Below are positions 1 through 64,000 of a DNA stretch of 64,000 nucleotides, in pieces. The position numbers were made by a program, and so were the translations under genes. This stretch comes from Aliihoeflea sp. 2WW (lineage in GTDB: Bacteria > Pseudomonadota > Alphaproteobacteria > Rhizobiales > Rhizobiaceae): contig NZ_AYOD01000054.1 in the NCBI RefSeq assembly GCF_000497755.1, positions 1 to 64,000 of the forward strand, in the 5' to 3' direction. The notes beneath the pieces are model-generated. The model saw only the letters and a list, made by a program, of their open reading frames with translations, did no database searches and was not told the DNA's origin. Position 1 is the first letter of the stretch, and every line of letters starts with the position of its first letter.

Positions 1-34
1 GCGGGGGAGATGTCCGGCAGGACAGAGGGGGGCG
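1..34. repeat. Palindromic intergenic repeat, copy A (cut by window edge)
   Basis: One half of a repeat whose arms read GGGGGAGATG..GGCAGG.CAGAGGGGGG. The same arm recurs in inverted pairs near 4267-4384, 10949-11062 and 30773-30921. It lies just downstream of the mttB-like stop codon. Only the right arm is inside the window. Confidence 0.75.
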
Positions 35-68
35 CCGTAGAGCGCCGACTTCAAGCGATCAGCGAAAA

Positions 69-1607
69 TCAAGGCTCCCCGCCCCCAATATCCTCGCGCC
101 GCCGCGCCACATACGCATCGAGCTCCTCGCGAACCCCCGCATCCATCACCGGCTCGACATACTCCTCCAGCGCCTTCTTCCAGACCGCCGTCGCGCGGTG
201 CGTCGCGTCCAGCCCGCCTGCCTCCTCCCAGCTCTCGAAGTTCTGCCAGTTGGACAAAATCGGCTGATAGAACGCCGTCGAATAGCGCTCCAGCGTGTGG
301 GCATCGCCGAAGAAGTGCCCGCCCGTCGGCACGCGGCCGAGCGCGTCGAGCGCGAGTTCCCCGTCATCAACGGTGATCGGCTGCAGGAACTCCATCATGT
401 GCTGGATCATCTCCACGTCGATGACGAACTTCTCGAAGCTCGCCGTCAGCCCGCCTTCCTGCCAGCCGGCGGCGTGGTAGACGAGGTTGCCATGGCCGAG
501 CACGGCGCCCCACAGCGCCATCATGGTCTCGTAGGAACCTTGCGCATCGGCGGCATTGGAGGCCGAGCCCGGCGTCGTCCGGTACGGCAACCCGTACCTC
601 CGCGCGAGTTGCCCCGATGCAATGTTCGCCTTCGTGTTCTCCGGCGTGCCGAACGCCGGCGCGCCCGACTTCATGTCGACGTTCGAGGTGAACGCGCCGT
701 AGATCGCCGGCGCGCCAGGTCGCACGAGTTGCGTCAGCGCGATGCCGGCCAGCGCCTCGGCATTCTGCTGCGCCAGCGCGCCCGCCAGCGTCACCGGGCT
801 CATCGCGCCCATCAGCGTGAACGGCGTCACGCAGACCGACTGGCCGTGCTCCGACATGGCAATCATGCCGTCCAGCATGTCGCCATCGAACCGGCGCGGC
901 GAGTTGACGGAGATGATCGTCGTCACCGCTGGGTCATCGCGGATCTCATCGAGCGTCAGCCCGCGCGCGATCGCCGCCATCGTCACACCGTCCAGCGCCC
1001 GCCCCGCGCCGATCGCCGAGACGTGAAACGCCTTGTCGGTCAGCGTCAAATTGGCGCGATAGGTGTCGAGATGGCGCGAATTGGCCGGCAACTCGATCGG
1101 CGCGCAAACCTGGTTGCCGAGCATGTGGATGCAGTTGAAATGCTGCGCCAGCCGCACGAGGTCGCAATAGTCGGCATAGTTGCCCGACCGCCGCCCGCGC
1201 TCCATGTCGTGGACATTGGGTGGGCCGGCGACGAGCGTGAAATTGATCGCGTCGCCGCCGATCGTCAGCCGGTTCGCCAAATTGCGCGGCGTCAGGTGAA
1301 ACGACGACGGCGCCTTGGCGACCGCTTCCAGCACGAGCCCCCGGTCGAGCCGCACCAGCCCGTTCGCATGATCGACGTCCGCCCCCGCCGCCGCGAAGAT
1401 CGAACGTGCCCGCGCACTCATGATCTCGACGCCGAAATTTTCGAGGATGTGCATGGAGGCGTCGTGGATCGCCTCGATCTGGTCGGCCGAGAGCAGCGCC
1501 ATCGGCGGATAGGGATTGCGCACCGCGCGGCGCGGCAATTGCGCGATGCCCGCATCCTCGGAGCGGCGGGCACGGTCGGCGGAACGGCGGCGGCGCGTTT
1601 GTGTCAT
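69..1607 (-). CDS. MttB-family (trimethylamine/betaine-type) corrinoid methyltransferase homologue
   Basis: A 512-residue protein that resembles the trimethylamine methyltransferase (MttB) superfamily. Members move a methyl group from a quaternary or tertiary amine to a corrinoid protein. It is read through without an in-frame amber codon, so it belongs to the large non-pyrrolysine branch, which includes glycine-betaine-type enzymes. The start ATG at 1607 was preferred to one five codons upstream because it opens a basic MTQTRRRR N-terminus. No corrinoid-protein partner or reductive activase is visible nearby. The gene follows the ABC importer at 1760-8379 on the same strand with a 152-bp gap containing a hairpin, so co-transcription is uncertain. 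The substrate cannot be told from sequence. Confidence 0.8.
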   Translation of the reverse strand: MTQTRRRRSADRARRSEDAGIAQLPRRAVRNPYPPMALLSADQIEAIHDASMHILENFGVEIMSARARSIFAAAGADVDHANGLVRLDRGLVLEAVAKAPSSFHLTPRNLANRLTIGGDAINFTLVAGPPNVHDMERGRRSGNYADYCDLVRLAQHFNCIHMLGNQVCAPIELPANSRHLDTYRANLTLTDKAFHVSAIGAGRALDGVTMAAIARGLTLDEIRDDPAVTTIISVNSPRRFDGDMLDGMIAMSEHGQSVCVTPFTLMGAMSPVTLAGALAQQNAEALAGIALTQLVRPGAPAIYGAFTSNVDMKSGAPAFGTPENTKANIASGQLARRYGLPYRTTPGSASNAADAQGSYETMMALWGAVLGHGNLVYHAAGWQEGGLTASFEKFVIDVEMIQHMMEFLQPITVDDGELALDALGRVPTGGHFFGDAHTLERYSTAFYQPILSNWQNFESWEEAGGLDATHRATAVWKKALEEYVEPVMDAGVREELDAYVARRREDIGGGEP

Positions 1608-1710
1608 GCCGCCAATGTGCAAAGCAGCGGCGGGCTTCGCTAGAAGAAATACGACATCGGATTACGATGATCGCGCCAGTTCACGCCGGCATCGATGGAA
1701 CAAAGCGACA

Positions 1711-1733
1711 GGAGCGACGCATCATGTCGCTCC
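1711..1733. terminator. Hairpin between ABC ATPase and mttB-like gene
   Basis: A perfect 8-bp inverted repeat, GGAGCGAC-N7-GTCGCTCC, lies in the gap between the ATPase stop and the methyltransferase start. The T-run on the minus strand is poor, so it may be an attenuating or stabilising hairpin and not a full terminator. Confidence 0.4.
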
Positions 1734-1759
1734 TTATAAATCGCGGGAGGCTGCCCGCT

Positions 1760-4258
1760 TCAGCCCTTGTCCGGCCCGTTCACCGGCCGGGCACCGATCG
1801 CGCGGCGCGCTTCCTCGGGCGAAGCCGCCACGTGGATGGGCCTGCTCGGCTTCGGCTTGGCGCCGGCCGCCTCGGCCTCTTCCTTCGCCGTCGCTGCCAA
1901 CCCCGGCTTCACCTCGGCGCTGGCGGCAGACCGTCCCTCGCCGGCTTCCGTCAGCGATTTTTCCGGCGCGGAATCACCCGGCACCGCCGTCATCGCCTTC
2001 GAAGCCAAGACTGGCGGCTCGCCGCCCGGCACGCCATCTTCCACCGGATGTTCTGCGGCGTCCTGCACATGGCCGCGCGGCGCATCCGCAGCCGGCGGCA
2101 GGCTGGCAGCGTCGGCGGGCCTGTCGCCATCGAAACTGATCACCGGCTCCATCTTCGCCAGTTCGCCATCGTCGAGCCAGCAAAGGCTCTTGTGCCCGCC
2201 GCCCAGCTCGCGCAGCGGGGGCAGCTCGGTTTCGCATTTGTTGCCGGGCACCAGGTGCTTGTAGTTGCAGCGCGTCTGGAACGGGCAGCCCGAAGGCGGG
2301 TTCATCGCCGAGGGAATGTCGCCTTCGAGCACGATGTGCTTCTTCACCACCGACGTGTCGGCGATCGGAATCGCCGACAAAAGCGCCTCGGTATAGGGGT
2401 GGTAGGGCGGCGCGAATATCTGGTCGGTCGTCCCCTGCTCCACGATATGACCGAGATACATGACGACGACGCGGTCGGCGAGATAGCGCACGACGGAGAG
2501 GTCGTGGCTGATGAACAGCATCGTCGTCTTGTTCTTGCGCTGGATGTCCATCAGGAGTTCGGTCACCGCCGCCTGCACCGAGACGTCGAGCGCCGACACC
2601 GGCTCGTCGGCCACCACCACCCGCGCATTGCCGGCAAAGGCGCGCGCGACGCCGATGCGCTGCTTCTGCCCGCCCGAAAGCTGGCGCGGCATGCGCGTTG
2701 CGAACGCGCGCGGCAGCTTCACGAGATCGAGCAGCTCGAACATACGCTGTTTGCGCTCGGCCGTGTTACTGCCGACCTTGAACTTCTCCAGCGTCCGAAT
2801 GATCTGCGCCCCGACCGAATGGCTCGGGTTGAGCGTGTCGAACGGGTTCTGGAACACCATCTGGATCGACGAAATCGTTTCCGTGTCGCGGGCCTCAATG
2901 CCGGTATTGCCGATCGGCTTGTTGTCGAGGGTGACGGTGCCGTCCGTTGCCGTCTCCAGCCCGAGCAGCACCTTCGCCAGCGTCGACTTCCCGCAGCCGC
3001 TCTCGCCGACGATCGCGACCGTCTCGCTCTCGCGCGCCTCGAAGCTGATCTGCTCGTTGGCCTTGACGGTGCGCGTGTCGCCGCCGCCGAAGATCGCGTT
3101 GGCGGCGACCTCGTAGTGCTTCTTCAGCTTCTCGATCCGCAGCACCGGCGCGCCCGGCTTCACCGCTTCCTTCTGCGTCTTCGCGCCTTCCGGCAGCGCC
3201 GCCCAGTCGATCTGGTCGAACCGCACGCAGCGGCTCAAGTGCGCCTCGTGCCCTTCCACTACTACCATCGGGATTTCGGCGGCGTTGCACACGCCCTCCA
3301 CGAAATGGTGGCAGCGCGGGCCGAAATTGCAGCCCTTCGGCCGCTCGTGCGGCAGCGGCAACTGACCGGGAATGGCGATCAGCGGCCGCGAGTTCTTGTC
3401 GGCGCCGGGCAATGGGATCGAGCGGAACAACCCTTGCGTATAAGGATGGCGCATATGGTCGAAGACGTCGCGGATCGAGCCCGTCTCCACCGCCTCGCCC
3501 GAATACATCACCGTGATCCGGTCGCAGGTCTCCAGGATCAGCCCGAGATTGTGCGAGACGAAGATCATCGACGTGCCGAAGCGTTTGCCGAGATCCTTGA
3601 CGAGCTGGACGATGCCGGCCTCCACCGTCACGTCGAGCGCCGTGGTCGGCTCGTCGAGGAGGAGCAGCGCGGGCTTCGACAAAAGCGCCATGGCGATGAC
3701 GATGCGCTGCTGCTGGCCGCCCGAAAGCTGGTGCGGATAGGAATCCATGATGCGCGCCGGGTCCGGCAGCCGCACCGCCGTCAGCATGTCGAGCGCGCGG
3801 TCGTAGGCTTCCTTCTTGGAAACCTTCTCGTGGATGATCGGCACTTCCATCAACTGCTTGCCGACCTTCATGGCCGGGTTCAGGCTCGCCATCGGCTCCT
3901 GGTAGATCATCGCGATCTTGTTGCCGCGAATGGCGCGAAGTTCGTCATCCGACATGTCGCCCATGTCGCGGCCCTGGAACTTGATCCGCCCGCCGACGAT
4001 CTTCCCGACATTGGAGAGATCGCGCATGATGCCGAGCGAGACGGTCGACTTCCCGCAGCCCGACTCCCCCACGATCCCCATCGCCTCGCCCGGCATGACC
4101 GAGCAGGAAAAATCCATCACCGCCGGGATTTCCCCGCGCTTGGTGAAGAAGGAGATGGACAGGTTCTCGATCTCGAGGATCGGCGCGGCACCCTCGACGG
4201 CGGAGGATTTGACGGTCTCGTTCATGGCCAAACTTCCCCTGATCGAAGGATCGGGCAC
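1760..4258 (-). CDS. Fused double ATPase of a dipeptide/oligopeptide-type ABC importer
   Basis: An 832-residue protein with two complete ABC ATPase modules in one chain, as if DppD and DppF were joined (GsiA-like layout). Module 1 has Walker A GESGCGKST, signature LSGGQQQR and Walker B LLLLDEPTTALD. Module 2 has [17 protein letters not shown] and VVVADEPVSALD. Each is followed by the Cys-containing C-terminal domain seen in oligopeptide ATPases (HPYTQGLF, HPYTEALL). The last roughly 130 residues are a low-complexity Ala/Pro/Glu-rich tail that is not part of the family. It is the last importer gene on the minus strand, separated from the permease by repeat copy B. It powers uptake through the permeases at 4403-6604. 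Confidence 0.92.
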   Translation of the reverse strand: MPDPSIRGSLAMNETVKSSAVEGAAPILEIENLSISFFTKRGEIPAVMDFSCSVMPGEAMGIVGESGCGKSTVSLGIMRDLSNVGKIVGGRIKFQGRDMGDMSDDELRAIRGNKIAMIYQEPMASLNPAMKVGKQLMEVPIIHEKVSKKEAYDRALDMLTAVRLPDPARIMDSYPHQLSGGQQQRIVIAMALLSKPALLLLDEPTTALDVTVEAGIVQLVKDLGKRFGTSMIFVSHNLGLILETCDRITVMYSGEAVETGSIRDVFDHMRHPYTQGLFRSIPLPGADKNSRPLIAIPGQLPLPHERPKGCNFGPRCHHFVEGVCNAAEIPMVVVEGHEAHLSRCVRFDQIDWAALPEGAKTQKEAVKPGAPVLRIEKLKKHYEVAANAIFGGGDTRTVKANEQISFEARESETVAIVGESGCGKSTLAKVLLGLETATDGTVTLDNKPIGNTGIEARDTETISSIQMVFQNPFDTLNPSHSVGAQIIRTLEKFKVGSNTAERKQRMFELLDLVKLPRAFATRMPRQLSGGQKQRIGVARAFAGNARVVVADEPVSALDVSVQAAVTELLMDIQRKNKTTMLFISHDLSVVRYLADRVVVMYLGHIVEQGTTDQIFAPPYHPYTEALLSAIPIADTSVVKKHIVLEGDIPSAMNPPSGCPFQTRCNYKHLVPGNKCETELPPLRELGGGHKSLCWLDDGELAKMEPVISFDGDRPADAASLPPAADAPRGHVQDAAEHPVEDGVPGGEPPVLASKAMTAVPGDSAPEKSLTEAGEGRSAASAEVKPGLAATAKEEAEAAGAKPKPSRPIHVAASPEEARRAIGARPVNGPDKG

Positions 4259-4266
4259 CGCGAGAC

Positions 4267-4384
4267 ACCCCCCTCTGGCCTGCCGGCCATCTCCCCCTCA
4301 AGGGGGGAGATCAGCCAATCGCAGAGGTCTGAGAGCGTGATCTCCCCCCTTGAGGGGGAGATGCCCAGCAGGGCAGAGGGGGGT
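4267..4384. repeat. Palindromic intergenic repeat, copy B
   Basis: An inverted pair of CCCCCCTCTG..CTGCCGG..ATCTCCCCCTC arms with a short central segment lies inside the ABC operon, between the permease stop (4403) and the ATPase start (4258). It could form a large hairpin that alters expression of the ATPase relative to the permeases. Confidence 0.8.
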
Positions 4385-4402
4385 GAACCGATCATCGTCG
4401 CA

Positions 4403-5560
4403 TCAATCCTTCAACGACTGCTCACGCAGTGCATCCGCCAGCAGATTGAGCCCCAGCACGAAACTCATCAGCGCGATGACCGGCGGAAGCGCGGGATGCA
4501 CATATGCGCGCAAGAGCCGGCTCGCATCCTTGATCGCCGTGCCCCAATCGGGGCTCTCCGGCGACAGGCCGAGACCGAAATAGCCGAGCGTGCCGAGCAG
4601 GATCGTCGTGTAGCCAATGCGCAGGCACGCATCGACGATCAGCGGCCCGCGCGCATTGGGCAGCACTTCCCACAGCATGATGTACCAGGGCGTCTCGCCG
4701 CGCGTCTGCGCCGCCGCCACGTAGTCGCGCGTCTTGATGTCCATCACGAGCCCGCGCACGATGCGGAACACGCCCGGGCTCGATGCGAACACCACGGCCA
4801 CGAAGATGTTGAGCTCGTTCGGCGAGATGCGGATGAGGCGAAGCGGGTCGGCGTCGAACACCAGCCCCGCATAGATCCACCCGCCGATCAGAAATGTCAG
4901 CCCGAGCTGGATCGCGAGCAGCCCCGGCCGATGCTTGTTGCGCGTGTAGAAGAGCGTCGCAAAAAAGATGATCGGAAACAGGAAGAACAGCCCCGCCATC
5001 GCGTAGGGGATCGGCGTTTCCATGATGCCGGGGGTGACCAGCAGGTAGAAGAGCAGGATCACCGGGAAGGCGAGGACGAGATTGGCGAGGAATGACAGGA
5101 AAGAGTCGATCCGCCCGCCATAATAGCCGGCCGGCAGCCCCAGCGTCGTTCCCACCATCAGCGCAAAGCCGGTCGCCGCAGGCGCGATCAGGAGCACGAT
5201 CTGGCTGCCATAAATGGTGCGCGAGAAGATGTCGCGCGCAAGCCGGTCGCCGCCAAACAGATAGGCCTGCCCGGATTCCGTTTCGATCGCGCCCGGCAGC
5301 GCGTCCTTCATCATCAGCATCTGGCCGAGCGGATCGAACGGCGCGATCGTGCCGGCAAAGATCGCCGTGAACAGCCAGAAATAGCAGATCGTCACGCCGA
5401 CCACGCCGACCGGATTGCCGAAGAGTTCGCCGTAAAGGCCAAGCCGCTTGCGAAACGCGAAGCTCGCGCCGAGGACGATGGCAAGCGCGATCCAGACCGG
5501 CCAGAACCTGGCGAGGACGCCGGTCAGAATGCCGAATGCGCTCAAATATTCGTGCTCCAT
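4403..5560 (-). CDS. ABC importer permease, DppC-like
   Basis: A 385-residue membrane protein with the binding-protein-dependent permease fold. The cytoplasmic EAA-type loop is visible in the C-terminal third (ARGETPWYIMLWEVLPNARG, then a GTLGYFGLGL segment). It is longer than typical DppC (about 300 residues) because of extra hydrophobic segments near residues 30-70 and 170-215. It starts 9 bp after the upstream permease stop, so the two are co-translated partners forming the channel of the importer at 1760-8379. Confidence 0.9.
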   Translation of the reverse strand: MEHEYLSAFGILTGVLARFWPVWIALAIVLGASFAFRKRLGLYGELFGNPVGVVGVTICYFWLFTAIFAGTIAPFDPLGQMLMMKDALPGAIETESGQAYLFGGDRLARDIFSRTIYGSQIVLLIAPAATGFALMVGTTLGLPAGYYGGRIDSFLSFLANLVLAFPVILLFYLLVTPGIMETPIPYAMAGLFFLFPIIFFATLFYTRNKHRPGLLAIQLGLTFLIGGWIYAGLVFDADPLRLIRISPNELNIFVAVVFASSPGVFRIVRGLVMDIKTRDYVAAAQTRGETPWYIMLWEVLPNARGPLIVDACLRIGYTTILLGTLGYFGLGLSPESPDWGTAIKDASRLLRAYVHPALPPVIALMSFVLGLNLLADALREQSLKD

Positions 5561-5569
5561 GCCCGCCCC

Positions 5570-6604
5570 CTACTGAACGCGAATGCGCGGATTGAGATAG
5601 GCATAGCCGACGTCGGAAATGAGCTGCGTGAACAGCACGACGAAGACCGAGACCAGCGAGCAGCCGAGAAGCATGTCGATGTCGTTGTTGCCCGCCGCCT
5701 CCACCAGCGTGAATCCGAAGCCCTGGTAGCGGAACATCACCTCGACGATGACGACGCCGGTCAAGAGCCAGGGAAACTGCAGCATGATCACGGTGAACGG
5801 CGCGATCAGCGCGTTGCGCAGCGCGTGCTTGATGACGACGGTCGAAAAGCCGAGGCCCTTCAGCCGCGCCGTGCGGATATATTGCTGCGTCATCACCTCG
5901 ACCATCGAGGCGCGCGTCATGCGGGCGATGTAGCCGATGCCGTAGATCGCCATCGTCATCACCGGCAAGGTGAAATTGTTGAAGGTGATGCCCTGATTGG
6001 TCGCGCTCGCCGCCGAGCCGTTGAGCCAGCCGAGCCAGGAGGCGAAGATCACCGTGAAGATGACGCCCGAGACGTATTCGGGCGTCGCCGTCGTGGTGAT
6101 GGCCGCGACCGACAGGGTGCGGTCCGTCCGCGTGCCCTCCCGCATACCCGCGAGGATACCCATCAAAAGCGCGATGGGCACCATCGTCACCATCACCCAG
6201 AACATCAGCTTGCCCGTCGCCGCCAGCGCCGGGAACAGCCTGTTCTCGACCGACGTGCGGAACTTGGTCGAACACCCCCAGTCGCCCTGGATGATGCCCG
6301 AATAGCCCGGCTCCATCGGCCCCGAGCAGTAGCTGAACCGCGGCTGCGCCTCGCCTGCGGCATTGGTCGCCGGCTGCTTGGGCACCACGCCGAGCCACTG
6401 GCCGTAGCGCACGAAGAACGGCTCGCGATAGCCGTTATTGACCAGCCATTGCTCGATCTGCGCGTCCGAGGACCGCATGTCGATCTGGCTGATCGACAGG
6501 CGCCGCAAATTCGGCTCCAGATTGACGAGGAAGAACACCACCAGCGTCAGGCAGACCATGGTGAGTGCCATGACGCCGAGACGCCGCAAGATGAAAGACA
6601 GCAT
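5570..6604 (-). CDS. ABC importer permease, DppB-like
   Basis: A 344-residue inner-membrane permease. It has the typical DppB N-terminus (MLSFILRRLGVMALTMVCLT), then a periplasmic segment at about residues 30-120 and four to five hydrophobic helices. The EAA loop lies around ARLKGLGFSTVVIKHALRNA. It pairs with the DppC-like permease immediately downstream. The family imports peptides, nickel, opines or modified amino acids; the true substrate is unknown here. Confidence 0.92.
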   Translation of the reverse strand: MLSFILRRLGVMALTMVCLTLVVFFLVNLEPNLRRLSISQIDMRSSDAQIEQWLVNNGYREPFFVRYGQWLGVVPKQPATNAAGEAQPRFSYCSGPMEPGYSGIIQGDWGCSTKFRTSVENRLFPALAATGKLMFWVMVTMVPIALLMGILAGMREGTRTDRTLSVAAITTTATPEYVSGVIFTVIFASWLGWLNGSAASATNQGITFNNFTLPVMTMAIYGIGYIARMTRASMVEVMTQQYIRTARLKGLGFSTVVIKHALRNALIAPFTVIMLQFPWLLTGVVIVEVMFRYQGFGFTLVEAAGNNDIDMLLGCSLVSVFVVLFTQLISDVGYAYLNPRIRVQ

Positions 6605-6705
6605 GTGCCCCCTGCCGTTCTGGTTGGGGTTTTATTGTTATGTTCCCGAAGCAGTCTCGCGGAGGCCGGGTCCCGGCCTCCGCATTTCGCGTCGCAAGCG
6701 CGTGA

Positions 6706-8379
6706 TCAGGCGCCTTCGGCCAGCCACACCTTGCCGAGATCGATCTCGAAGGTCGGGTGCATGCCGTGGTTCTTCACTGCCTCGACCGAGTGGTTGTAGA
6801 GCGTGCGCCAGTAAGGCTGGATGATGATGCCGGAATCCTGGATGATCGTCTCGATCTTCCCCATCACTTCCTTGCGCTCTTCCGAATCCCCGATCGCGAG
6901 GCCCTGGGCGATCAGCCCGTCGAGCTCTTCGTTCGCAAAGGCCGTCTCGTTCCAGCTTCCGCCGGACTTGTAGGCGAGCGCGATGACCTGGATGCCGAGC
7001 GGGCGCATGTTCCAGTTCGTGGCGGAGAAGGGATACTTCGTCCAGTCGTTCCAGAAGGTCGAGCCCGGAAGCACCGTCCGCTTCACCTTGAAGCCGGCAT
7101 CGCGAAGCTGCGCGGCGACGGCATCGCACGAATTGCGGTGCCAGGTTTCGTCGACAGAGATGATTTCGTGCTCGAAATCCATCTGGCCGGCTTCTTCCAT
7201 CAACTGCTTGGCGCGCTCGACATCGCGCTCATGCGTGGCGATCTCGACGTGGTCCGGCTGGATCGGCGCGACGTGGTAGTTGTCGGCCTTCTCGCCGGCA
7301 TTGTCGATGCCAAGTTGCAGGATGACGTTGTTGTCGACACCGTACTGCACGGCCTTGCGCACGTTCTGGTCGTCATAGGGCGCGTTGTCGACGTTCATGC
7401 GGATGCACAGCGTCGTGCCCGTCATGACTTCCGAGCGCACGAGCCCGATGCCGTCCATGATGTCGAGATAGTCCGACGTCGTCTCGTAATTGGTGTGGAC
7501 CTCGCCGGATTCGAAAGCCGAAACCATCGCCGCCGGATCGGTGCCGTAGTCGATGAATTCGATGCCGTCGAGATAGGCCTCGCCGTCCCACCAGGCGCCG
7601 TTGGTGCGGCGCTGGAAGACGATGCGGTCGCCGACCGAATAGGACACGAGTTCGAACGGCCCGGTGCCGATCGGGTTCGCCACCCAGTCCGCGCCGGTCT
7701 CGTCGAAGGTCGGGTGCACGATGAGCGCCGGATAGTCGGCGAAGCCGGGAATGATGGACACGTCCGGCTCGGGCAGCGTCAGCTTGATCGTGTAATCGTC
7801 GACGCGCTCGATCGCGCCTTCGCGCAGCTTCTTGGTGTCCGGATCGATCATCGAGGAGACGCGCGTCGCCATCGAGTTGCCTTCGGCTTCCTGGTCGGCC
7901 CAGCGCGTCAGATTGTAGATGACATCGTCCGCGTTGAATTCGTCACCATTCGTCCAGGTCACGCCCTGGCGCACGTTGAGCAGGTATTCGGTCGCGTCCT
8001 CGTTGACTTCCCAGCTTTCCAGCAGCCGGCCTTCGAAGGTGAACTCACGGGTGTACTTGACCAGCGGCTCGAGCGACTGGCGCATGCCGTTGGCGATTTC
8101 GGACCAGTCGGCCGTGCGCGGGTCCTTGTTGGCCTTGACGAACATGGCGACGCGCAGCGTGCCACCGGTGACGGGTTCGCCTGCGTCCTGCGCAAGCGCC
8201 TTGCCCGGCATCGCCATGCCAAGCATCGAATAGGCAAGCGCGGTCGTCGCGCCGAAGGTGCTGGCCAGCGCCAGGAATTCGCGACGGTCCAGATCGCCGG
8301 CCTTGGCCTCTTCCGCCATCTTTTCGACATGCGCGGGAACGCGATCGCCTTCGCTCTTGAAGAACCTCATGACTGTCAT
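6706..8379 (-). CDS. ABC importer substrate-binding protein (SBP_bac_5/DppA family), Tat-type signal
   Basis: A 557-residue periplasmic binding protein of the oligopeptide family and the first gene of the importer operon. The N-terminus carries a twin-arginine motif (DRREFL, near residue 31) followed by a hydrophobic stretch and an ALAQDA cleavage-like site near residue 63. This suggests export in folded form through Tat. The body shows family landmarks such as DADDVIYNL-like text ([12 protein letters not shown]) and the conserved GTGPFEL. The gap to the first permease is 101 bp. Confidence 0.92.
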
Positions 8380-8660
8380 CTCCCATTATTTTTGCCTGAA
8401 CCCCTAGCATCCCGTATCGGCCCGTCATTGTCAAAAACGATGCCGGATCAGGATGTTCGGCGCTGAATGTGCCCCGCAACGCCTGCCGCGAACCGCGCAA
8501 ATGCGACATGGATGGCGCTTTTTCGCCACTGATGCGACAAAATTTGACGTTACGTCGCCTGCCGCCCAAGTGGCGGCCGGGCCACAGAAGCATGCCGTGA
8601 TAACAAGTTGGTGACAGCGCCGATTGACGCGGGCTTTCCCGCCCTGCTACCCATCCGACA
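8380..8660. other. Divergent intergenic region between ABC importer and btu operon
   Basis: No coding region is supported here. It must hold the minus-strand promoter for the binding-protein gene and the plus-strand promoter for the riboswitch-led btu transcript. I could not identify confident -35/-10 boxes. Confidence 0.5.
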
Positions 8661-8838
8661 GCTTGAGGTGCCTAGCGTCGTCGGACGCTGGCTAAGAGGG
8701 AATACGGAAGGACGAGGCTTCGTCCGAGCCGTGGCTGCCCCCGCAACTGTAAGCGCCGAGGACATTCGACAACCCACTGGGCTCGCCCGGGAAGGGGAAT
8801 GATCCGCCGAAGCGCGAGCCAGGAAACCTGCCTCGAGT
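8661..8838 (+). promoter_or_regulatory. Cobalamin (AdoCbl) riboswitch
   Basis: The order of conserved blocks matches the cobalamin riboswitch. It has GAGGTGCC near 8665, AAGAGGGAA at 8694-8702, the B12-box-like GCTGCCCCCGCAACTGTAAG near 8734-8753, a CCACTG block near 8774, GAAGG near 8791 and GCGAGCCAGGAAACCTGCC at 8814-8832. It lies upstream of btuB on the same strand with about 160 bp before the start codon. It is expected to repress translation or transcription of the btu genes when cobalamin is plentiful. Confidence 0.96.
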
Positions 8839-8996
8839 GTCACCTTTTGCCGGATGCGGGGCGTGTCCGGGGCTGTGTTTCGCAGTGGTGACTTCTGTCA
8901 TCGCTGGCGATATCGGGGCTGCAACGGTTCCTTTTCCCAGCATCATTGAGAAGCTTGAGCTGCCGCCCGCGACACGTGGCCGGCACGGGGGATCGA

Positions 8997-10904
8997 ATGC
9001 ATATTTCCAATTTCGGCACGGCCTGCGCCGTCTCCGCCATCGCCATTCTGGCAAGCCTGCCGGCACACGCCCAGTTCACCGAACTGCCGCAGATCGTCGT
9101 CACGCCCAACCGCGCGCCGACCGACGCGACCAAGACCGGCTCACGCGTCGAGACCGTCTCCCGCGAGGAGATCGAGGAAAAGTCGCAGCGGCTCGTCATC
9201 GACTATCTCGACCGCCTGCCCGGCATTTCCATCTCCACCCCCGGCGGCCCCGGCGGCGAAGGCTCGCTCTCGGTGCGCGGCGCACCGCGCCGCTACGTCA
9301 AGACGCTCTATAACGGCATCGACATCTCCGATCCGACCAGCCCGCAGGTCCAGACCTCCTATCAGTATCTCCTCTCGTCCGGCATCGACACGATCGAGGT
9401 GCTGAAGGGCTCGCAATCGACGCTCTACGGCTCCGATGCCATCGCCGGCGTCATCGGCCTCTCGACGCTCGGCGACATCGAGCCGGGCGTCACCCACCTC
9501 CTGCACGGCGAAGGCGGCTCCTTCGGCACCGCCCGCGGCTCCTACGGCCTGCGCGCCGCCAACGAGGACGCCAAAGCCGCCATCAACATCGCCGGCTTCC
9601 GCACTGACGGCATCTCGGCGGCGGCGGCTGGAAGCGAGCGCGACGGCTACGAGAACGTCACCTTCGACGCCGCAGGCGAGTATCGTGTGAACGACGTGGT
9701 GTCGGTTTTTGGGTCGCTGCTGTATATCGACGCGGAAGCGGATTTCGATGACGACAACGTGGAGCCGCCGGCTGATGATATCGCCGGGCTAAACGTTAAC
9801 TCGCAAAGACAGTTGGCAGGCCGTGCTGGCTTCAATCTCAATCTCCTTGATGGACGCTTTCGCAATACGTTTTCCATCCAGGCGTCCGGTCTTGATCGCG
9901 ATCTCTTCCTCGTATCTCGGTTTGGCCCCTATTCTGCAGATTATCAGGGGGATCGTACAAAGTTCGACTATCAAGGCGCCTTTGATTTGACCAACTGGGC
10001 TACGGTTCAGTTCGGCGTCGACCATGAGCGTCAGTCCGCCAAGTTTGTGGATGATGCAGCTTCGCCACCGATCGACAGTTCCGTCGATTTGACCGGAACA
10101 TGGCTTTTGACCCGTTTTGAGCCCACTGATGCGTTGGCGTTTTCAGCAGGCGTTCGGCACGACAACCACTCGCTTTTCGGAGGTGCTTCAACGTATCGGC
10201 TTGCGGCATCGTATGAAATTGATCCCCACGGACCACGCATCTACGGTTCGGTGGGCTCAGGTTTCCGAGCACCTAGTCTCTATGAGCTTTTGGCCCCCCC
10301 GCTGTTTGAGGGAGGACTTCCGGTCGGAAATCCATCACTGCAGCCAGAAACCAGCGTCGGTTTTGACGTGGGAATCGAACAACGCTTCCTTCAAGATCGG
10401 GCAATGGTCAATTTGACTTACTTCGATCTGACAATCGATAACTTGATCGATTGCGTAGAGAACGTGCCATTTTCTTGCGCCTATGTGCAGATACCCGGCC
10501 GCTCACGCCAGCAGGGCGTCGAGGCGTCAGTTATCTACGATGTCAACACGTCGCTCGCGCTCGGCGCAGCCTACACCTACACCTCCACCCGCGACGCCAA
10601 CGGCAATCGCAACGTCCGCGTCCCGCGCCACGAGATCGGCCTGTCGGCAGCCTACCGCCCGGCGGAAAAGTGGACGATCTCCGCCGACGCCAAAATTGCG
10701 CTCGACACGGTTGATGAAGTCAGCGGCGCAAGTGTCGAACTCGACGACTACGTGCTCGTCAACGCCAAGGTGGCCTATCAGGCAACCGAGAGCACGGAGT
10801 TCTACGTCCGCGCCGAAAACCTCCTCGACCAGGACTACCAGACCGTCCGCGGCTACAACACGCCCGGCTTCGGCGCCTTCGCCGGCTTCAAGTCGAGGTT
10901 CTGA
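8997..10904 (+). CDS. btuB: TonB-dependent outer-membrane cobalamin receptor BtuB
   Basis: A 635-residue TonB-dependent receptor that imports cobalamin across the outer membrane. The start at 8997 follows a GGGGGATCG-type Shine-Dalgarno site and opens a signal peptide ending near residue 25 (PAHA/Q). A TonB-box-like stretch (LPQIVVTPNR) leads into the plug domain (GSLSVRGAPRRY, IEVLKGSQSTLYGSDAIAGVI), then a beta-barrel ending in GFKSRF with the terminal Phe typical of barrel proteins. The riboswitch upstream supports the cobalamin assignment. From about 9690 to 10530 the codon use shifts to more A/T-ending codons than either flank, which suggests replacement of part of the barrel by recombination. 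The stop overlaps the next start (TGATG). Confidence 0.93.
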   Translation: MHISNFGTACAVSAIAILASLPAHAQFTELPQIVVTPNRAPTDATKTGSRVETVSREEIEEKSQRLVIDYLDRLPGISISTPGGPGGEGSLSVRGAPRRYVKTLYNGIDISDPTSPQVQTSYQYLLSSGIDTIEVLKGSQSTLYGSDAIAGVIGLSTLGDIEPGVTHLLHGEGGSFGTARGSYGLRAANEDAKAAINIAGFRTDGISAAAAGSERDGYENVTFDAAGEYRVNDVVSVFGSLLYIDAEADFDDDNVEPPADDIAGLNVNSQRQLAGRAGFNLNLLDGRFRNTFSIQASGLDRDLFLVSRFGPYSADYQGDRTKFDYQGAFDLTNWATVQFGVDHERQSAKFVDDAASPPIDSSVDLTGTWLLTRFEPTDALAFSAGVRHDNHSLFGGASTYRLAASYEIDPHGPRIYGSVGSGFRAPSLYELLAPPLFEGGLPVGNPSLQPETSVGFDVGIEQRFLQDRAMVNLTYFDLTIDNLIDCVENVPFSCAYVQIPGRSRQQGVEASVIYDVNTSLALGAAYTYTSTRDANGNRNVRVPRHEIGLSAAYRPAEKWTISADAKIALDTVDEVSGASVELDDYVLVNAKVAYQATESTEFYVRAENLLDQDYQTVRGYNTPGFGAFAGFKSRF

Positions 10905-11905
10905 TGCGCGGATGTCCGGCAGATCGCAAAGGTCAGCGCCCACTCGCGCCCCCCTCTGTCCTGCCGGACATCTCCCCCGCAAGGGGGGAGATCACGCACG
11001 CCGACGACGAGACTAATCTCCCCCCTTGCGGGGGAGATGGGCGGCAGCCCAGAGGGGGGCGCCGTACGGCGCTGCTGTCGGCGGTTTTCGTCAGCACCTT
11101 ATCAACCACAGCCCACGCCGCCGACCTCCCCCGCGTCATGTCCATGAACGTCTGCACCGACCAGCTCGTCCTCCTCCTCGCCGAGCCCGACCAGATCGCC
11201 TCGCTCTCCGACCTCTCCCTCGACCCCTCCCTCTCCTTCCTCCACACTGACGCCGCGCCCTACCCGAAGAACAGCGGCCGCGCCGAAGAAGTGTTCCTGG
11301 CGAAGCCCGACCTCGTCGTCACCGGCACCTTCTCGCTCCACAACACGACAAGCCTCCTCGAAACGCTCGATTTCGCCGTCGAGGAATTCGCCTACGACCA
11401 GTCCGTCGACACCATCCCCGGCGAGATCCGCCGCATGGGCGCGCTAATCGGCCAGGACGCCAAGGCCGAACAGATCGCATCGACCTATGAGCGCGACCTC
11501 GCCGACCTGCGCGCACGCCAGTGCCCCATGAAACCGACCGCCATCGCCTACGAGCAGAACGGCGTCGTCCTCGGCGAAGGCACGCTCGCCGACAGCGTCA
11601 TCGACGCCGCCGGCCTGACCAACCTTGCGACCGAGCTCGGCTACTCCGCCATGACGCCGCTGCCGCTGGAAGAACTCGTCTCGCACCAGCCCGACATCGT
11701 CATCGTCTCCGAGCCGATGGCGGACGCGCCTGCGCTCGCCGACCAGATCGCCCACCATCCGGCCCTGCGTGCGCTTGAAACGTCGCGCATCGGCGCATTC
11801 GTGCCGCGCGGAGCCTGGGCCTGCGGTGGCCCCTTCGTCATCGAAGCCGTGCGCGCCTTGACCGAGTTGCGCGAAGAGATCGCTTCCTGCGATCCGGCGC
11901 GGTAG
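10904..11905 (+). CDS. btuF: Cobalamin ABC transporter substrate-binding protein BtuF-like
   Basis: A 333-residue periplasmic binding protein of the cobalamin/siderophore class III type (RVMSMNVCTDQLVLLLAEP near residue 76; C-terminal RGAWACGGPFVIEAVRAL). It captures cobalamin for BtuCD. The only plausible start is the ATG at 10904, which overlaps the btuB stop. The first roughly 55 codons run in frame through palindromic repeat copy C before a hydrophobic signal (TALLSAVFVSTLSTTAHA). This looks like an in-frame insertion of the repeat into the leader region. Whether the long N-terminus is tolerated by the Sec machinery is not known. Confidence 0.88.
   Translation: MRGCPADRKGQRPLAPPSVLPDISPARGEITHADDETNLPPCGGDGRQPRGGRRTALLSAVFVSTLSTTAHAADLPRVMSMNVCTDQLVLLLAEPDQIASLSDLSLDPSLSFLHTDAAPYPKNSGRAEEVFLAKPDLVVTGTFSLHNTTSLLETLDFAVEEFAYDQSVDTIPGEIRRMGALIGQDAKAEQIASTYERDLADLRARQCPMKPTAIAYEQNGVVLGEGTLADSVIDAAGLTNLATELGYSAMTPLPLEELVSHQPDIVIVSEPMADAPALADQIAHHPALRALETSRIGAFVPRGAWACGGPFVIEAVRALTELREEIASCDPAR
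10949..11062. repeat. Palindromic repeat copy C, inside the btuF reading frame
   Basis: An inverted pair of the same arms as copies A, B and D (GCCCCCCTCTGTCCTGCCGG.. and ..CCCAGAGGGGGGC) around a central GACGACGAGACTAATC segment shared with copy D. It lies between the btuF start codon and its signal-peptide core and keeps the frame open. Confidence 0.85.
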
Positions 11906-11913
11906 AAGGCGCG

Positions 11914-12890
11914 ATGCTCAACGCCATTCTCGGCCTTGCCTGCCTCGTCCTGACTGCCGTCTCGCTGCTCGTCGGCCCGGCCGATCTCGATTTGCGCTCG
12001 AGCGTTTCCGGTCTCTTCGCCGGCGGCGACGAGGCTGCCATGATCATCATGCAGGAAATCCGCCTCCCCCGCGCTCTGCTCGCGCTCACCATCGGCATTA
12101 GTCTTGGCCTTGCCGGTGCAGTGCTTCAAGGCTTGCTGCGCAACCCGCTCGCCGAGCCCGGCCTCATCGGCGTCACCTCATCCGCATCCTTCGGCGCGGT
12201 GGCGATCTTCTACACCGGCCTTGCCGGCGCCTCGCTCTATGCGCTGCCGGCCGGCGCGCTGGCGGGCGCGGCCCTGTCCGTCGTGCTCCTCCTCGCCATC
12301 GCGGCGCGCAACGGCGCGACGCTCACGCTCATCCTCGCCGGCGTCGCGCTCACCAGCCTCACCGGCGCGCTGACCTCGCTCGTCCTGAACCTGTCGCCCA
12401 ACCCCTTCGCCTCCTACGAGATCATCTTCTGGTTGCTCGGCTCGCTGCGCGACCGCTCCATGAGCCATGTCTGGCTGGCACTGCCGCTGATGGCGCTGGG
12501 CTGGCTGCTGCTCGCCGCCTCCGCCCGCGCGCTCGACGCGCTGTCGCTCGGCGAGGAAGCCGCCTCCAGCCTCGGCATCCGCCTGTCGGCGACCCGGCTA
12601 CTGGTCGTGCTCGGCACCGCGCTCGCCGTCGGCGCGGGCACGGCAGTCGCGGGCGCCATCGGTTTCATCGGCCTCGTCGTCCCGCACCTCGTGCGCCCCT
12701 TCACCGACCGCCTGCCCTCCAGCCTCCTCGTCCCGAGCGCGCTCGGCGGCGGCGCGCTGCTTCTGGCCGCCGACATCGCCGCCCGCCTCGTCGTGCCCAC
12801 CCGCGAACTCAATGTCGGCGTGCTGACGGCGCTGATCGGCGCGCCCTTCTTCCTGTGGCTCGTCGTGCGCGCCCGGCGAGAGCTGTTCTG

Positions 12891-12891
<1 letters not shown>
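11914..12891 (+). CDS. btuC: Cobalamin ABC transporter permease BtuC (FecCD family)
   Basis: A 325-residue polytopic membrane protein of the FecCD family. Landmarks are IRLPRALLAL, GAVLQGLLRNPLAEPGLIGV near residues 65-90, and IGFIGLVVPHLVR near residue 250, which contacts the ATPase. It starts 8 bp after btuF and its stop overlaps the btuD start (TGATG), so it is part of a tight btuB-F-C-D unit. It forms the channel for cobalamin into the cytoplasm. Confidence 0.94.
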
Positions 12892-13730
<839 letters not shown>

Positions 13731-13857
13731 GCGTCGAGCCTGACCCTTCAATGCACCAACTAGCTTGAAGGGGAAGCGCCGCGTGGATGCCTCCCTCCCC
13801 CTTGTGGGGAGGGATAAAGGGTGGGGGTCATTTCAGAAAAAACTTCGCCGCCGCCCC

Positions 13858-15345
13858 TCAACTCAACGTCCGCCGCACAGCATCCCGCCACCCCGCCAGC
13901 TTCGTCTCCCGCAACCCATCGGCCATCTCCGGCTCGAACCGGCGATCCAGCTTCCACGCCTGAGAAAACTCCGCCATCCCCGGCCACACGCCCGCCCGCG
14001 AACCCGCCAGCCACGCCGCCCCCAAGGCCGTCGTCTCCAAAATCGTCGGCCGGTCCACCGGCGCGTCGAGGATGTCGGCGAGGCGCTGCATCGTCCAGTC
14101 GGAGGCGACCATTCCGCCATCGACCCTCAGCACCGTCTGCCCGCTCGCATCCGCCCAGTCCTTCTTCATCGCGTCGAGCAGATCGCGCGTCTGGAAGGCG
14201 ACGGATTCGAGCGCCGCGCGGGCGAATTCCGCCGGGCCGGTGCTGCGCGTCAGGCCAAAGATCGCCCCGCGCGCATCCGCGTCCCAGTGCGGCGCGCCGA
14301 GGCCAACGAAGGCCGGTACGAGATAGACCTGCTGCGTCTCATCGGCCTCCGCCGCCAGCCGCCCGCTTTCCTCGGCCTTGCCGATCACCTTGATCCCGTC
14401 GCGCAGCCACTGCACCGCCGCGCCGGCAACGAAGATCGAGCCTTCCAGCGCGTAGGTCGTGCGCCCTTCGAGCCGATAGGCAATGGTCGTCAGCAGCCGG
14501 TTCTTCGAGCGCACCAGCGTCTCGCCGGTGTTGAGCACCGCGAAGCAGCCCGTTCCATAGGTGGATTTCATCATGCCCGGCTGGAAGCAAGCCTGCCCGA
14601 TCGTCGCCGCCTGCTGATCGCCGGCAACGCCGAGAATCGGGATCGCCGCACCGAACAGCCCCGCCTCCGTCACGCCGAAATCGGCCGCGCTGTCTTTAAC
14701 CTCGGGCAGCATCGACAGCGGCACGTTGAGAAGGCCGCCGAGTTCGGCATCCCACGCATTCGTCTCGATGTTGAAAAGCAGCGTGCGCGAGGCATTGGTC
14801 GCGTCGGTGACATGCGCCGCACCGCCCGTCAGCTTCCAGATCAGGAAGGCGTCGATCGTGCCGGCCAAAAGTTCGCCCGCCTCGGCCCGCGCCCGCGCGC
14901 CATCGACATTGTCGAGCAGCCAGGCGAGCTTCGTGCCGGAAAAGTAAGGGTCGAGCAGCAGACCCGTCTTGGCGGAGAAGACCTCCTCGAGCCCCTTCTC
15001 CTTCATCTCGTGGCAGATCGCGGCCGTGCGCCTATCCTGCCAGACGATGGCGTTGTGGATGGGCTTGCCCGTCGCCTTGTCCCAGACGACGATCGTCTCG
15101 CGCTGGTTGGTGATGCCGATCCCGGCGATATCGGCCGCCGACACGCCGGCCTTGCCGAGCGCCGTCTTCACCACCGCGACGACGCTCTCCCAGATCTCGT
15201 CCGCATCGTGCTCGACCCAGCCCGATTGCGGAAAGTGCTGCGTGAATTCCTGCTGCCCGACGCCGGCGATCTTCATGTCGCCGTCGAAGACGATCGCCCG
15301 GCTCGATGTCGTGCCCTGGTCGATCGCGAGAACGAACCCGCCCAT
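13858..15345 (-). CDS. glpK: Glycerol kinase
   Basis: A 495-residue FGGY-family kinase that phosphorylates glycerol to glycerol 3-phosphate. The N-terminal phosphate-binding loop [14 protein letters not shown] is at residues 8-21. The family landmarks [29 protein letters not shown] and a late [13 protein letters not shown] are in place. Length matches the family. It follows glpD by 24 bp on the same strand, so glpR-glpD-glpK is a functional group for glycerol use. The gene may also serve glycerol released from sulfoquinovosyl glycerol by the adjoining cluster. Confidence 0.96.
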
Positions 15346-15369
15346 GAAATCCTCCCCGATTTTAGTCTG

Positions 15370-16875
15370 TCAGGCCGCCGCCGCGAGCCCGCCCATGAAG
15401 GTCTCGAGCCGCGCGGCGTCTTCCTTCGACACCACCAGCCCGCGCTTGGTGCGCCGCCAGAGCACGTCCTCGGCGGTCATCGCCCATTCGTGCGCCATCA
15501 GATAGCAGATTTCGGCTTCGTAGAGGTCGGCACCAAAATGGCGTCCAAGATCATCGAGCGATGTCGCCGATCCGAGGATCGAGCGCGCCCGCGTGCCGTA
15601 GAGCCGCGTCAGCCGCCGCGCATGCGCCTCCGCCAGGAACGGAAAGTCGCCCCGCAGCCTGCGAACGTTCTCGTCGAACGTGCCGACCGCGAAGTCACCG
15701 CCCGGCAGCGTCGCCCTCTCGGTCCACGGCCGCCCCTTGGCGCCGATCAGCCCCTCGATCTTCGCCAGCATGGATTCGGCGAGCCGCCGATAGGTCGTGA
15801 TCTTGCCGCCGAAGATGTTGATCAGCGGCGCGCCGTCCGCGTCGGCCTTCAGCACGTAGTCGCGCGTCGCCTCCTGCGCCTTCGACGCGCCGTCGTCATA
15901 GAGCGGGCGCACGCCCGAGAAGGTCCAGACGATGTCCTCGCGCCGCACCGGCTCGGCGAAATATTCGCTCGCCGAGGCGATCAGGTAATCCGTCTCCGCC
16001 TCGCTGATCGCGACATCCTTCGGGTCGCCCTGATAGTCCTGATCGGTCGTCCCGATCATGGTGAAATCGTCGTGGTAGGGAATGGCGAAGATGATCCGCC
16101 CGTCCGCATTCTGGAAGAAATAGGCGCGCGGATCGTCGAACTTCTTCTTCACGACGATGTGGCTGCCCTGCACGAGCCGCACATTGTGAACGTCGCGCCG
16201 ACCAACCGTCTCGGCCAGCACATGATCGACCCACGGCCCGCCCGCATTGACGAGAAGCCGCGCCTGAACCATCTCCCGCCGGCCGGTCGTCTGGTCCTCG
16301 ATCTCCACCGACCAGACATCGGCCTCGCGCCTAGCCGAAACGACTTTGGTGCGCGTCCGGATCACCGCGCCCTTGTCGGCAGCGTCGCGTGCGTTGAGCA
16401 CGACCAGCCGCGCATCGTCGACGCCGCAATCCGAATATTCGAACGCCTTCGAAAAGATCGGCTTCAGCGGGCGCCCGGCCGGATCGGCCTTCATGTCGAG
16501 AACGCGCGTCTTCGGCAAGAGCTTCCGGCCGCCAATGTGGTCGTAAAGGAAAAGCCCGAGCCGCAGCAGCCAGGCCGGGCGCAGGCCCCTGTGGTGCGGC
16601 AGCACGAAACGCATCGGCCAGATGATGTGCGGCGCGTTCTTCCAAAGAACCTCGCGCTCCTCCAGCGCCTCGCGCACCAGCCGGAACTCGTAGTGCTCGA
16701 GATAGCGCAAGCCGCCATGGATCAGCTTGGTCGACCAGGACGAGGTGCCGCTCGCAAGGTCGTTCATCTCGGCCAGAAACACCGAATAGCCGCGCCCGAC
16801 GGCGTCCCGCGCGATGCCGCAGCCATTGATGCCGCCGCCGATGATGAAGATGTCGTGGATCGCTTCGTCAGGCAC
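15370..16875 (-). CDS. glpD: Aerobic glycerol-3-phosphate dehydrogenase
   Basis: A 501-residue FAD-dependent membrane-associated dehydrogenase that oxidises glycerol 3-phosphate to dihydroxyacetone phosphate and feeds electrons to quinone. The N-terminal dinucleotide-binding motif FIIGGGINGCGIARDAVGRG is at about residues 10-29, followed by the GlpD signature SSWSTKLIHGGLRYLE. Length is typical. Upstream, four CGAAA boxes at helical spacing suggest GlpR control. Confidence 0.96.
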   Translation of the reverse strand: MPDEAIHDIFIIGGGINGCGIARDAVGRGYSVFLAEMNDLASGTSSWSTKLIHGGLRYLEHYEFRLVREALEEREVLWKNAPHIIWPMRFVLPHHRGLRPAWLLRLGLFLYDHIGGRKLLPKTRVLDMKADPAGRPLKPIFSKAFEYSDCGVDDARLVVLNARDAADKGAVIRTRTKVVSARREADVWSVEIEDQTTGRREMVQARLLVNAGGPWVDHVLAETVGRRDVHNVRLVQGSHIVVKKKFDDPRAYFFQNADGRIIFAIPYHDDFTMIGTTDQDYQGDPKDVAISEAETDYLIASASEYFAEPVRREDIVWTFSGVRPLYDDGASKAQEATRDYVLKADADGAPLINIFGGKITTYRRLAESMLAKIEGLIGAKGRPWTERATLPGGDFAVGTFDENVRRLRGDFPFLAEAHARRLTRLYGTRARSILGSATSLDDLGRHFGADLYEAEICYLMAHEWAMTAEDVLWRRTKRGLVVSKEDAARLETFMGGLAAAA

Positions 16876-16891
16876 GATAAATATCCGATTT

Positions 16892-16928
16892 CGAAATCAA
16901 ACGAAATCTAAGCGAAACTCGCGCGAAA
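16892..16928 (-). promoter_or_regulatory. Candidate GlpR operator upstream of glpD
   Basis: Four CGAAA boxes (TTTCG on the coding strand) begin at 16892, 16902, 16913 and 16924, a spacing of 10-11 bp that puts them on one face of the helix. DeoR-family regulators of the GlpR type often bind such phased TTTCG repeats. The TTTCG motif also appears twice upstream of glpR. Confidence 0.6.
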
Positions 16929-16974
16929 TCCAAGCGCCAGCGGCGATTCAGCGCGCGGTTTCCACTACCCGCGC

Positions 16975-17739
16975 TCAGCGCGCGGTTTCCACCAATTGCA
17001 CGCCCGCTTCCTTGCACACGCGCCTGATCTCGGCACTCGGGCAGCGGTCGGTGACGAAGCTCGACACCTGCGACAGATGCGCGATGCGAACCGGTGCCGT
17101 GCGCTCGAACTTCGTCGAGTCGGCGACGAGGATCACATGCCGCGCATTGGCGATGATCGCCTGCGCGACCTTCACTTCACGAAAGTCGAAATCGAGCAGC
17201 GCCCCGTCCTCGTCGATCGCTGATGCGCCGATCACCGCATAGTCGGCCTTGAACTGGCGGAAGAAGTCGACCGCCGCCTCGCCCACCACGCCCCCATCCG
17301 AACCGCGCACGACCCCGCCCGCGATCACCACCTCGATCGACGGCTGCACCCGCATCCGGTTGGCGACGTTGATGTTGTTGGTGATGACCATCAATCCCTT
17401 GTGGTCGCCCAGCGCCTCGCTGACGGCCTCGGTCGTGGTGCCGATATTGATAAAGAGCGACGCGTTGTCGGGCACGAGCGCCGCCGCCGCGCGGCCGATC
17501 CCCTGCTTCTCCTCGGCCGCGATCCGCCGCCGCGCCTCGTATTCCATGTTCTCGATGCCCGACGGGATCACGGCTCCGCCATGGATGCGGGCCAGAAGCC
17601 GCTTGTCGCAAAGCTCGTTCAGATCCTTGCGGATCGTCTGCGGCGAGACGTCGAAGCGAACCGCGAGATCGTCGACGAGCACACGGCCGCTGTCCTTGGC
17701 GAGTTGTACGATTTCGGCATGGCGCGGAAGAAGGAACAT
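16975..17739 (-). CDS. glpR: DeoR-family glycerol-3-phosphate regulon repressor GlpR
   Basis: A 254-residue DeoR-family regulator. It has an N-terminal winged helix (LAVRFDVSPQTIRKDLNELC, residues 25-44), then the GGA motif HGGAVIP and the DeoR sensor domain with INIGTTTEAVSEAL near residue 100. GlpR proteins are relieved by glycerol 3-phosphate. It is upstream of glpD by about 99 bp on the same strand and is set back to back with the galM end (17796). Confidence 0.9.
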   Translation of the reverse strand: MFLLPRHAEIVQLAKDSGRVLVDDLAVRFDVSPQTIRKDLNELCDKRLLARIHGGAVIPSGIENMEYEARRRIAAEEKQGIGRAAAALVPDNASLFINIGTTTEAVSEALGDHKGLMVITNNINVANRMRVQPSIEVVIAGGVVRGSDGGVVGEAAVDFFRQFKADYAVIGASAIDEDGALLDFDFREVKVAQAIIANARHVILVADSTKFERTAPVRIAHLSQVSSFVTDRCPSAEIRRVCKEAGVQLVETAR

Positions 17740-17752
17740 GAGTGCTATCTGC

Positions 17753-17763
17753 TTTCGTTTTCG
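17753..17763 (-). promoter_or_regulatory. TTTCG boxes upstream of glpR
   Basis: The sequence TTTCGTTTTCG lies 14-24 bp upstream of the glpR start codon, with a further CGAAA at 17781. It shares the box found upstream of glpD and suggests autoregulation. No clear -35/-10 pair was found. Confidence 0.4.
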
Positions 17764-17795
17764 CTTCTTCTAATGCAAATCGAAAGCCGATGCAC

Positions 17796-18803
17796 CTATT
17801 TCGAAAACCGATACTCGGTCGCCTGTTCATAGACCTCGCCGGGTCTCAGCACCGCCTGCGGAAAATCCGCATTGTTCGGCGCATCCGGCCATATTTGCGG
17901 TTCGAGGCAGAGCCCGGCAAACGCGCCATAGTTGCGCCCGCCAAGCCCGCCTTCGACGGCAAGCTTGTGCCCGGCATAGAACTGCACGCCCGGCTCCGTC
18001 GTCCAGACCTCCATCGCAACGCCGGACCGTGCGCCTTCGAGCCGAACCGCCTTCGTCAAAGGCCGACGGCCAGCGGCAAGGCACCAGTTGTGGTCATAAA
18101 CGAACTGCGACCCGTCTTCCTGCCAGGCGATCTCGCGCATCCCGCGAAAATCGAACGGCGTCCCCCCCACATCCAGCGTGCCGCCCGTTGGTATCCATTC
18201 TCCGTCGACCGGCACGTATCGGTCGCCATCGATCGTCAGCCGATGGCCGAGCACGTCGCCCGCCCCCCCATCGTCGAGATTGAAATAGGAGTGGTGCGCA
18301 AGGTTGCAGAGCGTCGGCGAGTCGGTCCGCGCCGAAAGCGCAACCTTCAACGCACCGTCTTCGAGCGTGTAGAGGCATTCTATGTCGAGATTTCCGGGAA
18401 ACCCCATCTCGCCGTTACGATCCGCCAGCGTCAGCCGCACGAAATCGGGGCCCGTCTCGGCAATCGTCCAGACCCGCTTGCCGATCCCCTTGATGCCGCC
18501 ATGCAGGAGATGCTTGCCGAGGAAATTCGTGTCGACCTGAACCGTCCGGCCATCGAGGTCGAACCGGCCATGCCTGATCCGGTTGGCGTAGCGTCCCGCG
18601 ATCGCCCCGAAAAAGGGCGAGCGGACGGGATAGTCCTCGAAGCGATCGAAGCCGAGCACCAGCGGCGGCTCGTGGCCGGCAAGGCGCAGATCCTGCACCA
18701 CCGCGCCCCAGGTCAGCACATGCGCCGTCAGCCCGCCGCCGGAGATGGTGACGCGCCGAACCGTGTCGCCATCGGCCGTGCGGCCGAATTCCTCGATGTT
18801 CAT
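17796..18803 (-). CDS. galM: Aldose 1-epimerase (mutarotase), likely for sulfoquinovose
   Basis: A 335-residue GalM-type mutarotase that interconverts alpha and beta anomers of free sugars. The family landmarks are GRYANRIRHGRF near residue 70, the catalytic His in NLAHHSYFNLDD and a late PGVQFYAGHKL. Its start overlaps the comC-like stop (ATGA), so it is translationally coupled to the sulfolactate genes. That makes a sulfoquinovose mutarotase more likely than a galactose enzyme. Galactose catabolic genes are absent nearby. The substrate is inferred from context only. Confidence 0.88.
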   Translation of the reverse strand: MNIEEFGRTADGDTVRRVTISGGGLTAHVLTWGAVVQDLRLAGHEPPLVLGFDRFEDYPVRSPFFGAIAGRYANRIRHGRFDLDGRTVQVDTNFLGKHLLHGGIKGIGKRVWTIAETGPDFVRLTLADRNGEMGFPGNLDIECLYTLEDGALKVALSARTDSPTLCNLAHHSYFNLDDGGAGDVLGHRLTIDGDRYVPVDGEWIPTGGTLDVGGTPFDFRGMREIAWQEDGSQFVYDHNWCLAAGRRPLTKAVRLEGARSGVAMEVWTTEPGVQFYAGHKLAVEGGLGGRNYGAFAGLCLEPQIWPDAPNNADFPQAVLRPGEVYEQATEYRFSK

Positions 18804-19804
18804 ACGGCACCGATGGCGCTGATTTCGTCGATCAGCGCCCCATCGACCGGGATACCGTCCTTCGTGAGCCTCTCGCGGATCGCGATGCGCCGATGCCCAG
18901 CCACCCGCGCGCCTTCACTGCCTGCAATCTGCTCTGCCATCTCCGCAAACCGCGCCAGCGCATGGCTCCCGAAGACGCCCGGATCAATGGCGATGATCGC
19001 CTGCCCGGTGCCCGGCGGATCGCCCGCCGCGTCGAAGAACGACGTCTGTTCGTAGCCGTAATTCGCACCGGTCAACCCGGCGCACAAAAGCTCGACCATC
19101 AGCGCCAGCGCCGTTCCCTTGGCGTCACCCAGCGGGATCATCGTGCCGGCCAGCGCCGCCTTCGCGTCCGTCGTTGGCCTGCCGTCCGCATCGAGCGCCC
19201 AGCCCTCGGGGATGGCCTCGCCCTTCTGGTTCGCGGCCATGATCTTGCCGCGCGCGACCTTGGAGAGCGACACGTCGACGACGATCGGATCGCCGCCCTC
19301 GGTCGGGCAGGCAAAGGCGATCGGGTCCGTTCCGAAGAGCGGCCGACGCCCGCCCCACGGCGCCATCGCCGCCGGCGCATTCGCAAACATCAGCGCCACC
19401 AGCCCGCGCGCGGCGAGTTCCTCCACGACGAGCCCCGCGACGCCGGCATGGTGCGAGCGCCTTATGCCGGCCATCGCGACCCCCTGCCCCGGCACTATTT
19501 CGGCGAGCTCGGTATTGGCGAGTTCCAGCGCCGGATAGGCAAAGCCGAACCCGGCATCGATCTTCACCGCGCCGGGTCGAACGCGCTCGGCGCGGGGCAC
19601 CGCATGGCCCTTCACCTTGCCCGCGCGCGCCTGCGCCGCATAGGCCGGCACGCGCCGCAATCCGTGCCCGCCCTGCCCGACGAGTTCGGCCCCGACCAGC
19701 GCCCGCGCGACCGCATCGGCATTCTCGATCGACGTGTCCGAAGCCGTCAGCGCGGCGGCAACCAGCGCATGCGCCTCGCCAACCGTCAGCACGCACTCGC
19801 TCAT
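18800..19804 (-). CDS. comC: (R)-sulfolactate dehydrogenase (ComC-type, LDH2/malate dehydrogenase family)
   Basis: A 334-residue NAD(P)-dependent oxidoreductase of the LDH2/MDG2 family. The substrate-binding text GQGGHGLRRVPAYA is near residue 43, RRSHHAGVAGLVVEEL near 115 and PWGGRRPLFGTDPIAFACP near 148. ComC-type enzymes interconvert (R)-sulfolactate and sulfopyruvate. It lies between slcC and galM with ATGA overlaps at both ends, and downstream of suyAB, which matches known sulfolactate gene sets. By sequence alone it could also be a malate or ureidoglycolate enzyme; the operon decides. Confidence 0.87.
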   Translation of the reverse strand: MSECVLTVGEAHALVAAALTASDTSIENADAVARALVGAELVGQGGHGLRRVPAYAAQARAGKVKGHAVPRAERVRPGAVKIDAGFGFAYPALELANTELAEIVPGQGVAMAGIRRSHHAGVAGLVVEELAARGLVALMFANAPAAMAPWGGRRPLFGTDPIAFACPTEGGDPIVVDVSLSKVARGKIMAANQKGEAIPEGWALDADGRPTTDAKAALAGTMIPLGDAKGTALALMVELLCAGLTGANYGYEQTSFFDAAGDPPGTGQAIIAIDPGVFGSHALARFAEMAEQIAGSEGARVAGHRRIAIRERLTKDGIPVDGALIDEISAIGAV

Positions 19805-20733
19805 GGCTGTTTCTCCAGATGCGCGATCACGAGATCCGCGATCATGTCGGAGACGCGCACATTCGATTCCTCCGTCACGCCCGCGATATGCGGCGTCAGG
19901 ACGAGATTGGAAAGCCCCTTGAACTTCGCGCCGTCCGCCGCCGTCAGCGGCTCTGTCTCGAACACGTCGAGCGCCGCGCCGCCCAGCGTTCCCGCGCGCA
20001 GCGCGTCGGCCAGCGCCGCCTCGTCGACCACCCCGCCCCGCGCGGCGTTGATCAGAACCGCATCGCGCTTCATCAGCCCCAGTCGCCGCGCATCGATCAT
20101 GTGCCGCGTCGCCTCGGTCAGCGGCACATGCAGCGAGACGACGTCCGAAAGCTCCATCAGACCGTCCAGCGACACATTGCGCGCGATCTGCCAGCCGGGA
20201 TGCCCGGCGTCGAGATGCGGATCGTAGGCGACGAGCCCCATCCCGTAGTCATGCGCCCGCCACGCCACTTCCTGCGCGATCGCGCCGAAACCGATCAGCC
20301 CGAGCGTCTTGCCGGCAAGCTCCCGGCCCATCATCCTCTGGCGCGGCCACTCCCCCGCCGCCACCGCCTCGCTTGACGTGTAGGCACGGCGCAGGAGCAG
20401 CATCGCATTGGCGATGACATATTCGGCGACGGCGAGGTTGTTCGCCCCCGTCGCCGGATGCACCGAAATCCCGCGCTCCGAGCACGCCTCCATGTCGATA
20501 TTATCGAGCCCGACGCCGAGCCGCCCGACGACCTCCAGCCTTTCGGCACCCTCCAGCAGCGCCCCGCGCACCTCCGTCCGGTTGCGCACGATCAGCGCAC
20601 GCGCCGTCCGCACCGCCTCCGCAAGCCTTTCCGGCTGGTCGACCAGCGTCGGATCGTAGAGCGTGTCGAAACGCGCCGTCAGCCGCGCGACCGCCGCCTC
20701 GTCCATGAATTCGCAGATGACGATGTCGGCCAT
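19801..20733 (-). CDS. slcC: (S)-sulfolactate dehydrogenase (SlcC-type, D-2-hydroxyacid dehydrogenase family)
   Basis: A 310-residue member of the phosphoglycerate dehydrogenase-like family. The NAD-binding motif LGLIGFGAIAQEVAWRA is near residue 146. The catalytic Arg/Glu/His set is visible around INAARGGVVDEAAL and LTPHIAGVTEES. SlcC oxidises (S)-sulfolactate to sulfopyruvate, which ComC reduces to the (R) form used by SuyAB. It starts 1 bp after suyB and overlaps comC by four bases. Confidence 0.88.
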   Translation of the reverse strand: MADIVICEFMDEAAVARLTARFDTLYDPTLVDQPERLAEAVRTARALIVRNRTEVRGALLEGAERLEVVGRLGVGLDNIDMEACSERGISVHPATGANNLAVAEYVIANAMLLLRRAYTSSEAVAAGEWPRQRMMGRELAGKTLGLIGFGAIAQEVAWRAHDYGMGLVAYDPHLDAGHPGWQIARNVSLDGLMELSDVVSLHVPLTEATRHMIDARRLGLMKRDAVLINAARGGVVDEAALADALRAGTLGGAALDVFETEPLTAADGAKFKGLSNLVLTPHIAGVTEESNVRVSDMIADLVIAHLEKQP

Positions 20734-20734
20734 G

Positions 20735-21916
20735 TCACGCGCTGCGATAGAGCTTCGTCATCGAGAACTCGCGGTGGCCGAGCGCCTCAGCCGCCGTGTT
20801 GCGCCCGTTCGCCGTGCGCACGATCATGTCGATCAGTGCATCGCCCGCCTCGTCGATCGTCATCTCGCGCCGCAGGATGCCCGACACGTCGACATCGACA
20901 TGCTCGCCCATCGTGCGCACCGTGCGTGGATTGGCGGTGATCTTGATCACCGGCACAATCGGATTGCCGATCACATTGCCCTGTCCGGTCGGAAACGTGT
21001 GGATCACATAGCCGCCCGCCGCCATCAGCGTGACGCATTCGGCCGCGGCCGACGAGGAATCCATGAAATAGAGCCCGTTGCCCGATTTCGGCATCTCGGC
21101 CGGCTCGAGGATGTCGATATATTTCGACGTCCGGCCAATCTTCTCGAGATTGCCGAGCGCCTTTTCCTCGATCGTCGTCAGCCCGCCCTCGATATTACCC
21201 TTGGTCGGCTGGCTTTCGGACAAATCGTCGGTCTTGAACTGCTCGATGACGTCGTCCTGATAGGCCTTCCACATCTTGTACCAGCGCTCGCCGACCTCCG
21301 GGTTGATCGCACGCGCCTTGGCGATGTGCTCGGCGCCGGTGATCTCCGACGTCTCGCCGAAGCAGCCATAGATGCCCTCGGGCAGGAGCTTGTCATACAT
21401 GTTGCCGACCGTCGGGCACGAGCCGAGCCCGGTCGTCGTGTCGCTCTCGCCGCACTTGGTCGAGACCCAGAGCTCCGAGATCGAGCATTCCTCGCGCTGC
21501 AACTCGGTTGCATAGTGGACGAACTCCTTCGCCTTGCGGCTCGCATCCATGATCGTCTTCAGATCGCCATTCTGCTCGATCGAGAAGCCCGCCACCGGCT
21601 TGCCAGTCTCGGCGATGCCGTCGACGATCTTCTTGGTCCAGCCCGGCTCGATGCCGATGACGACGACGGCGGCAACGTTCGGGTTCGCGCCGGTGCCGAT
21701 CATGGTGCGGAAATGCAGCTCCAGATCCTCGCCGAACTGCAGCCGCCCATAGGCATGTGGCAGCGCCATCGTGCCCTTGATGTTGTTGGCGACCGCCTCG
21801 CAGGCGGCGTTGGAAATGTCGTCGACCGGCAGGATGATGACATGGTTGCGCACGCCGACGCGGCCATTGTCGCGCCGATAGGCCTGGATCGTCCGATTGG
21901 AATATTTCGATGCCAT
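20735..21916 (-). CDS. suyB: (R)-sulfolactate sulfo-lyase, large subunit
   Basis: A 393-residue protein of the UxaA/altronate dehydratase C-terminal family, the catalytic subunit of SuyAB, which splits (R)-sulfolactate into pyruvate and sulfite. The start ATG at 21916 opens [20 protein letters not shown], the family-typical N-terminus. Codons further upstream would run into suyA. Visible landmarks are [39 protein letters not shown] (Cys-rich region near residue 170) and [20 protein letters not shown]. It follows suyA by 10 bp. Confidence 0.93.
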
Positions 21917-21926
21917 GGGTCGACTC

Positions 21927-22214
21927 CTACCAGCGCTTGGTCTTGAGATTGTGGACATGGACGTGGCCGCCCTTGGCGACGTCGGCGACGAACTTGCCGA
22001 TGTCCTCGCCATACTTGATCGCCGTGTCGCCGCTCTTGATGTCCGACAGCGCGACCTTATGGCCGATCGGCACGTCCGCCTTCGCCTCCAGCTCGAAGCT
22101 GGAATTGTCGTGCGTGACGACGCCGAGCATCTTCGTGCCCGCCTTCAGCCCTTCGACGACGACGACGCCGACATTGTCCTTGTGCTCGTGAACGAGCAGA
22201 TGGGGAATTGCCAT
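21927..22214 (-). CDS. suyA: (R)-sulfolactate sulfo-lyase, small subunit
   Basis: A 95-residue SAF-domain protein, the size and layout of SuyA ([40 protein letters not shown]). It complements SuyB to form the sulfo-lyase. A GAGGTCAGG Shine-Dalgarno site precedes the ATG. It is the first gene of suyA-suyB-slcC-comC-galM. A 21-bp inverted repeat lies 48 bp upstream, between it and the divergent GntR gene. Confidence 0.93.
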
Positions 22215-22261
22215 CCTGACCTCCTCGAAACCTCAAACCCGCGCTGGCGGTGCGGCGATAG

Positions 22262-22282
22262 CTCTTGTATAAGATAAAAGAC
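22262..22282. promoter_or_regulatory. Candidate GntR operator, suyA/gntR intergenic
   Basis: An inverted repeat CTCTTGTA-TAAGA-TAAAAGAC. It matches the perfect palindrome at 28242-28262 in the outer halves and in the 5-bp spacer length, with one mismatch in the right arm (TAAAAGA for TACAAGA) and one at the outer left base. It lies between the divergent suyA and gntR starts, where a GntR/UTRA regulator would bind. Confidence 0.75.
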
Positions 22283-22346
22283 CGGGCGCGCAATCGGGAA
22301 ACAATGCGCAATTGGCCAAACGAAAAATCATTTCGCGGAGAGGCGG

Positions 22347-23129
22347 GTGACGGGCGCACGCATGGAAGAATCGGACGGGGATTTCCAGGAAGAGCGCTTT
22401 CGCGCCGAGCGGACGGGCAAGCTCGGCTACCAGCCGCTTTACAAGCGCGTGAAGGCGCTGCTCGTCGCGCGCATCGCCGACGGCCGCTGGCAGGCGGGAC
22501 AGTCGATCCCGAACGAATTCCAGATCGCCGAGGAGCTGAACGTCTCCCAGGGCACGGTGCGCAAGGCCCTGCACGAGATGACGCTCGACAATCTTCTCGT
22601 GCGCCGGCAGGGGCGCGGCACCTTCGTCACGTCCTATGACGACGAACGCATCCTGTTCCAGTTCTTCAAGCTGACGCCCGACGAGGGCAGCCGCGAGTTC
22701 CCCGATTCGACGGTCCTGTCGCTCGAAAGCGGCACGGCCAACGACGCCGAATCCGATGCGCTCGCCATCCCCGCCGGCAACCCCGTCTGGCGTCTCGTGC
22801 GCCGCCGCACGCTCGGCGACAAGCCGCTGATCATCGAGCGCATCGTCCTGCCCGCCGAACTCTTCCCCGAACTCGACCGCTTCGAGACGATCCCCAACAA
22901 TGTCTACGGCCTCTACTCCAGCCGCTACGGCGTCACGGTCGCCCGCGCCGTCGAACGCCTGAAAGCCGTCGGCGCCGACGCCCACGACGCGCGCCATCTC
23001 GACTGCCCTTTCGGCATGCCCCTCCTCGAAGTCGACCGCCGCGCCGTCGGCCTCGACGACCGCATCGTCGAGTGGCGCATATCCCGCTGCCTCACCGAAG
23101 CACATCATTACTTGTCGGATCTGAAGTAG
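22347..23129 (+). CDS. GntR-family (HutC/UTRA) transcriptional regulator of the sulfosugar cluster
   Basis: A 260-residue regulator. The N-terminal winged helix (LGYQPLYKRVKALLVARIAD, then QIAEELNVSQGTVRKALHEM near residues 55-75, and LVRRQGRGTFV) is followed by a UTRA ligand-binding domain (residues about 100-250). A GTG start at 22347 has GGAG six bases upstream; an ATG at 22362 is the alternative. It is divergent from suyA and is the only regulator gene in the cluster. It probably represses through the paired 21-bp operators, with a sulfosugar or sulfolactate as inducer, but the ligand is inferred. Confidence 0.9.
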   Translation: MTGARMEESDGDFQEERFRAERTGKLGYQPLYKRVKALLVARIADGRWQAGQSIPNEFQIAEELNVSQGTVRKALHEMTLDNLLVRRQGRGTFVTSYDDERILFQFFKLTPDEGSREFPDSTVLSLESGTANDAESDALAIPAGNPVWRLVRRRTLGDKPLIIERIVLPAELFPELDRFETIPNNVYGLYSSRYGVTVARAVERLKAVGADAHDARHLDCPFGMPLLEVDRRAVGLDDRIVEWRISRCLTEAHHYLSDLK

Positions 23130-23176
23130 CTTGCCGCACGCACCACGCATTGAATGTAACTACAAAATGTGCTTAC

Positions 23177-23467
23177 ATGACTTTTGAATGGGATGAGGCG
23201 AAGAACCGGACAAACATCGCCAAGCACGGGCTGAGTTTTGCAACCGCCAGTCGAATTTTCGAAGGTCCCGTCCTGACGGCAATCGATGACCGGTTCGAAT
23301 ATGGCGAAGTTCGCCGCAACAGCATCGGCGCGATCGAAGGCGTGTTGGTGATCGTGGTGACCCAAACCGACCGGGACGGCACAACCCGCATCATCTCCGC
23401 GCGCCCCGCCAAGCGCGTTGAAAGGAACACCTATGAAGAAGCGCTACGACAGGGAACTGACCCTTGA
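23177..23467 (+). CDS. brnT: BrnT-family ribonuclease toxin
   Basis: A 96-residue protein with the BrnT pattern. It opens MTFEWDEAKNRTNIAKHGLSF, continues with a central DDRFEYGEVRRNSIG, and ends in RIISARPAKRVERNTYEE. BrnT toxins are RelE-like ribonucleases that inhibit translation. The start ATG at 23177 was chosen over a longer frame because it gives the family N-terminus. It overlaps brnA by 35 bp. The pair sits between the GntR gene and the convergent oxidoreductase gene, inside the metabolic cluster. Confidence 0.92.
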   Translation: MTFEWDEAKNRTNIAKHGLSFATASRIFEGPVLTAIDDRFEYGEVRRNSIGAIEGVLVIVVTQTDRDGTTRIISARPAKRVERNTYEEALRQGTDP

Positions 23468-23696
23468 GCAACTGGCCGCCCTGCCGGACGACCAGATCGA
23501 AACCAGCGACATTCCCGAACTGGACGAGAATTTCTGGAGGAATGCGAAGCTGGTGGAGCCGGACACGACGCAGCAGGTGACCTTGCGGGTGAAGAAGTCC
23601 GTCCTCGATGCCTTCAAGGCGACCGGCAAGGGCTACCAGACCCGCATGAATGCCGTGTTGGAATCCTATGTCCGCACACTGCAGAGGCCACGTTAG
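23433..23696 (+). CDS. brnA: BrnA-family antitoxin
   Basis: An 87-residue antitoxin. An acidic N-terminal half (LEQLAALPDDQIETSDIPEL) is followed by a ribbon-helix-helix-like C-terminus (QQVTLRVKKSVLDAFKATGK, then GYQTRMNAVLESYV). It neutralises BrnT and usually represses the pair. The ATG at 23433 has an AAAGGAAC Shine-Dalgarno site; a TTG at 23418 is less likely. It ends 11 bp from the stop of the convergent oxidoreductase gene. Confidence 0.92.
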   Translation: MKKRYDRELTLEQLAALPDDQIETSDIPELDENFWRNAKLVEPDTTQQVTLRVKKSVLDAFKATGKGYQTRMNAVLESYVRTLQRPR

Positions 23697-23706
23697 GCGG
23701 CGGCGA

Positions 23707-24819
23707 TCACGCGACCTGACGGTCGCGCCACCCTTCCGCAAACTCCACCGCCTGCCCCGTGCGCGCCGAAAGCTCCGCCGCCGCGCCCATCTCGACCGAG
23801 CGCAGCCCGTCTTCGAGCGACACCTCCGGCACCCCGCCATCGAGCACCATCTGCCGGAACAGCCGGTGCTGGTAGAAGGTCGAGCCGTGATGGTCGCCGG
23901 CGGCGAGGATTTCGGGGTCGACCTCGATCACCCGCCGCTGCGGGCTCTTCGGCTCGCGCGGCGAGATGACGATTTCGGCCGCCCGCTCGCCCGCGCCCGG
24001 CCAGAACCGCGCCGGTCCCGGCACGAAGGCCTCGATCTTGCCTGCCGAGCCCATCGCCGAGACGTGCTCCTGGAACCAGCTTCCTTCGGAAAACATGCAC
24101 AATTCCAGCATCGCCCGCATGCCGTTGGCGAAATCGGCGATCACATAGGCATTGTCGAGAATGTCCGGCGCGCGGCCGTTATAGGCCTCGTCCTTGTGGT
24201 TGACGTCCTGCGCCCCCGACGCATAGATCCGCACCGGCTCTGACTGCGTGACGAGCCTCATCAGGTCGAAGAAATGGCAGCATTTCTCCACCAGCGTTCC
24301 GCCGGTCTCCGCCGCAAAGCGGTTCCAGTGGCCGACCTTGTGCAGGAATGGAAAGCGGTGCTCGCGGATCGTCAGCATCTTCGTCTCGCCGATCGTCCCG
24401 GCGCGGATTTCCTCGATCATCCGCGCGATCGGCGGCATGTAGCGATATTCCATCGCGACCCAGACCGGCGCCTTGCGGCCAGCAGCCGCAGCCAGGATGT
24501 GCCGGCTCGTCTCCGCCGTCGAGCAGAGCGGCTTCTCGACGAGGATCGGCAGGTCCGCCGGCAGCACGTCGAGCAGGATGTCGTGATGTGTGTGGTTGGG
24601 GCTGGCGATGACGAGCACATCGGCGAGCCCCGCATCCATCAGCGCGCGATGGTCGGCAAACTGCCGCGCGCCGCCGGAGAGCGCCGCAGCGCGCTCGCGC
24701 ATCCCCTCGTCCGGATCGCTCACGGCGACGATTTCCGTATCGGGCAACAGCATGATGTTGCGGATATGCTCCTGCCCCATCATGCCCGAACCGATGATCG
24801 CATAGCGCAGTTTCGACAT
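23707..24819 (-). CDS. Gfo/Idh/MocA-family protein, candidate NAD-dependent sulfoquinovosidase
   Basis: A 370-residue protein with an N-terminal Rossmann fold (AIIGSGMMGQEHIRNI, residues 7-22), the EKPLC motif near residue 95 and a C-terminal Gfo/Idh/MocA domain (TGGTLVEKCCHFFDLMR near residue 173). The family covers sugar dehydrogenases and NAD-dependent glycosidases. An NAD-dependent sulfoquinovosidase family (GH188) with this fold has been described at the entry to sulfoquinovose pathways, and no GH31 sulfoquinovosidase is seen here. It is the last gene of the kinase-aldolase-isomerase operon, 11 bp after the isomerase. The glycosidase role is inference; a sugar dehydrogenase is the main alternative. 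Confidence 0.75.
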   Translation of the reverse strand: MSKLRYAIIGSGMMGQEHIRNIMLLPDTEIVAVSDPDEGMRERAAALSGGARQFADHRALMDAGLADVLVIASPNHTHHDILLDVLPADLPILVEKPLCSTAETSRHILAAAAGRKAPVWVAMEYRYMPPIARMIEEIRAGTIGETKMLTIREHRFPFLHKVGHWNRFAAETGGTLVEKCCHFFDLMRLVTQSEPVRIYASGAQDVNHKDEAYNGRAPDILDNAYVIADFANGMRAMLELCMFSEGSWFQEHVSAMGSAGKIEAFVPGPARFWPGAGERAAEIVISPREPKSPQRRVIEVDPEILAAGDHHGSTFYQHRLFRQMVLDGGVPEVSLEDGLRSVEMGAAAELSARTGQAVEFAEGWRDRQVA

Positions 24820-24830
24820 GGAATTTCCCT

Positions 24831-26228
24831 TTAGAACTCGAGAACCGGCAGGCCCATTTCGGCCGCCAGAGAGCGCAGCGCCGGCCGGTGGTCGCCATAG
24901 ACGAGGCTCAAATGATGCTCGAGCCCGGCCCCGACGATCGTTTGCGCGACCGTCTCGATCGGGGCATCGAAGGCGAGAACGCCTGCCGTGCCGGAAAAGG
25001 CGAGCGGGCGCCGTTTCATCTCACCGCCCGCGATCACCATCGTCGGATGCCCGCGCGCCTGGCTGATCCGCGCGAAGGTGACGCGGCCGGGCTTCAACGG
25101 AAACTCGAACAGAAGCGGCATCTTGCGGTTGGAATGGATCGCCGCCTTCGCCGTCACCGTCTCGTCGCGCATCGAAACCGGCGCCTGCCCGCAATGCCAG
25201 ACGACGCCCGTTCCGTCCTGCGCATCGAGATCCACCAGATCGACGAGGAACGCCGCGTCGCCGGTCATCTCCTGCAGGAACAGGTTGGTCAGCGCGCCAT
25301 GGACATCCGCCTCGCAGGCACACGGCACGCGCCGTTCGCCCATCATCCCGACCGGCCCGCAGACCGCACCGCCATATTGCGTGAACATTTCCGGCCAGCA
25401 GCGCACGGCGAAAGCCGAATAGCCGCCTTTCGAGCGCACGTCCTCCAGCGCCGCGCGCAGGCGCAGCGACCGATCGAGCTGGTCCTGATCGACACTTTCG
25501 AGATCGTCGAGCGTCGCGCCGGCCTCTGCCCGCGCTTCGCCGACGGCGCCCTCGCCCGCTCCACGCGCGGCGGCAAACAGCGCATCAAGCGCGATCGGGT
25601 CCACCGAAACGCCAGCCAGGCTTTCGAGCCGCTCGGGATCGTAGTCGCAGGTGAAGAACCCGTCCGGCCGCTCGCCGATCCGCCCGATCCGGCTGCCGGC
25701 AATGCGCGCCAGAAGCGCCCGCGCCCCGGCCCGCTCGGCTTCGCCTGCCTTCGCCGTCGCCAGAGGCAGCGCCTGCGCCTGCCTCCTCCCGGCCAGCAGA
25801 TCGCCGGCCAGAGCATCGACATCCGCCGTCGCGGGGTCCGCATGAACCCAGCCGAACGCGACGTCGTTGAGCCCCAGCGCGTGCGCCGCGAGGTTGAGCC
25901 CGCAAAACGCATTCAGCCGCAGCCGCCCGCCGGTCCGCGGCTCGGGAAACGACCAGATCGCGAGCGGCGCTTGCGCCTCCTCGGCGATCTTCACGGTCAT
26001 CGTCGCGTCGGTGAACGTCACCTGCACGATCAACAAAAGATCGAGCGCCCGGCCCTTCATTGCAGCCAGCGCACTTTCCGTCGCCGGCGCGTCAAACAGC
26101 AGAGCCTCGCCGCCGACAAGTTCGTGCCCCGCCGCCAAAAGCCCGCCCTTCAGCCTGCCGTAAAGCTCCTCGGCGTAGGTGACGTCGAACGTCGCGCGCG
26201 CCAGCGGCAGTAGCCCGATCCGCGCCAT
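24831..26228 (-). CDS. L-fucose isomerase-like sugar isomerase, likely sulfoquinovose isomerase (SqvD-like)
   Basis: A 465-residue protein of the L-fucose/L-arabinose isomerase superfamily, which converts an aldose to a ketose with a divalent metal. The C-terminal half carries family landmarks: FAVRCWPEMFTQYGGAVCGP, CACEADVHGALTN with the candidate metal-binding Glu, VVWHCGQAP, and a late GLEHHLSLVYGDH. The start at 26228 overlaps the aldolase stop (TGATG). Upstream frame extensions lie inside the aldolase gene. SqvD-type isomerases of this superfamily make sulfofructose from sulfoquinovose in several sulfoglycolytic routes. The adjoining YihV-like kinase makes this the best reading. Confidence 0.8.
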   Translation of the reverse strand: MARIGLLPLARATFDVTYAEELYGRLKGGLLAAGHELVGGEALLFDAPATESALAAMKGRALDLLLIVQVTFTDATMTVKIAEEAQAPLAIWSFPEPRTGGRLRLNAFCGLNLAAHALGLNDVAFGWVHADPATADVDALAGDLLAGRRQAQALPLATAKAGEAERAGARALLARIAGSRIGRIGERPDGFFTCDYDPERLESLAGVSVDPIALDALFAAARGAGEGAVGEARAEAGATLDDLESVDQDQLDRSLRLRAALEDVRSKGGYSAFAVRCWPEMFTQYGGAVCGPVGMMGERRVPCACEADVHGALTNLFLQEMTGDAAFLVDLVDLDAQDGTGVVWHCGQAPVSMRDETVTAKAAIHSNRKMPLLFEFPLKPGRVTFARISQARGHPTMVIAGGEMKRRPLAFSGTAGVLAFDAPIETVAQTIVGAGLEHHLSLVYGDHRPALRSLAAEMGLPVLEF

Positions 26229-27268
26229 CACGCGCCTCCCATGCCGGAATAGGAGTGCCGGAACGACGCATCCGCATGGGCAATTTCCGCTTTGCCGCCA
26301 TAAAGCGGCGTATCGAACCATGGCATGGCATGTTCGTCCGTCAACGCGTTGATCCGCTTCACATAAGGCAGGCTCGTCTGCCGCAGGCCGGCGCGGATCG
26401 CGTCCCAGTCCGGAAACGCCTTGAACGGCTCCGACCAGATCGCGCGACCGGCCAGATACCCGGAGGCCCCAGCCGCATAGGCATGCTTCAGCACCGCCTC
26501 GAATTCCGCCATCCCGGCTCCCGCCGAAAGCATCACCCACGGACGCGCCGCAATCCGGCCCATCTCGTCGAACAGCTTTTGCGTCGCGCCGTCGGTTCCG
26601 TCGCCGATGCCCTTGGCCGGCACCGGGCTTTCCAGCTTGAAGATGTCGATGCCGAAGGCCGGATCGGCGAAGCGCCGCACGCTTTCGAGAACGTTGTCGG
26701 CCTGCTTCGCCGCCATCTCCACATAGTCCTTCGTCTGGTCCGCCTCGCCGGGCAGCGGATAGACGAGAAGTTCGAAAAGATAGGGAATGTCATAGGCTTG
26801 GCAGGCTTCGCCGATTCGCTTCGCGAAGTCCTCCTGCGCCCGGCAATTGGCCGCATCCGTATCCGGCCGATACCAGGCCAGCACCTTCACCGCGTCGCCG
26901 CCGGCGCGCTTGATCTTCTCCACCGACCAGTCGTCGATCTCGTCCGAAAGCCGCCCCGTCGCGGTTTCGCGGAAGATCGAATCCTCCAGCGTCACGATCA
27001 TGCCCTTGGCGGGCGAGGCGACGGAGAGGCCGCGCGGCAGCGCGAAATGCGGGTCCATCAGCACGGCCGACGTTTCGGCCTGCAATTCCTCCACCAGCAT
27101 CAGCTTGAAGCCCGCCACATCCTCATAGGGCGCTTCAGCCGTCCCGCGCATCGCCTTGATTGGATTCTTGATCGGCGGCCGCTGGTCGACGGCCAGCATC
27201 TTGAACCGGCCCTTTTCGTCGGCAAGCCGCCGCAGGCCCCAAAGCTTGCCTGCCGAAAGTGTGGTCAT
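26228..27268 (-). CDS. LacD-like class I aldolase, likely sulfofructose 1-phosphate aldolase
   Basis: A 346-residue protein similar to tagatose-1,6-bisphosphate aldolase LacD and the related YihT. Landmarks in order are FKMLAVDQRPPIKNPIKA, TSAVLMDPHFALPRG, GGDAVKVLAWYRPD, YDIPYLFELLVYP, FGIDIFKLESPVPA with a candidate Schiff-base Lys, and WVMLSAGAGMAEFEAVLKHA. The predicted reaction splits sulfofructose 1-phosphate into dihydroxyacetone phosphate and sulfolactaldehyde. The ATG at 27268 overlaps the kinase stop (ATGA), so the two are translationally coupled. A tagatose pathway is less likely because the kinase is of sulfofructose type. Confidence 0.84.
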   Translation of the reverse strand: MTTLSAGKLWGLRRLADEKGRFKMLAVDQRPPIKNPIKAMRGTAEAPYEDVAGFKLMLVEELQAETSAVLMDPHFALPRGLSVASPAKGMIVTLEDSIFRETATGRLSDEIDDWSVEKIKRAGGDAVKVLAWYRPDTDAANCRAQEDFAKRIGEACQAYDIPYLFELLVYPLPGEADQTKDYVEMAAKQADNVLESVRRFADPAFGIDIFKLESPVPAKGIGDGTDGATQKLFDEMGRIAARPWVMLSAGAGMAEFEAVLKHAYAAGASGYLAGRAIWSEPFKAFPDWDAIRAGLRQTSLPYVKRINALTDEHAMPWFDTPLYGGKAEIAHADASFRHSYSGMGGA

Positions 27269-28170
27269 GCCTGCGATCCTCCGCGCATCTTCAAGAATTC
27301 TTCCAGTTCGGCGCGGGTCGGAATGCCCGCTCGTCCGCCGAACCGCGTGCATTTCAGCGCCGCGGCCGCCGAGGCGAAGCGGATCGCCCCGCGCGTCTCC
27401 AGCCCTTCGGCGAGCGCCACGGTCAGCGCGCCATGCCAGACGTCGCCCGCGCCAAGCGTATCGACGACCTCGACGTGGAAGGCCGGCTCATGCGCGATCG
27501 AGTCGCCCTCGAAGAACAAAGTCCCCTCCGCGCCGATCGTCACCGAAAGATGCGCCGCGCACCGATCGCGCAACCGCATCAGCCCTTCCCGCGGATCGTC
27601 CGTCCCGGTCATCTCGCGCAGCGCCTGCGCCGACAGCGCGACATGGCTCGCCGCATCGAGAAGGCTCGCATCGAAAGGCGGCCGGTCGACATCGAGCACG
27701 GCCGGCAGACCCGCCGCACGCGCCAGATCGAAGAGGTGCCGTGCGCCTTCCTCCCAGCGAATGTCACCCATCACCGCGCCGGTCCCGGCCGGCAATTCGC
27801 CCGGCAGCCAGTCCGTCGCCGTCGGGATCGACCAGTCGCCATAATTGACGATCATCCGCTCACCCGCCGCGTCGATGAATACGGAGGATAGCGGCGAACG
27901 ATGTCCCGCGAACCGCCGCAGCCCGGCACAATCCACGCCCTCGGCCAGAAGCCCGTCAATGATCTGCCCGGCCACCACATCGTCGCCGAGGCGGCCGATC
28001 ATGTGCGCCTTGTGCCCCAGCCGCGCCGCGGTCGCCGCCGCATTGGCGGCCAGCCCACCGCCCACCACCTGCATGTCGCGGGCACGGTATTTCTCAGCGC
28101 GGTCCGGCATCCGGTCGACCGAAAAGACATAGTCGACGACCGCGATGCCGATGAAGAAGATGTCGCTCAT
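27265..28170 (-). CDS. PfkB-family kinase, YihV/SqiK-like sulfofructose kinase
   Basis: A 301-residue PfkB/ribokinase-family kinase. The GAGD catalytic motif is in VVDTLGAGDVWHGAL and the N-terminal di-Gly substrate motif is in VVGGGLAANAA. It lines up closely with my memory of E. coli YihV, including NY near 109, DIRW near 138 and the end ALKCTRFGGRAGIP. Lys27, Asn109 and Arg138, which I recall as the sulfonate-binding residues of YihV, fall at exactly the same numbers here. The ATG at 28170 gives the family N-terminus (MSDIFFIGIAVVDYVF). It is the first gene of the kinase-aldolase-isomerase-oxidoreductase operon and is divergent from the importer. Confidence 0.88.
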   Translation of the reverse strand: MSDIFFIGIAVVDYVFSVDRMPDRAEKYRARDMQVVGGGLAANAAATAARLGHKAHMIGRLGDDVVAGQIIDGLLAEGVDCAGLRRFAGHRSPLSSVFIDAAGERMIVNYGDWSIPTATDWLPGELPAGTGAVMGDIRWEEGARHLFDLARAAGLPAVLDVDRPPFDASLLDAASHVALSAQALREMTGTDDPREGLMRLRDRCAAHLSVTIGAEGTLFFEGDSIAHEPAFHVEVVDTLGAGDVWHGALTVALAEGLETRGAIRFASAAAALKCTRFGGRAGIPTRAELEEFLKMRGGSQA

Positions 28171-28241
28171 GCACCTGTCGCACTGTTCGCGCGGATGACC
28201 TGCGCTATCTGCAAGCGCCGTTGATGAATGAACGGTAACAG

Positions 28242-28262
28242 GTCTTGTATCTTTTACAAGAC
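28242..28262. promoter_or_regulatory. Candidate GntR operator, kinase/importer intergenic
   Basis: A perfect 8-bp inverted repeat, GTCTTGTA-N5-TACAAGAC, in the 179-bp region between the divergent kinase (28170) and importer ATPase (28350) starts. A near-identical copy lies at 22262-22282 next to the GntR gene. The size and symmetry fit a GntR dimer site controlling both directions. Confidence 0.8.
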
Positions 28263-28349
28263 ATGCCATGATCAGCCTTGATCGGTGCCCTTGGACGGCG
28301 CCGCACTTGCGAATATGGTCCCGGAAAGAGGACCCTTTGGGAGGTGTGC

Positions 28350-29438
28350 GTGGCAGGCGTCGAAATCCGCCAGGTCGTCAAGCAGTATGGCCGCGTCGAA
28401 GTGCTCCACCGCGTGGACCTGTCGGTGCGCGACGGCGAGTTCGTGGTCCTGGTCGGCCCATCCGGCTGCGGCAAGTCCACACTTCTGCGCATGATCGCGG
28501 GGCTCGAAGGCATCACCGGCGGCGAGATCGCCATCGACGGCACAATCGTCAACGACATGCCGCCGCGCGAGCGCGACATCGCCATGGTCTTCCAGGATTA
28601 CGCGCTTTATCCACACAAGAGCGTCTACGACAATATGGGCTTCGGCCTCAGGATGCGCGGCACGCCGAAATCCGAGATCGAGACGCTGGTCCACGAGGCG
28701 GCAGACATTCTCCAGATCCGGCACCTGCTCGAGCGCCGCCCCGGCCAGCTCTCCGGTGGCCAGCGCCAGCGCGTCGCCATGGGCCGCGCCATCGTGCGCC
28801 GCCCCAAGGTCTTCCTCTTCGACGAACCCCTCTCCAATCTCGATGCCCAGCTTCGCGCCGAGATGCGCGTCGAGATCAAGAAGCTGCACCAGCGCTTCGG
28901 CACCACCATCGTCTATGTCACCCACGACCAGATCGAGGCGATGACGCTGGCCGACCGGATCGCCATCATGAAGGACGGCCACCTCCAGCAATACGGCACA
29001 CCGGACGAGGTCTATAACCGCCCGGCGAACCGCTTCGTCGCCTCCTTCATCGGCGCCCCGCCGATGAACATGACGCCCGCCAGCGTGTCGGCGGATGCGC
29101 AAGTGATCCGCTTGCCGTCGGGCACGGACGTCACCCCGCGCGGCGCCAACCTTGCCGCCTGCGCCGGCCGCGACATCGTCATCGGCCTGCGCCCCGAGCA
29201 TGTCGCGCTTGGCCATGACGACCCGTCGCGCACGCCCGTTTCCGGCCAGGTCGAGCTGGTCGAGCCCCTCGGCTCGGAAACGCAGGCGACCGTCCGCGTC
29301 GGCGACGCCCGCTTCACCGGCCGCTTTTCGCCGGAAGCCGGGCTGAAGCACGGTCAGGACGTCACGCTCGGCCTTGCGCTCGACCGCGCCCATTTCTTCG
29401 ACGCCGAAACCGGCGAGGCCATCCGCCTTGCCGCTTGA
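28350..29438 (+). CDS. Sugar ABC importer ATPase (UgpC/MalK family)
   Basis: A 362-residue ATPase of the MalK/UgpC type. It has Walker [10 protein letters not shown], signature [15 protein letters not shown], Walker [16 protein letters not shown] and the switch His in [11 protein letters not shown], followed by the C-terminal TOBE-like regulatory domain (residues about 240-360, with [10 protein letters not shown]). The GTG at 28350 has GGGAGG five bases upstream and was chosen over a TTG at 28278 that lies close to the operator. It is the first gene of the importer operon. Confidence 0.93.
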
Positions 29439-29489
29439 TCAGAGCATTCCGGCCCGCTTGTCGGGTCCGCAACATCAGGGAGTAGAGAC

Positions 29490-30749
29490 ATGACGAGACT
29501 GATTACCGGAACTGCCCTCGCTGCGATCATGACCATGTCGGCCGGCTCGGCCTTCGCGCAGACCGAACTGCGCATCTTCACCGGCGGCCAGCAGCGCCCC
29601 GACGTAATGCGCCAGATCCTCGACGCCTATCAGGAGCAGAACCCCGACGTGACGGTCGAGATCGAAGTCGGCGGCGCGACGTCCGAGCAGCAGCAGCAGT
29701 ACCTCAACACCGTCCTCGCCTCGCAGGATTCGACGCTCGACGTGGTGCTGATCGACGTCATCCGCCCCGCGCAGTGGGCCGCGGCCGGCTGGGCCGAGCC
29801 GCTCGATGAATATCTCGGCGACGAACGCGACGCGATCATGGACCGCTATTTGCCCGCCTATCGCGAGGCCAACATCGTCGACGGTGCGGTCATGGCGCTG
29901 CCCTATTTCGCGGACTCGCAGTTCCTCTACTACCGCACCGACCTTCTCGAAAAGCACGGCGTCGAGCCGCCGAAGACCTGGGACGAGTTGAAGGCAGCCG
30001 CGCTCAAGATCCAGGAAGCCGAGGGCAACCCCAACCTCGCCGGGTTCCTCACCGCCGGCGCGCCGATCGAGGGCACGGTCTGCACCTATCTCGTTCCCTA
30101 TTGGGGCGCGGGCGGCGAGCTTGGCGGCGAAGGCGGCGCGATCACACTGTCGGCCGAACAGGCGGCGCAGCCCTTCGAGCTCTGGGGCGACTTCAAGGAA
30201 GCTGGCGTCCTGCCCGCCAACATCGCCGAAATCCCGACCGACCGCATCCGCCAGGATTTCCAGGCCGGCAACGCCATCTTCGCCATGAACTGGGGCTATG
30301 TCTGGAACCGCGTCCAGAACGACGAGGACAGCCAGGTCAAGGGCAATGTCGGCGTCGTCACCCTGCCCGGCTTCACCGCCGACACGCCGGCCACCTGTAT
30401 CGGCGGCTGGCAGCTCGCCGTCTCCGCCTTCTCGGAAAACAAGGAAGCCGCGGTCGAGCTGGTGAAGTATCTCTCCAGCCCTGAAGTCTCCAAGCAGCAG
30501 GCGATCCTCGCCTCGCACATGCCTGTCTTCCCCGACGTCTACACCGACGCCGAGGTGCTGGAGGCCAATCCGTGGTTCGAGGACGCGCTGCCGGTCGTCG
30601 AAACCGCCCGCTCACGCCCCGTCACCCCAGCCTATCCGCGTGTCTCGGAAGTCATTCGCACCAACATGAACGCCTTCCTCGCCGGCACGCAGGATGGTGC
30701 GGCATCGCTCCAGGCCATTGAGCAGGGGCTTTCCGAGGTCATGCAGTAG
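29490..30749 (+). CDS. Sugar ABC importer binding protein, candidate sulfoquinovose/sulfoquinovosyl-glycerol binder
   Basis: A 419-residue family-1 extracellular solute-binding protein (UgpB/MalE type). A clear signal peptide ends near residue 23 (SAFA/Q). The mature part opens with ELRIFTGGQQRPDVMRQILD and carries family text such as YRTDLLEKHGVEPPKTWDEL and GGWQLAVSAFSENKEAAVEL. The role in sulfosugar capture is drawn from the divergent operator and the neighbouring genes, not from binding-site residues. SmoF-type binders of the same class are known in rhizobia. It lies 51 bp after the ATPase. Confidence 0.88.
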   Translation: MTRLITGTALAAIMTMSAGSAFAQTELRIFTGGQQRPDVMRQILDAYQEQNPDVTVEIEVGGATSEQQQQYLNTVLASQDSTLDVVLIDVIRPAQWAAAGWAEPLDEYLGDERDAIMDRYLPAYREANIVDGAVMALPYFADSQFLYYRTDLLEKHGVEPPKTWDELKAAALKIQEAEGNPNLAGFLTAGAPIEGTVCTYLVPYWGAGGELGGEGGAITLSAEQAAQPFELWGDFKEAGVLPANIAEIPTDRIRQDFQAGNAIFAMNWGYVWNRVQNDEDSQVKGNVGVVTLPGFTADTPATCIGGWQLAVSAFSENKEAAVELVKYLSSPEVSKQQAILASHMPVFPDVYTDAEVLEANPWFEDALPVVETARSRPVTPAYPRVSEVIRTNMNAFLAGTQDGAASLQAIEQGLSEVMQ

Positions 30750-30772
30750 GGGTTGAGAGCTTGAGCCCGGCC

Positions 30773-30921
30773 ACCCCCCTCTGTCCTGCCGGACATCTCC
30801 CCCTCAAGGGGGGAGATCACGCACGACATCCATTCCGCCAAGACGTTGGTGATTCGAGCGGGGCGACGACGAGACTGATCTCCCCCCTTGAGGGGGAGAT
30901 GCCTGGCAAGGCAGAGGGGGG
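30773..30921. repeat. Palindromic intergenic repeat, copy D
   Basis: The longest copy of the repeat. The arms match copies A-C, and the centre shares CGACGACGAGACT-ATC with copy C but has about 40 extra bases. It fills the gap between the binding-protein stop and the first permease. Its right edge supplies the purine-rich AGAGGGGGG just upstream of the permease GTG start. Confidence 0.85.
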
Positions 30922-30927
30922 TGCCTC

Positions 30928-31848
30928 GTGCTGACATCGACCACAAAACCCCTCCCCCTCTCCCGCCTCGAAAAATCCGAGCGCCGCCTCGGTCTCCTGA
31001 TGATCCTGCCGGCGTTCCTGCTGCTCTTCGCGGTCGTCCTCTTCCCGATCGGCCGCCTGCTCGTCACCTCCACGCAGCAACTGCGCCTCACCGAACCGTG
31101 GCTCGGCACGCCCTTCATCGGCCTCGCGCACTACCAGAAGGCGCTCACCGACCCGCGCTTTTGGGAAACGACGCTCAACACCTTCATCTACATCGCCGTG
31201 ACCGTCCCCGGCGCGATCGTCGTCGGCCTCGGCCTTGCGCTCCTTGCCAACCAGCCCTTCAAGGTCAAATGGCCGGTGCGGCTCGGCCTGCTCCTGCCCT
31301 GGGCGCTGCCGCTGGTCTTCGCGGGCCTGATCTTCCGCTGGTTCTTCGAGTTCAACCAGGGCATCGTCAACAATATCCTGATGTGGGTCGGCCTGCCCAA
31401 GCTCGCCTGGCTCACCGATCCCTTCCTCGCCACAATCGCCATCTGCATCGCCATCATCTGGAAGACGTCGAGCTTCGTCGCGCTGATCCTGCTGGCCGGC
31501 CTGCAGACCATCCCGAAATCGCTCTACGAAGCGGCCGAGATCGACGGCGCGTCGAAATGGCAGCAATTCATCGAGATCACGCTGCCGATGCTCCGGCCCG
31601 CCATCATCGTCGCCGCGATCTTCCGCACCATCACCGCCATCCAGACCTTCGACATCCCCTACGCGATGACCAATGGCGGGCCGGGCAATTCGACCGAGAC
31701 GCTCGCCATGTACATCCACAAGACGACGATCGACTTCCTCGACCTCGGCTACGGCTCGGCGCTCGCGGTGCTGATGTTCGTCGTCTCGCTCGTCATGACC
31801 GCCGGCTACCTGCGATACACACGCCGCGACCCGCGGCAGGAGGCGTGA
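30928..31848 (+). CDS. Sugar ABC importer permease 1 (UgpA/MalF-like)
   Basis: A 306-residue membrane protein with six predicted helices and the EAA loop EAAEIDGASKWQQFIEITLP near residues 205-225. The GTG start at 30928 has its Shine-Dalgarno-like AGAGGGGGG inside the right arm of repeat copy D. It pairs with the permease at 31850, which begins one base after its stop. Confidence 0.93.
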   Translation: MLTSTTKPLPLSRLEKSERRLGLLMILPAFLLLFAVVLFPIGRLLVTSTQQLRLTEPWLGTPFIGLAHYQKALTDPRFWETTLNTFIYIAVTVPGAIVVGLGLALLANQPFKVKWPVRLGLLLPWALPLVFAGLIFRWFFEFNQGIVNNILMWVGLPKLAWLTDPFLATIAICIAIIWKTSSFVALILLAGLQTIPKSLYEAAEIDGASKWQQFIEITLPMLRPAIIVAAIFRTITAIQTFDIPYAMTNGGPGNSTETLAMYIHKTTIDFLDLGYGSALAVLMFVVSLVMTAGYLRYTRRDPRQEA

Positions 31849-31849
31849 G

Positions 31850-32680
31850 ATGATGCGCCTCCCCCGCCCCCGCGTGATGGTCCTGATTGCCGGCCTCATC
31901 GTCGTCGTCAACGGCTTCGTTCCGGCGATCTGGATCGTGCTGACCTCGCTCAAGACCGAAGCCGAACTCCTGCGCTTGCCGATCACCATCCTGCCCGACA
32001 CACTGACCTTCCAGAACTACACCCGCGTCTTCACCGACCAGCCGATCCTCACCTTCATGTGGAACTCGGTCGCCGTCGCGACACTCTCGACGCTGCTCTG
32101 CGTCACCGTCTCGGCGCTCGCCGCCTACGCTTTGGTGCGCCTTCGCCTCCCCGCCCCCGGCCTCATCCTGTCGGTGCTGATGGCGATCGCGATGTTCCCG
32201 TTGATCTCGCTGATGGTGCCGCTCTTCCAGGTCATGCGCACCGTCGGGCTTCTCAACACCTGGTGGGCGCTCGTCCTGCCCTATGCGGTGCTATCCATGC
32301 CGGTCTGCACCATGGTCCTCATCTCCTTCTTCCAGGACATCCCGAAGGACCTTGAGAGCGCCGCGATGATCGACGGCTGCTCGCGCCTCGGGGCACTCTG
32401 GCACGTTGTCATTCCGCTGACCGCACCCGGCGTCTTCACGGCCGGCATCCTCGCCTTCGTCAATGCGTGGGACGAGTTCCTGCTGGCGCTGACGCTGTCC
32501 TCGCGCGTGTCGAGCCGCACGCTCCCGGTCGGCATCACGCTCTATCAGGGCGAGTTTTCGTTCCCGTGGCCCATCATCTCGGCCGCGCTCGTGGTCGCCA
32601 TCGTGCCGATCTCGATCATCATCGCGCTCTTCCAGGAACGCGTCGTCGGCGGCCTGACGCAGGGTGGCATGAAGGGTTGA
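31850..32680 (+). CDS. Sugar ABC importer permease 2 (UgpE/MalG-like)
   Basis: A 276-residue inner-membrane permease with six hydrophobic segments and the EAA loop ESAAMIDGCSRLGALWHVVIP near residue 175. Length and layout match MalG/UgpE. It completes the importer with genes 28350-31848. An alternative ATG lies one codon in. Confidence 0.94.
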   Translation: MMRLPRPRVMVLIAGLIVVVNGFVPAIWIVLTSLKTEAELLRLPITILPDTLTFQNYTRVFTDQPILTFMWNSVAVATLSTLLCVTVSALAAYALVRLRLPAPGLILSVLMAIAMFPLISLMVPLFQVMRTVGLLNTWWALVLPYAVLSMPVCTMVLISFFQDIPKDLESAAMIDGCSRLGALWHVVIPLTAPGVFTAGILAFVNAWDEFLLALTLSSRVSSRTLPVGITLYQGEFSFPWPIISAALVVAIVPISIIIALFQERVVGGLTQGGMKG

Positions 32681-32773
32681 GCCCATAAATCATCGCGGCG
32701 GGGTTGACCTCCACATTTGCCCCGCCATGCTTATGGTCTCTCAGCCTTCCGATCATCGAGACCTCCGTTCCAG

Positions 32774-35050
32774 ATGCGAATCCTTGCCTGCGCCTTCCTC
32801 GCCTTGTTCCTCGTCATCGGGGGCGCGAGCGCCCAGTTCACGCCGCAGTCGGACACGGCCCCGGCCGAAGAAGCGCCCGCGGCAAGCGTCGACGACCTCA
32901 TCCGCCTTCTCGAAAACGAGACCGCGCGAAACGAACTGGTCGAAAGGCTGCGCGCCGCAGGCGGGGCCGAGAACGGCGCCGAGGCCGAGGCGCAGGCCGC
33001 AGAAGGCACCGCCGATCCGACCATTGCGCGACAGATCGCCGAATACACGCGCGACATTGCGGAAGGCGTCTCCGCGACGGTCGGCGCGGTCGTCGACCTC
33101 GGAGCCGATGTCGGCGACGTCTTTTCCTCCGCATCCACCCGCGACTATGGCGAGATCACGCGTGTGGCCACCAATGTCGCGATCCTCGCCGTCGCCCTCT
33201 TCGCCAGCTATTTCTTCCTGCGCGCCTTCGCCGGCCAGGGCCAGAAGGCGATTTCCAACCGCGTTGCCGGTCGCGGCTGGCTGGCCCGCATCATGGGGCT
33301 CATTGGAGCCACAGCCGTCGATATCGCCGCGGTCGCCGCCGCCTGGGCGATCGGCTATGCCATCTCGCTCTATTTCCTTACCGGTCCGACCGGCCGCATG
33401 GGCATCAACCAGACCCTGCTGCTCAACGCCTTCCTCGCCGTCGAACTGACCAAGGTCGTCGTCCGTACCGTCTTCGAGCCGCATGGCCCGGCGCTGCGCC
33501 CGCTGCCCATGAACGATACCACCGCCGCCTACTGGTATTTCTGGGCCGCGCGCATCATCGGCCTTCTGGGCTATTCCTTCATGTTCTTCGCGCCGGTCCT
33601 CGCCGATATGGTCAGCCCGACCGCCGCTCAGGCGCTGCGCGTCCTCGCCATGCTCACCGCGGTCGTCATCGGCATCCTCATCGTTCTTCAGAACAAGCAC
33701 GCCGTGCGCAACGCCATGACCTGGCGCGCCAACAACGGACGCCACGACGCCTTGTCGAAGTCGCTCGCCTTCCTCGGCGCCTATTGGCACATGATCGCCA
33801 TCGCCTATCTGATCGCGATCCTCATCGTCTGGCTCGCCAATCCTGCGCAAGCCCTGCCCTACATGCTGCGCGCGACGGTCCAGTCGATCCTCGCAGTCAT
33901 CGTCGGCGTCGTCATCATCTCGTTCATCTCGCGCTTCATCCATGTCGGCGTGCGCCTGCCGGACGACCTGAAGCAGCGCCTGCCGCTGCTCGAAACGCGC
34001 CTCCACGCCTTCGTTCCGCGTGTCATGCAGGTGGTCCGCACCGTCACGCTGATCGGCGTCGCCATCGCCATCGCGCAGGCCTGGGGCCTGATCGACTTCC
34101 TCGGCTGGGTCGCGTCGGAGGGTGGGCAGCGCGTCACCGGCTCGGTCATCTCGGCCGTCATCATCCTGCTCGTCGGCTTCCTTATCTACCTGGCGATGTC
34201 GTCCTGGGTCGAATACCGCCTCAACCCCAATTTCGGCACGGTGCCGACCGCGCGCGAAAAGACGCTGCTCTCGCTCTTCCGCAACGCCTTCACGGTCGCG
34301 CTTGCCATCTTCATCGTCATGCTCGCGCTCGCGCAGATCGGCATCAACATCGCGCCGCTTCTGGCCGGCGCAGGCGTGCTCGGTCTGGCGATCGGCTTCG
34401 GCGCGCAGAAATTCGTCCAGGACATCATCACCGGCATCTTCATCCAGCTCGAAAACATCATGAACGAAGGCGACGTCGTCACGGTCGGCGCGACGTCGGG
34501 CGTGGTCGAAAGGCTGACGATCCGTTCCGTCTCGATCCGCTCGCTCGACGGCACCCTGCACCTGATCCCGTTCTCCTCGGTCGACATGGTGTCGAACTCG
34601 ATGAAGGGCTTCTCCTACCACGTCGCCGAGATCGGCGTGGCCTATGACAGCGATATCGCCGAGGTGAAGGCGGCGATGCAGGATGCGTTCGACGGCCTGA
34701 TGCAGACCGACGCCAAGACCGCGATCCTCGAACCGCTCGACATTCAGGGCGTCACGCTGTTCGGCGATTCGGCCATCAACGTGCGTGCGCGCATCAAGAC
34801 CCTGCCCGGCTCGCAATGGGGCATCGGCCGCAAATACAATGAACTGATCAAGGACGCTTTCGAGCGCCGCGGTATCGAGATCCCGTTCCCGCAGGTCACC
34901 TATCACGTCGGCGTCGACGGGCAGGCCGATGCGCTTTTGACGTCCAAGACGCGCAAGCGCCGCAAGCAGAAACCGGAAAAGATCGTCGACCAGCCGACCA
35001 TCGACCGGCCCGAAGCCGCCGACGCACCCGACGCGGCCTCGCGCTCGTAG
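32774..35050 (+). CDS. Large MscS-family mechanosensitive channel
   Basis: A 758-residue protein. The ATG at 32774 opens a signal peptide (MRILACAFLALFLVIGGASA). It is followed by a periplasmic coiled segment to about residue 115, several membrane helices (about 130-500), and an MscS core. The pore-lining helix reads LLAGAGVLGLAIGFGAQKFVQ near residue 530, followed by the beta-domain text NIMNEGDVVTVGATSGVVE and IPFSSVDMVSN. The layout resembles the YbiO/MscM-type large MscS homologues that release solutes on hypo-osmotic shock. It ends in a Lys/Arg-rich tail and is convergent with the hybrid kinase gene at a 6-bp gap. Confidence 0.93.
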   Translation: MRILACAFLALFLVIGGASAQFTPQSDTAPAEEAPAASVDDLIRLLENETARNELVERLRAAGGAENGAEAEAQAAEGTADPTIARQIAEYTRDIAEGVSATVGAVVDLGADVGDVFSSASTRDYGEITRVATNVAILAVALFASYFFLRAFAGQGQKAISNRVAGRGWLARIMGLIGATAVDIAAVAAAWAIGYAISLYFLTGPTGRMGINQTLLLNAFLAVELTKVVVRTVFEPHGPALRPLPMNDTTAAYWYFWAARIIGLLGYSFMFFAPVLADMVSPTAAQALRVLAMLTAVVIGILIVLQNKHAVRNAMTWRANNGRHDALSKSLAFLGAYWHMIAIAYLIAILIVWLANPAQALPYMLRATVQSILAVIVGVVIISFISRFIHVGVRLPDDLKQRLPLLETRLHAFVPRVMQVVRTVTLIGVAIAIAQAWGLIDFLGWVASEGGQRVTGSVISAVIILLVGFLIYLAMSSWVEYRLNPNFGTVPTAREKTLLSLFRNAFTVALAIFIVMLALAQIGINIAPLLAGAGVLGLAIGFGAQKFVQDIITGIFIQLENIMNEGDVVTVGATSGVVERLTIRSVSIRSLDGTLHLIPFSSVDMVSNSMKGFSYHVAEIGVAYDSDIAEVKAAMQDAFDGLMQTDAKTAILEPLDIQGVTLFGDSAINVRARIKTLPGSQWGIGRKYNELIKDAFERRGIEIPFPQVTYHVGVDGQADALLTSKTRKRRKQKPEKIVDQPTIDRPEAADAPDAASRS

Positions 35051-35056
35051 CGGTCG

Positions 35057-37066
35057 TCAGTCGCGTGTGCTGATCGCCCTGATCTTGCGCTCGAACTCGC
35101 CCATGTCGAACGGCTTGGAGATCAGGTCCATATTGTCGCCGAGGAAGCCGGCACGCGTTCGCGCGGCTTCCGCATAGCCGGTCGCGAACAGGATCGGCAG
35201 TTCGGGCAGGTGCCGGCGCACATGGTCGGCAAGCTGGCGCCCATCCATGCCGGGCAGCCCGACATCGGAGACCATCAGGTCGATCTTGCGCCCGCTCTCG
35301 ACGATCTTCAGCGCCGATGGCGCGTCATAGGCTTCGAGCGTCTCGAAGCCCATGTCGTTGAGCGCATCGACGACGAGCATCTGGACGATGGCCTCGTCCT
35401 CGACCACCAGAACCGTCTGCGCCTCGACCTTCAGCGGCGGCGTCGCGCCGTTGCCGGCGTGCCGCCCATCCGCGGCCGTCGCTTCGCCGTCGCACGGCAT
35501 CACGATCTCGATCGCGGTGCCCTTGCCTTCCTGCGAATGAATCTGGGCGAGCCCGCCGAGCTGCTTGGCGAATCCGAACACCATCGACAGGCCGAGCCCG
35601 GTTCCCTGACCGATCGGCTTGGTGGTGAAGAACGGATCGAACGCCTTCTCCTGCACGTCCTTCGACATGCCCGTACCTGTATCGGCAACCGTCAGAACCA
35701 CATAGTCGTCGGCCGCCAATCCGCCCCTCGACGCGACATCGCCGGCGATCCGCCTATTGCGTGTCGAGATCGTCAGCACGCCGCCGTCGGGCATCGCATC
35801 GCGCGCATTGATGGCAAGGTTGAGGATCGCGCTTTCGAGCTGGTTGGCGTCGGTCAGCGCCGGGCATGCGTCGCGGGCAAGGTCGAGATCGAGCCGGATC
35901 GACTCGTCGAGCGTTCGCCGCAGCATGTCCTCGAGCGAAAGAACGAGATCGTTGAGCTGGGTCGACTTGATGTCGAGCGACTGGCGCCGCGAAAAGGCAA
36001 GCATGCGCTGCGTCAGCGCGGCAGCGCGGCCCGCGGAGGTGATGATCCCCTCCAGGTAGCGCTCGATCCCGTCATTGCGGCCCGACGAAAGCCGCCGCTG
36101 AAGGAGTTCCGCGCTGCCCAGAATGCCGGCGAGCATGTTGTTGAAATCATGCGCGATCCCGCCGGTGAGCTGGCCGATCGCTTCCATCTTCTGCGACTGG
36201 CGCAGCGCTTCCTCGCTTTCGCGCAGTTCGGCGGTGCGCTGCGCCACTTCGGCTTCCAGCATCTCGCGCGCGAGCTTGGAATCCGTCACGTCGACCGCGC
36301 AGCCGCTATAGCCGAAGAATCTGCCCGCCGCGTCGTGCCGGGGGATCGCCTCGCAGCGCAGCCAGCGGATTTCGCCGCTCCTCAGCGTGCGGATTTCGGC
36401 GCGAAAGGGCGCGCGCTCGTCGAAAGCGGCACGAAACGCTGCCTCGAACGCGGCAATGTCGTCCGCATGGACGATCGAGCGCCAGCCCTCGCTGACGATG
36501 TTCGCCGCCTCGCCATACTCGGCCGCAAATTTCCGGTTGGCGAACTTGATGCGCCCTTCGGCATCGACCGACCAGATCAGCGCAGGCGCACTGTCGGCGA
36601 GGTTACGGAAGCGGTTTTCGCTTTCGGCCAGCGCGTTGACGGCGCGCGCCCGCTCACGCTTCTCGCGCGCCTCGTCGAGTGCGCGCCGGACCACCATCGG
36701 TATCCGGTCGAGATCCTTCTTGGTGACGTAGTCCGTCGCACCGGCACGCACCGCCTCGGTGGCGAACTGCTCTCCGGCGACGCCCGAGACGAAGATGAAC
36801 GGAACGCCGGGAAACCGGCCCTCCGCCAGCTTGAAGGCCGCCATCCCATCGAAATCGGGCAGCGAATAATCGGCGATGATGAGGTCGTACTCGCCCGCAT
36901 CGAGCGCCGCTTCGAATTCGCGCTTGCGGCTCGCTCCCACGATTTCGACCGGCATGCCGATCTTGCCCAACTGATGCTGGATCAACTCGGCGTCGATATG
37001 ACTGTCTTCCAGGAGAAGAATGCGGATCTGCGCGGCGCCGACGATGTCGGCAAGGAGCTGGTTCAA
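35057..37066 (-). CDS. Hybrid histidine kinase (REC-PAS-HisKA-HATPase-REC)
   Basis: A 669-residue soluble protein. An N-terminal receiver (about residues 14-130, phospho-acceptor Asp66 in [10 protein letters not shown]) is followed by a PAS domain (about 150-262), a HisKA dimerisation helix with the phospho-His in [13 protein letters not shown] (near 303), an ATPase domain with DTGTGM and GTGLGLSMV, and a C-terminal receiver (about 545-660, [13 protein letters not shown]). It starts with TTG one base after the preceding receiver gene. Position after bphP and a receiver suggests it relays or integrates the light signal. Confidence 0.9.
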
Positions 37067-37067
37067 G

Positions 37068-37511
37068 TCAACGGCCTCCGGGATAGGGCTCGTTGAGAAC
37101 GGCCCATACGAGCCCCAGGTTCCGGATTGCCTCGAAGAAGGCGTTGAAGTCGACGGGCTTGACCACGAACGAGTTGACCCCCTGCTCGTAGGACCGGACC
37201 ACGTCGGTCTCTTCGCGCGAAGAGGTCAGCATGACGATCGGGATGTTGCGGTGGCGCGGATGGCTCTTGACCTTCTCTAGCACCTCGATCCCGTCCACTT
37301 TCGGCAGCTTCAGATCGAGCAGGATGACCGCCGGCTGTTCGCCGTCGCGCGCCGCGTGATCGCCTTCGCAGAAGATATAGTCGAGCGCCTCGACGCCATC
37401 GCGCGCGATGACGATCTCGTTTGCGATGTTCGTCTTGCGCAGTGCGGCGACGGTCAGTTCGATATCGGCCGGATTGTCCTCAACCAGCAGGATCGGTCTC
37501 AAGCTTGCCAC
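37068..37511 (-). CDS. Single-domain response regulator (Rcp1-like) of the phytochrome operon
   Basis: A 147-residue receiver domain with no output domain. The acidic pocket is in ILLVEDNPAD, the phospho-Asp in VILLDLKLPKVDG, Thr/Ser in VMLTSSREE and Lys in VVKPVD. Rcp-type receivers typically partner phytochrome kinases. It overlaps the bphP 3' end by 32 bp, so the two are tightly coupled. Confidence 0.93.
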   Translation of the reverse strand: MASLRPILLVEDNPADIELTVAALRKTNIANEIVIARDGVEALDYIFCEGDHAARDGEQPAVILLDLKLPKVDGIEVLEKVKSHPRHRNIPIVMLTSSREETDVVRSYEQGVNSFVVKPVDFNAFFEAIRNLGLVWAVLNEPYPGGR

Positions 37512-39717
37512 GTTCGTTTTCGCCTCTTCGATCGGGCAGTTCGATTGTGAACATCGCCCCTTTGCCCAGCGTCCCTTCTGCGCTTATCGATCCTCCATGG
37601 CGGTCGACGATGCGTTTCGTCAAGGCCAGCCCGATGCCAGTGCCGTCGAATTCGTCGGAATGGTGCAGCCGCTGGAAGACCTGGAACAACTTGCCCACAT
37701 AGGTCATGTCGAAGCCGACGCCATTGTCCGCGACACTGTAACGCGTCGCCCCGTCCGCATTGCGGCTGCCGGCGATGGTGATGATCGCCGGGTCGCTGTC
37801 GCGCGAATATTTCACCGCGTTCTCGACAAGGTTGAACATCGCCTGACGCACCAGCGACGGGTCGCCCCATGCGACCGGGAGGTCCTCCTCGACCTTCCAT
37901 TCGATCCGCCGTCCTTCCATTTCGTGCGAAAGGCCGCGCTGGATTTCCTCGACCACTTTGTTCATGTCGATGCGCGACATCTTGAGGCCGGTGCGTCCGA
38001 GCTGGGAAAACTGCAGAAGATCGTCGACAAGCTGTCCCGCCGTCACCGCCGCCTGCGAAATGCCTTCGATATAGTGCCGCGACAGATCCTTCAGCGAAGG
38101 CTCTTCCTCCTTCAGAAGCTGCGCATAGCCGGCAATGTGCCGGAACGGCGCGCGCAGATCGTGGCTGATGGAGTAGGAAAACGCTTCCAGTTCCTTGTTT
38201 GAGCGCTGCAGTTCCTCCGTCATCTCCGCCCGCTCCTCGGCGCGCTGAAGAACGAGATCGACCACCGACTGGCGAAAATCCTCGGCGCTGTGGAGCTCCG
38301 CGCGCGACCACGGCACGGCGCGGCCCCGCACCGTCTCCTTCCAAATCTCGAACGATGTGCGCGGACTGATCCGCATCGCGCGGTCGTCGACGGTCTTGGC
38401 CGGCTCGCCGCCCCACTTGACCGTATGCTTGAGTTCCGGCCGGAACCACATGATGAAGCTCGCATGGCGCTGGGAGATCGGCACCGCGACCACCCCGCTC
38501 GCGACATCGGCGATCGTCCTGCCCGCAGACCAGTGCTTGCCAAGTTCGCGCGTGGCGAAAACCCGATCGACATCCATTCCCTGCAGCCAGCGCGCCAGGT
38601 CCTTGATCCGGTCGGAAGGTGGCACCTGTCCGGTGGTCAGCACCATGCCCTCGGTGATCACCGCCGCGCCCTCGGCATTGGTCAGTTTCAGCCATTGCTG
38701 CGAACGCGCAACGAGCCCTTCCTGAAAGACCGGCGTGCGCGCCAGATGCGAGACGAGTTCCGTTTCCACCCGCTTCAGCGCCAGCCGATCCGCACTCTCG
38801 CGGCGCCGTTCGTGGAAGGCGATCTGGTGTCCGACGATGCGCCCCAGGAATTCGCAGGCCGCCCGGATGCGGGCATCGACCTCCATCGGGTTCCGGTTGT
38901 GGCAGGAGATCAGCCCCCACAGCGCGCCATCGACCACGAGCGAAATCGACATGGACGCGCCGGTCCCCATATTGCGCATATATTCCAGATGGATCGGCGA
39001 GACGCTGCGCAACGCGGCATCCGAAAGGTCGAGCCGAGCGCCGTCCACCGGCGAGGTCGCCGGTTCGATCGGCACCGGCTCGTAGCTGGAACTGGGGATC
39101 AGCCGCAGCCGGTTGAGCAGATAAAGCTCCCGCGCCTGGGCGGGAATGTCGGTCGCCGGAAAGCGCAGGTCGAGATAGGACGGCAACACGCCGTCGCCAT
39201 CCTCCGCGATCACGGTCCCGTTCCAGTCCGCATCGAAGCGATAGATCATCACCCGGTTGAACCCGGTCAGGTCACGAACCTCCCGCGCCGCCTCGGCAAG
39301 GACATTGTCGATGTCCTGGCTGCTTTCGATGCGGTCGACGAAGCGCTGCATCCTTGGATAGGGATTGGAGGCGAGGATATCCGGATCGGTTTCCTCGAAC
39401 TCGACGATCACGCCCTGCGCCGTGCCATGCGCGGAAACCAGCAGGCACTTGCCGCCGATCTCGATGGGCTTCAGGAACGGGTCCCCGGCCGCGTTCGCCC
39501 GCAAGGCGGTCAGCGCCGCGGCCAGCGGTCCGCTGTCGAGCGTCGCGCCCGCCTTCGCGTCGAAGCCTAGAAATTCGGGAGCGTTCGCGCTTGCCTGCAA
39601 GATGGTGGCCAGACCCGCGTCGAGCACGATCAGCGCTCCATGTGGCTGAATCCCGCCGGGGATGCGGATCGGCTCCTGCGCGCACAGATCGAGGTCGGTC
39701 GGGACTTTGACGTTCAT
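37480..39717 (-). CDS. bphP: Bacteriophytochrome histidine kinase
   Basis: A 745-residue red/far-red photoreceptor with PAS-GAF-PHY and histidine kinase modules. Cys12 in DLCAQEPIRIPGGIQPHGAL is the expected biliverdin attachment site of bacteriophytochromes. The GAF shows DLRFPATDIPAQARELYLLN and the PHY tongue shows the PRxSF motif (PRTSFEIW). The HisKA phospho-His is in SYSISHDLRAPF and the ATPase has the NLVENAVKYS and GTGIGLALTKRIV boxes. The ATG at 39717 places the Cys near the N-terminus; a GTG at 39750 is possible. It follows bphO by 37 bp. Confidence 0.95.
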   Translation of the reverse strand: MNVKVPTDLDLCAQEPIRIPGGIQPHGALIVLDAGLATILQASANAPEFLGFDAKAGATLDSGPLAAALTALRANAAGDPFLKPIEIGGKCLLVSAHGTAQGVIVEFEETDPDILASNPYPRMQRFVDRIESSQDIDNVLAEAAREVRDLTGFNRVMIYRFDADWNGTVIAEDGDGVLPSYLDLRFPATDIPAQARELYLLNRLRLIPSSSYEPVPIEPATSPVDGARLDLSDAALRSVSPIHLEYMRNMGTGASMSISLVVDGALWGLISCHNRNPMEVDARIRAACEFLGRIVGHQIAFHERRRESADRLALKRVETELVSHLARTPVFQEGLVARSQQWLKLTNAEGAAVITEGMVLTTGQVPPSDRIKDLARWLQGMDVDRVFATRELGKHWSAGRTIADVASGVVAVPISQRHASFIMWFRPELKHTVKWGGEPAKTVDDRAMRISPRTSFEIWKETVRGRAVPWSRAELHSAEDFRQSVVDLVLQRAEERAEMTEELQRSNKELEAFSYSISHDLRAPFRHIAGYAQLLKEEEPSLKDLSRHYIEGISQAAVTAGQLVDDLLQFSQLGRTGLKMSRIDMNKVVEEIQRGLSHEMEGRRIEWKVEEDLPVAWGDPSLVRQAMFNLVENAVKYSRDSDPAIITIAGSRNADGATRYSVADNGVGFDMTYVGKLFQVFQRLHHSDEFDGTGIGLALTKRIVDRHGGSISAEGTLGKGAMFTIELPDRRGENERGKLETDPAG

Positions 39718-39754
39718 GCGCGGGGTGTGCTCCAGATGTGCGTTCGGCACCGTT

Positions 39755-40363
39755 TCACGATTGGTTGGGGGCGGCAATGCGATTCGCGTTTTCGACAGAC
39801 CCAACGGCTTCGACCGCAGGGCGTTGCATGGCGCCGAGGATTCGGCCGGCGGCTCGCCCATAAAGCGTGAACGCCATGCAGGCGCCATCCGCCAGTCCGT
39901 CCCGCGTCGCATTGTCGTCGGGCAGGCGCTCGAGCTGGCTCAGAAAATCCTGCCACAAGGGCAGCCCGGCCCCATGCAGCAGAAACGCATTGCGCCCCTC
40001 CTGCCCTGCCGCCTGCCGCGCCAGCAACCTGCCCCCGAGCCGCGACCCCTCCAGCACGTAGAGCACGCCCATCTGCGCTTCGGTGCTTTCGATCGGCCCC
40101 GGCGTCTCGCTGTACTCATGCTTGATGCCGCACGCGCGCAGATCGGCTTTCAGCGCTTCGCTGCGCCGATGGCGCGGCCAGGCCGCAAAGCGCGACGCGA
40201 TACCGCCCGCCTCGAGCGCGGCCTCCAGCGGCAGGAGCGCGGCCGCATGAATGCGCAGGAAAGCCGCGTAGTCGTCAGCCTCGCCAAGGTCGAGTTGCGA
40301 GATCGCCGTGTCGAGTTCGTGATGAAGGTCGCGCGTCGCCTCGCGCAGGAAGAATCGATGCAA
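39755..40363 (-). CDS. bphO: Heme oxygenase (BphO), biliverdin supply for the phytochrome
   Basis: A 202-residue heme oxygenase-like protein that opens heme to give biliverdin. The proximal-His region is LREATRDLHHELD at residues 6-18 and the distal helix text is YVLEGSRLGGRLLAR near residue 103. It starts with TTG at 40363 with a weak Shine-Dalgarno site. It is directly upstream of bphP on the same strand, the usual bphO-bphP order. Confidence 0.93.
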   Translation of the reverse strand: MHRFFLREATRDLHHELDTAISQLDLGEADDYAAFLRIHAAALLPLEAALEAGGIASRFAAWPRHRRSEALKADLRACGIKHEYSETPGPIESTEAQMGVLYVLEGSRLGGRLLARQAAGQEGRNAFLLHGAGLPLWQDFLSQLERLPDDNATRDGLADGACMAFTLYGRAAGRILGAMQRPAVEAVGSVENANRIAAPNQS

Positions 40364-40553
40364 GTGGAGCCGCCCGTCTGTCTCTTGTCGCGGCGACCCT
40401 ATGCGCTCCGGCGACGAATGCGAAGCGCAACCCGCTTAATTAGCAGGAACCAAAATGCACGATCGCACATTGTTGCAGCGCGAAAAGGGACATCGCATCC
40501 GCCGCCAAGACTGATCCGCCGGCGGATTGCCCATAGTTTGAGAGGAAATATCC

Positions 40554-40790
40554 ATGTCTGATCGTGGACCGACGATTATCAATACGGGTCGTGGCGGCGG
40601 TGGCGGTGGTGGCGGCTGGGCCGTTGCGCTCGTGCTCGCCATCGTCGTCATCATCGGCGGCGTGTGGCTGCTCGGCGGCTTCGGCGGCGGCGGCGGTGCC
40701 GACGACGTAAACGTGACCATCGACACGCCCAATGTCGATGTGCCGGACGTGGACGTTCCGGACGTGGACGTGACGACCGACGGCGACTGA
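40554..40790 (+). CDS. Small Gly-rich single-helix membrane protein with DVPDVDV repeats
   Basis: A 78-residue protein. It has a short polar head, a run of eight Gly, one membrane helix (WAVALVLAIVVIIGGVWLLG, residues about 22-41), a second Gly run and an acidic tail of VDVPDVDVPDVDVTTD repeats. AGAGGAAAT precedes the ATG and an intrinsic terminator follows, so it is probably a real monocistronic gene. No function is recognised; similar small envelope proteins occur in rhizobia. Confidence 0.75.
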   Translation: MSDRGPTIINTGRGGGGGGGGWAVALVLAIVVIIGGVWLLGGFGGGGGADDVNVTIDTPNVDVPDVDVPDVDVTTDGD

Positions 40791-40813
40791 TCACTGTCAA
40801 ATGATTGAACGAA

Positions 40814-40844
40814 ACACCCGCCGGTTCAGCCGGCGGGTGTTTTT
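40814..40844 (+). terminator. Rho-independent terminator after the 78-residue protein gene
   Basis: An 11-bp perfect stem ACACCCGCCGG / CCGGCGGGTGT with a TTCAG loop, followed by TTTT. Confidence 0.92.
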
Positions 40845-40938
40845 CCATGTGACGGGGGCCGGGCTATAAAAAATCTAGTGGCGTTTCGCGATCCGATGCG
40901 CCATTGCTCGCTCAGGGACTCTGGGCGAAAACGTTTGA

Positions 40939-42429
40939 ATGCCGATTGCAAATAAAAACTTCGTCAGGTCGACTGCGATCCTGCTGCTTATCGGCATGCT
41001 CGCACTGGTGGCGATCGTCGGCACGTCGATCTGGCTCGTCGAGCAGACGCAGCACCATTTCGACGAGGTGATCGAGGCCCGCCAGGCGCGGTCCGCGACG
41101 GTCGACCTGCGCAGCGCGCTTCAGGACATCGAGACCAGCCAGCGCGGTTACATCCTGACGCAGGAAGAGCGCTATCTCGAACCCTACCAGGCCGCGCGCG
41201 GAACGGTGATGGAGCGCTACGAGCGGCTGCGCACCATTCTCCTGCCCTATCCGCAGGCCACCGAGCCGATGGAACGTCTGCTCGAGGGCATCAATCTCAA
41301 GGTCGCCGAGATCGACGAGACGATCGACCTCGTGCGCCAGGGCAACGTCGCGGCCGCCGTGGAGATCGTGCGGACGGATCGCGGCAAGCAGATCATGGAC
41401 GAGGCGCGCGAGCTCTTCACCGCTATCATCCGCGCCGCCGACGAGCGGCTCGACACCGGCGCCGAGCGGCAGCGCGAGACGGCGAATTGGCTGCGCCTGA
41501 CGACGCTTCTCGGCGCGCTCGTCATCCTCGCGGTGGTCGGAACGGCCGTCTGGATGGCGCTTCGCTACACCCGCGAACTCCTCGATGCACGCGAGGAAGT
41601 CAAGGAACTCAATGCCGGCCTCGAGCAGCGCATCGCCGAGCGCACCGAGGATCTCGTCCGCGCCAACGAGGAAGTGCAGCGCTTCGCCTACATCGTGACT
41701 CACGACCTGCGCGCGCCGCTCGTCAACATCATGGGCTTCACCAGCGAGCTCGACTCGACCATGAAGACGATCCAGACCTACGTCCTGGCCGATGGCGACC
41801 CGCTTTCCGAACAGGAGATCACCGATGCACGCCTCGCCGCATCGGAAGACCTGCCCGAGGCGATCGGCTTCATCCGCTCGTCCACGCGCAAGATGGATGC
41901 ACTGATCAACGCGATCCTCAAGATTTCGCGCGACGGGCGCCGTCCCCTGAAGCCGGAGCGCATCGACTTGAAGGAACTGATCGAGGCCAACGCCAACACG
42001 ATGCAGCATCAGGTCGCCGACAGCGAAGGGCGCATCGACGTCGATGTCGCGGTCCCCCCGATCCTGTCCGACCGCCTGTCGCTGGAGCAGATCATCGGCA
42101 ATCTCCTGGACAATGCGGTGAAGTACCGCGCGCCCGATCGCCCGATCGAGATCGACGTCTCCGCCCGCAAGATGAACGGTCGCCAGATCGTCATCGACGT
42201 CAAGGACAATGGCCGCGGCATCGCCGAGCAGGATCACCAGCGCGTCTTCGATCTTTTCCGCCGTTCCGGCACGCAGGACAAGCCCGGCGAAGGCATCGGC
42301 CTCGCCCATGTTCGCACGCTGGTTCGGAACCTTGGCGGCGATATCACCCTTGAGTCCGAGTTCGGACGCGGAACCACGTTCCGGGTGACGCTGCCCGAAA
42401 AACTTCCCACGGTTCAAAGGAGTGCATGA
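40939..42429 (+). CDS. CHASE3-domain sensor histidine kinase
   Basis: A 496-residue membrane kinase. An N-terminal helix (about 10-34) and a second one (about 190-212) flank a periplasmic CHASE3 domain (with the ETSQRGYILTQEERYLEPY segment). A coiled coil (REEVKELNAGLEQRIAERTE) is followed by HisKA (phospho-His in YIVTHDLRAPLVN near 255) and a HATPase domain (NLLDNAVKYR, DNGRGI, GEGIGLAHV). It is translationally linked to the receiver at 42431. The ligand is unknown. Confidence 0.92.
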   Translation: MPIANKNFVRSTAILLLIGMLALVAIVGTSIWLVEQTQHHFDEVIEARQARSATVDLRSALQDIETSQRGYILTQEERYLEPYQAARGTVMERYERLRTILLPYPQATEPMERLLEGINLKVAEIDETIDLVRQGNVAAAVEIVRTDRGKQIMDEARELFTAIIRAADERLDTGAERQRETANWLRLTTLLGALVILAVVGTAVWMALRYTRELLDAREEVKELNAGLEQRIAERTEDLVRANEEVQRFAYIVTHDLRAPLVNIMGFTSELDSTMKTIQTYVLADGDPLSEQEITDARLAASEDLPEAIGFIRSSTRKMDALINAILKISRDGRRPLKPERIDLKELIEANANTMQHQVADSEGRIDVDVAVPPILSDRLSLEQIIGNLLDNAVKYRAPDRPIEIDVSARKMNGRQIVIDVKDNGRGIAEQDHQRVFDLFRRSGTQDKPGEGIGLAHVRTLVRNLGGDITLESEFGRGTTFRVTLPEKLPTVQRSA

Positions 42430-42430
42430 G

Positions 42431-42874
42431 TTGACCGACGGACAGCCAGTGACGATCATCATGATCGAGGACGACGAGGGCCATGCGCGCCTGATCGAGA
42501 AGAACATCCGCCGCGCCGGCGTCAGCAACCAGATCATCCCGTTCACCGACGGCACGTCCGCGCTTTCCTATCTCTTCGGCGCCGACGGTTCGGGCGAGGA
42601 CAGCGCACGCCGCCAGCTCCTGATTTTACTCGACTTGAATCTGCCGGACATGACCGGCGTCGACATCCTCGAGAAGATCAAGAACAACGTCCACACCAAG
42701 CGCTCGCCCGTCGTCGTCCTCACCACCACGGACGACCAGCGCGAAATCCAGCGCTGCTACGATCTGGGCGCCAACGTCTACATCACCAAGCCGGTCGACT
42801 ATGACGGTTTCGCCAATGCGATCCGCCAGCTCGGTCTGTTCTTCTCGGTGATGCAGGTCCCCGAGACCGCTTGA
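42431..42874 (+). CDS. Single-domain response regulator
   Basis: A 147-residue receiver (IIMIEDDEGHAR, phospho-Asp in LLILLDLNLPDMTG, VVVLTTTDD, YITKPVDYD). A GTG at 42422 lies on the AAAGGAG Shine-Dalgarno site itself, so the TTG at 42431, eight bases after it, is the better start. No output domain. It probably accepts phosphate from the CHASE3 kinase upstream. Confidence 0.9.
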   Translation: MTDGQPVTIIMIEDDEGHARLIEKNIRRAGVSNQIIPFTDGTSALSYLFGADGSGEDSARRQLLILLDLNLPDMTGVDILEKIKNNVHTKRSPVVVLTTTDDQREIQRCYDLGANVYITKPVDYDGFANAIRQLGLFFSVMQVPETA

Positions 42875-42879
42875 AGCCG

Positions 42880-43932
42880 ATGACCGATCCCGTCCGCGTC
42901 CTTTATGTCGACGACGACCCTGCCCTTGCGCGCCTTGTTCAAAAGCGCCTCGAGCGCCAGGGCTTCGTCGTCGAGCATTCGGGCGACATCGCCGATGGCC
43001 TGACGCGCGTCGACGCGCAGACATTCGACGTCGTGGTGCTGGATCATTATCTGGCGTCGGGGACTGGGCTCGACATGCTGGCCGCTCTCAAGAAGCGTAC
43101 GGTCGCGCCGCCGGTCGTCTACGTGACCGGCTCCTCCGAAGCGACCGTCGCCGTCGAGGCGCTGAAGGCGGGCGCCGCCGACTACGTCCTGAAGAGCGTC
43201 GGCGACGAATTCTTCGTCCTCCTGTCGAGCGCGATCGACCAGTCGATCGAAAAGGCCAGGCTGCAGCGGGAGAAGGAGAACGCCGAAAAGGAGGTTCGCG
43301 ACGCGCGCGACCGGGCGGTCATCCTGCTCGCCGAAGTCAATCACCGCGTCGCCAATTCGCTTGCGCTCGTCGCCGCCCTCGTGCGCATGCAGACCTCCGC
43401 CGTCTCCGAGCCGAAGGCCAAGGATGCGCTGGCCGAGACCCAGGCGCGCATATCGGCCATCGCCGGCCTCCATCGCCGGCTCTACACGTCCGATGACGTG
43501 ACCATGGTCGACCTCGATGCCTATATCTCGACCCTGATCGCCGAACTCGACACCTCGATGAAGGCCGCCGGCCACGCCTCGCGTATCCGCGCCGATCTGG
43601 AGCCCCTGACCGTTCCCACCGACAAGGCCGTCTCGATCGGCATGATCGTCACCGAACTGGTCACCAACGCCTACAAATACGCATATCCCGGCGACGCCGA
43701 AGGCGAAGTGCGCGTCTACATCCGCCGCGCCGGCGACGATTCGGCGATCCTGCGCGTGGAAGACGATGGCATCGGCTGGAACGGTGAAGGTCAGCCCAAG
43801 GGAACGGGGCTAGGCTCGCGCATCGTCAAGGCGATGGCGACCAGCCTCAACACCTCAATCGTCTATGGCGACGGCATCGGCGGCACGCGCCTGACGATGG
43901 ACCTGCCGATCGGCCGCCCCTCCCAGCACTGA
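42880..43932 (+). CDS. Receiver-HisKA_2 histidine kinase
   Basis: A 350-residue soluble protein. An N-terminal receiver (VLYVDDDPALAR, phospho-Asp in VVVLDHYLASGTG) is joined by a coiled coil to a HisKA_2/HWE-type kinase with phospho-His in LLAEVNHRVANSLALVAALV and an ATPase with ELVTNAYKYAY and GTGLGSRIV. ATG at 42880 is preferred; a TTG at 42871 overlaps the upstream stop. In alphaproteobacteria such kinases often feed the general stress response, but no PhyR, NepR or EcfG gene is visible here. Confidence 0.9.
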   Translation: MTDPVRVLYVDDDPALARLVQKRLERQGFVVEHSGDIADGLTRVDAQTFDVVVLDHYLASGTGLDMLAALKKRTVAPPVVYVTGSSEATVAVEALKAGAADYVLKSVGDEFFVLLSSAIDQSIEKARLQREKENAEKEVRDARDRAVILLAEVNHRVANSLALVAALVRMQTSAVSEPKAKDALAETQARISAIAGLHRRLYTSDDVTMVDLDAYISTLIAELDTSMKAAGHASRIRADLEPLTVPTDKAVSIGMIVTELVTNAYKYAYPGDAEGEVRVYIRRAGDDSAILRVEDDGIGWNGEGQPKGTGLGSRIVKAMATSLNTSIVYGDGIGGTRLTMDLPIGRPSQH

Positions 43933-44015
43933 ACGCTGCGCCCCAAATCTTGGTCTGGATGAGCCGAAAACGGTTGGGTCCGAGAACCGGAGCGGAATGT
44001 ACTTTTGGGTACATG

Positions 44016-44061
44016 AGCACCGGAAGCGCAGGAACCTGCCGTTTGCAGGCCATCCAGGCCG
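44016..44061. repeat. Dispersed 46-bp repeat, copy 1
   Basis: AGCACCGGAAGCGCAG-AA-CTGCC-TTTGCAGGCC-CAGGCCG is shared with 59513-59558 with only a few differences. It lies in the convergent gap between the HisKA_2 kinase and the topoisomerase gene. Function unknown; it contains a short TGCCGTTTGCAGGC hairpin-like core. Confidence 0.7.
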
Positions 44062-44065
44062 AGAT

Positions 44066-45133
44066 TCAGCCGGAAAGCCAGCGCAGCACCAGCGCCTCTT
44101 CCTCGTCCAGCCCTTCGATCGGCTTGCGATAGCGCTTGCGCGCTTCGGCCAGTTCCTCCATCAGCCGCCCGGTTGACCAGGAATCGACGACACGCGGATG
44201 AATGTAGCAGCGCCGGCAGACCGCGCGCGTGTTGCCCAGCCGCGCCGCCACCTTGTCGATGAGGGCGTTGAGAACACGCGCCGTCTCGGTTTTCGTTTCC
44301 GGCAGCTCGACCGTCGAAAAAAGGGCGGCCGCACTGGTCGTCCCGCCCCAGGTGCGAAAATGCTTGGAGGAAAACTCCTCGCCCGTCGCCTCGCGGATGT
44401 AGGCGTTGACGTCCTGCGAGCGCACCATGCGCCGCTCACCTTCCTCGTCGCGATACTGGAAGAGATGCTGGCCGGGCAGGTCCAGAATGTCCTTCATGAT
44501 CCGCGCCATGCGCTTGTCGACGAGCTTCAAATTCCATTCCTTGCCGGACTTGCCCTTGAAGGCGAAGCGCAGCTTGGAGCCCTCGACCTCTACATGGCGC
44601 GCCCGCAGCGTCGTCAGCCCGAAGCTCTTGTTCTCGCGCGCATAGGCCGGATTGCCGACGCGGATCATCGTGTTGTCGAGAAGCCAGACGATGGAGGCGA
44701 GCACCTTCTCGCGCGGCAGCCCGCGCTTGCGCAGATCCGCTTCCATCTTCTCGCGCAGCCGCGGCAGCGCCGTCGCGAAGTCGACGAGGCTCTGGTACTT
44801 CACGTCGTCGCGATATTCGCCCCAGCGCGCGTGGTAGCGATATTGCTTGCGCCCCTTCAAATCGCGCCCCGTCGCCTGGATATGGCCGAGCGGGTCGGGC
44901 GAAATCCACACATCGCTCCAGGCCGGCGGGATGACAAGCGCCTTGATCCGGGCAATCTCGTCGCGGTCCGTCAGCTTCGCCCCTTCCGGCGTCAGGAACG
45001 AAAACCCCTTGCCGGCCCGCTTTCGCCTGATGCCGGGTTCCGCGTCGCTGACATAGGAGAGGTCGTCCGGCCGGCGCAGCGCGATCGGCAGATCGTCTGC
45101 CGGCCTGTTTTCTCTGGATAGGGTTTCGAGCAC
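44066..45133 (-). CDS. DNA topoisomerase IB
   Basis: A 355-residue poxvirus-type eukaryotic-like topoisomerase I. The catalytic core shows RVGNPAYARENKSFGLTTLR, KGKSGKEWNLKLVD, FRTWGGTTSAAA and the C-terminal CYIHPRVVDSW with the active-site Tyr. The GTG at 45133 has AGGAG nine bases upstream. Longer frames would lie opposite the divergent small gene at 45300. It relaxes supercoils through a 3'-phosphotyrosine intermediate. Confidence 0.92.
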   Translation of the reverse strand: MLETLSRENRPADDLPIALRRPDDLSYVSDAEPGIRRKRAGKGFSFLTPEGAKLTDRDEIARIKALVIPPAWSDVWISPDPLGHIQATGRDLKGRKQYRYHARWGEYRDDVKYQSLVDFATALPRLREKMEADLRKRGLPREKVLASIVWLLDNTMIRVGNPAYARENKSFGLTTLRARHVEVEGSKLRFAFKGKSGKEWNLKLVDKRMARIMKDILDLPGQHLFQYRDEEGERRMVRSQDVNAYIREATGEEFSSKHFRTWGGTTSAAALFSTVELPETKTETARVLNALIDKVAARLGNTRAVCRRCYIHPRVVDSWSTGRLMEELAEARKRYRKPIEGLDEEEALVLRWLSG

Positions 45134-45299
45134 GCCGCATCGCTCCTGGTCAGTTTCGCCAAATGCGCCGGATGCGTCGAAGGTTCCTTTCAGGAAGCGC
45201 GTCGCGCGGGAACCGCGCCTTTCCATTCGCGTTTCCATCCGCCCGCCCCAAAAGGCTGGCCGCAAAAGACGATCACAAGAAAACATAGGCATACCCCTC

Positions 45300-45530
45300 A
45301 TGGACCATCGCGACCGGCTCATTCTCGCTCTCTCCGCTTTGATCCGCGCAGAGCGCGAGGCCCGCAACGCCTGGGACTCGGCACTCGCCGCCAATGCCCT
45401 TGCGCCCGAAATCATCGACGCCATCGGCAGCGATCCGAAGCGCCTGATCGGACATGAAGACCTCGAACTGGCGGAGGCGTTCGTCTCGCCCTCTGCGACG
45501 CGCAGCCGCGCCACCGCGCGCTTCGCCTGA
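45300..45530 (+). CDS. Small conserved-looking hypothetical protein
   Basis: A 76-residue soluble protein (MDHRDRLILALSALIRAERE, then helical text to SATRSRATARFA). It is supported as a gene by a strong intrinsic terminator 23 bp downstream and by its divergence from topIB. No function recognised. Confidence 0.6.
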   Translation: MDHRDRLILALSALIRAEREARNAWDSALAANALAPEIIDAIGSDPKRLIGHEDLELAEAFVSPSATRSRATARFA

Positions 45531-45552
45531 TCATTGGAGGCTGTTCGTTCTG

Positions 45553-45577
45553 GCCCGGCGGTTTCGCCGGGCTTTTT
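45553..45577 (+). terminator. Rho-independent terminator after the 76-residue protein gene
   Basis: A perfect 8-bp stem GCCCGGCG / CGCCGGGC with a GTTT loop, followed by TTTTT. Confidence 0.92.
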
Positions 45578-45645
45578 GCTGTCTGGCCCTTGGACGTCCT
45601 CTCCCGCCCCGCTATCAGGGAACGGCAATTTGGGAGGCACATGGA

Positions 45646-47067
45646 ATGACGTCCGAACTGATCCGCAAATCCGCCTGTGAAATCGTCGATGGGCTGCGCA
45701 CCGAAAAATGGTCGCCGCGCCAACTGCTCGACGCACTGGAAGAGCGGATCGCCGCTGTCGACCCCGCCGTCAACGCGCTGCCCACCCTCGCCTTCGAGCG
45801 CGCCCGCAAACATGCCGACGACATCGCCAGGCGCCCGGTCGCCGAGCGGGGCCAGCTTACCGGCGCGCCCGTCGCCATCAAGGACCTGACCGAGGTCGAA
45901 GGCGTGCGCACCACCCACGGCTCGCGCATCTTCGAGAACCACGTCCCTGCCCGCTCCGATATCATGGTCGCGAATCTGGAAGACGAAGGCGCCATCATCT
46001 ACGCCAAGACCGCGACGCCCGAATTCGGCGCCGGCGCGAACACATTCAACGACGTCTTTGGTGCAACGCTCAATCCGTGGAACACGTCCCGCTCGGCCGC
46101 CGGCTCGTCTGGCGGCTCGGCCGTCGCGCTTGCCACCGGCATGGCGTGGCTGGCGCAGGGCTCGGACCTCGGCGGCTCGCTGCGCAATCCCGCTTCGTTC
46201 AACGGCATCGTCGGCCTGCGCCCCTCGCCCGGCCGCGTCGCCGCCGATCCGGGCATGCTCGTCGATGACATCCTGTCCGTCGAAGGACCGATGGCCCGCA
46301 CCGTCGAGGACGTCGCGCTCCTTCTAGACGCCATGACCGGCGAACATCCCGCGAGCCCCATCTCGCTGCCGCGCGACGGCACCAGCTTCCGCAAGGCCGC
46401 GCAAAGCCGCGCCCTGCCGAAGCGCGTCGCCTTTTCCGCCGATCTCGGCGGCATCACCCCGGTCGATCCGGAAGTCGCCGACATCTGCCGCACAGCCGCC
46501 TACCGCTTCACCGAGCTCGGCGTCGAAGTCGCCGACGCCCATCCCGACCTCTCGGACGCGCGCGAAACCTTCCAGACGTTGCGCGCCGTCAGCTTCGCCA
46601 CCGGCCACGCCGCCAAGCTCGAAACGCATCGCGATCTGCTGAAGCCGGAAGTGATCTGGAACATCGAGAAGGGTTTGGCGCTCACCGTCGGCGACGTCGC
46701 GAAAGCCGAGGCACGCCGCGCCGGCATCATCACCCGTGCCCTCGCCTTCTACGAGGACTACGACCTCCTGCTGACGCCAGCGACCATCGTCTCGCCCTTC
46801 CCGGTCGAGAACCGCTACGTCACCGAATGCGCCGGCGTGAAATTCGACACCTATATCGACTGGCTGACCATCGCCTTCGCCGTCACGCTGACGACTGGCC
46901 CTGCTCTGTCGCTGCCCTGCGGCTTCACGCGCGAGGGACTGCCGGTCGGTCTGCAGATCGCAGCCCGACCGCGCGGCGAGGCGCGGCTCCTGGCCGGAGC
47001 CGCCGCCCTTGAACGCCATCTCGATCTCGGCACGGTCGAGCCGATCGATCCGCGCCCGGGAAACTGA
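45646..47067 (+). CDS. Amidase-signature family hydrolase
   Basis: A 473-residue amidase-signature enzyme with the Ser-cisSer-Lys triad. The Lys is in PVAIKDLTEVEGV, the Gly/Ser stretch is SAAGSSGGSAVALATG and the nucleophile Ser is in GSDLGGSLRNPA. GGGAGG sits about eight bases upstream of the ATG at 45646. The substrate cannot be assigned; a GatA role is unlikely because GatB and GatC are not adjacent. Confidence 0.9.
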   Translation: MTSELIRKSACEIVDGLRTEKWSPRQLLDALEERIAAVDPAVNALPTLAFERARKHADDIARRPVAERGQLTGAPVAIKDLTEVEGVRTTHGSRIFENHVPARSDIMVANLEDEGAIIYAKTATPEFGAGANTFNDVFGATLNPWNTSRSAAGSSGGSAVALATGMAWLAQGSDLGGSLRNPASFNGIVGLRPSPGRVAADPGMLVDDILSVEGPMARTVEDVALLLDAMTGEHPASPISLPRDGTSFRKAAQSRALPKRVAFSADLGGITPVDPEVADICRTAAYRFTELGVEVADAHPDLSDARETFQTLRAVSFATGHAAKLETHRDLLKPEVIWNIEKGLALTVGDVAKAEARRAGIITRALAFYEDYDLLLTPATIVSPFPVENRYVTECAGVKFDTYIDWLTIAFAVTLTTGPALSLPCGFTREGLPVGLQIAARPRGEARLLAGAAALERHLDLGTVEPIDPRPGN

Positions 47068-47087
47068 CGCGCTCTAAGCTGAGCGCC

Positions 47088-47819
47088 TTATTCGGGCGCT
47101 TCGCTGCCGCCGATGGCGAACGTCACGTCGACATGGACGACATAGCTGTTCTCGCCCGTCTCGACGGGAACGGAGCCGCCCGAATCGGCTGCCATCCGCA
47201 TCATTGCGCGCTCCTGCATCGGCATCGGCGGCGGAGCGGTGCGCTCCGACATCCCGATCACGTCGCCCAGCGTCACGCCGGCCGCTTCCGCCAGCGTCCG
47301 CGCGCGGCCCATCGCATCCTCGACGGCCTTGCGGCGCGCCTCGGCGGTCGCGGCCGACGGATCGTCGTTGACGAAGGAGATCGACCCGCCCTGGTTGACG
47401 CCCAGCGTCACCGACTGGTCGAGGATCTCGCCCACCTTCTCGATGTCACGGATGCGGATCGTCAGATTGTTGGTCACCTGATAGGCGACGATCCGCGGCT
47501 GTTCCGTGCCGTCATTGTTCTCCGGGTAGACGTAGCGCGGGTTGATCGACAGCCCCGCTGTCTGCAGGTCGCGATCCGCGATCCCCGCCTCCTTCATCGC
47601 CGCGATCACGTCGGCCATCGCCTCGTTATTGTCGTCGAGCGCCGCGCGCGCGGTCTCGGCCTCGCGCAAGACGGCAAGGTTGACGATCGCCATGTCCGGC
47701 GCAACGGCAGCCTCGCCCATGCCGGAGACGACGATCTTGGGAAAGGGCCGCTCCTCCTGAGCGTGTGCGGCAAGCGGCAGGGCAAGCGCGAGGATGGCGG
47801 TCGAGACGAGAAGGCGCAT
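47088..47819 (-). CDS. SIMPL-domain (DUF541) periplasmic protein
   Basis: A 243-residue secreted protein. The ATG at 47819 opens a signal peptide (MRLLVSTAILALALPLAAHA/Q). The SIMPL/DUF541 fold follows (IVVSGMGEAAVAPDMAIVNL, then AYQVTNNLTIRIRDIEKVGE and AVEDAMGRARTLAEAAGVTL). The BP26/periplasmic immunogenic protein of Brucella belongs to this family. Role unknown, often linked to envelope stress. Confidence 0.92.
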   Translation of the reverse strand: MRLLVSTAILALALPLAAHAQEERPFPKIVVSGMGEAAVAPDMAIVNLAVLREAETARAALDDNNEAMADVIAAMKEAGIADRDLQTAGLSINPRYVYPENNDGTEQPRIVAYQVTNNLTIRIRDIEKVGEILDQSVTLGVNQGGSISFVNDDPSAATAEARRKAVEDAMGRARTLAEAAGVTLGDVIGMSERTAPPPMPMQERAMMRMAADSGGSVPVETGENSYVVHVDVTFAIGGSEAPE

Positions 47820-47938
47820 GAGGTAACTCCCGGAATATGCGGATCGAATTTGAATGCGTAAGCAGCGATTATGGGCGCATTGCGGCGCCGCAAAGCTTGT
47901 GCACCCGGCCAAAAGCCACTAATGCCAACACCCGTGTG

Positions 47939-48014
47939 GGGCCTGTAGCTCAATGGTTAGAGCCGGCGGCTCATAACCGCTTGGTTGGGGGTTCGAGTCC
48001 CTCCGGGCCCACCA
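47939..48014 (+). tRNA. tRNA with anticodon CAU, probably tRNA-Ile2 (or elongator Met)
   Basis: A full cloverleaf of about 76 nt: acceptor GGGCCTG / CGGGCCC, D-arm TAGCTCAATGGTTAGAG, anticodon loop CTCATAA, T-arm GTTCGAGTCC, and encoded CCA. The CTCATAA loop followed by a CGCTTGGT-like stretch resembles E. coli ileX (lysidine-modified tRNA-Ile2) more than elongator tRNA-Met as I remember them. Its 3' end is copied at 49671-49684 and it is the attachment site for an island. Confidence 0.95.
48001..48014. repeat. Attachment-site direct repeat, left (tRNA 3' end)
   Basis: CTCCGGGCCCACCA, the end of the tRNA, occurs identically at 49671-49684. The flanking bases differ, as expected for an att core. 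Confidence 0.8.
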
Positions 48015-48384
48015 ACTCACTTCTTACCTCAATAAAATCAATGACTTAGGGTGCGTCAAAAGTGCCCAAAATGACGATTTGGGGGTAACGAAAATAGCGA
48101 ATACCCCTGCGTTCGAGTCCCGCGATGCCCCTGGTGGGTTCGAGGCGAAGTATAGATTCTAGCGGCTGGCTTCGAGATTCCACTGCTCGATCATGGACTT
48201 AGGCGCTTCTGTATAGTGCCACGACCGAGCAAGTAATGCAGCATGTATTGCCCCGTGCGGTTGCGGGTTCGTGTCCTAAGCGTTGCAGGTTCGAGTCCTT
48301 CACTAGTCAACTAAGTGTTGACTACCTGAGAATCGCCGTCATTGTGATAGGAACATATTCCTGGATTCGTGAGAGGGATCTAAA
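48015..48384. other. Non-coding stretch of the island with T-arm-like repeats
   Basis: No gene is supported. GTTCGAGTCC, the T-arm sequence of the tRNA, recurs at 48111-48120 and 48289-48298, with a one-base variant (GTTCGTGTCC) at 48267-48276. These may be decayed tRNA or att pieces. An 8-bp inverted repeat, TAGTCAAC-N5-GTTGACTA, lies at 48304-48324, about 60 bp upstream of the P-loop gene, and could be its operator. Confidence 0.55.
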
Positions 48385-48681
48385 ATGACCGTAATCGTAT
48401 TTGGCCCGCAGCAGTGCGGGAAAACCCGCAACGCTCAGAAACTTCAGAGCCTGTTCGGGTGTGAACACTTGGTGGACGGCTTAAAGCCAACGACCACTCA
48501 CGGAAATGCGTTCATGACAGACGACGGTCGGATTTTGCGAGAAATACCAGCATCCTCGCTTGTCCTGAGTAATATGCCCTTGTCAGACTGCCACCGGTTT
48601 GCGGACAAACTGGGTTGCGACAAACTCATCTCTTATGCGGCAGCGATGGAGTTGGTCGATAAAGCTAATCAGGGGCATTAG
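48385..48681 (+). CDS. Small P-loop protein of the island
   Basis: A 98-residue protein with a Walker A motif at its N-terminus (VIVFGPQQCGKTRNAQKL, residues 3-20). No clear Walker B is seen, and the length is far shorter than known kinases or ATPases. GAGAGGG precedes the ATG. Similar small nucleotide-binding proteins are seen in phages and islands, but I do not recognise a specific family. Base composition is lower in GC than the chromosome. Confidence 0.7.
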   Translation: MTVIVFGPQQCGKTRNAQKLQSLFGCEHLVDGLKPTTTHGNAFMTDDGRILREIPASSLVLSNMPLSDCHRFADKLGCDKLISYAAAMELVDKANQGH

Positions 48682-48829
48682 GGCGATCGGCGGATTACCG
48701 CTCACTTCCAAGTTCACACCTTCTTGAAGTATATAAGGGATGCTACCTATCGAGCACGAGAACAACGTCAAGTTCTCAAATTCTAGATGCCCGCGACACC
48801 CTTAATCGGTCCTCGCGGGTATTCGCTTT

Positions 48830-49270
48830 TCAGATACCTAGTTCAGCGTGATAATTTTGAAGCGTCGAGAATCGGTAGGGCCGAAGGATATTTTGATCAT
48901 CCTTCGTTACGCCGATGACGTATCGGTCAACGTACTTCTCAAACTGAGTTGAGATGTGCAACGTGCGGTCTTTGATCCTGACGTACTCGTCGGATGGGAT
49001 CGTAAACGGCCTAGCCGAGATATACTCGTCCTTCACCAGGAGGATCGACTTCGAATAGTCTAATCCCTTCGTGCCATTCGTTATGAAGCATGCCTTGTGC
49101 TTTATGTGGGAGCGGAGCGGTATGCCGAACCGAAGCCCGTTATGAGAAATAACGAGAATGCCATAGCCCCGTTCTTTCTCCCCGTCCCAAACCCCGGCGC
49201 GCTTGTCGAGCACTTCGACCAAGTGCTCATTCTCATCAAAGAACACCGCTTCCAATTTCTGCAGTAGCAA
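48830..49270 (-). CDS. Type III toxin-antitoxin endoribonuclease toxin (ToxN/TenpN/CptN-like)
   Basis: A protein of up to 146 residues with the pattern of type III toxins: GILVISHNGLRFGIPLRSHIK, KGLDYSKSILLVKDEYI, and a C-terminal FEKYVDRYVIGVTKDDQNIL. These RNases are held inactive by a repeat RNA cut from the upstream transcript. The frame stays open to 49324 but that stretch encodes the antitoxin terminator, so the start must be within or after it. TTG at 49270 (with GGGGGA six bases upstream) is the choice here; TTG 49255 or GTG 49246 are alternatives. The family call is from memory of sequence pattern, not a search. Confidence 0.78.
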   Translation of the reverse strand: MLLQKLEAVFFDENEHLVEVLDKRAGVWDGEKERGYGILVISHNGLRFGIPLRSHIKHKACFITNGTKGLDYSKSILLVKDEYISARPFTIPSDEYVRIKDRTLHISTQFEKYVDRYVIGVTKDDQNILRPYRFSTLQNYHAELGI

Positions 49271-49289
49271 TCCCCGTCCCCCAAGGCAT

Positions 49290-49317
49290 AAAAAAAAGGC
49301 CCTTGCGGGCCTTTTTT
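49290..49317 (-). terminator. Terminator between antitoxin RNA repeats and toxin gene
   Basis: A stem GGCCC-TTGC-GGGCC flanked by a run of eight A and a run of six T, so it can act on both strands. In type III loci a leaky terminator between the repeats and the toxin sets the antitoxin excess. This one sits exactly there. Confidence 0.85.
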
Positions 49318-49424
49318 CATTCAATCAGGTACTTCTTTATTTAACGTGGCGCACACCCTACGGCCACATCTTTCAACGGACGTTTCTGTTTTTAACGTGG
49401 GGAGCGTCCTTCCTCCACATCATG
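49298..49424 (-). ncRNA. Type III antitoxin RNA with two tandem repeats
   Basis: On the minus strand two repeats of about 45 nt begin GATGTGG and end CCACGTTAAA..A..A. Repeat 1 spans about 49377-49420 and repeat 2 about 49327-49370. The inner parts differ but keep the GTGG/CCAC pairing. They are preceded by a strong promoter and followed by a terminator and the toxin frame. This is the usual promoter-repeats-terminator-toxin order. Two repeats is at the low end for the family. RNA folding was judged by eye. Confidence 0.75.
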
Positions 49425-49430
49425 GGACCG

Positions 49431-49459
49431 TATCTACATCCCTATGGTCTGTATGTCAA
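49431..49459 (-). promoter_or_regulatory. Sigma-70 promoter for the antitoxin RNA and toxin
   Basis: A perfect -35 TTGACA (49454-49459) and a -10 TAGATA (49431-49436) are separated by 17 bp on the minus strand. Transcription would begin near 49424, just ahead of the first repeat. Confidence 0.88.
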
Positions 49460-49783
49460 GGCTTGCGAGTTTGAATGTCTGCATAAGCGAACGTAGGAAC
49501 TGACATAGCTGACTTCTGCACACGAATCCACTAAGGATGAACAGTAGGCGTTGCACCCTTGTCCGCTGTGGAATCGCAATGTCTGCACCTTGAAAAATGG
49601 GGGGTATCCTAGGGGGTATCCAAGTTGAATGACCCGAGAAAACTCAACGATTTCAACGTTTCACGGTTGTCTCCGGGCCCACCATCGCCTCAACCCGGCT
49701 TCGCCGGCGTCGCGACCGGATTGCGATGACGCCGGATAAAACCCGCTCCGTCGGAATTTAGCCCCGAAACCTTCTCGGCAACG
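49460..49783. other. Right part of the island and its chromosomal junction
   Basis: No gene supported. It contains the right att repeat at 49671-49684 and then chromosomal sequence leading to the stop of the BTAD regulator. A GGGGGTATCCTAGGGGGTATCC tandem lies near 49600-49621. Confidence 0.5.
49671..49684. repeat. Attachment-site direct repeat, right
   Basis: CTCCGGGCCCACCA, identical to the tRNA 3' end at 48001-48014, with chromosome-like GC-rich sequence after it. Confidence 0.8.
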
Positions 49784-51832
49784 TCAATCCAGACCCACGC
49801 GACTTGCGCCGGTGCGAAACAGCGCTTCGGCTTCCGGCGAGAATCGAAAGGTGGAGAGAAAGTCGTTCACGCCGAAATTCGGCAATGATTTCCGGATCAT
49901 TACCGCGAACACCCGGCCCTCCTCGACGCGTCCGGCAAGTGCCAGGCAATATGCGGCGATCGCCAGAATGATGTTGTGGGCATTGGGCCTGGCGGAAGCC
50001 TTGATCGCCCATTCCGCGGCCTCCTCATATTGCCCTAGCCGCACATGCGCCATGGCGCGGGCGCCGAGCATGCCGAACAGCAGCGGATCGAACGGGCTCA
50101 AACTGCGCGAATGATCCGACGAGGCGATGGCGGCAGCGGGATCGCCGGACTGGGATTGCACGAAGGAGAGCGCGTAGTGGCCGAGCGCGAAATTGGGGCT
50201 GAGGTCCACCGCCCGCTCCAGTTCGGCGACCGCCTGGTCCTGGCTGCTGCGCAACCACAGCGCCCGCCCCATCGCCCAGTGCGCCGCGGGGTCGTGATCG
50301 TCGACGATCAGGCTTCGGCCGGCCGCCTCATAGGCGAGGTCGGCTTCCTGGTCGCGATCGGCCCAGTGCTGGAAGGCGTTCTGCCAATGCGTGAACGAGA
50401 TTCCCGCATAGGCGCGGGCAAAGGTGGGATCGGCCTCGCTCGAGCGCTTGAAGAATTGATGGGCGAGGTCATTGTCCGCCTTGGTGAAGCGGTACATGTG
50501 CCAGAGTCCGCGATGATAGGCCTCCCAGGCGTTGAGCGAATTGGGCGGCTTCAAGATGGCGCGGTTCTTCTCGGCGGTCTCGACCTCGCTGGCGATGGAG
50601 GAGACGATCATGTTGCAGATGTCGTCGAGGAGGAGGAAGGCATCGTCCGGTTTGAGGTCGAATTCGTCCGACCAGACGATCCTCGTGGTCCGCGCCTCGA
50701 CCAGTTCGACCGACACCAGGATGCGGCCTGAGCTTCGCCGCACCATGCCGGTGGTGAAATAGTCGACATTCAGCCGCTTCGCCGCATCCTCCGGTCCGGT
50801 GCCTCGTTCCGAAAGTGCGAACACGGAGCCGCGGGCGATGATGAACAGGTTCCGCAGCTTGGCGAGCCGCGTGATGATGTCGTGGGTCAGGCCATCGGCA
50901 AATCCGGCCTCCCCATTCAGCCTGTCCGGCTCCGCGAAGGGCATGACGGCAAGCGATGCCCGCTGCAGTCGCGCCTGCTCGATCGCCGGCGTCTCCTGAT
51001 GGGCATGTTCGATCGCGTAGACCGGCGCTCGCTCGGAAGGCTGGGCAGGCGCCTGATCGTTGCGCATGTCCTGCCACGCCCGCCGGATCGGGTCGAACTC
51101 CATATCCTCAGCCTCGAACAAGCGCGCGATCGCGGCGAGGTGCTGTTCGGCCTCGGCGGGCAACCCGCACGCAAGCAAAGTTCTTAAAAGCAGGATTTGC
51201 GCCCGCGCGTCGAACGGGGAAAGCTCGACCCAGCGTTCCACATGCGGCCGCGCCTCGCGTGGATCATTCGGCAAGAGTGCCACCAGTCTTTCGAGCAGGG
51301 CCGCATGGCTGGCGCGATAACGGCTTCGCTGGGTCGCCACCCAATAGTCGAGCTGTGGGCTGCGTTGCAGGTCCAGGCCTTCCAGGAAATCGCCGGCGAA
51401 GAGGCGGCAGAGCCTGCTCAGGCTGGCAAGATCGAGCGTTTCCAGTCCGGCCCGCATCGCCGCTTCGACCTGCACCGCGTCGACCAGGCAGTCCGTCAGG
51501 TCGAGCGAGATCATATCGCTTCTGGAAGTGACGCGGGCACGTCCCGGCTCGTCGAGAATCGCCCTGAGCCTGCTCAGGCACCAGCGCAGTTCGCCCTTGG
51601 GATCGTTCGGCACATCGCCGAGTAGCTCGCAAAGACGGCCGCGGCCAACGGGGTGCGCGGAAACGGACAGATACGCCAGTAGCGCCCGCACCTTCCGCGA
51701 AGGCGGAAGGTCGACCGGAACGCCGCTGCGAACGACGGAAAGCCGCCCGAACATCGATATCGTCAATGCGGCGGCATTGGCCTCGTCGCCGCGTTCAAGC
51801 GTTTCCATGCGCGTTTCCACGCTTCCAACCAC
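49784..51832 (-). CDS. Transcriptional regulator with BTAD, TolB-like and TPR domains
   Basis: A 682-residue protein. The N-terminal winged helix (ISMFGRLSVVRSGVPVDLPP, ..SRKVRALLAYLS) and BTAD helical domain (to about residue 260) resemble SARP-type regulators. A TolB-like/adenylate-cyclase-associated domain follows (SLAVMPFAEPDRLNGEAGFA, IARGSVFALSERG, about 290-430) and then TPR-like repeats (about 450-660). Such regulators occur in rhizobia near catabolic or secondary-metabolic genes. It is divergent from the CysK-like/decarboxylase pair and probably controls it. The start could be an internal ATG. Confidence 0.85.
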   Translation of the reverse strand: MVGSVETRMETLERGDEANAAALTISMFGRLSVVRSGVPVDLPPSRKVRALLAYLSVSAHPVGRGRLCELLGDVPNDPKGELRWCLSRLRAILDEPGRARVTSRSDMISLDLTDCLVDAVQVEAAMRAGLETLDLASLSRLCRLFAGDFLEGLDLQRSPQLDYWVATQRSRYRASHAALLERLVALLPNDPREARPHVERWVELSPFDARAQILLLRTLLACGLPAEAEQHLAAIARLFEAEDMEFDPIRRAWQDMRNDQAPAQPSERAPVYAIEHAHQETPAIEQARLQRASLAVMPFAEPDRLNGEAGFADGLTHDIITRLAKLRNLFIIARGSVFALSERGTGPEDAAKRLNVDYFTTGMVRRSSGRILVSVELVEARTTRIVWSDEFDLKPDDAFLLLDDICNMIVSSIASEVETAEKNRAILKPPNSLNAWEAYHRGLWHMYRFTKADNDLAHQFFKRSSEADPTFARAYAGISFTHWQNAFQHWADRDQEADLAYEAAGRSLIVDDHDPAAHWAMGRALWLRSSQDQAVAELERAVDLSPNFALGHYALSFVQSQSGDPAAAIASSDHSRSLSPFDPLLFGMLGARAMAHVRLGQYEEAAEWAIKASARPNAHNIILAIAAYCLALAGRVEEGRVFAVMIRKSLPNFGVNDFLSTFRFSPEAEALFRTGASRVGLD

Positions 51833-52048
51833 GCTCCCGCCCGCGGCTCGACTTTACCACTATGGCCGGGTGATCGCATCCGGCTTCTGCGCATGAGGGA
51901 GACAGCGCCGTCCGGATCAGCACGACCGGGTCTTTCGGCGTAGAATACACCGGCCCAGCGGATGATTGCCGCATCGACTGAGCTTCGTGGTCGGCATCGT
52001 CGCCTTGGGCCGCCGTCCAGCAGAAAATCGACACACAGGAGATCGATC

Positions 52049-53134
52049 ATGCACATGCACGAAGCGATACGCACCACCACCGGCCGGGGCCGGCTGTTCG
52101 ACAGCATCCTCGATACGGTCGGCGACACGCCGACCGTCAGGATCAACAATCTGGGCGTCGACCACGCCACGATCTATGTGAAGGCCGAGTTCTTCAATCC
52201 GGCCGGATCGGTCAAGGACCGGCTCGCGCTCAACATCATCGAGGATGCCGAGCGGCGCGGCCTCTTGAAGCCCGGGCAGACCGTGGTCGAGGCGACGAGC
52301 GGCAATACCGGCATCGGTCTGGCGATCGTGTGCGCCCAGAAGGGATACCCGCTCGTCGTCACAATGGCCGACAGCTTCTCGGTCGAACGCCGCAAGCTGA
52401 TGCGAATGCTCGGCGCCAAGGTCGTGCTGACGCCGCGCGCGCTCAAAGGGTTCGGCATGTACCAGAAGGCGGTCGAACTGGCCGAGGCGAATGGCTGGTT
52501 TCTCGCCCGCCAGTTCGAGACGGCGGCCAATGCGGATATCCATGAGATGACGACCGCGCGTGAGATCATCAATGATTTCGCCGGGTCGCGCCTCGACTAT
52601 TTCGTGACCGGCTACGGCACCGGCGGCACCGTTGCCGGCGTCGGCCGCGTGCTGCGACGCGAGCGTCCGGAGACCCGGATCGTGCTCAGCGAGCCGGCCA
52701 ACGCGCAGCTTCTCGGCAGCGGCCATGCGCAGGAGCGCGGCCGCGACGGCGCACCGGGAGCCAGCCATCCCGCCTTCGAGCCGCATCCGATCCAGGGCTG
52801 GACGCCGGATTTCATCCCCAATGTCCTGCAGGAAGCGATCGACAAACATTTTTACGACGAAGTCATCCCCATCTCCGGCCCCGAGGCCATGAAATGGACG
52901 CGCGAACTGGCACGCAGGGAAGGCATTTTCTGCGGCATCTCTGCGGGCGCGACCTTCGGCATCGCCCGCCAGGTCGCCGAACGCGCGCCGGCCGGCTCGG
53001 TCATCCTGTGCATGCTTCCCGATACCGGCGAGCGATATCTGTCGACGCCCCTTTTCGAGGGCATCGAGACCGAGATGGACGAGGAGGAACGCGCGCTGTC
53101 GCTGTCGACGCCGGGCTTTCAGTTCGCGGCTTGA
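52049..53134 (+). CDS. CysK/cystathionine-beta-synthase-like PLP enzyme
   Basis: A 361-residue fold-type II PLP enzyme of the cysteine synthase family. The Lys that binds PLP is in FFNPAGSVKDRLALNIIE and the Asn/substrate loop is TSGNTGIGLA. The phosphate loop is GYGTGGTVAGVG. Residues about 225-255 hold an insertion (GSGHAQERGRDGAPGASHP) not typical of CysK. It lies 19 bp before a decarboxylase gene, so it may make a beta-substituted alanine for decarboxylation instead of housekeeping cysteine. AGGAG precedes the ATG. Confidence 0.85.
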   Translation: MHMHEAIRTTTGRGRLFDSILDTVGDTPTVRINNLGVDHATIYVKAEFFNPAGSVKDRLALNIIEDAERRGLLKPGQTVVEATSGNTGIGLAIVCAQKGYPLVVTMADSFSVERRKLMRMLGAKVVLTPRALKGFGMYQKAVELAEANGWFLARQFETAANADIHEMTTAREIINDFAGSRLDYFVTGYGTGGTVAGVGRVLRRERPETRIVLSEPANAQLLGSGHAQERGRDGAPGASHPAFEPHPIQGWTPDFIPNVLQEAIDKHFYDEVIPISGPEAMKWTRELARREGIFCGISAGATFGIARQVAERAPAGSVILCMLPDTGERYLSTPLFEGIETEMDEEERALSLSTPGFQFAA

Positions 53135-53153
53135 GGCTCGAAAGGAGCATATG

Positions 53154-54647
53154 ATGGACGCAGTTCGCTCATCCCTCGCAATTGCCGCCGAAGAGACGCT
53201 CGACCCGGTGGACTGGCCCGAAATGGCCGGTATCGCCCATCGGGTGGTCGACGAGGCGGTGGCATATCTCAGGGACGTGCGAACGCGTCCAGCCTGGCGC
53301 GACATGCCGGCGGATGTGAGGGAACGGTTCACCGAGCCGCTGCCGCGCGAACCTCAGCCTCTCGGCGAAATCCTTCGCGCCGTATCCGAGAACGTCATGC
53401 CCTACCCGATGGGCAACGTGCATCCGCGCTTCTGGGCCTGGTATATGGGCTCCAGCAACATGACTGGCGCCCTGGCGGATTTCATCGCCGCCATCCAGGG
53501 CTCGAATCTGGGCGGCGGCAATCATGCCGCCGTCCCCATCGAACGGCAGGTCATCGACTGGTGCAAAGAGATGGTCGGATTTCCAGCCGAAGCCAGCGGG
53601 CTGCTCGTCAGCGGCGGCTCGATCGCCAACCTCGTCGGCCTCACCGTCGCGCGCAACGTCAAGGCGGGCATCGACATCCGCGAAGAGGGCATGGCGGCGC
53701 TCGCCCGGCCGCTCCGCTTCTATGGTTCCGACCAGATTCATTCCTGCCATCGCAAGGCGGTCGAGACGCTGGGTCTGGGCAACCGCGCCCTGCGGCGCAT
53801 CGCAAGCGACGCCGAATTCCGCATCGACCTGTCTGCACTCGAGGCGGCCATCGCGCAGGACAGGGCGGCGGGCCTTCAGCCCGCATGCATCATCGCCAAT
53901 GCCGGTGCCGTGAATACGGGCGCCATCGACGATCTGGAAGCGCTGGCCGCGCTCGCTGCAAACGAGGATTTGTGGCTCCATGTCGACGGCTGCATCGGCG
54001 CACTGCTGGCGATCGCGCCGCGCGGGCGTCGGCTTGTCGCCGGGCTTCATCACGCCGATTCGCTCGCGCTCGACCCGCACAAATGGCTCCATGCGCCGTT
54101 CGATGTCGGGTGCTGCCTGGTGCGCGACGCGACCGCGCATCGCAAGACGTTCGCCACGATGCCCGAATATCTCCAGCCGGCGCCACGAGGGCTGGCCACG
54201 GGCGACTGGCTGCATGAGTTCGGCCTGCAGACCTCGCGCGGCTTTCGCGCACTCAAGGTCTGGATGAGCCTCAAGGAGCATGGCGTCGAGAAATTCGGAC
54301 GCCTGATCGATCAGAACATCGACCAGGCCCAATATCTGGCCCGCCTCATCGAGGGCGAACCGCGGCTCCGTCTGATGGCGAAGGCCCCGATCGACATCGT
54401 CTGCTTCCGCTACGATCCGCACGATCTGGACGAAGCGGCCGTGAAGGCCCTGAACGTGGAGATCATGCTGCGGCTTCAGGAGAACGGCACCGCCGTGCTT
54501 TCCGACACGACCCTGCGCGGGAGGCACTGCCTGCGCGCCGCGATCTGCAACCACCGCACGCGCTACGCGGACATCGCCCTGCTCGTCGATGAAATCCTGC
54601 GCCTCGGAAGCGAACTGGAAAGGCAGATCCGAGCTTCAGCCCGCTAG
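53154..54647 (+). CDS. PLP-dependent group II amino-acid decarboxylase
   Basis: A 497-residue protein like aromatic-L-amino-acid and related decarboxylases. It has [13 protein letters not shown] near residue 89, [16 protein letters not shown] near 157 and the PLP Lys in [17 protein letters not shown] near 305. AAAGGAG is six bases before the ATG at 53154. The substrate is unknown; the operon partner suggests an unusual amino acid. Confidence 0.9.
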
Positions 54648-54760
54648 GCTACTCCGCCGTCCCATCCGCCCCGGTGCCCCCTGATAATTTCCGGTTGAGC
54701 TTCCACCTGCTGGAACTTCTATCTTCTGTCCGATTGCATCGAACACGAGGATTGTTCCCG

Positions 54761-55135
54761 ATGAGGCTTGCCCGAACTATTGCCCTGACCTCCCTGCTCG
54801 CCCTCGGCGCCACCGGCGTCCACGCGCAGACCGCGCATGACGGCCATGCCGGCCACGGCGGCGCGCAAAGCGAATCCGCATCCACGACGGCCTACCGCGC
54901 GGCGATGGACCAGATGCACGAGGACATGGCCGCGATGGATTATTCGGGCGATGCCGACATCGACTTCGCACGCGGCATGATCCCGCATCACCAGGCCGCG
55001 ATCGACATGGCGCGCATCCAGATCGAGGAAGGCGACGACCCGGAAATGCGCGCGCTTGCCGAGGAGATCATCGCGGCGCAGGAGCGCGAGATCGCGCAAC
55101 TCGAAGCCTGGCTCGAGGCGAACGACACCGAATAG
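54761..55135 (+). CDS. DUF305-family secreted protein
   Basis: A 124-residue protein with a signal peptide (to about residue 23, [15 protein letters not shown]). The DUF305 core follows, with [22 protein letters not shown] and a C-terminal helix [18 protein letters not shown]. The His-rich N-terminus and the GMIPHHQ motif are linked to metal, often copper, handling in related proteins. Confidence 0.9.
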
Positions 55136-55147
55136 TCCCGAACGTGC

Positions 55148-55182
55148 GAAAGGCGCCGGACCATGCCGGTCCGGCGCCTTTC
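55148..55182. terminator. Strong hairpin in the convergent gap
   Basis: A perfect 15-bp stem GAAAGGCGCCGGACC / GGTCCGGCGCCTTTC with an ATGCC loop between the DUF305 gene and the convergent small-protein gene. The T-run is short, but the GAAAGG/CCTTTC base serves either strand. Confidence 0.85.
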
Positions 55183-55209
55183 GTCTTCCGCGGATCAGTC
55201 TCGCGGCTC

Positions 55210-55566
55210 TTATCTGATGACCGGGCAGTTCGGCGCGCGGGCGAAGACGATCGCCGTGCGGCCATGGCGCCAGGCGCGGCCGGCAACGCGGATCACGTTG
55301 CGGTTGGCGTTGACGACGCGCGGATTGCGAAGGCCCATGCGCGCCGCCTTGTGAACCGCCTGGCCGGGCGTGCAGGCCTGGCGATGATGGCGCGGGCCGC
55401 CGCGGTGCCAGCGGTCGCCGCGATAGCCGCCGCCCCACTGGACGGTGACGGTGCCGGCATTGCCGTGGAACTGAAGGCCGGTCGCGTTGGCCTGTGCGGG
55501 CGCGACGGCAAGGGCGCCGAGGCCGATCAAGGCGGAAAGCGCGGCCGTCTTTGCGAATTTGAACAT
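55210..55566 (-). CDS. Small secreted basic protein
   Basis: A 118-residue protein with a signal peptide (MFKFAKTAALSALIGLGALA, cleavage near APAQANA). The mature part is Gly/His/Arg-rich (GGGYRGDRWHRGGPRHHRQA) with two Cys near residues 65 and 114. Similar small exported proteins are common in rhizobia. No function recognised. Confidence 0.75.
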   Translation of the reverse strand: MFKFAKTAALSALIGLGALAVAPAQANATGLQFHGNAGTVTVQWGGGYRGDRWHRGGPRHHRQACTPGQAVHKAARMGLRNPRVVNANRNVIRVAGRAWRHGRTAIVFARAPNCPVIR

Positions 55567-55680
55567 CTTGTCTCTCCTCGTCGATGATGCGGATCAGGAC
55601 ATCTCGTGTCGCTCAGGGCGATCGGAAGAGAATGGCGCCGGGAAACTGAACATGTTCGGAACCTCGCATTCATGCGCGGT

Positions 55681-56280
55681 TCATGTCGAAGTGTCGAACT
55701 CCTTGATCCAGTATTCCATCGGCTTCTCGCTCGCCTCGTCGGCGCCGACATCCCGCCAGGAATAATGCGTCTCCAGCCCCTCGATCCGGCGATAGCCGCG
55801 CTTGCGCCAGAAACCGTCGAGCGGGACGTAGTCGCCAGGTCGCATAGGATGATCCGCCGGGCGAACCACGGCCGAAAAGACGCATTTGGCGAAGTTCTGC
55901 TCGCGCGCCGCCCGCTCCCGCTCTTCGAAGAAGCGCACGCCGATGCCCGTCCCCCGATACCCCGCCTTGAGAACGGATTCGCCGAAATAAAAGAAGTCGT
56001 CGATGTCGAGGCCGCGCTCGCTGAAGGGCGCGGCGAATTCGCCGTGATGCTCGCCAAGCGGCGACGCCGTCGCCGCCCCCACCAGCGCCTCGCCGTCGAA
56101 CGCACCGATCACCACCGCACCCGGCGCTTTCACATATGTCGCCAGATAATCCCGCTCGTAGCCGGCATCCCCGTCGTAAAGATAGGGAAACGCCCGAAAG
56201 ACCTCGATGCGCAGCGCCGCCAGATCGTCGATCCGCGCCTCGACCTCGCTGCGCGCCAAGCGCCGGACGGTGACGGTCAC
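55681..56280 (-). CDS. GNAT-family N-acetyltransferase
   Basis: A 199-residue acetyltransferase with the acetyl-CoA-binding pattern around KAGYRGTGIGVRFFEERE (residues about 108-125) and upstream beta-strand text VIGAFDGEALVGAAT. A GTG start at 56280 lies three bases after the stop of the preceding NTF2-like gene. Substrate unknown. Confidence 0.88.
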   Translation of the reverse strand: MTVTVRRLARSEVEARIDDLAALRIEVFRAFPYLYDGDAGYERDYLATYVKAPGAVVIGAFDGEALVGAATASPLGEHHGEFAAPFSERGLDIDDFFYFGESVLKAGYRGTGIGVRFFEERERAAREQNFAKCVFSAVVRPADHPMRPGDYVPLDGFWRKRGYRRIEGLETHYSWRDVGADEASEKPMEYWIKEFDTST

Positions 56281-56283
56281 CGT

Positions 56284-56697
56284 TCAGCCCTTCGAAACCG
56301 CTGCGATCCAGTTCTTGAGATTGTAATAGGTCGTCGCCCGGGAGATGCGCCCGCCATCGATCTCGAACAGGATCGCGCCCGGCACGGAGTAGCGCTGGCC
56401 GTTCGCCTCGGGCAGGCCTTCGGCGGTCGCCAGATATTCGCCATGCACGGTGAACTCGGCGGCGCCACGGCTGCCGGTCTCGTTGGTCATGATGACGATG
56501 TCGGCCAGCTCTTCCTTGTAGTGGCGGTCCATCATGCCGAGGAACCACTTGAACTTGTCCTTGCCGATCTCGCGGCCACCCTCGTTGATGTCGTGCGCGA
56601 CATCTTCGTCGAGGCAGTCGAGCATCGCCGCGCTGTCGCCGGCATTGAAGGCTTCGAGATAGCGCTCGATCAGGACTTTGGTTTCGGTCTGGCTCAT
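56284..56697 (-). CDS. NTF2-like / ketosteroid-isomerase-related protein
   Basis: A 137-residue cone-shaped NTF2-like fold protein (YLEAFNAGDSAAMLDCLDED, FTVHGEYLATAEGLPEANGQ, ISRATTYYNLKNWIAAV). The ATG at 56697 gives the family N-terminus. It is co-transcribed with the acetyltransferase downstream. Function unknown. Confidence 0.85.
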   Translation of the reverse strand: MSQTETKVLIERYLEAFNAGDSAAMLDCLDEDVAHDINEGGREIGKDKFKWFLGMMDRHYKEELADIVIMTNETGSRGAAEFTVHGEYLATAEGLPEANGQRYSVPGAILFEIDGGRISRATTYYNLKNWIAAVSKG

Positions 56698-56764
56698 CGG
56701 GGGTTCCTTCGTTCGAGGTCGAGGCCTGTGAGGTAGGCTGCGCACACTCCTGAGCGCAAGCGCC

Positions 56765-57211
56765 TTATGGCTCCTCGTCCAGCATATGGTCGAAATAGTC
56801 GTCCACGCTCTCCATGTCGGTTTCGAGCGCGGTCACCTTGCCGCGCACCGAAATGCCGGCCTCATGCACGGTCTCGCGCGATCCCGAGACGAGGTGGTGC
56901 CACCACTTCAGGTCCTCGCCGTTTGCGACAAGACGATATGCGCAGGTCGAGGGCAGCCAGGGCAGCGTACGCACCTTGTGCGGCGTCAGCTTGACGCAAT
57001 CCGGCACCTTGGCGAGCCGGCCGGGATAGTCGGAGCAGCGGCAATTGCCGGCGTCGAAGAGCCGGCAGCCGATGCTGGTCCAGTAGATCTCGCCGGTGTC
57101 CTCTTCCTCCAGCTTCGACAGGCAGCACTTGCCGCAGCCATCGCACAGCGCTTCCCATTCAGGCGTGGTCATCGCTTCGAGGGTTTTGGTTTTCCAGAAG
57201 GGTTCGGACAT
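56765..57211 (-). CDS. UPF0260 (YcgN) Cys-cluster protein
   Basis: A 148-residue protein with the YkgJ/UPF0260 cysteine cluster ([16 protein letters not shown], then [17 protein letters not shown] and VPDCVKL), a likely metal or Fe-S site. The ATG at 57211 begins [14 protein letters not shown], typical of the family. It is divergent from the OmpA gene. Confidence 0.93.
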
Positions 57212-57390
57212 TGCGCCGATGTGGACCCGCGCCCTTTCGCGGTCAAGCGGGAACGTCCGCGATCTCGATCGATTTGCCGCCGCAATGCCGCCAAATGGCC
57301 CCGGAAGAGCCTGTTTTCCCGCCAATCCGGAACAAAAAGCTGGTCTTTCTGTTGAAGCCGGGTTGGGACCCATTTCAGGAGCACACTCTA

Positions 57391-59376
57391 ATGAAGAGAC
57401 AGTCGCGGATACTGGCCGGGACGGCCCTTGGGCTGATCATGGCCACCGCTCAGCTAAGCGCGGCGCCTTTCGCCGGCGCACAGCCCGATTTCGACGCCAT
57501 GCAAAAGGATGGGCAGCTCAATGCGCCGGTCATCCTCGCACAGGCGACAACCGAGGAAACCGAAGAGCAGCGCCTGCAGCGCGAAGCGCAGGAAGCTCAG
57601 GAAGCTCAGGATGCCGCCGAAGAGGCACCCGTAGAGGAAGAAGCGCCCGCGGAAGAGGCGCCCGCTGAGGAAGCTCCGGCTGAAGAGCCTGCTGCCGAGG
57701 AGGCTCCGGCCGAAGAGCCGGCCGCCGAGGAAGCACCTGCCGAAGAAGAGGCCCCGGCCGAAGAACCCGCCGCCGAGGAAGAGCCGGCTGCAGAAGAGGC
57801 TCCGGCTGAAGAGCCCGCCGCCGAGGAAGCTCCGGCCGAAGAGCCTGCTGCCGAAGAGGCCCCCGTAGAGGCTCCGGCAGCCGAGGAAGCTCCGGCTGAA
57901 GAACCTGCGGCTGAGGAAGCTCCCGCAGAGGAAGCTCCGGCCGCTGAGGAAGCGCCGGAAGCTGAAGAAGCCCCAGTGGAAGAAGAAGCGCCGGCTGAAG
58001 AGCCCGCTGCCGAAGAGGCACCCGCCGAGGAAGCGCCTGCGCCCGTAGAAGCTCCCACGGATGCGGCTCCGGCTGAAGAAGCCCCTGCCGAGGATGCCGC
58101 TCCTGCCGAAGGCGCGGCGCCCGTCGAAGGCGGCGCTACCGTCGAGGGCGAAGCTGAAGTCGAAGGTGCCGTCGAACAGCCGGCCGAAGCCGGCGAGGCC
58201 CTGCAGGTCGAGATTCCGCCGGAACAGGCCTTCGAGGAAACCGACGATCTCGCTCCGATCCTCGATTCGCAGAAGGTCGAGCCCGCCGAGGCCGAGGCTG
58301 CATTCGAGGCCGAAGCCGCTGCCGACGGCGAAACGCCCGAGCAGATCGAGGAAGAGCGTGCGCGTCGTGCCCGTCCGGCCGGCCCTGCCCCGACTTCCGA
58401 GCAGGACGCCCAGGTTCTCGAACAGCCGATCGAAATTCAGTCGCTGCGTGCCGAGGAAGGCCGCCGCCTGGAGGAGACGGAGATCCGTGAGCGTCGTCGT
58501 GAGCGTCGCGAGGGAGCCGAGGTCGTTCGTGAGATCGACAACCGCTTCATCGTCAACTTCAACAACACGACGGTGATCCAGAGCGACGACCGCCCGCGTC
58601 TCGTTCGCGAGTCCGAAGTGTACTACGAGGAGCTGCCGCGTGGCCGCACGCGTGAAGTGATCGTGCGTCCGAACGGCGTCGAGATCGTCACCATCCGCGA
58701 CCGTTACGGCGACGTCATCCAGCGCTCGCGTTTCGCGCCGGACGGCCGTGAATACGTCCTCGTCTACGCCGACGATCGTCGCTTCGACTACGATCGCCCG
58801 CGTCGTTGGCGCGACCCGGCTCGTGACCTGCCGCCGCTGCAGCTCACGATCCCCGTCAGCCAGTACATCCTGGAGGCCAATCGCGTCGAGGACCCGGACA
58901 TCTATTACGAGTTCCTGGACCAGCCTCCGGTCGAACAGGTTCGCGAGGTCTATACGATCGACGAGGTGAAATACTCCTCGCGCGTTCGTGACATCGCACG
59001 CCGCGTCGACCTCGACACGCTGACCTTCGACTTCGGCTCGGCCTCGATCCCGCAGAGCGAAGTTCCCCGTCTTCAGGGCCTCGCCGACGCGATGACCCGG
59101 ATGCTCGAGGAAAATCCGGCCGAGACCTTCCTGATTGAAGGCCACACGGATGCGGTCGGTTCGGATGAAGCCAATCTGGCCCTGTCGGACCAGCGCGCTG
59201 AAGCCGTGGCCGTCGCCTTGACGGACTTCTTCGATATCCCGCCGGAAAACCTGGTCACCCAGGGCTATGGCGAGCAGTATCTGAAGGTCGAGACCCAGTC
59301 GGAAGAGCGCCGCAATCGCCGCGTCGCCGTCCGCCGCATCACCCAGCTTGTCGCCCCGGTGGCACAGGCTCAGTAG
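57391..59376 (+). CDS. OmpA-family protein with long Ala/Pro/Glu repeat
   Basis: A 661-residue secreted protein. The ATG at 57391 has AGGAG upstream and opens a signal peptide (to about residue 30). Residues about 70-255 are a low-complexity repeat built from [13 protein letters not shown] units. A basic middle segment rich in Arg/Glu ([16 protein letters not shown]) and a Tyr/Arg-rich stretch follow. The C-terminal OmpA domain (about 540-650, [17 protein letters not shown] and [20 protein letters not shown]) binds peptidoglycan. The repeat could span the periplasm, with the OmpA domain anchoring to the wall. Repeat number is likely to vary between strains. Confidence 0.92.
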
Positions 59377-59441
59377 GGTACCTACATACAAGGTTCCCTG
59401 CCCCATCCCCCTCGGGCGTCAGCCCGGCGGGGAGAGGCATC

Positions 59442-59481
59442 AGAGCCCGGTCGTCCTCCAGCGACCGGGCTCTACTTTTTT
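59442..59481 (+). terminator. Rho-independent terminator after the OmpA gene
   Basis: A perfect 12-bp stem AGAGCCCGGTCG / CGACCGGGCTCT followed by ACTTTTTT. Confidence 0.92.
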
Positions 59482-59512
59482 CAAGCGGCATTCGGGACGG
59501 ATGTGGGCGCAT

Positions 59513-59558
59513 AGCACCGGAAGCGCAGAAAGCTGCCATTTGCAGGCCGCTCAGGCCG
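59513..59558. repeat. Dispersed 46-bp repeat, copy 2
   Basis: Matches 44016-44061 with a few substitutions. Like copy 1 it lies in a convergent gap, here between the OmpA terminator and the Na/Pi cotransporter stop. Confidence 0.7.
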
Positions 59559-59577
59559 GAATATCGACGTGCCCGAC

Positions 59578-61239
59578 CTAGACGGCCTTGAGGCGGCTGT
59601 CCCGCAGCAGGCCATGTTCCTCAAGCACCGGATAGGCGATCGAGGCGAGCAGCGAGTTGATCTGCTTCAAGTCGCGGATCGTGTCGAGATGGATCGAACT
59701 CGTCTCCACGCTCTCCGCCGTCCCGCGCCGCAGCCGGTCGAAATGGCGCTGGCTGGAGCGCTTTTCGAGATCGCGCAGACGTTCCTTCTCCTGCACGAGC
59801 TGGCGTGCCGTCTCCCGGTCCCGCGAGACGAGCACGTTGAAGGCGAGGCGCGCATTGGCGAGCACCGCCGCATGCATCTCGTGCAGTTCGTCCATGCCAT
59901 CCGGCGAGAAGGCCACACCGCGCTCCAGCTTCTTCTTCACCTGCGCCAGCATGTTGCGCACGATGATGTCGCCCACCTGTTCGAGCTTCACGCAGGCACC
60001 GAGCAGTTCCTGATAGCGCAACGCCTGGTCCTCGCTCATCTGCGAGGCGCTGATACGCGCCAGATACAGCTTGATCGCCGCATGGCGCTCGTCCACCCGG
60101 TCATCGAGCGCCGTCAGCGCCGCGATCTTCGGCTTGTCGGCCTCCTCGTAGAGCTCCATCACATTGGTCAGCATGATCTCGACCGTGTCGCAGATCGCCA
60201 TCACCTCGCGCGTGGCATTGCCGAGCGCCAACGGCGGATTGTCGAGGACAGTCGGGTCGAGCGAGGAAACCGGCTGGTCCTCGAGGTCGATCACCGCTTC
60301 GGGCTGCATCGCGGTCAGCGCGCTGCTGACCAGCCGGTGAACGATCCCCGCCAGCGGCAGCCCGACGATCACCAGCGCCAGGTTGAAGGCGATATGCGCG
60401 TTGACGAGCTGGATTTCGGGCGAGCCGCCGAGAAGGTCGAGCGGCGGATGAACGATCGCGATGACCGCCAGCGCCGTTACCGCACCGATGCCGCGCAGCA
60501 CGAGATTGGCGATCGGCACGGAGCGCCCCTGCGGCGCCATCGTACGCGACAGCATCGCGGCGATCAGCCCGCCGCCGAGATTGCAGCCGAGCACCATGAC
60601 GATGCCGAGTTCGACCGGAATCAGGTCGCGCGCGGCGAGCGCGACGATCAGCAGGATCGCCGCGACACTCGAATGGAAGAGCCACGTCATGATCGCCGCG
60701 ACGATGAAGGCGGTGATCGGATCGGCGGCGAGGAAATCCACGACGACCGGAAGGAGCCGGCTTTCGCGCAGCGGCTCCGACGCCTCGCCGATCAGCCGCA
60801 ACGACAGGAGCAAAAGCCCGACACCGACGAGGATACGGCCGAACTGCCGCCACGAGCGCCGTTCCGTCGCGAGGAAAATGGCCGTGCCGGCGAAAAGGCA
60901 GATCGGAACCAGCAGGCTCAGATCGAAGGACAGCATCTTGACGACGATGGCCGAGCCGAGATCGGCGCCGAGCACGGCAACGAGCCCCGCCGCGCCGCCG
61001 ACGATGCCCGATCCCACGAACGAGCCGACGAGCAGCGCCACCGCCGTCGCGCTCTGCAGCGCGATCGCAAGCCCCGTGCCCGCAACGACGCCCGCGAGCG
61101 GATTGCGCAGCGTCGCGCGCAGCCGCCGGCGCAGCACCTCGCCATAGGCGCGCTCGACGCCGGTACGCACCATGCGCGTTGCCCAAAGCAGCAGCGCGAC
61201 CGCGCCGGCAAGGTTGAGAAGAACGACCGACCCGCTCAC
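59578..61239 (-). CDS. Na+/phosphate cotransporter family protein with PhoU-like domain
   Basis: A 553-residue membrane protein. Two Na/Pi-cotransporter repeats carry the QSATAVALLVGSFVGSG (near residue 60) and FHSSVAAILLIVALA (near 188) motifs across eight or more helices. The C-terminal 200 residues are a soluble PhoU-like helical domain. The GTG at 61239 has GGAGG upstream. It probably imports phosphate with sodium or controls phosphate balance. Confidence 0.92.
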   Translation of the reverse strand: MSGSVVLLNLAGAVALLLWATRMVRTGVERAYGEVLRRRLRATLRNPLAGVVAGTGLAIALQSATAVALLVGSFVGSGIVGGAAGLVAVLGADLGSAIVVKMLSFDLSLLVPICLFAGTAIFLATERRSWRQFGRILVGVGLLLLSLRLIGEASEPLRESRLLPVVVDFLAADPITAFIVAAIMTWLFHSSVAAILLIVALAARDLIPVELGIVMVLGCNLGGGLIAAMLSRTMAPQGRSVPIANLVLRGIGAVTALAVIAIVHPPLDLLGGSPEIQLVNAHIAFNLALVIVGLPLAGIVHRLVSSALTAMQPEAVIDLEDQPVSSLDPTVLDNPPLALGNATREVMAICDTVEIMLTNVMELYEEADKPKIAALTALDDRVDERHAAIKLYLARISASQMSEDQALRYQELLGACVKLEQVGDIIVRNMLAQVKKKLERGVAFSPDGMDELHEMHAAVLANARLAFNVLVSRDRETARQLVQEKERLRDLEKRSSQRHFDRLRRGTAESVETSSIHLDTIRDLKQINSLLASIAYPVLEEHGLLRDSRLKAV

Positions 61240-61508
61240 GACCGGGCCTCCGGAAGGACGGCGGCCAGCGACCGCTCGAAGCATCTGCAAATGGAAATCA
61301 TGAAATCAGCTTTGCTCTCGCGCGGTTCTGCCCGCGACTTTTTCTTTAGTCGATTAACAGGAATCGCATGCCGGCCCCGCGCACGCAAGCGCGGTCCGAT
61401 AGTCCAGTTGCGACGCCCGCAGCGTGTGAATCACGGGCATGAACCCGCATTCGCCTCGCGCCGCGCGCGGATCGGCTCTATATGCAGGACAAAGCGAGCA
61501 GAACCCAG

Positions 61509-63428
61509 ATGCGATTTTCCCCTTCCTTCCTCGACGAGATCCGCGACCGGGTGCCGATCTCCTCGGTGATCGGCGCGCGGGTGACATGGGACCGCCGCAA
61601 GACCAACGCGCCGCGCGGCGACTACTGGGCCTGCTGCCCCTTTCATGGCGAAAAATCGCCCTCCTTCCACTGCGAGGACAAGAAGGGCCGCTACTACTGC
61701 TTCGGCTGCGGCGTCTCCGGCGACCATTTCCGCTTTTTGACCGACCATGACGGCCTCGCCTTCCCCGAGGCGGTCGAGCGCATCGCCGATATGGCCGGCG
61801 TGCCGATGCCCGCCCGCGACGTCCAGCAGGAACAGCGCGAGCGCGAACGCGCCTCGCTCTCCGACGTCATGGAAATGGCGACGCAGTTCTTCCAGGACCG
61901 GCTGCAAGGGGCCGACGGCGCGAAAGCCCGCGCCTATTTGCGCGAACGCGGACTCTCCGGCCCGACCCAACAGAAATTCCGCCTCGGCTACGCCCCCGAA
62001 AGCCGCAATGCGCTGAAGGAGCATCTGGCAGCCAAGGGCGTCGACAAGGGCCAGATCGAGGCTTGCGGCCTCGTCGTCCATGGCCCCGACATTCCTGTCT
62101 CCTACGACCGCTTCCGCGACCGCATCATGTTCCCGATCGAGGACGCGCGCGGCCGTGTCATCGCCTTCGGCGGCCGCGCCATGGCAGCAGATGCGCCCGC
62201 GAAATATTTGAATTCCAACGACACCGAGCTCTTCCACAAGGGTCAGGTGCTCTACAATCTGGCCCGCGCGCGCTCCACCGTCGCGCGCGGCGGCACCATC
62301 ATCGCCGTCGAAGGCTATATGGACGTCATCGCGCTGGCACAGGCCGGCGTCGAAAACGCCGTCGCCCCGCTGGGCACGGCGCTCACCGAAAACCAGCTCG
62401 AACTCCTCTGGCGCATGTCGGGCGAGCCGGTGCTCTGCTTCGACGGCGACCAGGCCGGCATGAAGGCCGCTTTCCGCGCCGCCGACCTCGCTCTGCCCCT
62501 CGTCCAGGCCGGCCGCACATTGCGCTTCGCGCTCCTTCCCAACGGCCAGGACCCCGACGATCTCGTCAAGGCGGAAGGGCCAGACGCGTTCCGCGCCATT
62601 GTCGCCGAGGCCCGCCCGCTCGCCGACATGCTGTGGCAGCGCGAGACCGGCGGCTCGACCTTCGACACGCCCGAGCGCCGCGCCGAACTCGAAAAGCGCC
62701 TGCGCGAACTGACGTTCCAGATCAAGGACGAGGACGTCCGCCGCCACTACCAGCAGGAAATGCGCGACCGCGTCATTCGCTTCTTCGGCGCAAGCCGGCC
62801 GCAAAATCCGCGCTTCGAAAAGGGCGGTGGACAGGGCCGTCCAGGCATGCCCGGCCAGATGGGCAAGCAGCGCTTCGCCGTCTCCGAGACGCTGGCCCGC
62901 TCCTCCATGGTCCGCCGCGCCGCCACGGCCATGCCGCTGCGCGAGACGTCCATCCTCGTCACCCTCGTCAACCACCCCGACCTCGTCGACGAGTATTTCG
63001 ACGAGATCGACCGCCTGTCGATCACCAGCGCCGAACTGCGCCAGTTGAAGGCCTGCATCGTCGACGCCGCCGCGCATGGGCTCACGGCAAGGGCCGGCAC
63101 GCTCATCGAGCATGTGCGCACCTGCGGCATCGAGGACATTTGGGAACGGGCGCTGTTGCAGGTCAAGGGCGCGGGCCTGTGGACCGCCCTGCCCGAAGCC
63201 GCGCTCGACGACGCCCGCGACGCCTTTCAGCAGGCCCTATACTTGCAGCAGGCGGCTCAGTCTCTACATAGGGAGTTGAAAGCAGCCGAGACGGCGCTCG
63301 CGACCGAACCGACGGACGAGAATTATCGTCATCTGGTCGACGTGCAGTCCCAGTTGCGCGACGTGCAGGCAACCGAGGCGCTCATCGAAGGCTTCGGGGT
63401 CCAGTCGGGTCGGGCGGGCCGGGCCTGA
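61509..63428 (+). CDS. dnaG: DNA primase
   Basis: A 639-residue primase. The N-terminal zinc finger is CCPFHGEKSPSFHC..YYCFGCGVSGDHFRFL (residues about 40-70). The catalytic core and TOPRIM domain follow (VEGYMDVIALAQAGV near 270, FDGDQAGMKAAFRA near 318), then a helicase-binding C-terminal domain. The ATG at 61509 (MRFSPSFLDEIRDRVPISS) is the family start; a codon nine upstream is possible. It precedes rpoD as in the macromolecular-synthesis operon. Confidence 0.96.
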   Translation: MRFSPSFLDEIRDRVPISSVIGARVTWDRRKTNAPRGDYWACCPFHGEKSPSFHCEDKKGRYYCFGCGVSGDHFRFLTDHDGLAFPEAVERIADMAGVPMPARDVQQEQRERERASLSDVMEMATQFFQDRLQGADGAKARAYLRERGLSGPTQQKFRLGYAPESRNALKEHLAAKGVDKGQIEACGLVVHGPDIPVSYDRFRDRIMFPIEDARGRVIAFGGRAMAADAPAKYLNSNDTELFHKGQVLYNLARARSTVARGGTIIAVEGYMDVIALAQAGVENAVAPLGTALTENQLELLWRMSGEPVLCFDGDQAGMKAAFRAADLALPLVQAGRTLRFALLPNGQDPDDLVKAEGPDAFRAIVAEARPLADMLWQRETGGSTFDTPERRAELEKRLRELTFQIKDEDVRRHYQQEMRDRVIRFFGASRPQNPRFEKGGGQGRPGMPGQMGKQRFAVSETLARSSMVRRAATAMPLRETSILVTLVNHPDLVDEYFDEIDRLSITSAELRQLKACIVDAAAHGLTARAGTLIEHVRTCGIEDIWERALLQVKGAGLWTALPEAALDDARDAFQQALYLQQAAQSLHRELKAAETALATEPTDENYRHLVDVQSQLRDVQATEALIEGFGVQSGRAGRA

Positions 63429-63755
63429 CGACAGGCCGACCAGCCGCCAAACCGGCAATTGATTCGCTTTTTTGCGGCGAATCATGTCACAGCCGCTTGA
63501 CCTTCCGCCGGAATGACGGAATCAGGACGACCACGAACCTTAACGAGCGGCTTGCCCGCGTTGAAGACGGATGATGGGACGGCACACTGGTTTTGAGCGG
63601 GTTGGGCACGCCGGTATCGATACCAGGGTTAACAGCGCATTTACGTGAACACGCGTATGCGCCATCGACGAGCGCGATCCGCGCACTAGCATCCATGTCC
63701 GTGACGAGAGCCGCTGAGGCTTCCAATGGCCTGATGGCCGCCTGGAGAACAACAT
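63429..63755. other. dnaG-rpoD intergenic region
   Basis: No gene supported. An 8-bp inverted repeat TGATTCGC-N9-GCGAATCA at 63460-63484 lies 32 bp after dnaG and contains a T-run in the loop. It may attenuate read-through into rpoD. An rpoD promoter is expected in the remaining 270 bp but none was picked confidently. Confidence 0.55.
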
Positions 63756-64000
63756 ATGGCGACTAAAGAGAAGGAAGAGGTCGAGAACGAGCGCGAAGGC
63801 GGGACCGACGGTCCGCTGCTCGACCTTTCCGACGACGCAGTCAAGAAGATGATCAAGCTCGCCAAGAAGCGCGGCTTCGTCACCATGGACGAGCTCAACG
63901 CCGTGCTTCCCTCCGAGGAGGTCACGTCCGAGCAGATCGAGGACACGATGGCGATGCTGTCCGACATGGGCATCAACGTCGTCGAGGATGACGAGAACGC
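63756..64000 (+). CDS. rpoD: RNA polymerase sigma factor RpoD (5' part, cut by window end)
   Basis: The first 81 codons of the housekeeping sigma factor. The acidic, Lys-rich N-terminus leads into region 1.1 (DAVKKMIKLAKKRGFVTMDE, then LNAVLPSEEVTSEQIEDTMA and DMGINVVEDDEN), a typical sigma-70 start. GGAG precedes the ATG at about ten bases. The rest of the gene lies beyond the window. Confidence 0.93.
   Translation, partial: MATKEKEEVENEREGGTDGPLLDLSDDAVKKMIKLAKKRGFVTMDELNAVLPSEEVTSEQIEDTMAMLSDMGINVVEDDEN

Follow-up and report, generated by a model that had tools for sequence, protein, structure and literature searches.

We propose that a 15-kb gene cluster of Aliihoeflea sp. 2WW, a relative of the rhizobia, forms one regulon that brings sulfoquinovosyl glycerol and sulfoquinovose (SQ) into the cell and degrades them completely, and consider this reading of the sequence probable (about 0.84). 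Gene families, key residues, gene order, two palindromes and their conservation are read directly from the DNA, whereas all substrates, the direction of flux, the GabD step, binding by the regulator and the fate of the sulfite are deduced from them. The cluster occupies positions 17,796 to 32,680 of the window, i.e., the whole stretch of 64,000 nucleotides that was analyzed. SQ, a sugar of plant sulfolipid, ranks with the most abundant organosulfur compounds, and its breakdown by sulfoglycolysis is commonly portrayed as the work of two species.

The gene families that the initial annotation had named for this block were located there, most of them by Pfam profile searches with the E-values given below. 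The gene order was also found elsewhere: among the genes searched for, those for kinase, aldolase, isomerase and SqgA are consecutive and on one strand in 57 of the best 80 of 491 relatives (each locus ending at 10-kb flanks or contig ends), and the arrangement is therefore not due to chance. Aliihoeflea sp. 40Bstr573 is a further strain that carries the cluster. SQ is the likely substrate because SqgA, a SmoF-like binding protein, a SftI-like isomerase, a YihV-like kinase and a class I aldolase are encoded together. Dehydrogenase candidates and ComDE in relatives, together with a common operator, add to this context, which supports both the substrate and the predicted flow well.

Predicted import and cleavage of the sulfosugar

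The importer genes lie on the forward strand and encode a MalK-type ATPase (28,350 to 29,438; ABC_tran E = 7.7e-34, plus OB_MalK and TOBE_2), a solute-binding protein (29,490 to 30,749) and two permeases (30,928 to 31,848 and 31,850 to 32,680; BPD_transp_1 E = 9.2e-21 and 2.3e-15). The best PDB match of the binding protein is SmoF (7nbz; E = 1.9e-121, 409 bits), with the next match at 223 bits, which makes it a probable sulfoquinovosyl-glycerol binder. This SmoF-type importer would bring SQ-glycerol into the cell, where SqgA would split it into SQ and glycerol.

SqgA (23,707 to 24,819, reverse strand), previously listed as a candidate glycosidase, can now be assigned as a putative GH188-type NAD-dependent sulfoquinovosidase by its best PDB matches, 8qc3 (E = 1.4e-126) and 8qc2 (E = 2.7e-124), and by its residues. 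8QC2 is given as a GH188 structure in the relevant part of PMC11465081, and a Gfo/Idh/MocA family match was obtained in the block (Pfam, E = 1.9e-22). All eight GH188 substrate-contact residues checked (K107, Y136, R166, L170, K172, E189, H193 and H321; positions from PMC10755693) are kept, including the one contacting the SQ C4 hydroxyl, and the same positions are kept in 66 of 66 aligned relatives. Glu163 is also named for GH188 in the cited section of PMC10755693; the offset fitting the other eight puts the glutamate at 164.

An aldose 1-epimerase family protein (17,796 to 18,803, reverse strand; Aldose_epim E = 1.4e-72; 23% identity to YihR over 278 columns) is by context a probable SQ mutarotase. 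The adjacent genes glpK-glpD-glpR (13,858 to 17,739, reverse strand; FGGY, DAO and DeoR families, GlpK above the NCBIfam cut-off) may serve to use the glycerol that SqgA would release; glpD also adjoins the cluster in the relatives L078 to L080, and glpK in L078 and L080. The genes gntR and sqgA are separated by a BrnT/BrnA toxin-antitoxin pair (23,177 to 23,696, forward strand; BrnT_toxin E = 6.3e-22, BrnA named by position and size, without a family match); the pair is not part of the pathway, and BrnT was found in one of the best 80 of 491 relatives.

Together with the mutarotase, the isomerase (24,831 to 26,228, reverse strand) would convert SQ to sulfofructose. It scored 246 bits against the NCBIfam SftI model (NF048012; cut-off 700), the sole NCBIfam model matched at E ≤ 0.001, and four distant isomerases scored 104 to 134 bits. 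By the model cut-off it is not an equivalog; its sequence places it in a subfamily homologous to SftI/SqvD. Pfam returned a sub-threshold match to Fucose_iso_C only (27 vs. 29.3 bits), and the predicted structure (pLDDT 93.3) has an arabinose/fucose isomerase fold. The suggestion that this protein is nearer to SftI/SqvD than to ordinary isomerases thus agrees with its HMM score, a below-cut-off value from a comparison with the model alone. Its proposed dissimilarity to E. coli YihS agrees with the fold and with the lack of a YihS match in the 64-kb window (E 0.01).

The kinase (27,265 to 28,170, reverse strand; PfkB E = 2.2e-42) has YihV as its best PDB match (7ag6, E = 4.6e-62) and shares 42% identity with the E. 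coli enzyme over 290 amino acids, as expected by sequence for a sulfo-EMP kinase. It would phosphorylate sulfofructose to sulfofructose-1-phosphate, which a class I (LacD/YihT-type) aldolase candidate (26,228 to 27,268, reverse strand; DeoC/LacD E = 2.1e-25) would cleave to DHAP and sulfolactaldehyde (SLA). The aldolase is homologous to YihT (28 to 30% identity) and closer to LacD and an uncharacterized DUF2090 protein; among its PDB matches, 8tnf (E = 1.3e-88) ranks ahead of tagatose-bisphosphate aldolases (about 4e-39) and YihT (1.4e-22). It keeps the lysine aligned with YihT Lys193. The YihQ GH31 SQase and the YihU reductase had no match within the 64-kb window at E 0.01, and the kinase (PF00294) and aldolase (PF01791) here are of other families than the sulfo-EMP2 enzymes SqiK (PF00365) and SqiA (PF01116). 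A hybrid arrangement, as proposed in the initial annotation, is not a novelty, since such arrangements already appear in the passages concerned of PMC9594981, PMC12890257 and PMC11465081.

Judged by nothing but its family names (LacD, PfkB, GalM, fucose isomerase), the block could be an ordinary operon for tagatose, fructose or another hexose beside an unrelated sulfolactate operon. The GH188 residues, the SmoF-like binder, the YihV-nearest kinase, the palindrome common to both halves and the ComDE alternative in relatives make this highly improbable. Alternatively, sulfofucose could be the true substrate, being isomerized to sulfotagatose, which would then be phosphorylated before the LacD-like aldolase splits it. 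The likeness of the aldolase to tagatose-bisphosphate aldolases is consistent with this, as are the PF00294 and PF01791 genes that, in the relevant part of PMC12421959, are clustered with SlcC-ComC-SuyAB in a sulfofucose-induced region of Paracoccus wurundjeri. However, the same part reports that these two P. wurundjeri proteins were not significantly raised on sulfofucose and that the lysate showed no isomerase activity. SqgA, the SmoF-like binder and the kept C4-hydroxyl contact residue favor SQ, and we regard sulfofucose as very unlikely and retain SQ as the substrate.

Proposed route from sulfolactaldehyde to pyruvate and sulfite

Pfam searches found no aldehyde dehydrogenase for the oxidation of SLA to sulfolactate in the block. 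The earlier claim that one bacterium could take the sugar to DHAP, pyruvate and sulfite is upheld by context as regards substrate and flow, and is incomplete as regards the block sufficing alone. SLA is most likely oxidized to (S)-sulfolactate by an unlinked GabD-type dehydrogenase that this bacterium encodes on contig 3. This dehydrogenase is 82% identical to the copies in two Nitratireductor loci (L129 and L137), where the dehydrogenase lies inside the same gene order, and a GabD-type dehydrogenase was present in the locus DNA of 27 of the best 80 of 491 relatives. In a tree, 26 of the 28 cluster enzymes fall together with it and away from E. coli GabD; the other two (L063 and L064) lie on the E. 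coli side. GabD is also present in an isomerase-free sister genome (G399) and in four other isomerase-free genera (G407, G408, G410 and G415), and must therefore have another role too.

The module of SlcC, ComC, SuyA and SuyB, all on the reverse strand, appears complete by family and order. The SlcC-like (S)-sulfolactate dehydrogenase (19,801 to 20,733), a 2-hydroxyacid dehydrogenase (2-Hacid_dh_C E = 1.3e-55), has all its NCBIfam matches below cut-off, and its specificity is assigned by context. The ComC-like protein (18,800 to 19,804; Ldh_2 E = 7.5e-93) would convert sulfopyruvate to (R)-sulfolactate. Among NCBIfam models it scores highest against L-sulfolactate dehydrogenase (185 bits; cut-off 500), and its best PDB chain is a delta1-piperideine-2-carboxylate reductase, with the sulfolactate enzyme 2x06 ranking fourth. 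Together, SlcC and ComC would invert (S)-sulfolactate via sulfopyruvate to the (R) form, which SuyAB would split into pyruvate and sulfite. SuyB, the large sulfo-lyase subunit (20,735 to 21,916, with a predicted start codon inside a longer ORF; GD_AH_C E = 5.7e-81), scored 130 bits against the galactarate dehydratase model, far below its cut-off of 731; the small subunit SuyA (21,927 to 22,214) is a separate 95-aa ORF matching the N-terminus of TIGR03248 (37.9 bits). No sulfite disposal gene was found within the block, and the genome gave no match to PF03601, the family of SuyZ-type exporters.

Among the best 80 of 491 relatives, the locus end is SuyA/SuyB in 17 and ComDE (sulfopyruvate decarboxylase; mostly Rhodobacteraceae) in 13, never both, and neither was seen in 50, in loci ending at the 10-kb flanks or contig ends. 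The 17 loci with a SuyA match all carry GntR; two of these SuyA copies are truncated where the contig ends, and another is a remnant. The close relative L078 has a SuyA remnant and no SuyB at the corresponding place. In this set comC was seen solely alongside SuyA/B (10 of 17 vs. 0 of 13 ComDE loci; Fisher P = 0.001).

Regulator and predicted operators

The block encodes a GntR regulator with a UTRA domain (22,347 to 23,129, forward strand; UTRA E = 1.3e-31, GntR E = 4.8e-18). A 19-bp palindrome, TCTTGTATNNNNTACAAGA, is the predicted operator and occurs in two copies, one in the suyA/gntR divergent region (22,263 to 22,281) and one in the kinase/importer divergent region (28,243 to 28,261). 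At one mismatch or fewer, these are its only two places in the 4.14-Mb genome; at up to three mismatches there is no genomic excess (11 strand hits vs. 32 for a reversed control pattern), and no copy was found at gabD. The palindrome lies upstream of the kinase, within two mismatches, in 16 of the 17 loci that carry GntR, compared with 6 of 56 in which GntR was not seen (P = 2e-10, a value that is too small because the loci are related). Since the palindrome occurs in both divergent regions and recurs in GntR-carrying relatives, the upper and lower halves of the pathway look like one regulon. GntR would bind both copies and thereby control the two halves together.

This arrangement bears on a further explanation, in which two independent functions are merely neighbors: SQ would be converted to DHAP and an exported C3 sulfonate, and SlcC-ComC-SuyAB would serve external sulfolactate. 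The block without an SLA dehydrogenase and the 50 relatives with neither end agree with it, although the absence count is weakened by where those loci end. The palindrome common to both halves, the single regulator, the promoter region that the importer has in common with the upper pathway and the Nitratireductor loci with an internal dehydrogenase all argue against it. We therefore hold this explanation unlikely and favor the single regulon.

Wider occurrence and known systems

It is quite likely that single-cell SQ mineralization is widespread in alphaproteobacteria, with a common upper module and two interchangeable ends. The module would comprise SqgA, the SftI-like isomerase, the YihV-like kinase, the class I aldolase, the GabD-type dehydrogenase and SlcC; Rhizobiales-type clusters would have ComC with SuyAB as their end, whereas those of the Rhodobacteraceae type would have ComDE, presumably followed by sulfoacetaldehyde and Xsc. 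A cross-feeding partner would in that case be unnecessary for much of the sulfoglycolysis in soil and sea, and such a co-regulated route in single organisms would shift the sites of sulfite and sulfate release. The palindrome can be used to search for more regulon members.

Close versions of the cluster are already in print. According to the passages concerned of PMC11465081, the GH188 Y160-variant cluster of Actinobacteria bacterium IMCC26103, proposed there as a possible new pathway, comes very close in gene content: GH188, fucose isomerase, SF kinase, SFP aldolase, ABC transporters, a regulator, a SlcC-like D-3-phosphoglycerate dehydrogenase and both sulfo-lyase subunits. It differs in having the SLA dehydrogenase in the cluster, unlinked here, and in its sulfonate site, where a Tyr takes the place of Leu170, a residue that is kept here; those passages mention a sulfolactate dehydrogenase without naming ComC, whereas a ComC-like gene is present here. 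Clusters of sulfo-TAL with SuyAB in Thermotogae and Chloroflexi are likewise predicted, in the part of PMC9594981 concerned, to combine SQ cleavage and desulfonation in one organism, but with a transaldolase instead of kinase and aldolase. The sulfo-EMP cluster of Arthrobacter sp. AK01 shares the GH188 SQase SqgA, SF kinase and SFP aldolase, but has a YihS-type isomerase (PMC10755693, in part) and exports sulfolactate (PMC12890257, in part). Hybrid sulfo-EMP/EMP2 clusters also mix isomerase and aldolase types between sets, as far as covered in the cited parts of PMC9594981, PMC13372026 and PMC12890257; they differ in swapping SqvD and SqiA, and the Vibrio one releases DHPS. P. wurundjeri shares the SlcC-ComC-SuyAB end and complete degradation in one alphaproteobacterium, but degrades sulfofucose by a tandem ED-type route, with growth and sulfite release shown experimentally. 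As with the block described here, an SLA dehydrogenase is reported to be lacking among the enzymes identified for P. wurundjeri (PMC12421959, in part), and the GabD-type enzyme offers a concrete candidate type for this step. The cluster is thus best classed as a variant, and a well-supported one, of systems already described, not as one of a new kind.

Gene content and substrate of the cluster

The initial annotation had claimed a cluster leading from the sugar to pyruvate and sulfite. The cluster is real and complete sulfoquinovose (SQ) catabolism is likely, but one step is encoded outside the block. We put the probability at about 0.84 that the genes of the block, with activities predicted from sequence, provide complete SQ catabolism with that single step encoded elsewhere. 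Within 17796-32680, the genes for the kinase, aldolase, isomerase and SqgA (GH188-type sulfoquinovosidase) run on the minus strand and overlap or are 11 bases apart. The suyA, suyB, slcC, comC and mutarotase genes share this strand, with overlaps or gaps of about 10 bases at most. Four importer genes on the plus strand are divergent from the kinase gene, as is the plus-strand gntR from suyA. A BrnT/BrnA toxin-antitoxin pair was observed between gntR and sqgA (23177-23696); among the 80 named relatives, BrnT recurs in one, L080 (Aliihoeflea).

The candidate glycosidase of the initial annotation (SqgA, 23707..24819, minus strand) is a protein of the Gfo/Idh/MocA fold. The solved structures closest to it are 8qc3 (E = 1.4e-126), 8qc2 (2.7e-124) and 8zn9 (1.4e-120), with the next match at 7e-18; PMC11465081 identifies 8QC2 as belonging to family GH188. 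Eight residues contact SQ or NAD-side groups according to the accessible part of PMC10755693, and all eight are kept in the window protein and in 66/66 aligned relatives (66 of the 68 SqgA-bearing loci, those within the length filter). For the importer binding protein the closest match is SmoF (409 bits, against 223 for the second), and the solved structure nearest to the kinase is YihV. The sulfonate contacts of YihV, which we take to be Lys27, Asn109 and Arg138, are seemingly kept in the window kinase; since a search of the open-licence literature did not find these residues described as such, we do not count them as evidence.

The isomerase matched a single NCBIfam model, SftI sulfoquinovose isomerase (246 bits), and its predicted structure (pLDDT 93.3) has the L-arabinose/L-fucose isomerase fold. 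The nearest named isomerases among relatives belong to a Rhizobiaceae MAG (95%) and, at 91% each, to Mesorhizobium sp. YIM 152430 and Aliihoeflea sp. 40Bstr573. The cluster occurs in the latter strain and in Nitratireductor arenosus, among other named genomes. Of four further genomes in the genus, three have the isomerase gene. Within the order, a match of any strength occurs in 55/397 genomes and one of at least 44% identity in 31/397, the window's own counted. Scores against the SftI model form a higher group (L146, 252; Zymomonas, 288; L037, 289; Chlorohelix, 343 bits) and a lower group (Listeria, Klebsiella, L069 and L071, 104-134 bits), in a comparison made by model score. As a test of context this comparison is weaker than it appears, and gene contexts split less cleanly than scores: the high scorer L037 belongs to an isomerase subgroup (L036-L045, 44-47% identical to the window's enzyme) for which no kinase, aldolase or SqgA was found in the four stretches examined (L065-L068), and the low scorer L069 has a PfkB kinase about 2 kb away that is 42% identical to the window kinase.

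Sulfolactaldehyde oxidation and the fate of sulfite

No aldehyde dehydrogenase is encoded in 17796-32680. The own genome (4.14 Mb, 73 contigs) contains 14 Aldedh matches, and a GabD-type enzyme lies within the locus DNA compared in 27 of the 80 named loci. The candidate sulfolactaldehyde (SLA) dehydrogenase on contig 3 (67740-69197) is 68% identical to the GabD of the L063 cluster, the next own enzyme reaching 39%. Identity rises to 82% against the copies in two Nitratireductor genomes, which sit between comC and the mutarotase gene in a gene order as in the window. A 60-row tree, built from 28 cluster enzymes, 29 others, two references and the own enzyme, places it beside the Nitratireductor pair (support 100/98) and, in a looser grouping, with cluster enzymes mainly from Rhodobacteraceae (94/92). 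Its side of the tree, apart from E. coli GabD, holds 26 of the 28 cluster rows; L063 and L064 are on the opposite side.

Several observations argue against a dedicated role of this GabD. Ten stand-alone enzymes share its half of the tree, and genomes without the isomerase keep the enzyme too: a sister genome at 93% and four other genera at 71-85%. The operator described below was not found at gabD by pattern search of the own genome, and no place outside the cluster matched it with at most one mismatch, so the SLA dehydrogenase was not located via the operator. Arg171, Arg289 and Trp-Asn-Phe are proposed for RlGabD in the accessible literature. By motif they are apparently kept in the own GabD, and we rejected them as SLA-specific marks because succinate-semialdehyde dehydrogenases have them too.

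Open reading frames on contig 35 of the own genome (184001-197000) presumably form a sox cluster for thiosulfate oxidation that includes a Mo-co_dimer protein. Given this setting, we do not treat the Mo-co_dimer match as a dedicated sulfite oxidase; the sox-like cluster is a possible route for sulfite. A SuyZ-type exporter (PF03601) had no match in the own genome. The eight TauE family matches, seven above cut-off and none on the window's contig, are uninformative.

A putative shared operator and two pathway ends

The upper and lower halves look like one regulon, judging from a 19-bp palindrome. Within three mismatches, TCTTGTATNNNNTACAAGA occurs in the window only at 22263 and 28243 (4 strand hits against 0.17 expected), in the suyA/gntR and kinase/importer divergent regions. 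Because the pattern was derived from the kinase-side site itself, only the second site and the relatives count as independent evidence. With at most one mismatch, the own genome has it at the two cluster places only. Up to three mismatches gave 11 strand hits against 32 for the reversed control, which is no excess, and we therefore set aside the weaker matches (2-3 mismatches, 7 strand hits) as chance rather than regulon members. A palindrome pattern with a different spacer was also rejected (2 seen, 3.2 expected from shuffles).

A GntR gene was seen in 18 of the 80 named loci. In all 18 a copy of the operator with at most four mismatches precedes gntR (shuffled mean 0.6, largest 1). Of the 17 with enough DNA, 16 carry it within two mismatches upstream of the kinase gene (shuffled 0), the exception being L128. 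Where no GntR was seen, 6/56 loci had the kinase-upstream operator (Fisher P = 2e-10 against GntR loci). Shuffles kept single-base composition (20 repeats), and these counts take close relatives such as L078-L080 separately, not as independent events. Further palindrome copies with 1-3 mismatches were observed kilobases upstream of the kinase gene in L096 (3774 and 4554), L138 (3694 and 4526), L099 (1762 and 3834), L140 (4065) and L148 (2061), perhaps at a TRAP transporter operon.

Among the 80 loci, which are the best of 491 relatives and hence biased to close ones, SuyA or SuyB was found in 17 (SuyB in 14; SuyA cut by a contig end in two, only a SuyA remnant in L078) and both ComD and ComE in 13, with no locus combining SuyA/SuyB and ComDE. 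Neither end was found within the locus DNA compared in 50/80. ComD and ComE of L122, L144 and L146 score above the NCBIfam cut-offs for sulfopyruvate decarboxylase. We take 12 of the 13 ComDE loci to be Rhodobacteraceae or Rhodobacterales; the other, L136, is a MAG labelled Hyphomicrobiales. ComC is required only for making (R)-sulfolactate for SuyAB, and it was present in 10/17 SuyA/SuyB loci vs. 0/13 ComDE loci (P = 0.001); in some of the other seven it may lie beyond the locus DNA compared. This pattern fits shared (S)-sulfolactate and sulfopyruvate intermediates and lends the predicted chemistry good comparative support. In Mesorhizobium sp. YIM 152430 (L078, 13375-15601) the rest of the cluster is kept with no SuyB there and a SuyA remnant matching 43/95 residues; this strain may have lost desulfonation.

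Related loci and published systems

A plasmid cluster of Zymomonas mobilis (pZZM402, L159) contains an SftI-like isomerase (37%), a class II aldolase, an aldose epimerase, a Gfo/Idh/MocA protein with SqgA-like motifs, transporters and a succinate-semialdehyde dehydrogenase, and by gene content looks like a sulfoglycolysis locus. On a plasmid of Candidatus Chlorohelix allophototropha (L160), the SftI-like isomerase (343 bits) adjoins a PPi-dependent phosphofructokinase and a semialdehyde dehydrogenase, together with a nitrite/sulfite reductase with siroheme genes, a PGDH-like enzyme and a gene annotated as threonine synthase; SqgA motifs were looked for in its Gfo/Idh/MocA protein and are absent. 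It is possibly a combined sulfoglycolysis and sulfite-assimilation cluster.

The open-licence literature yielded no description of the alphaproteobacterial ComC-SuyAB version, the ComDE-ended version or the operator, a weak negative. PMC9594981 and PMC12890257 review hybrid sulfo-EMP clusters as well as the combination of sulfo-TAL with SuyAB. SqgA genes are shown in sulfo-EMP and other clusters in the part available of PMC10755693, whose figures may include a cluster like the window's. In the tandem sulfofucose-SuyAB pathway, as far as PMC12421959 is accessible, the SLA dehydrogenase is missing, as in the window block. The closest published system, judged from the available text of PMC11465081, is an actinobacterial GH188 cluster with nearly the window's gene set, in which, unlike here, the SLA dehydrogenase is included. 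The window cluster is a variant on already known sulfoglycolysis clusters.
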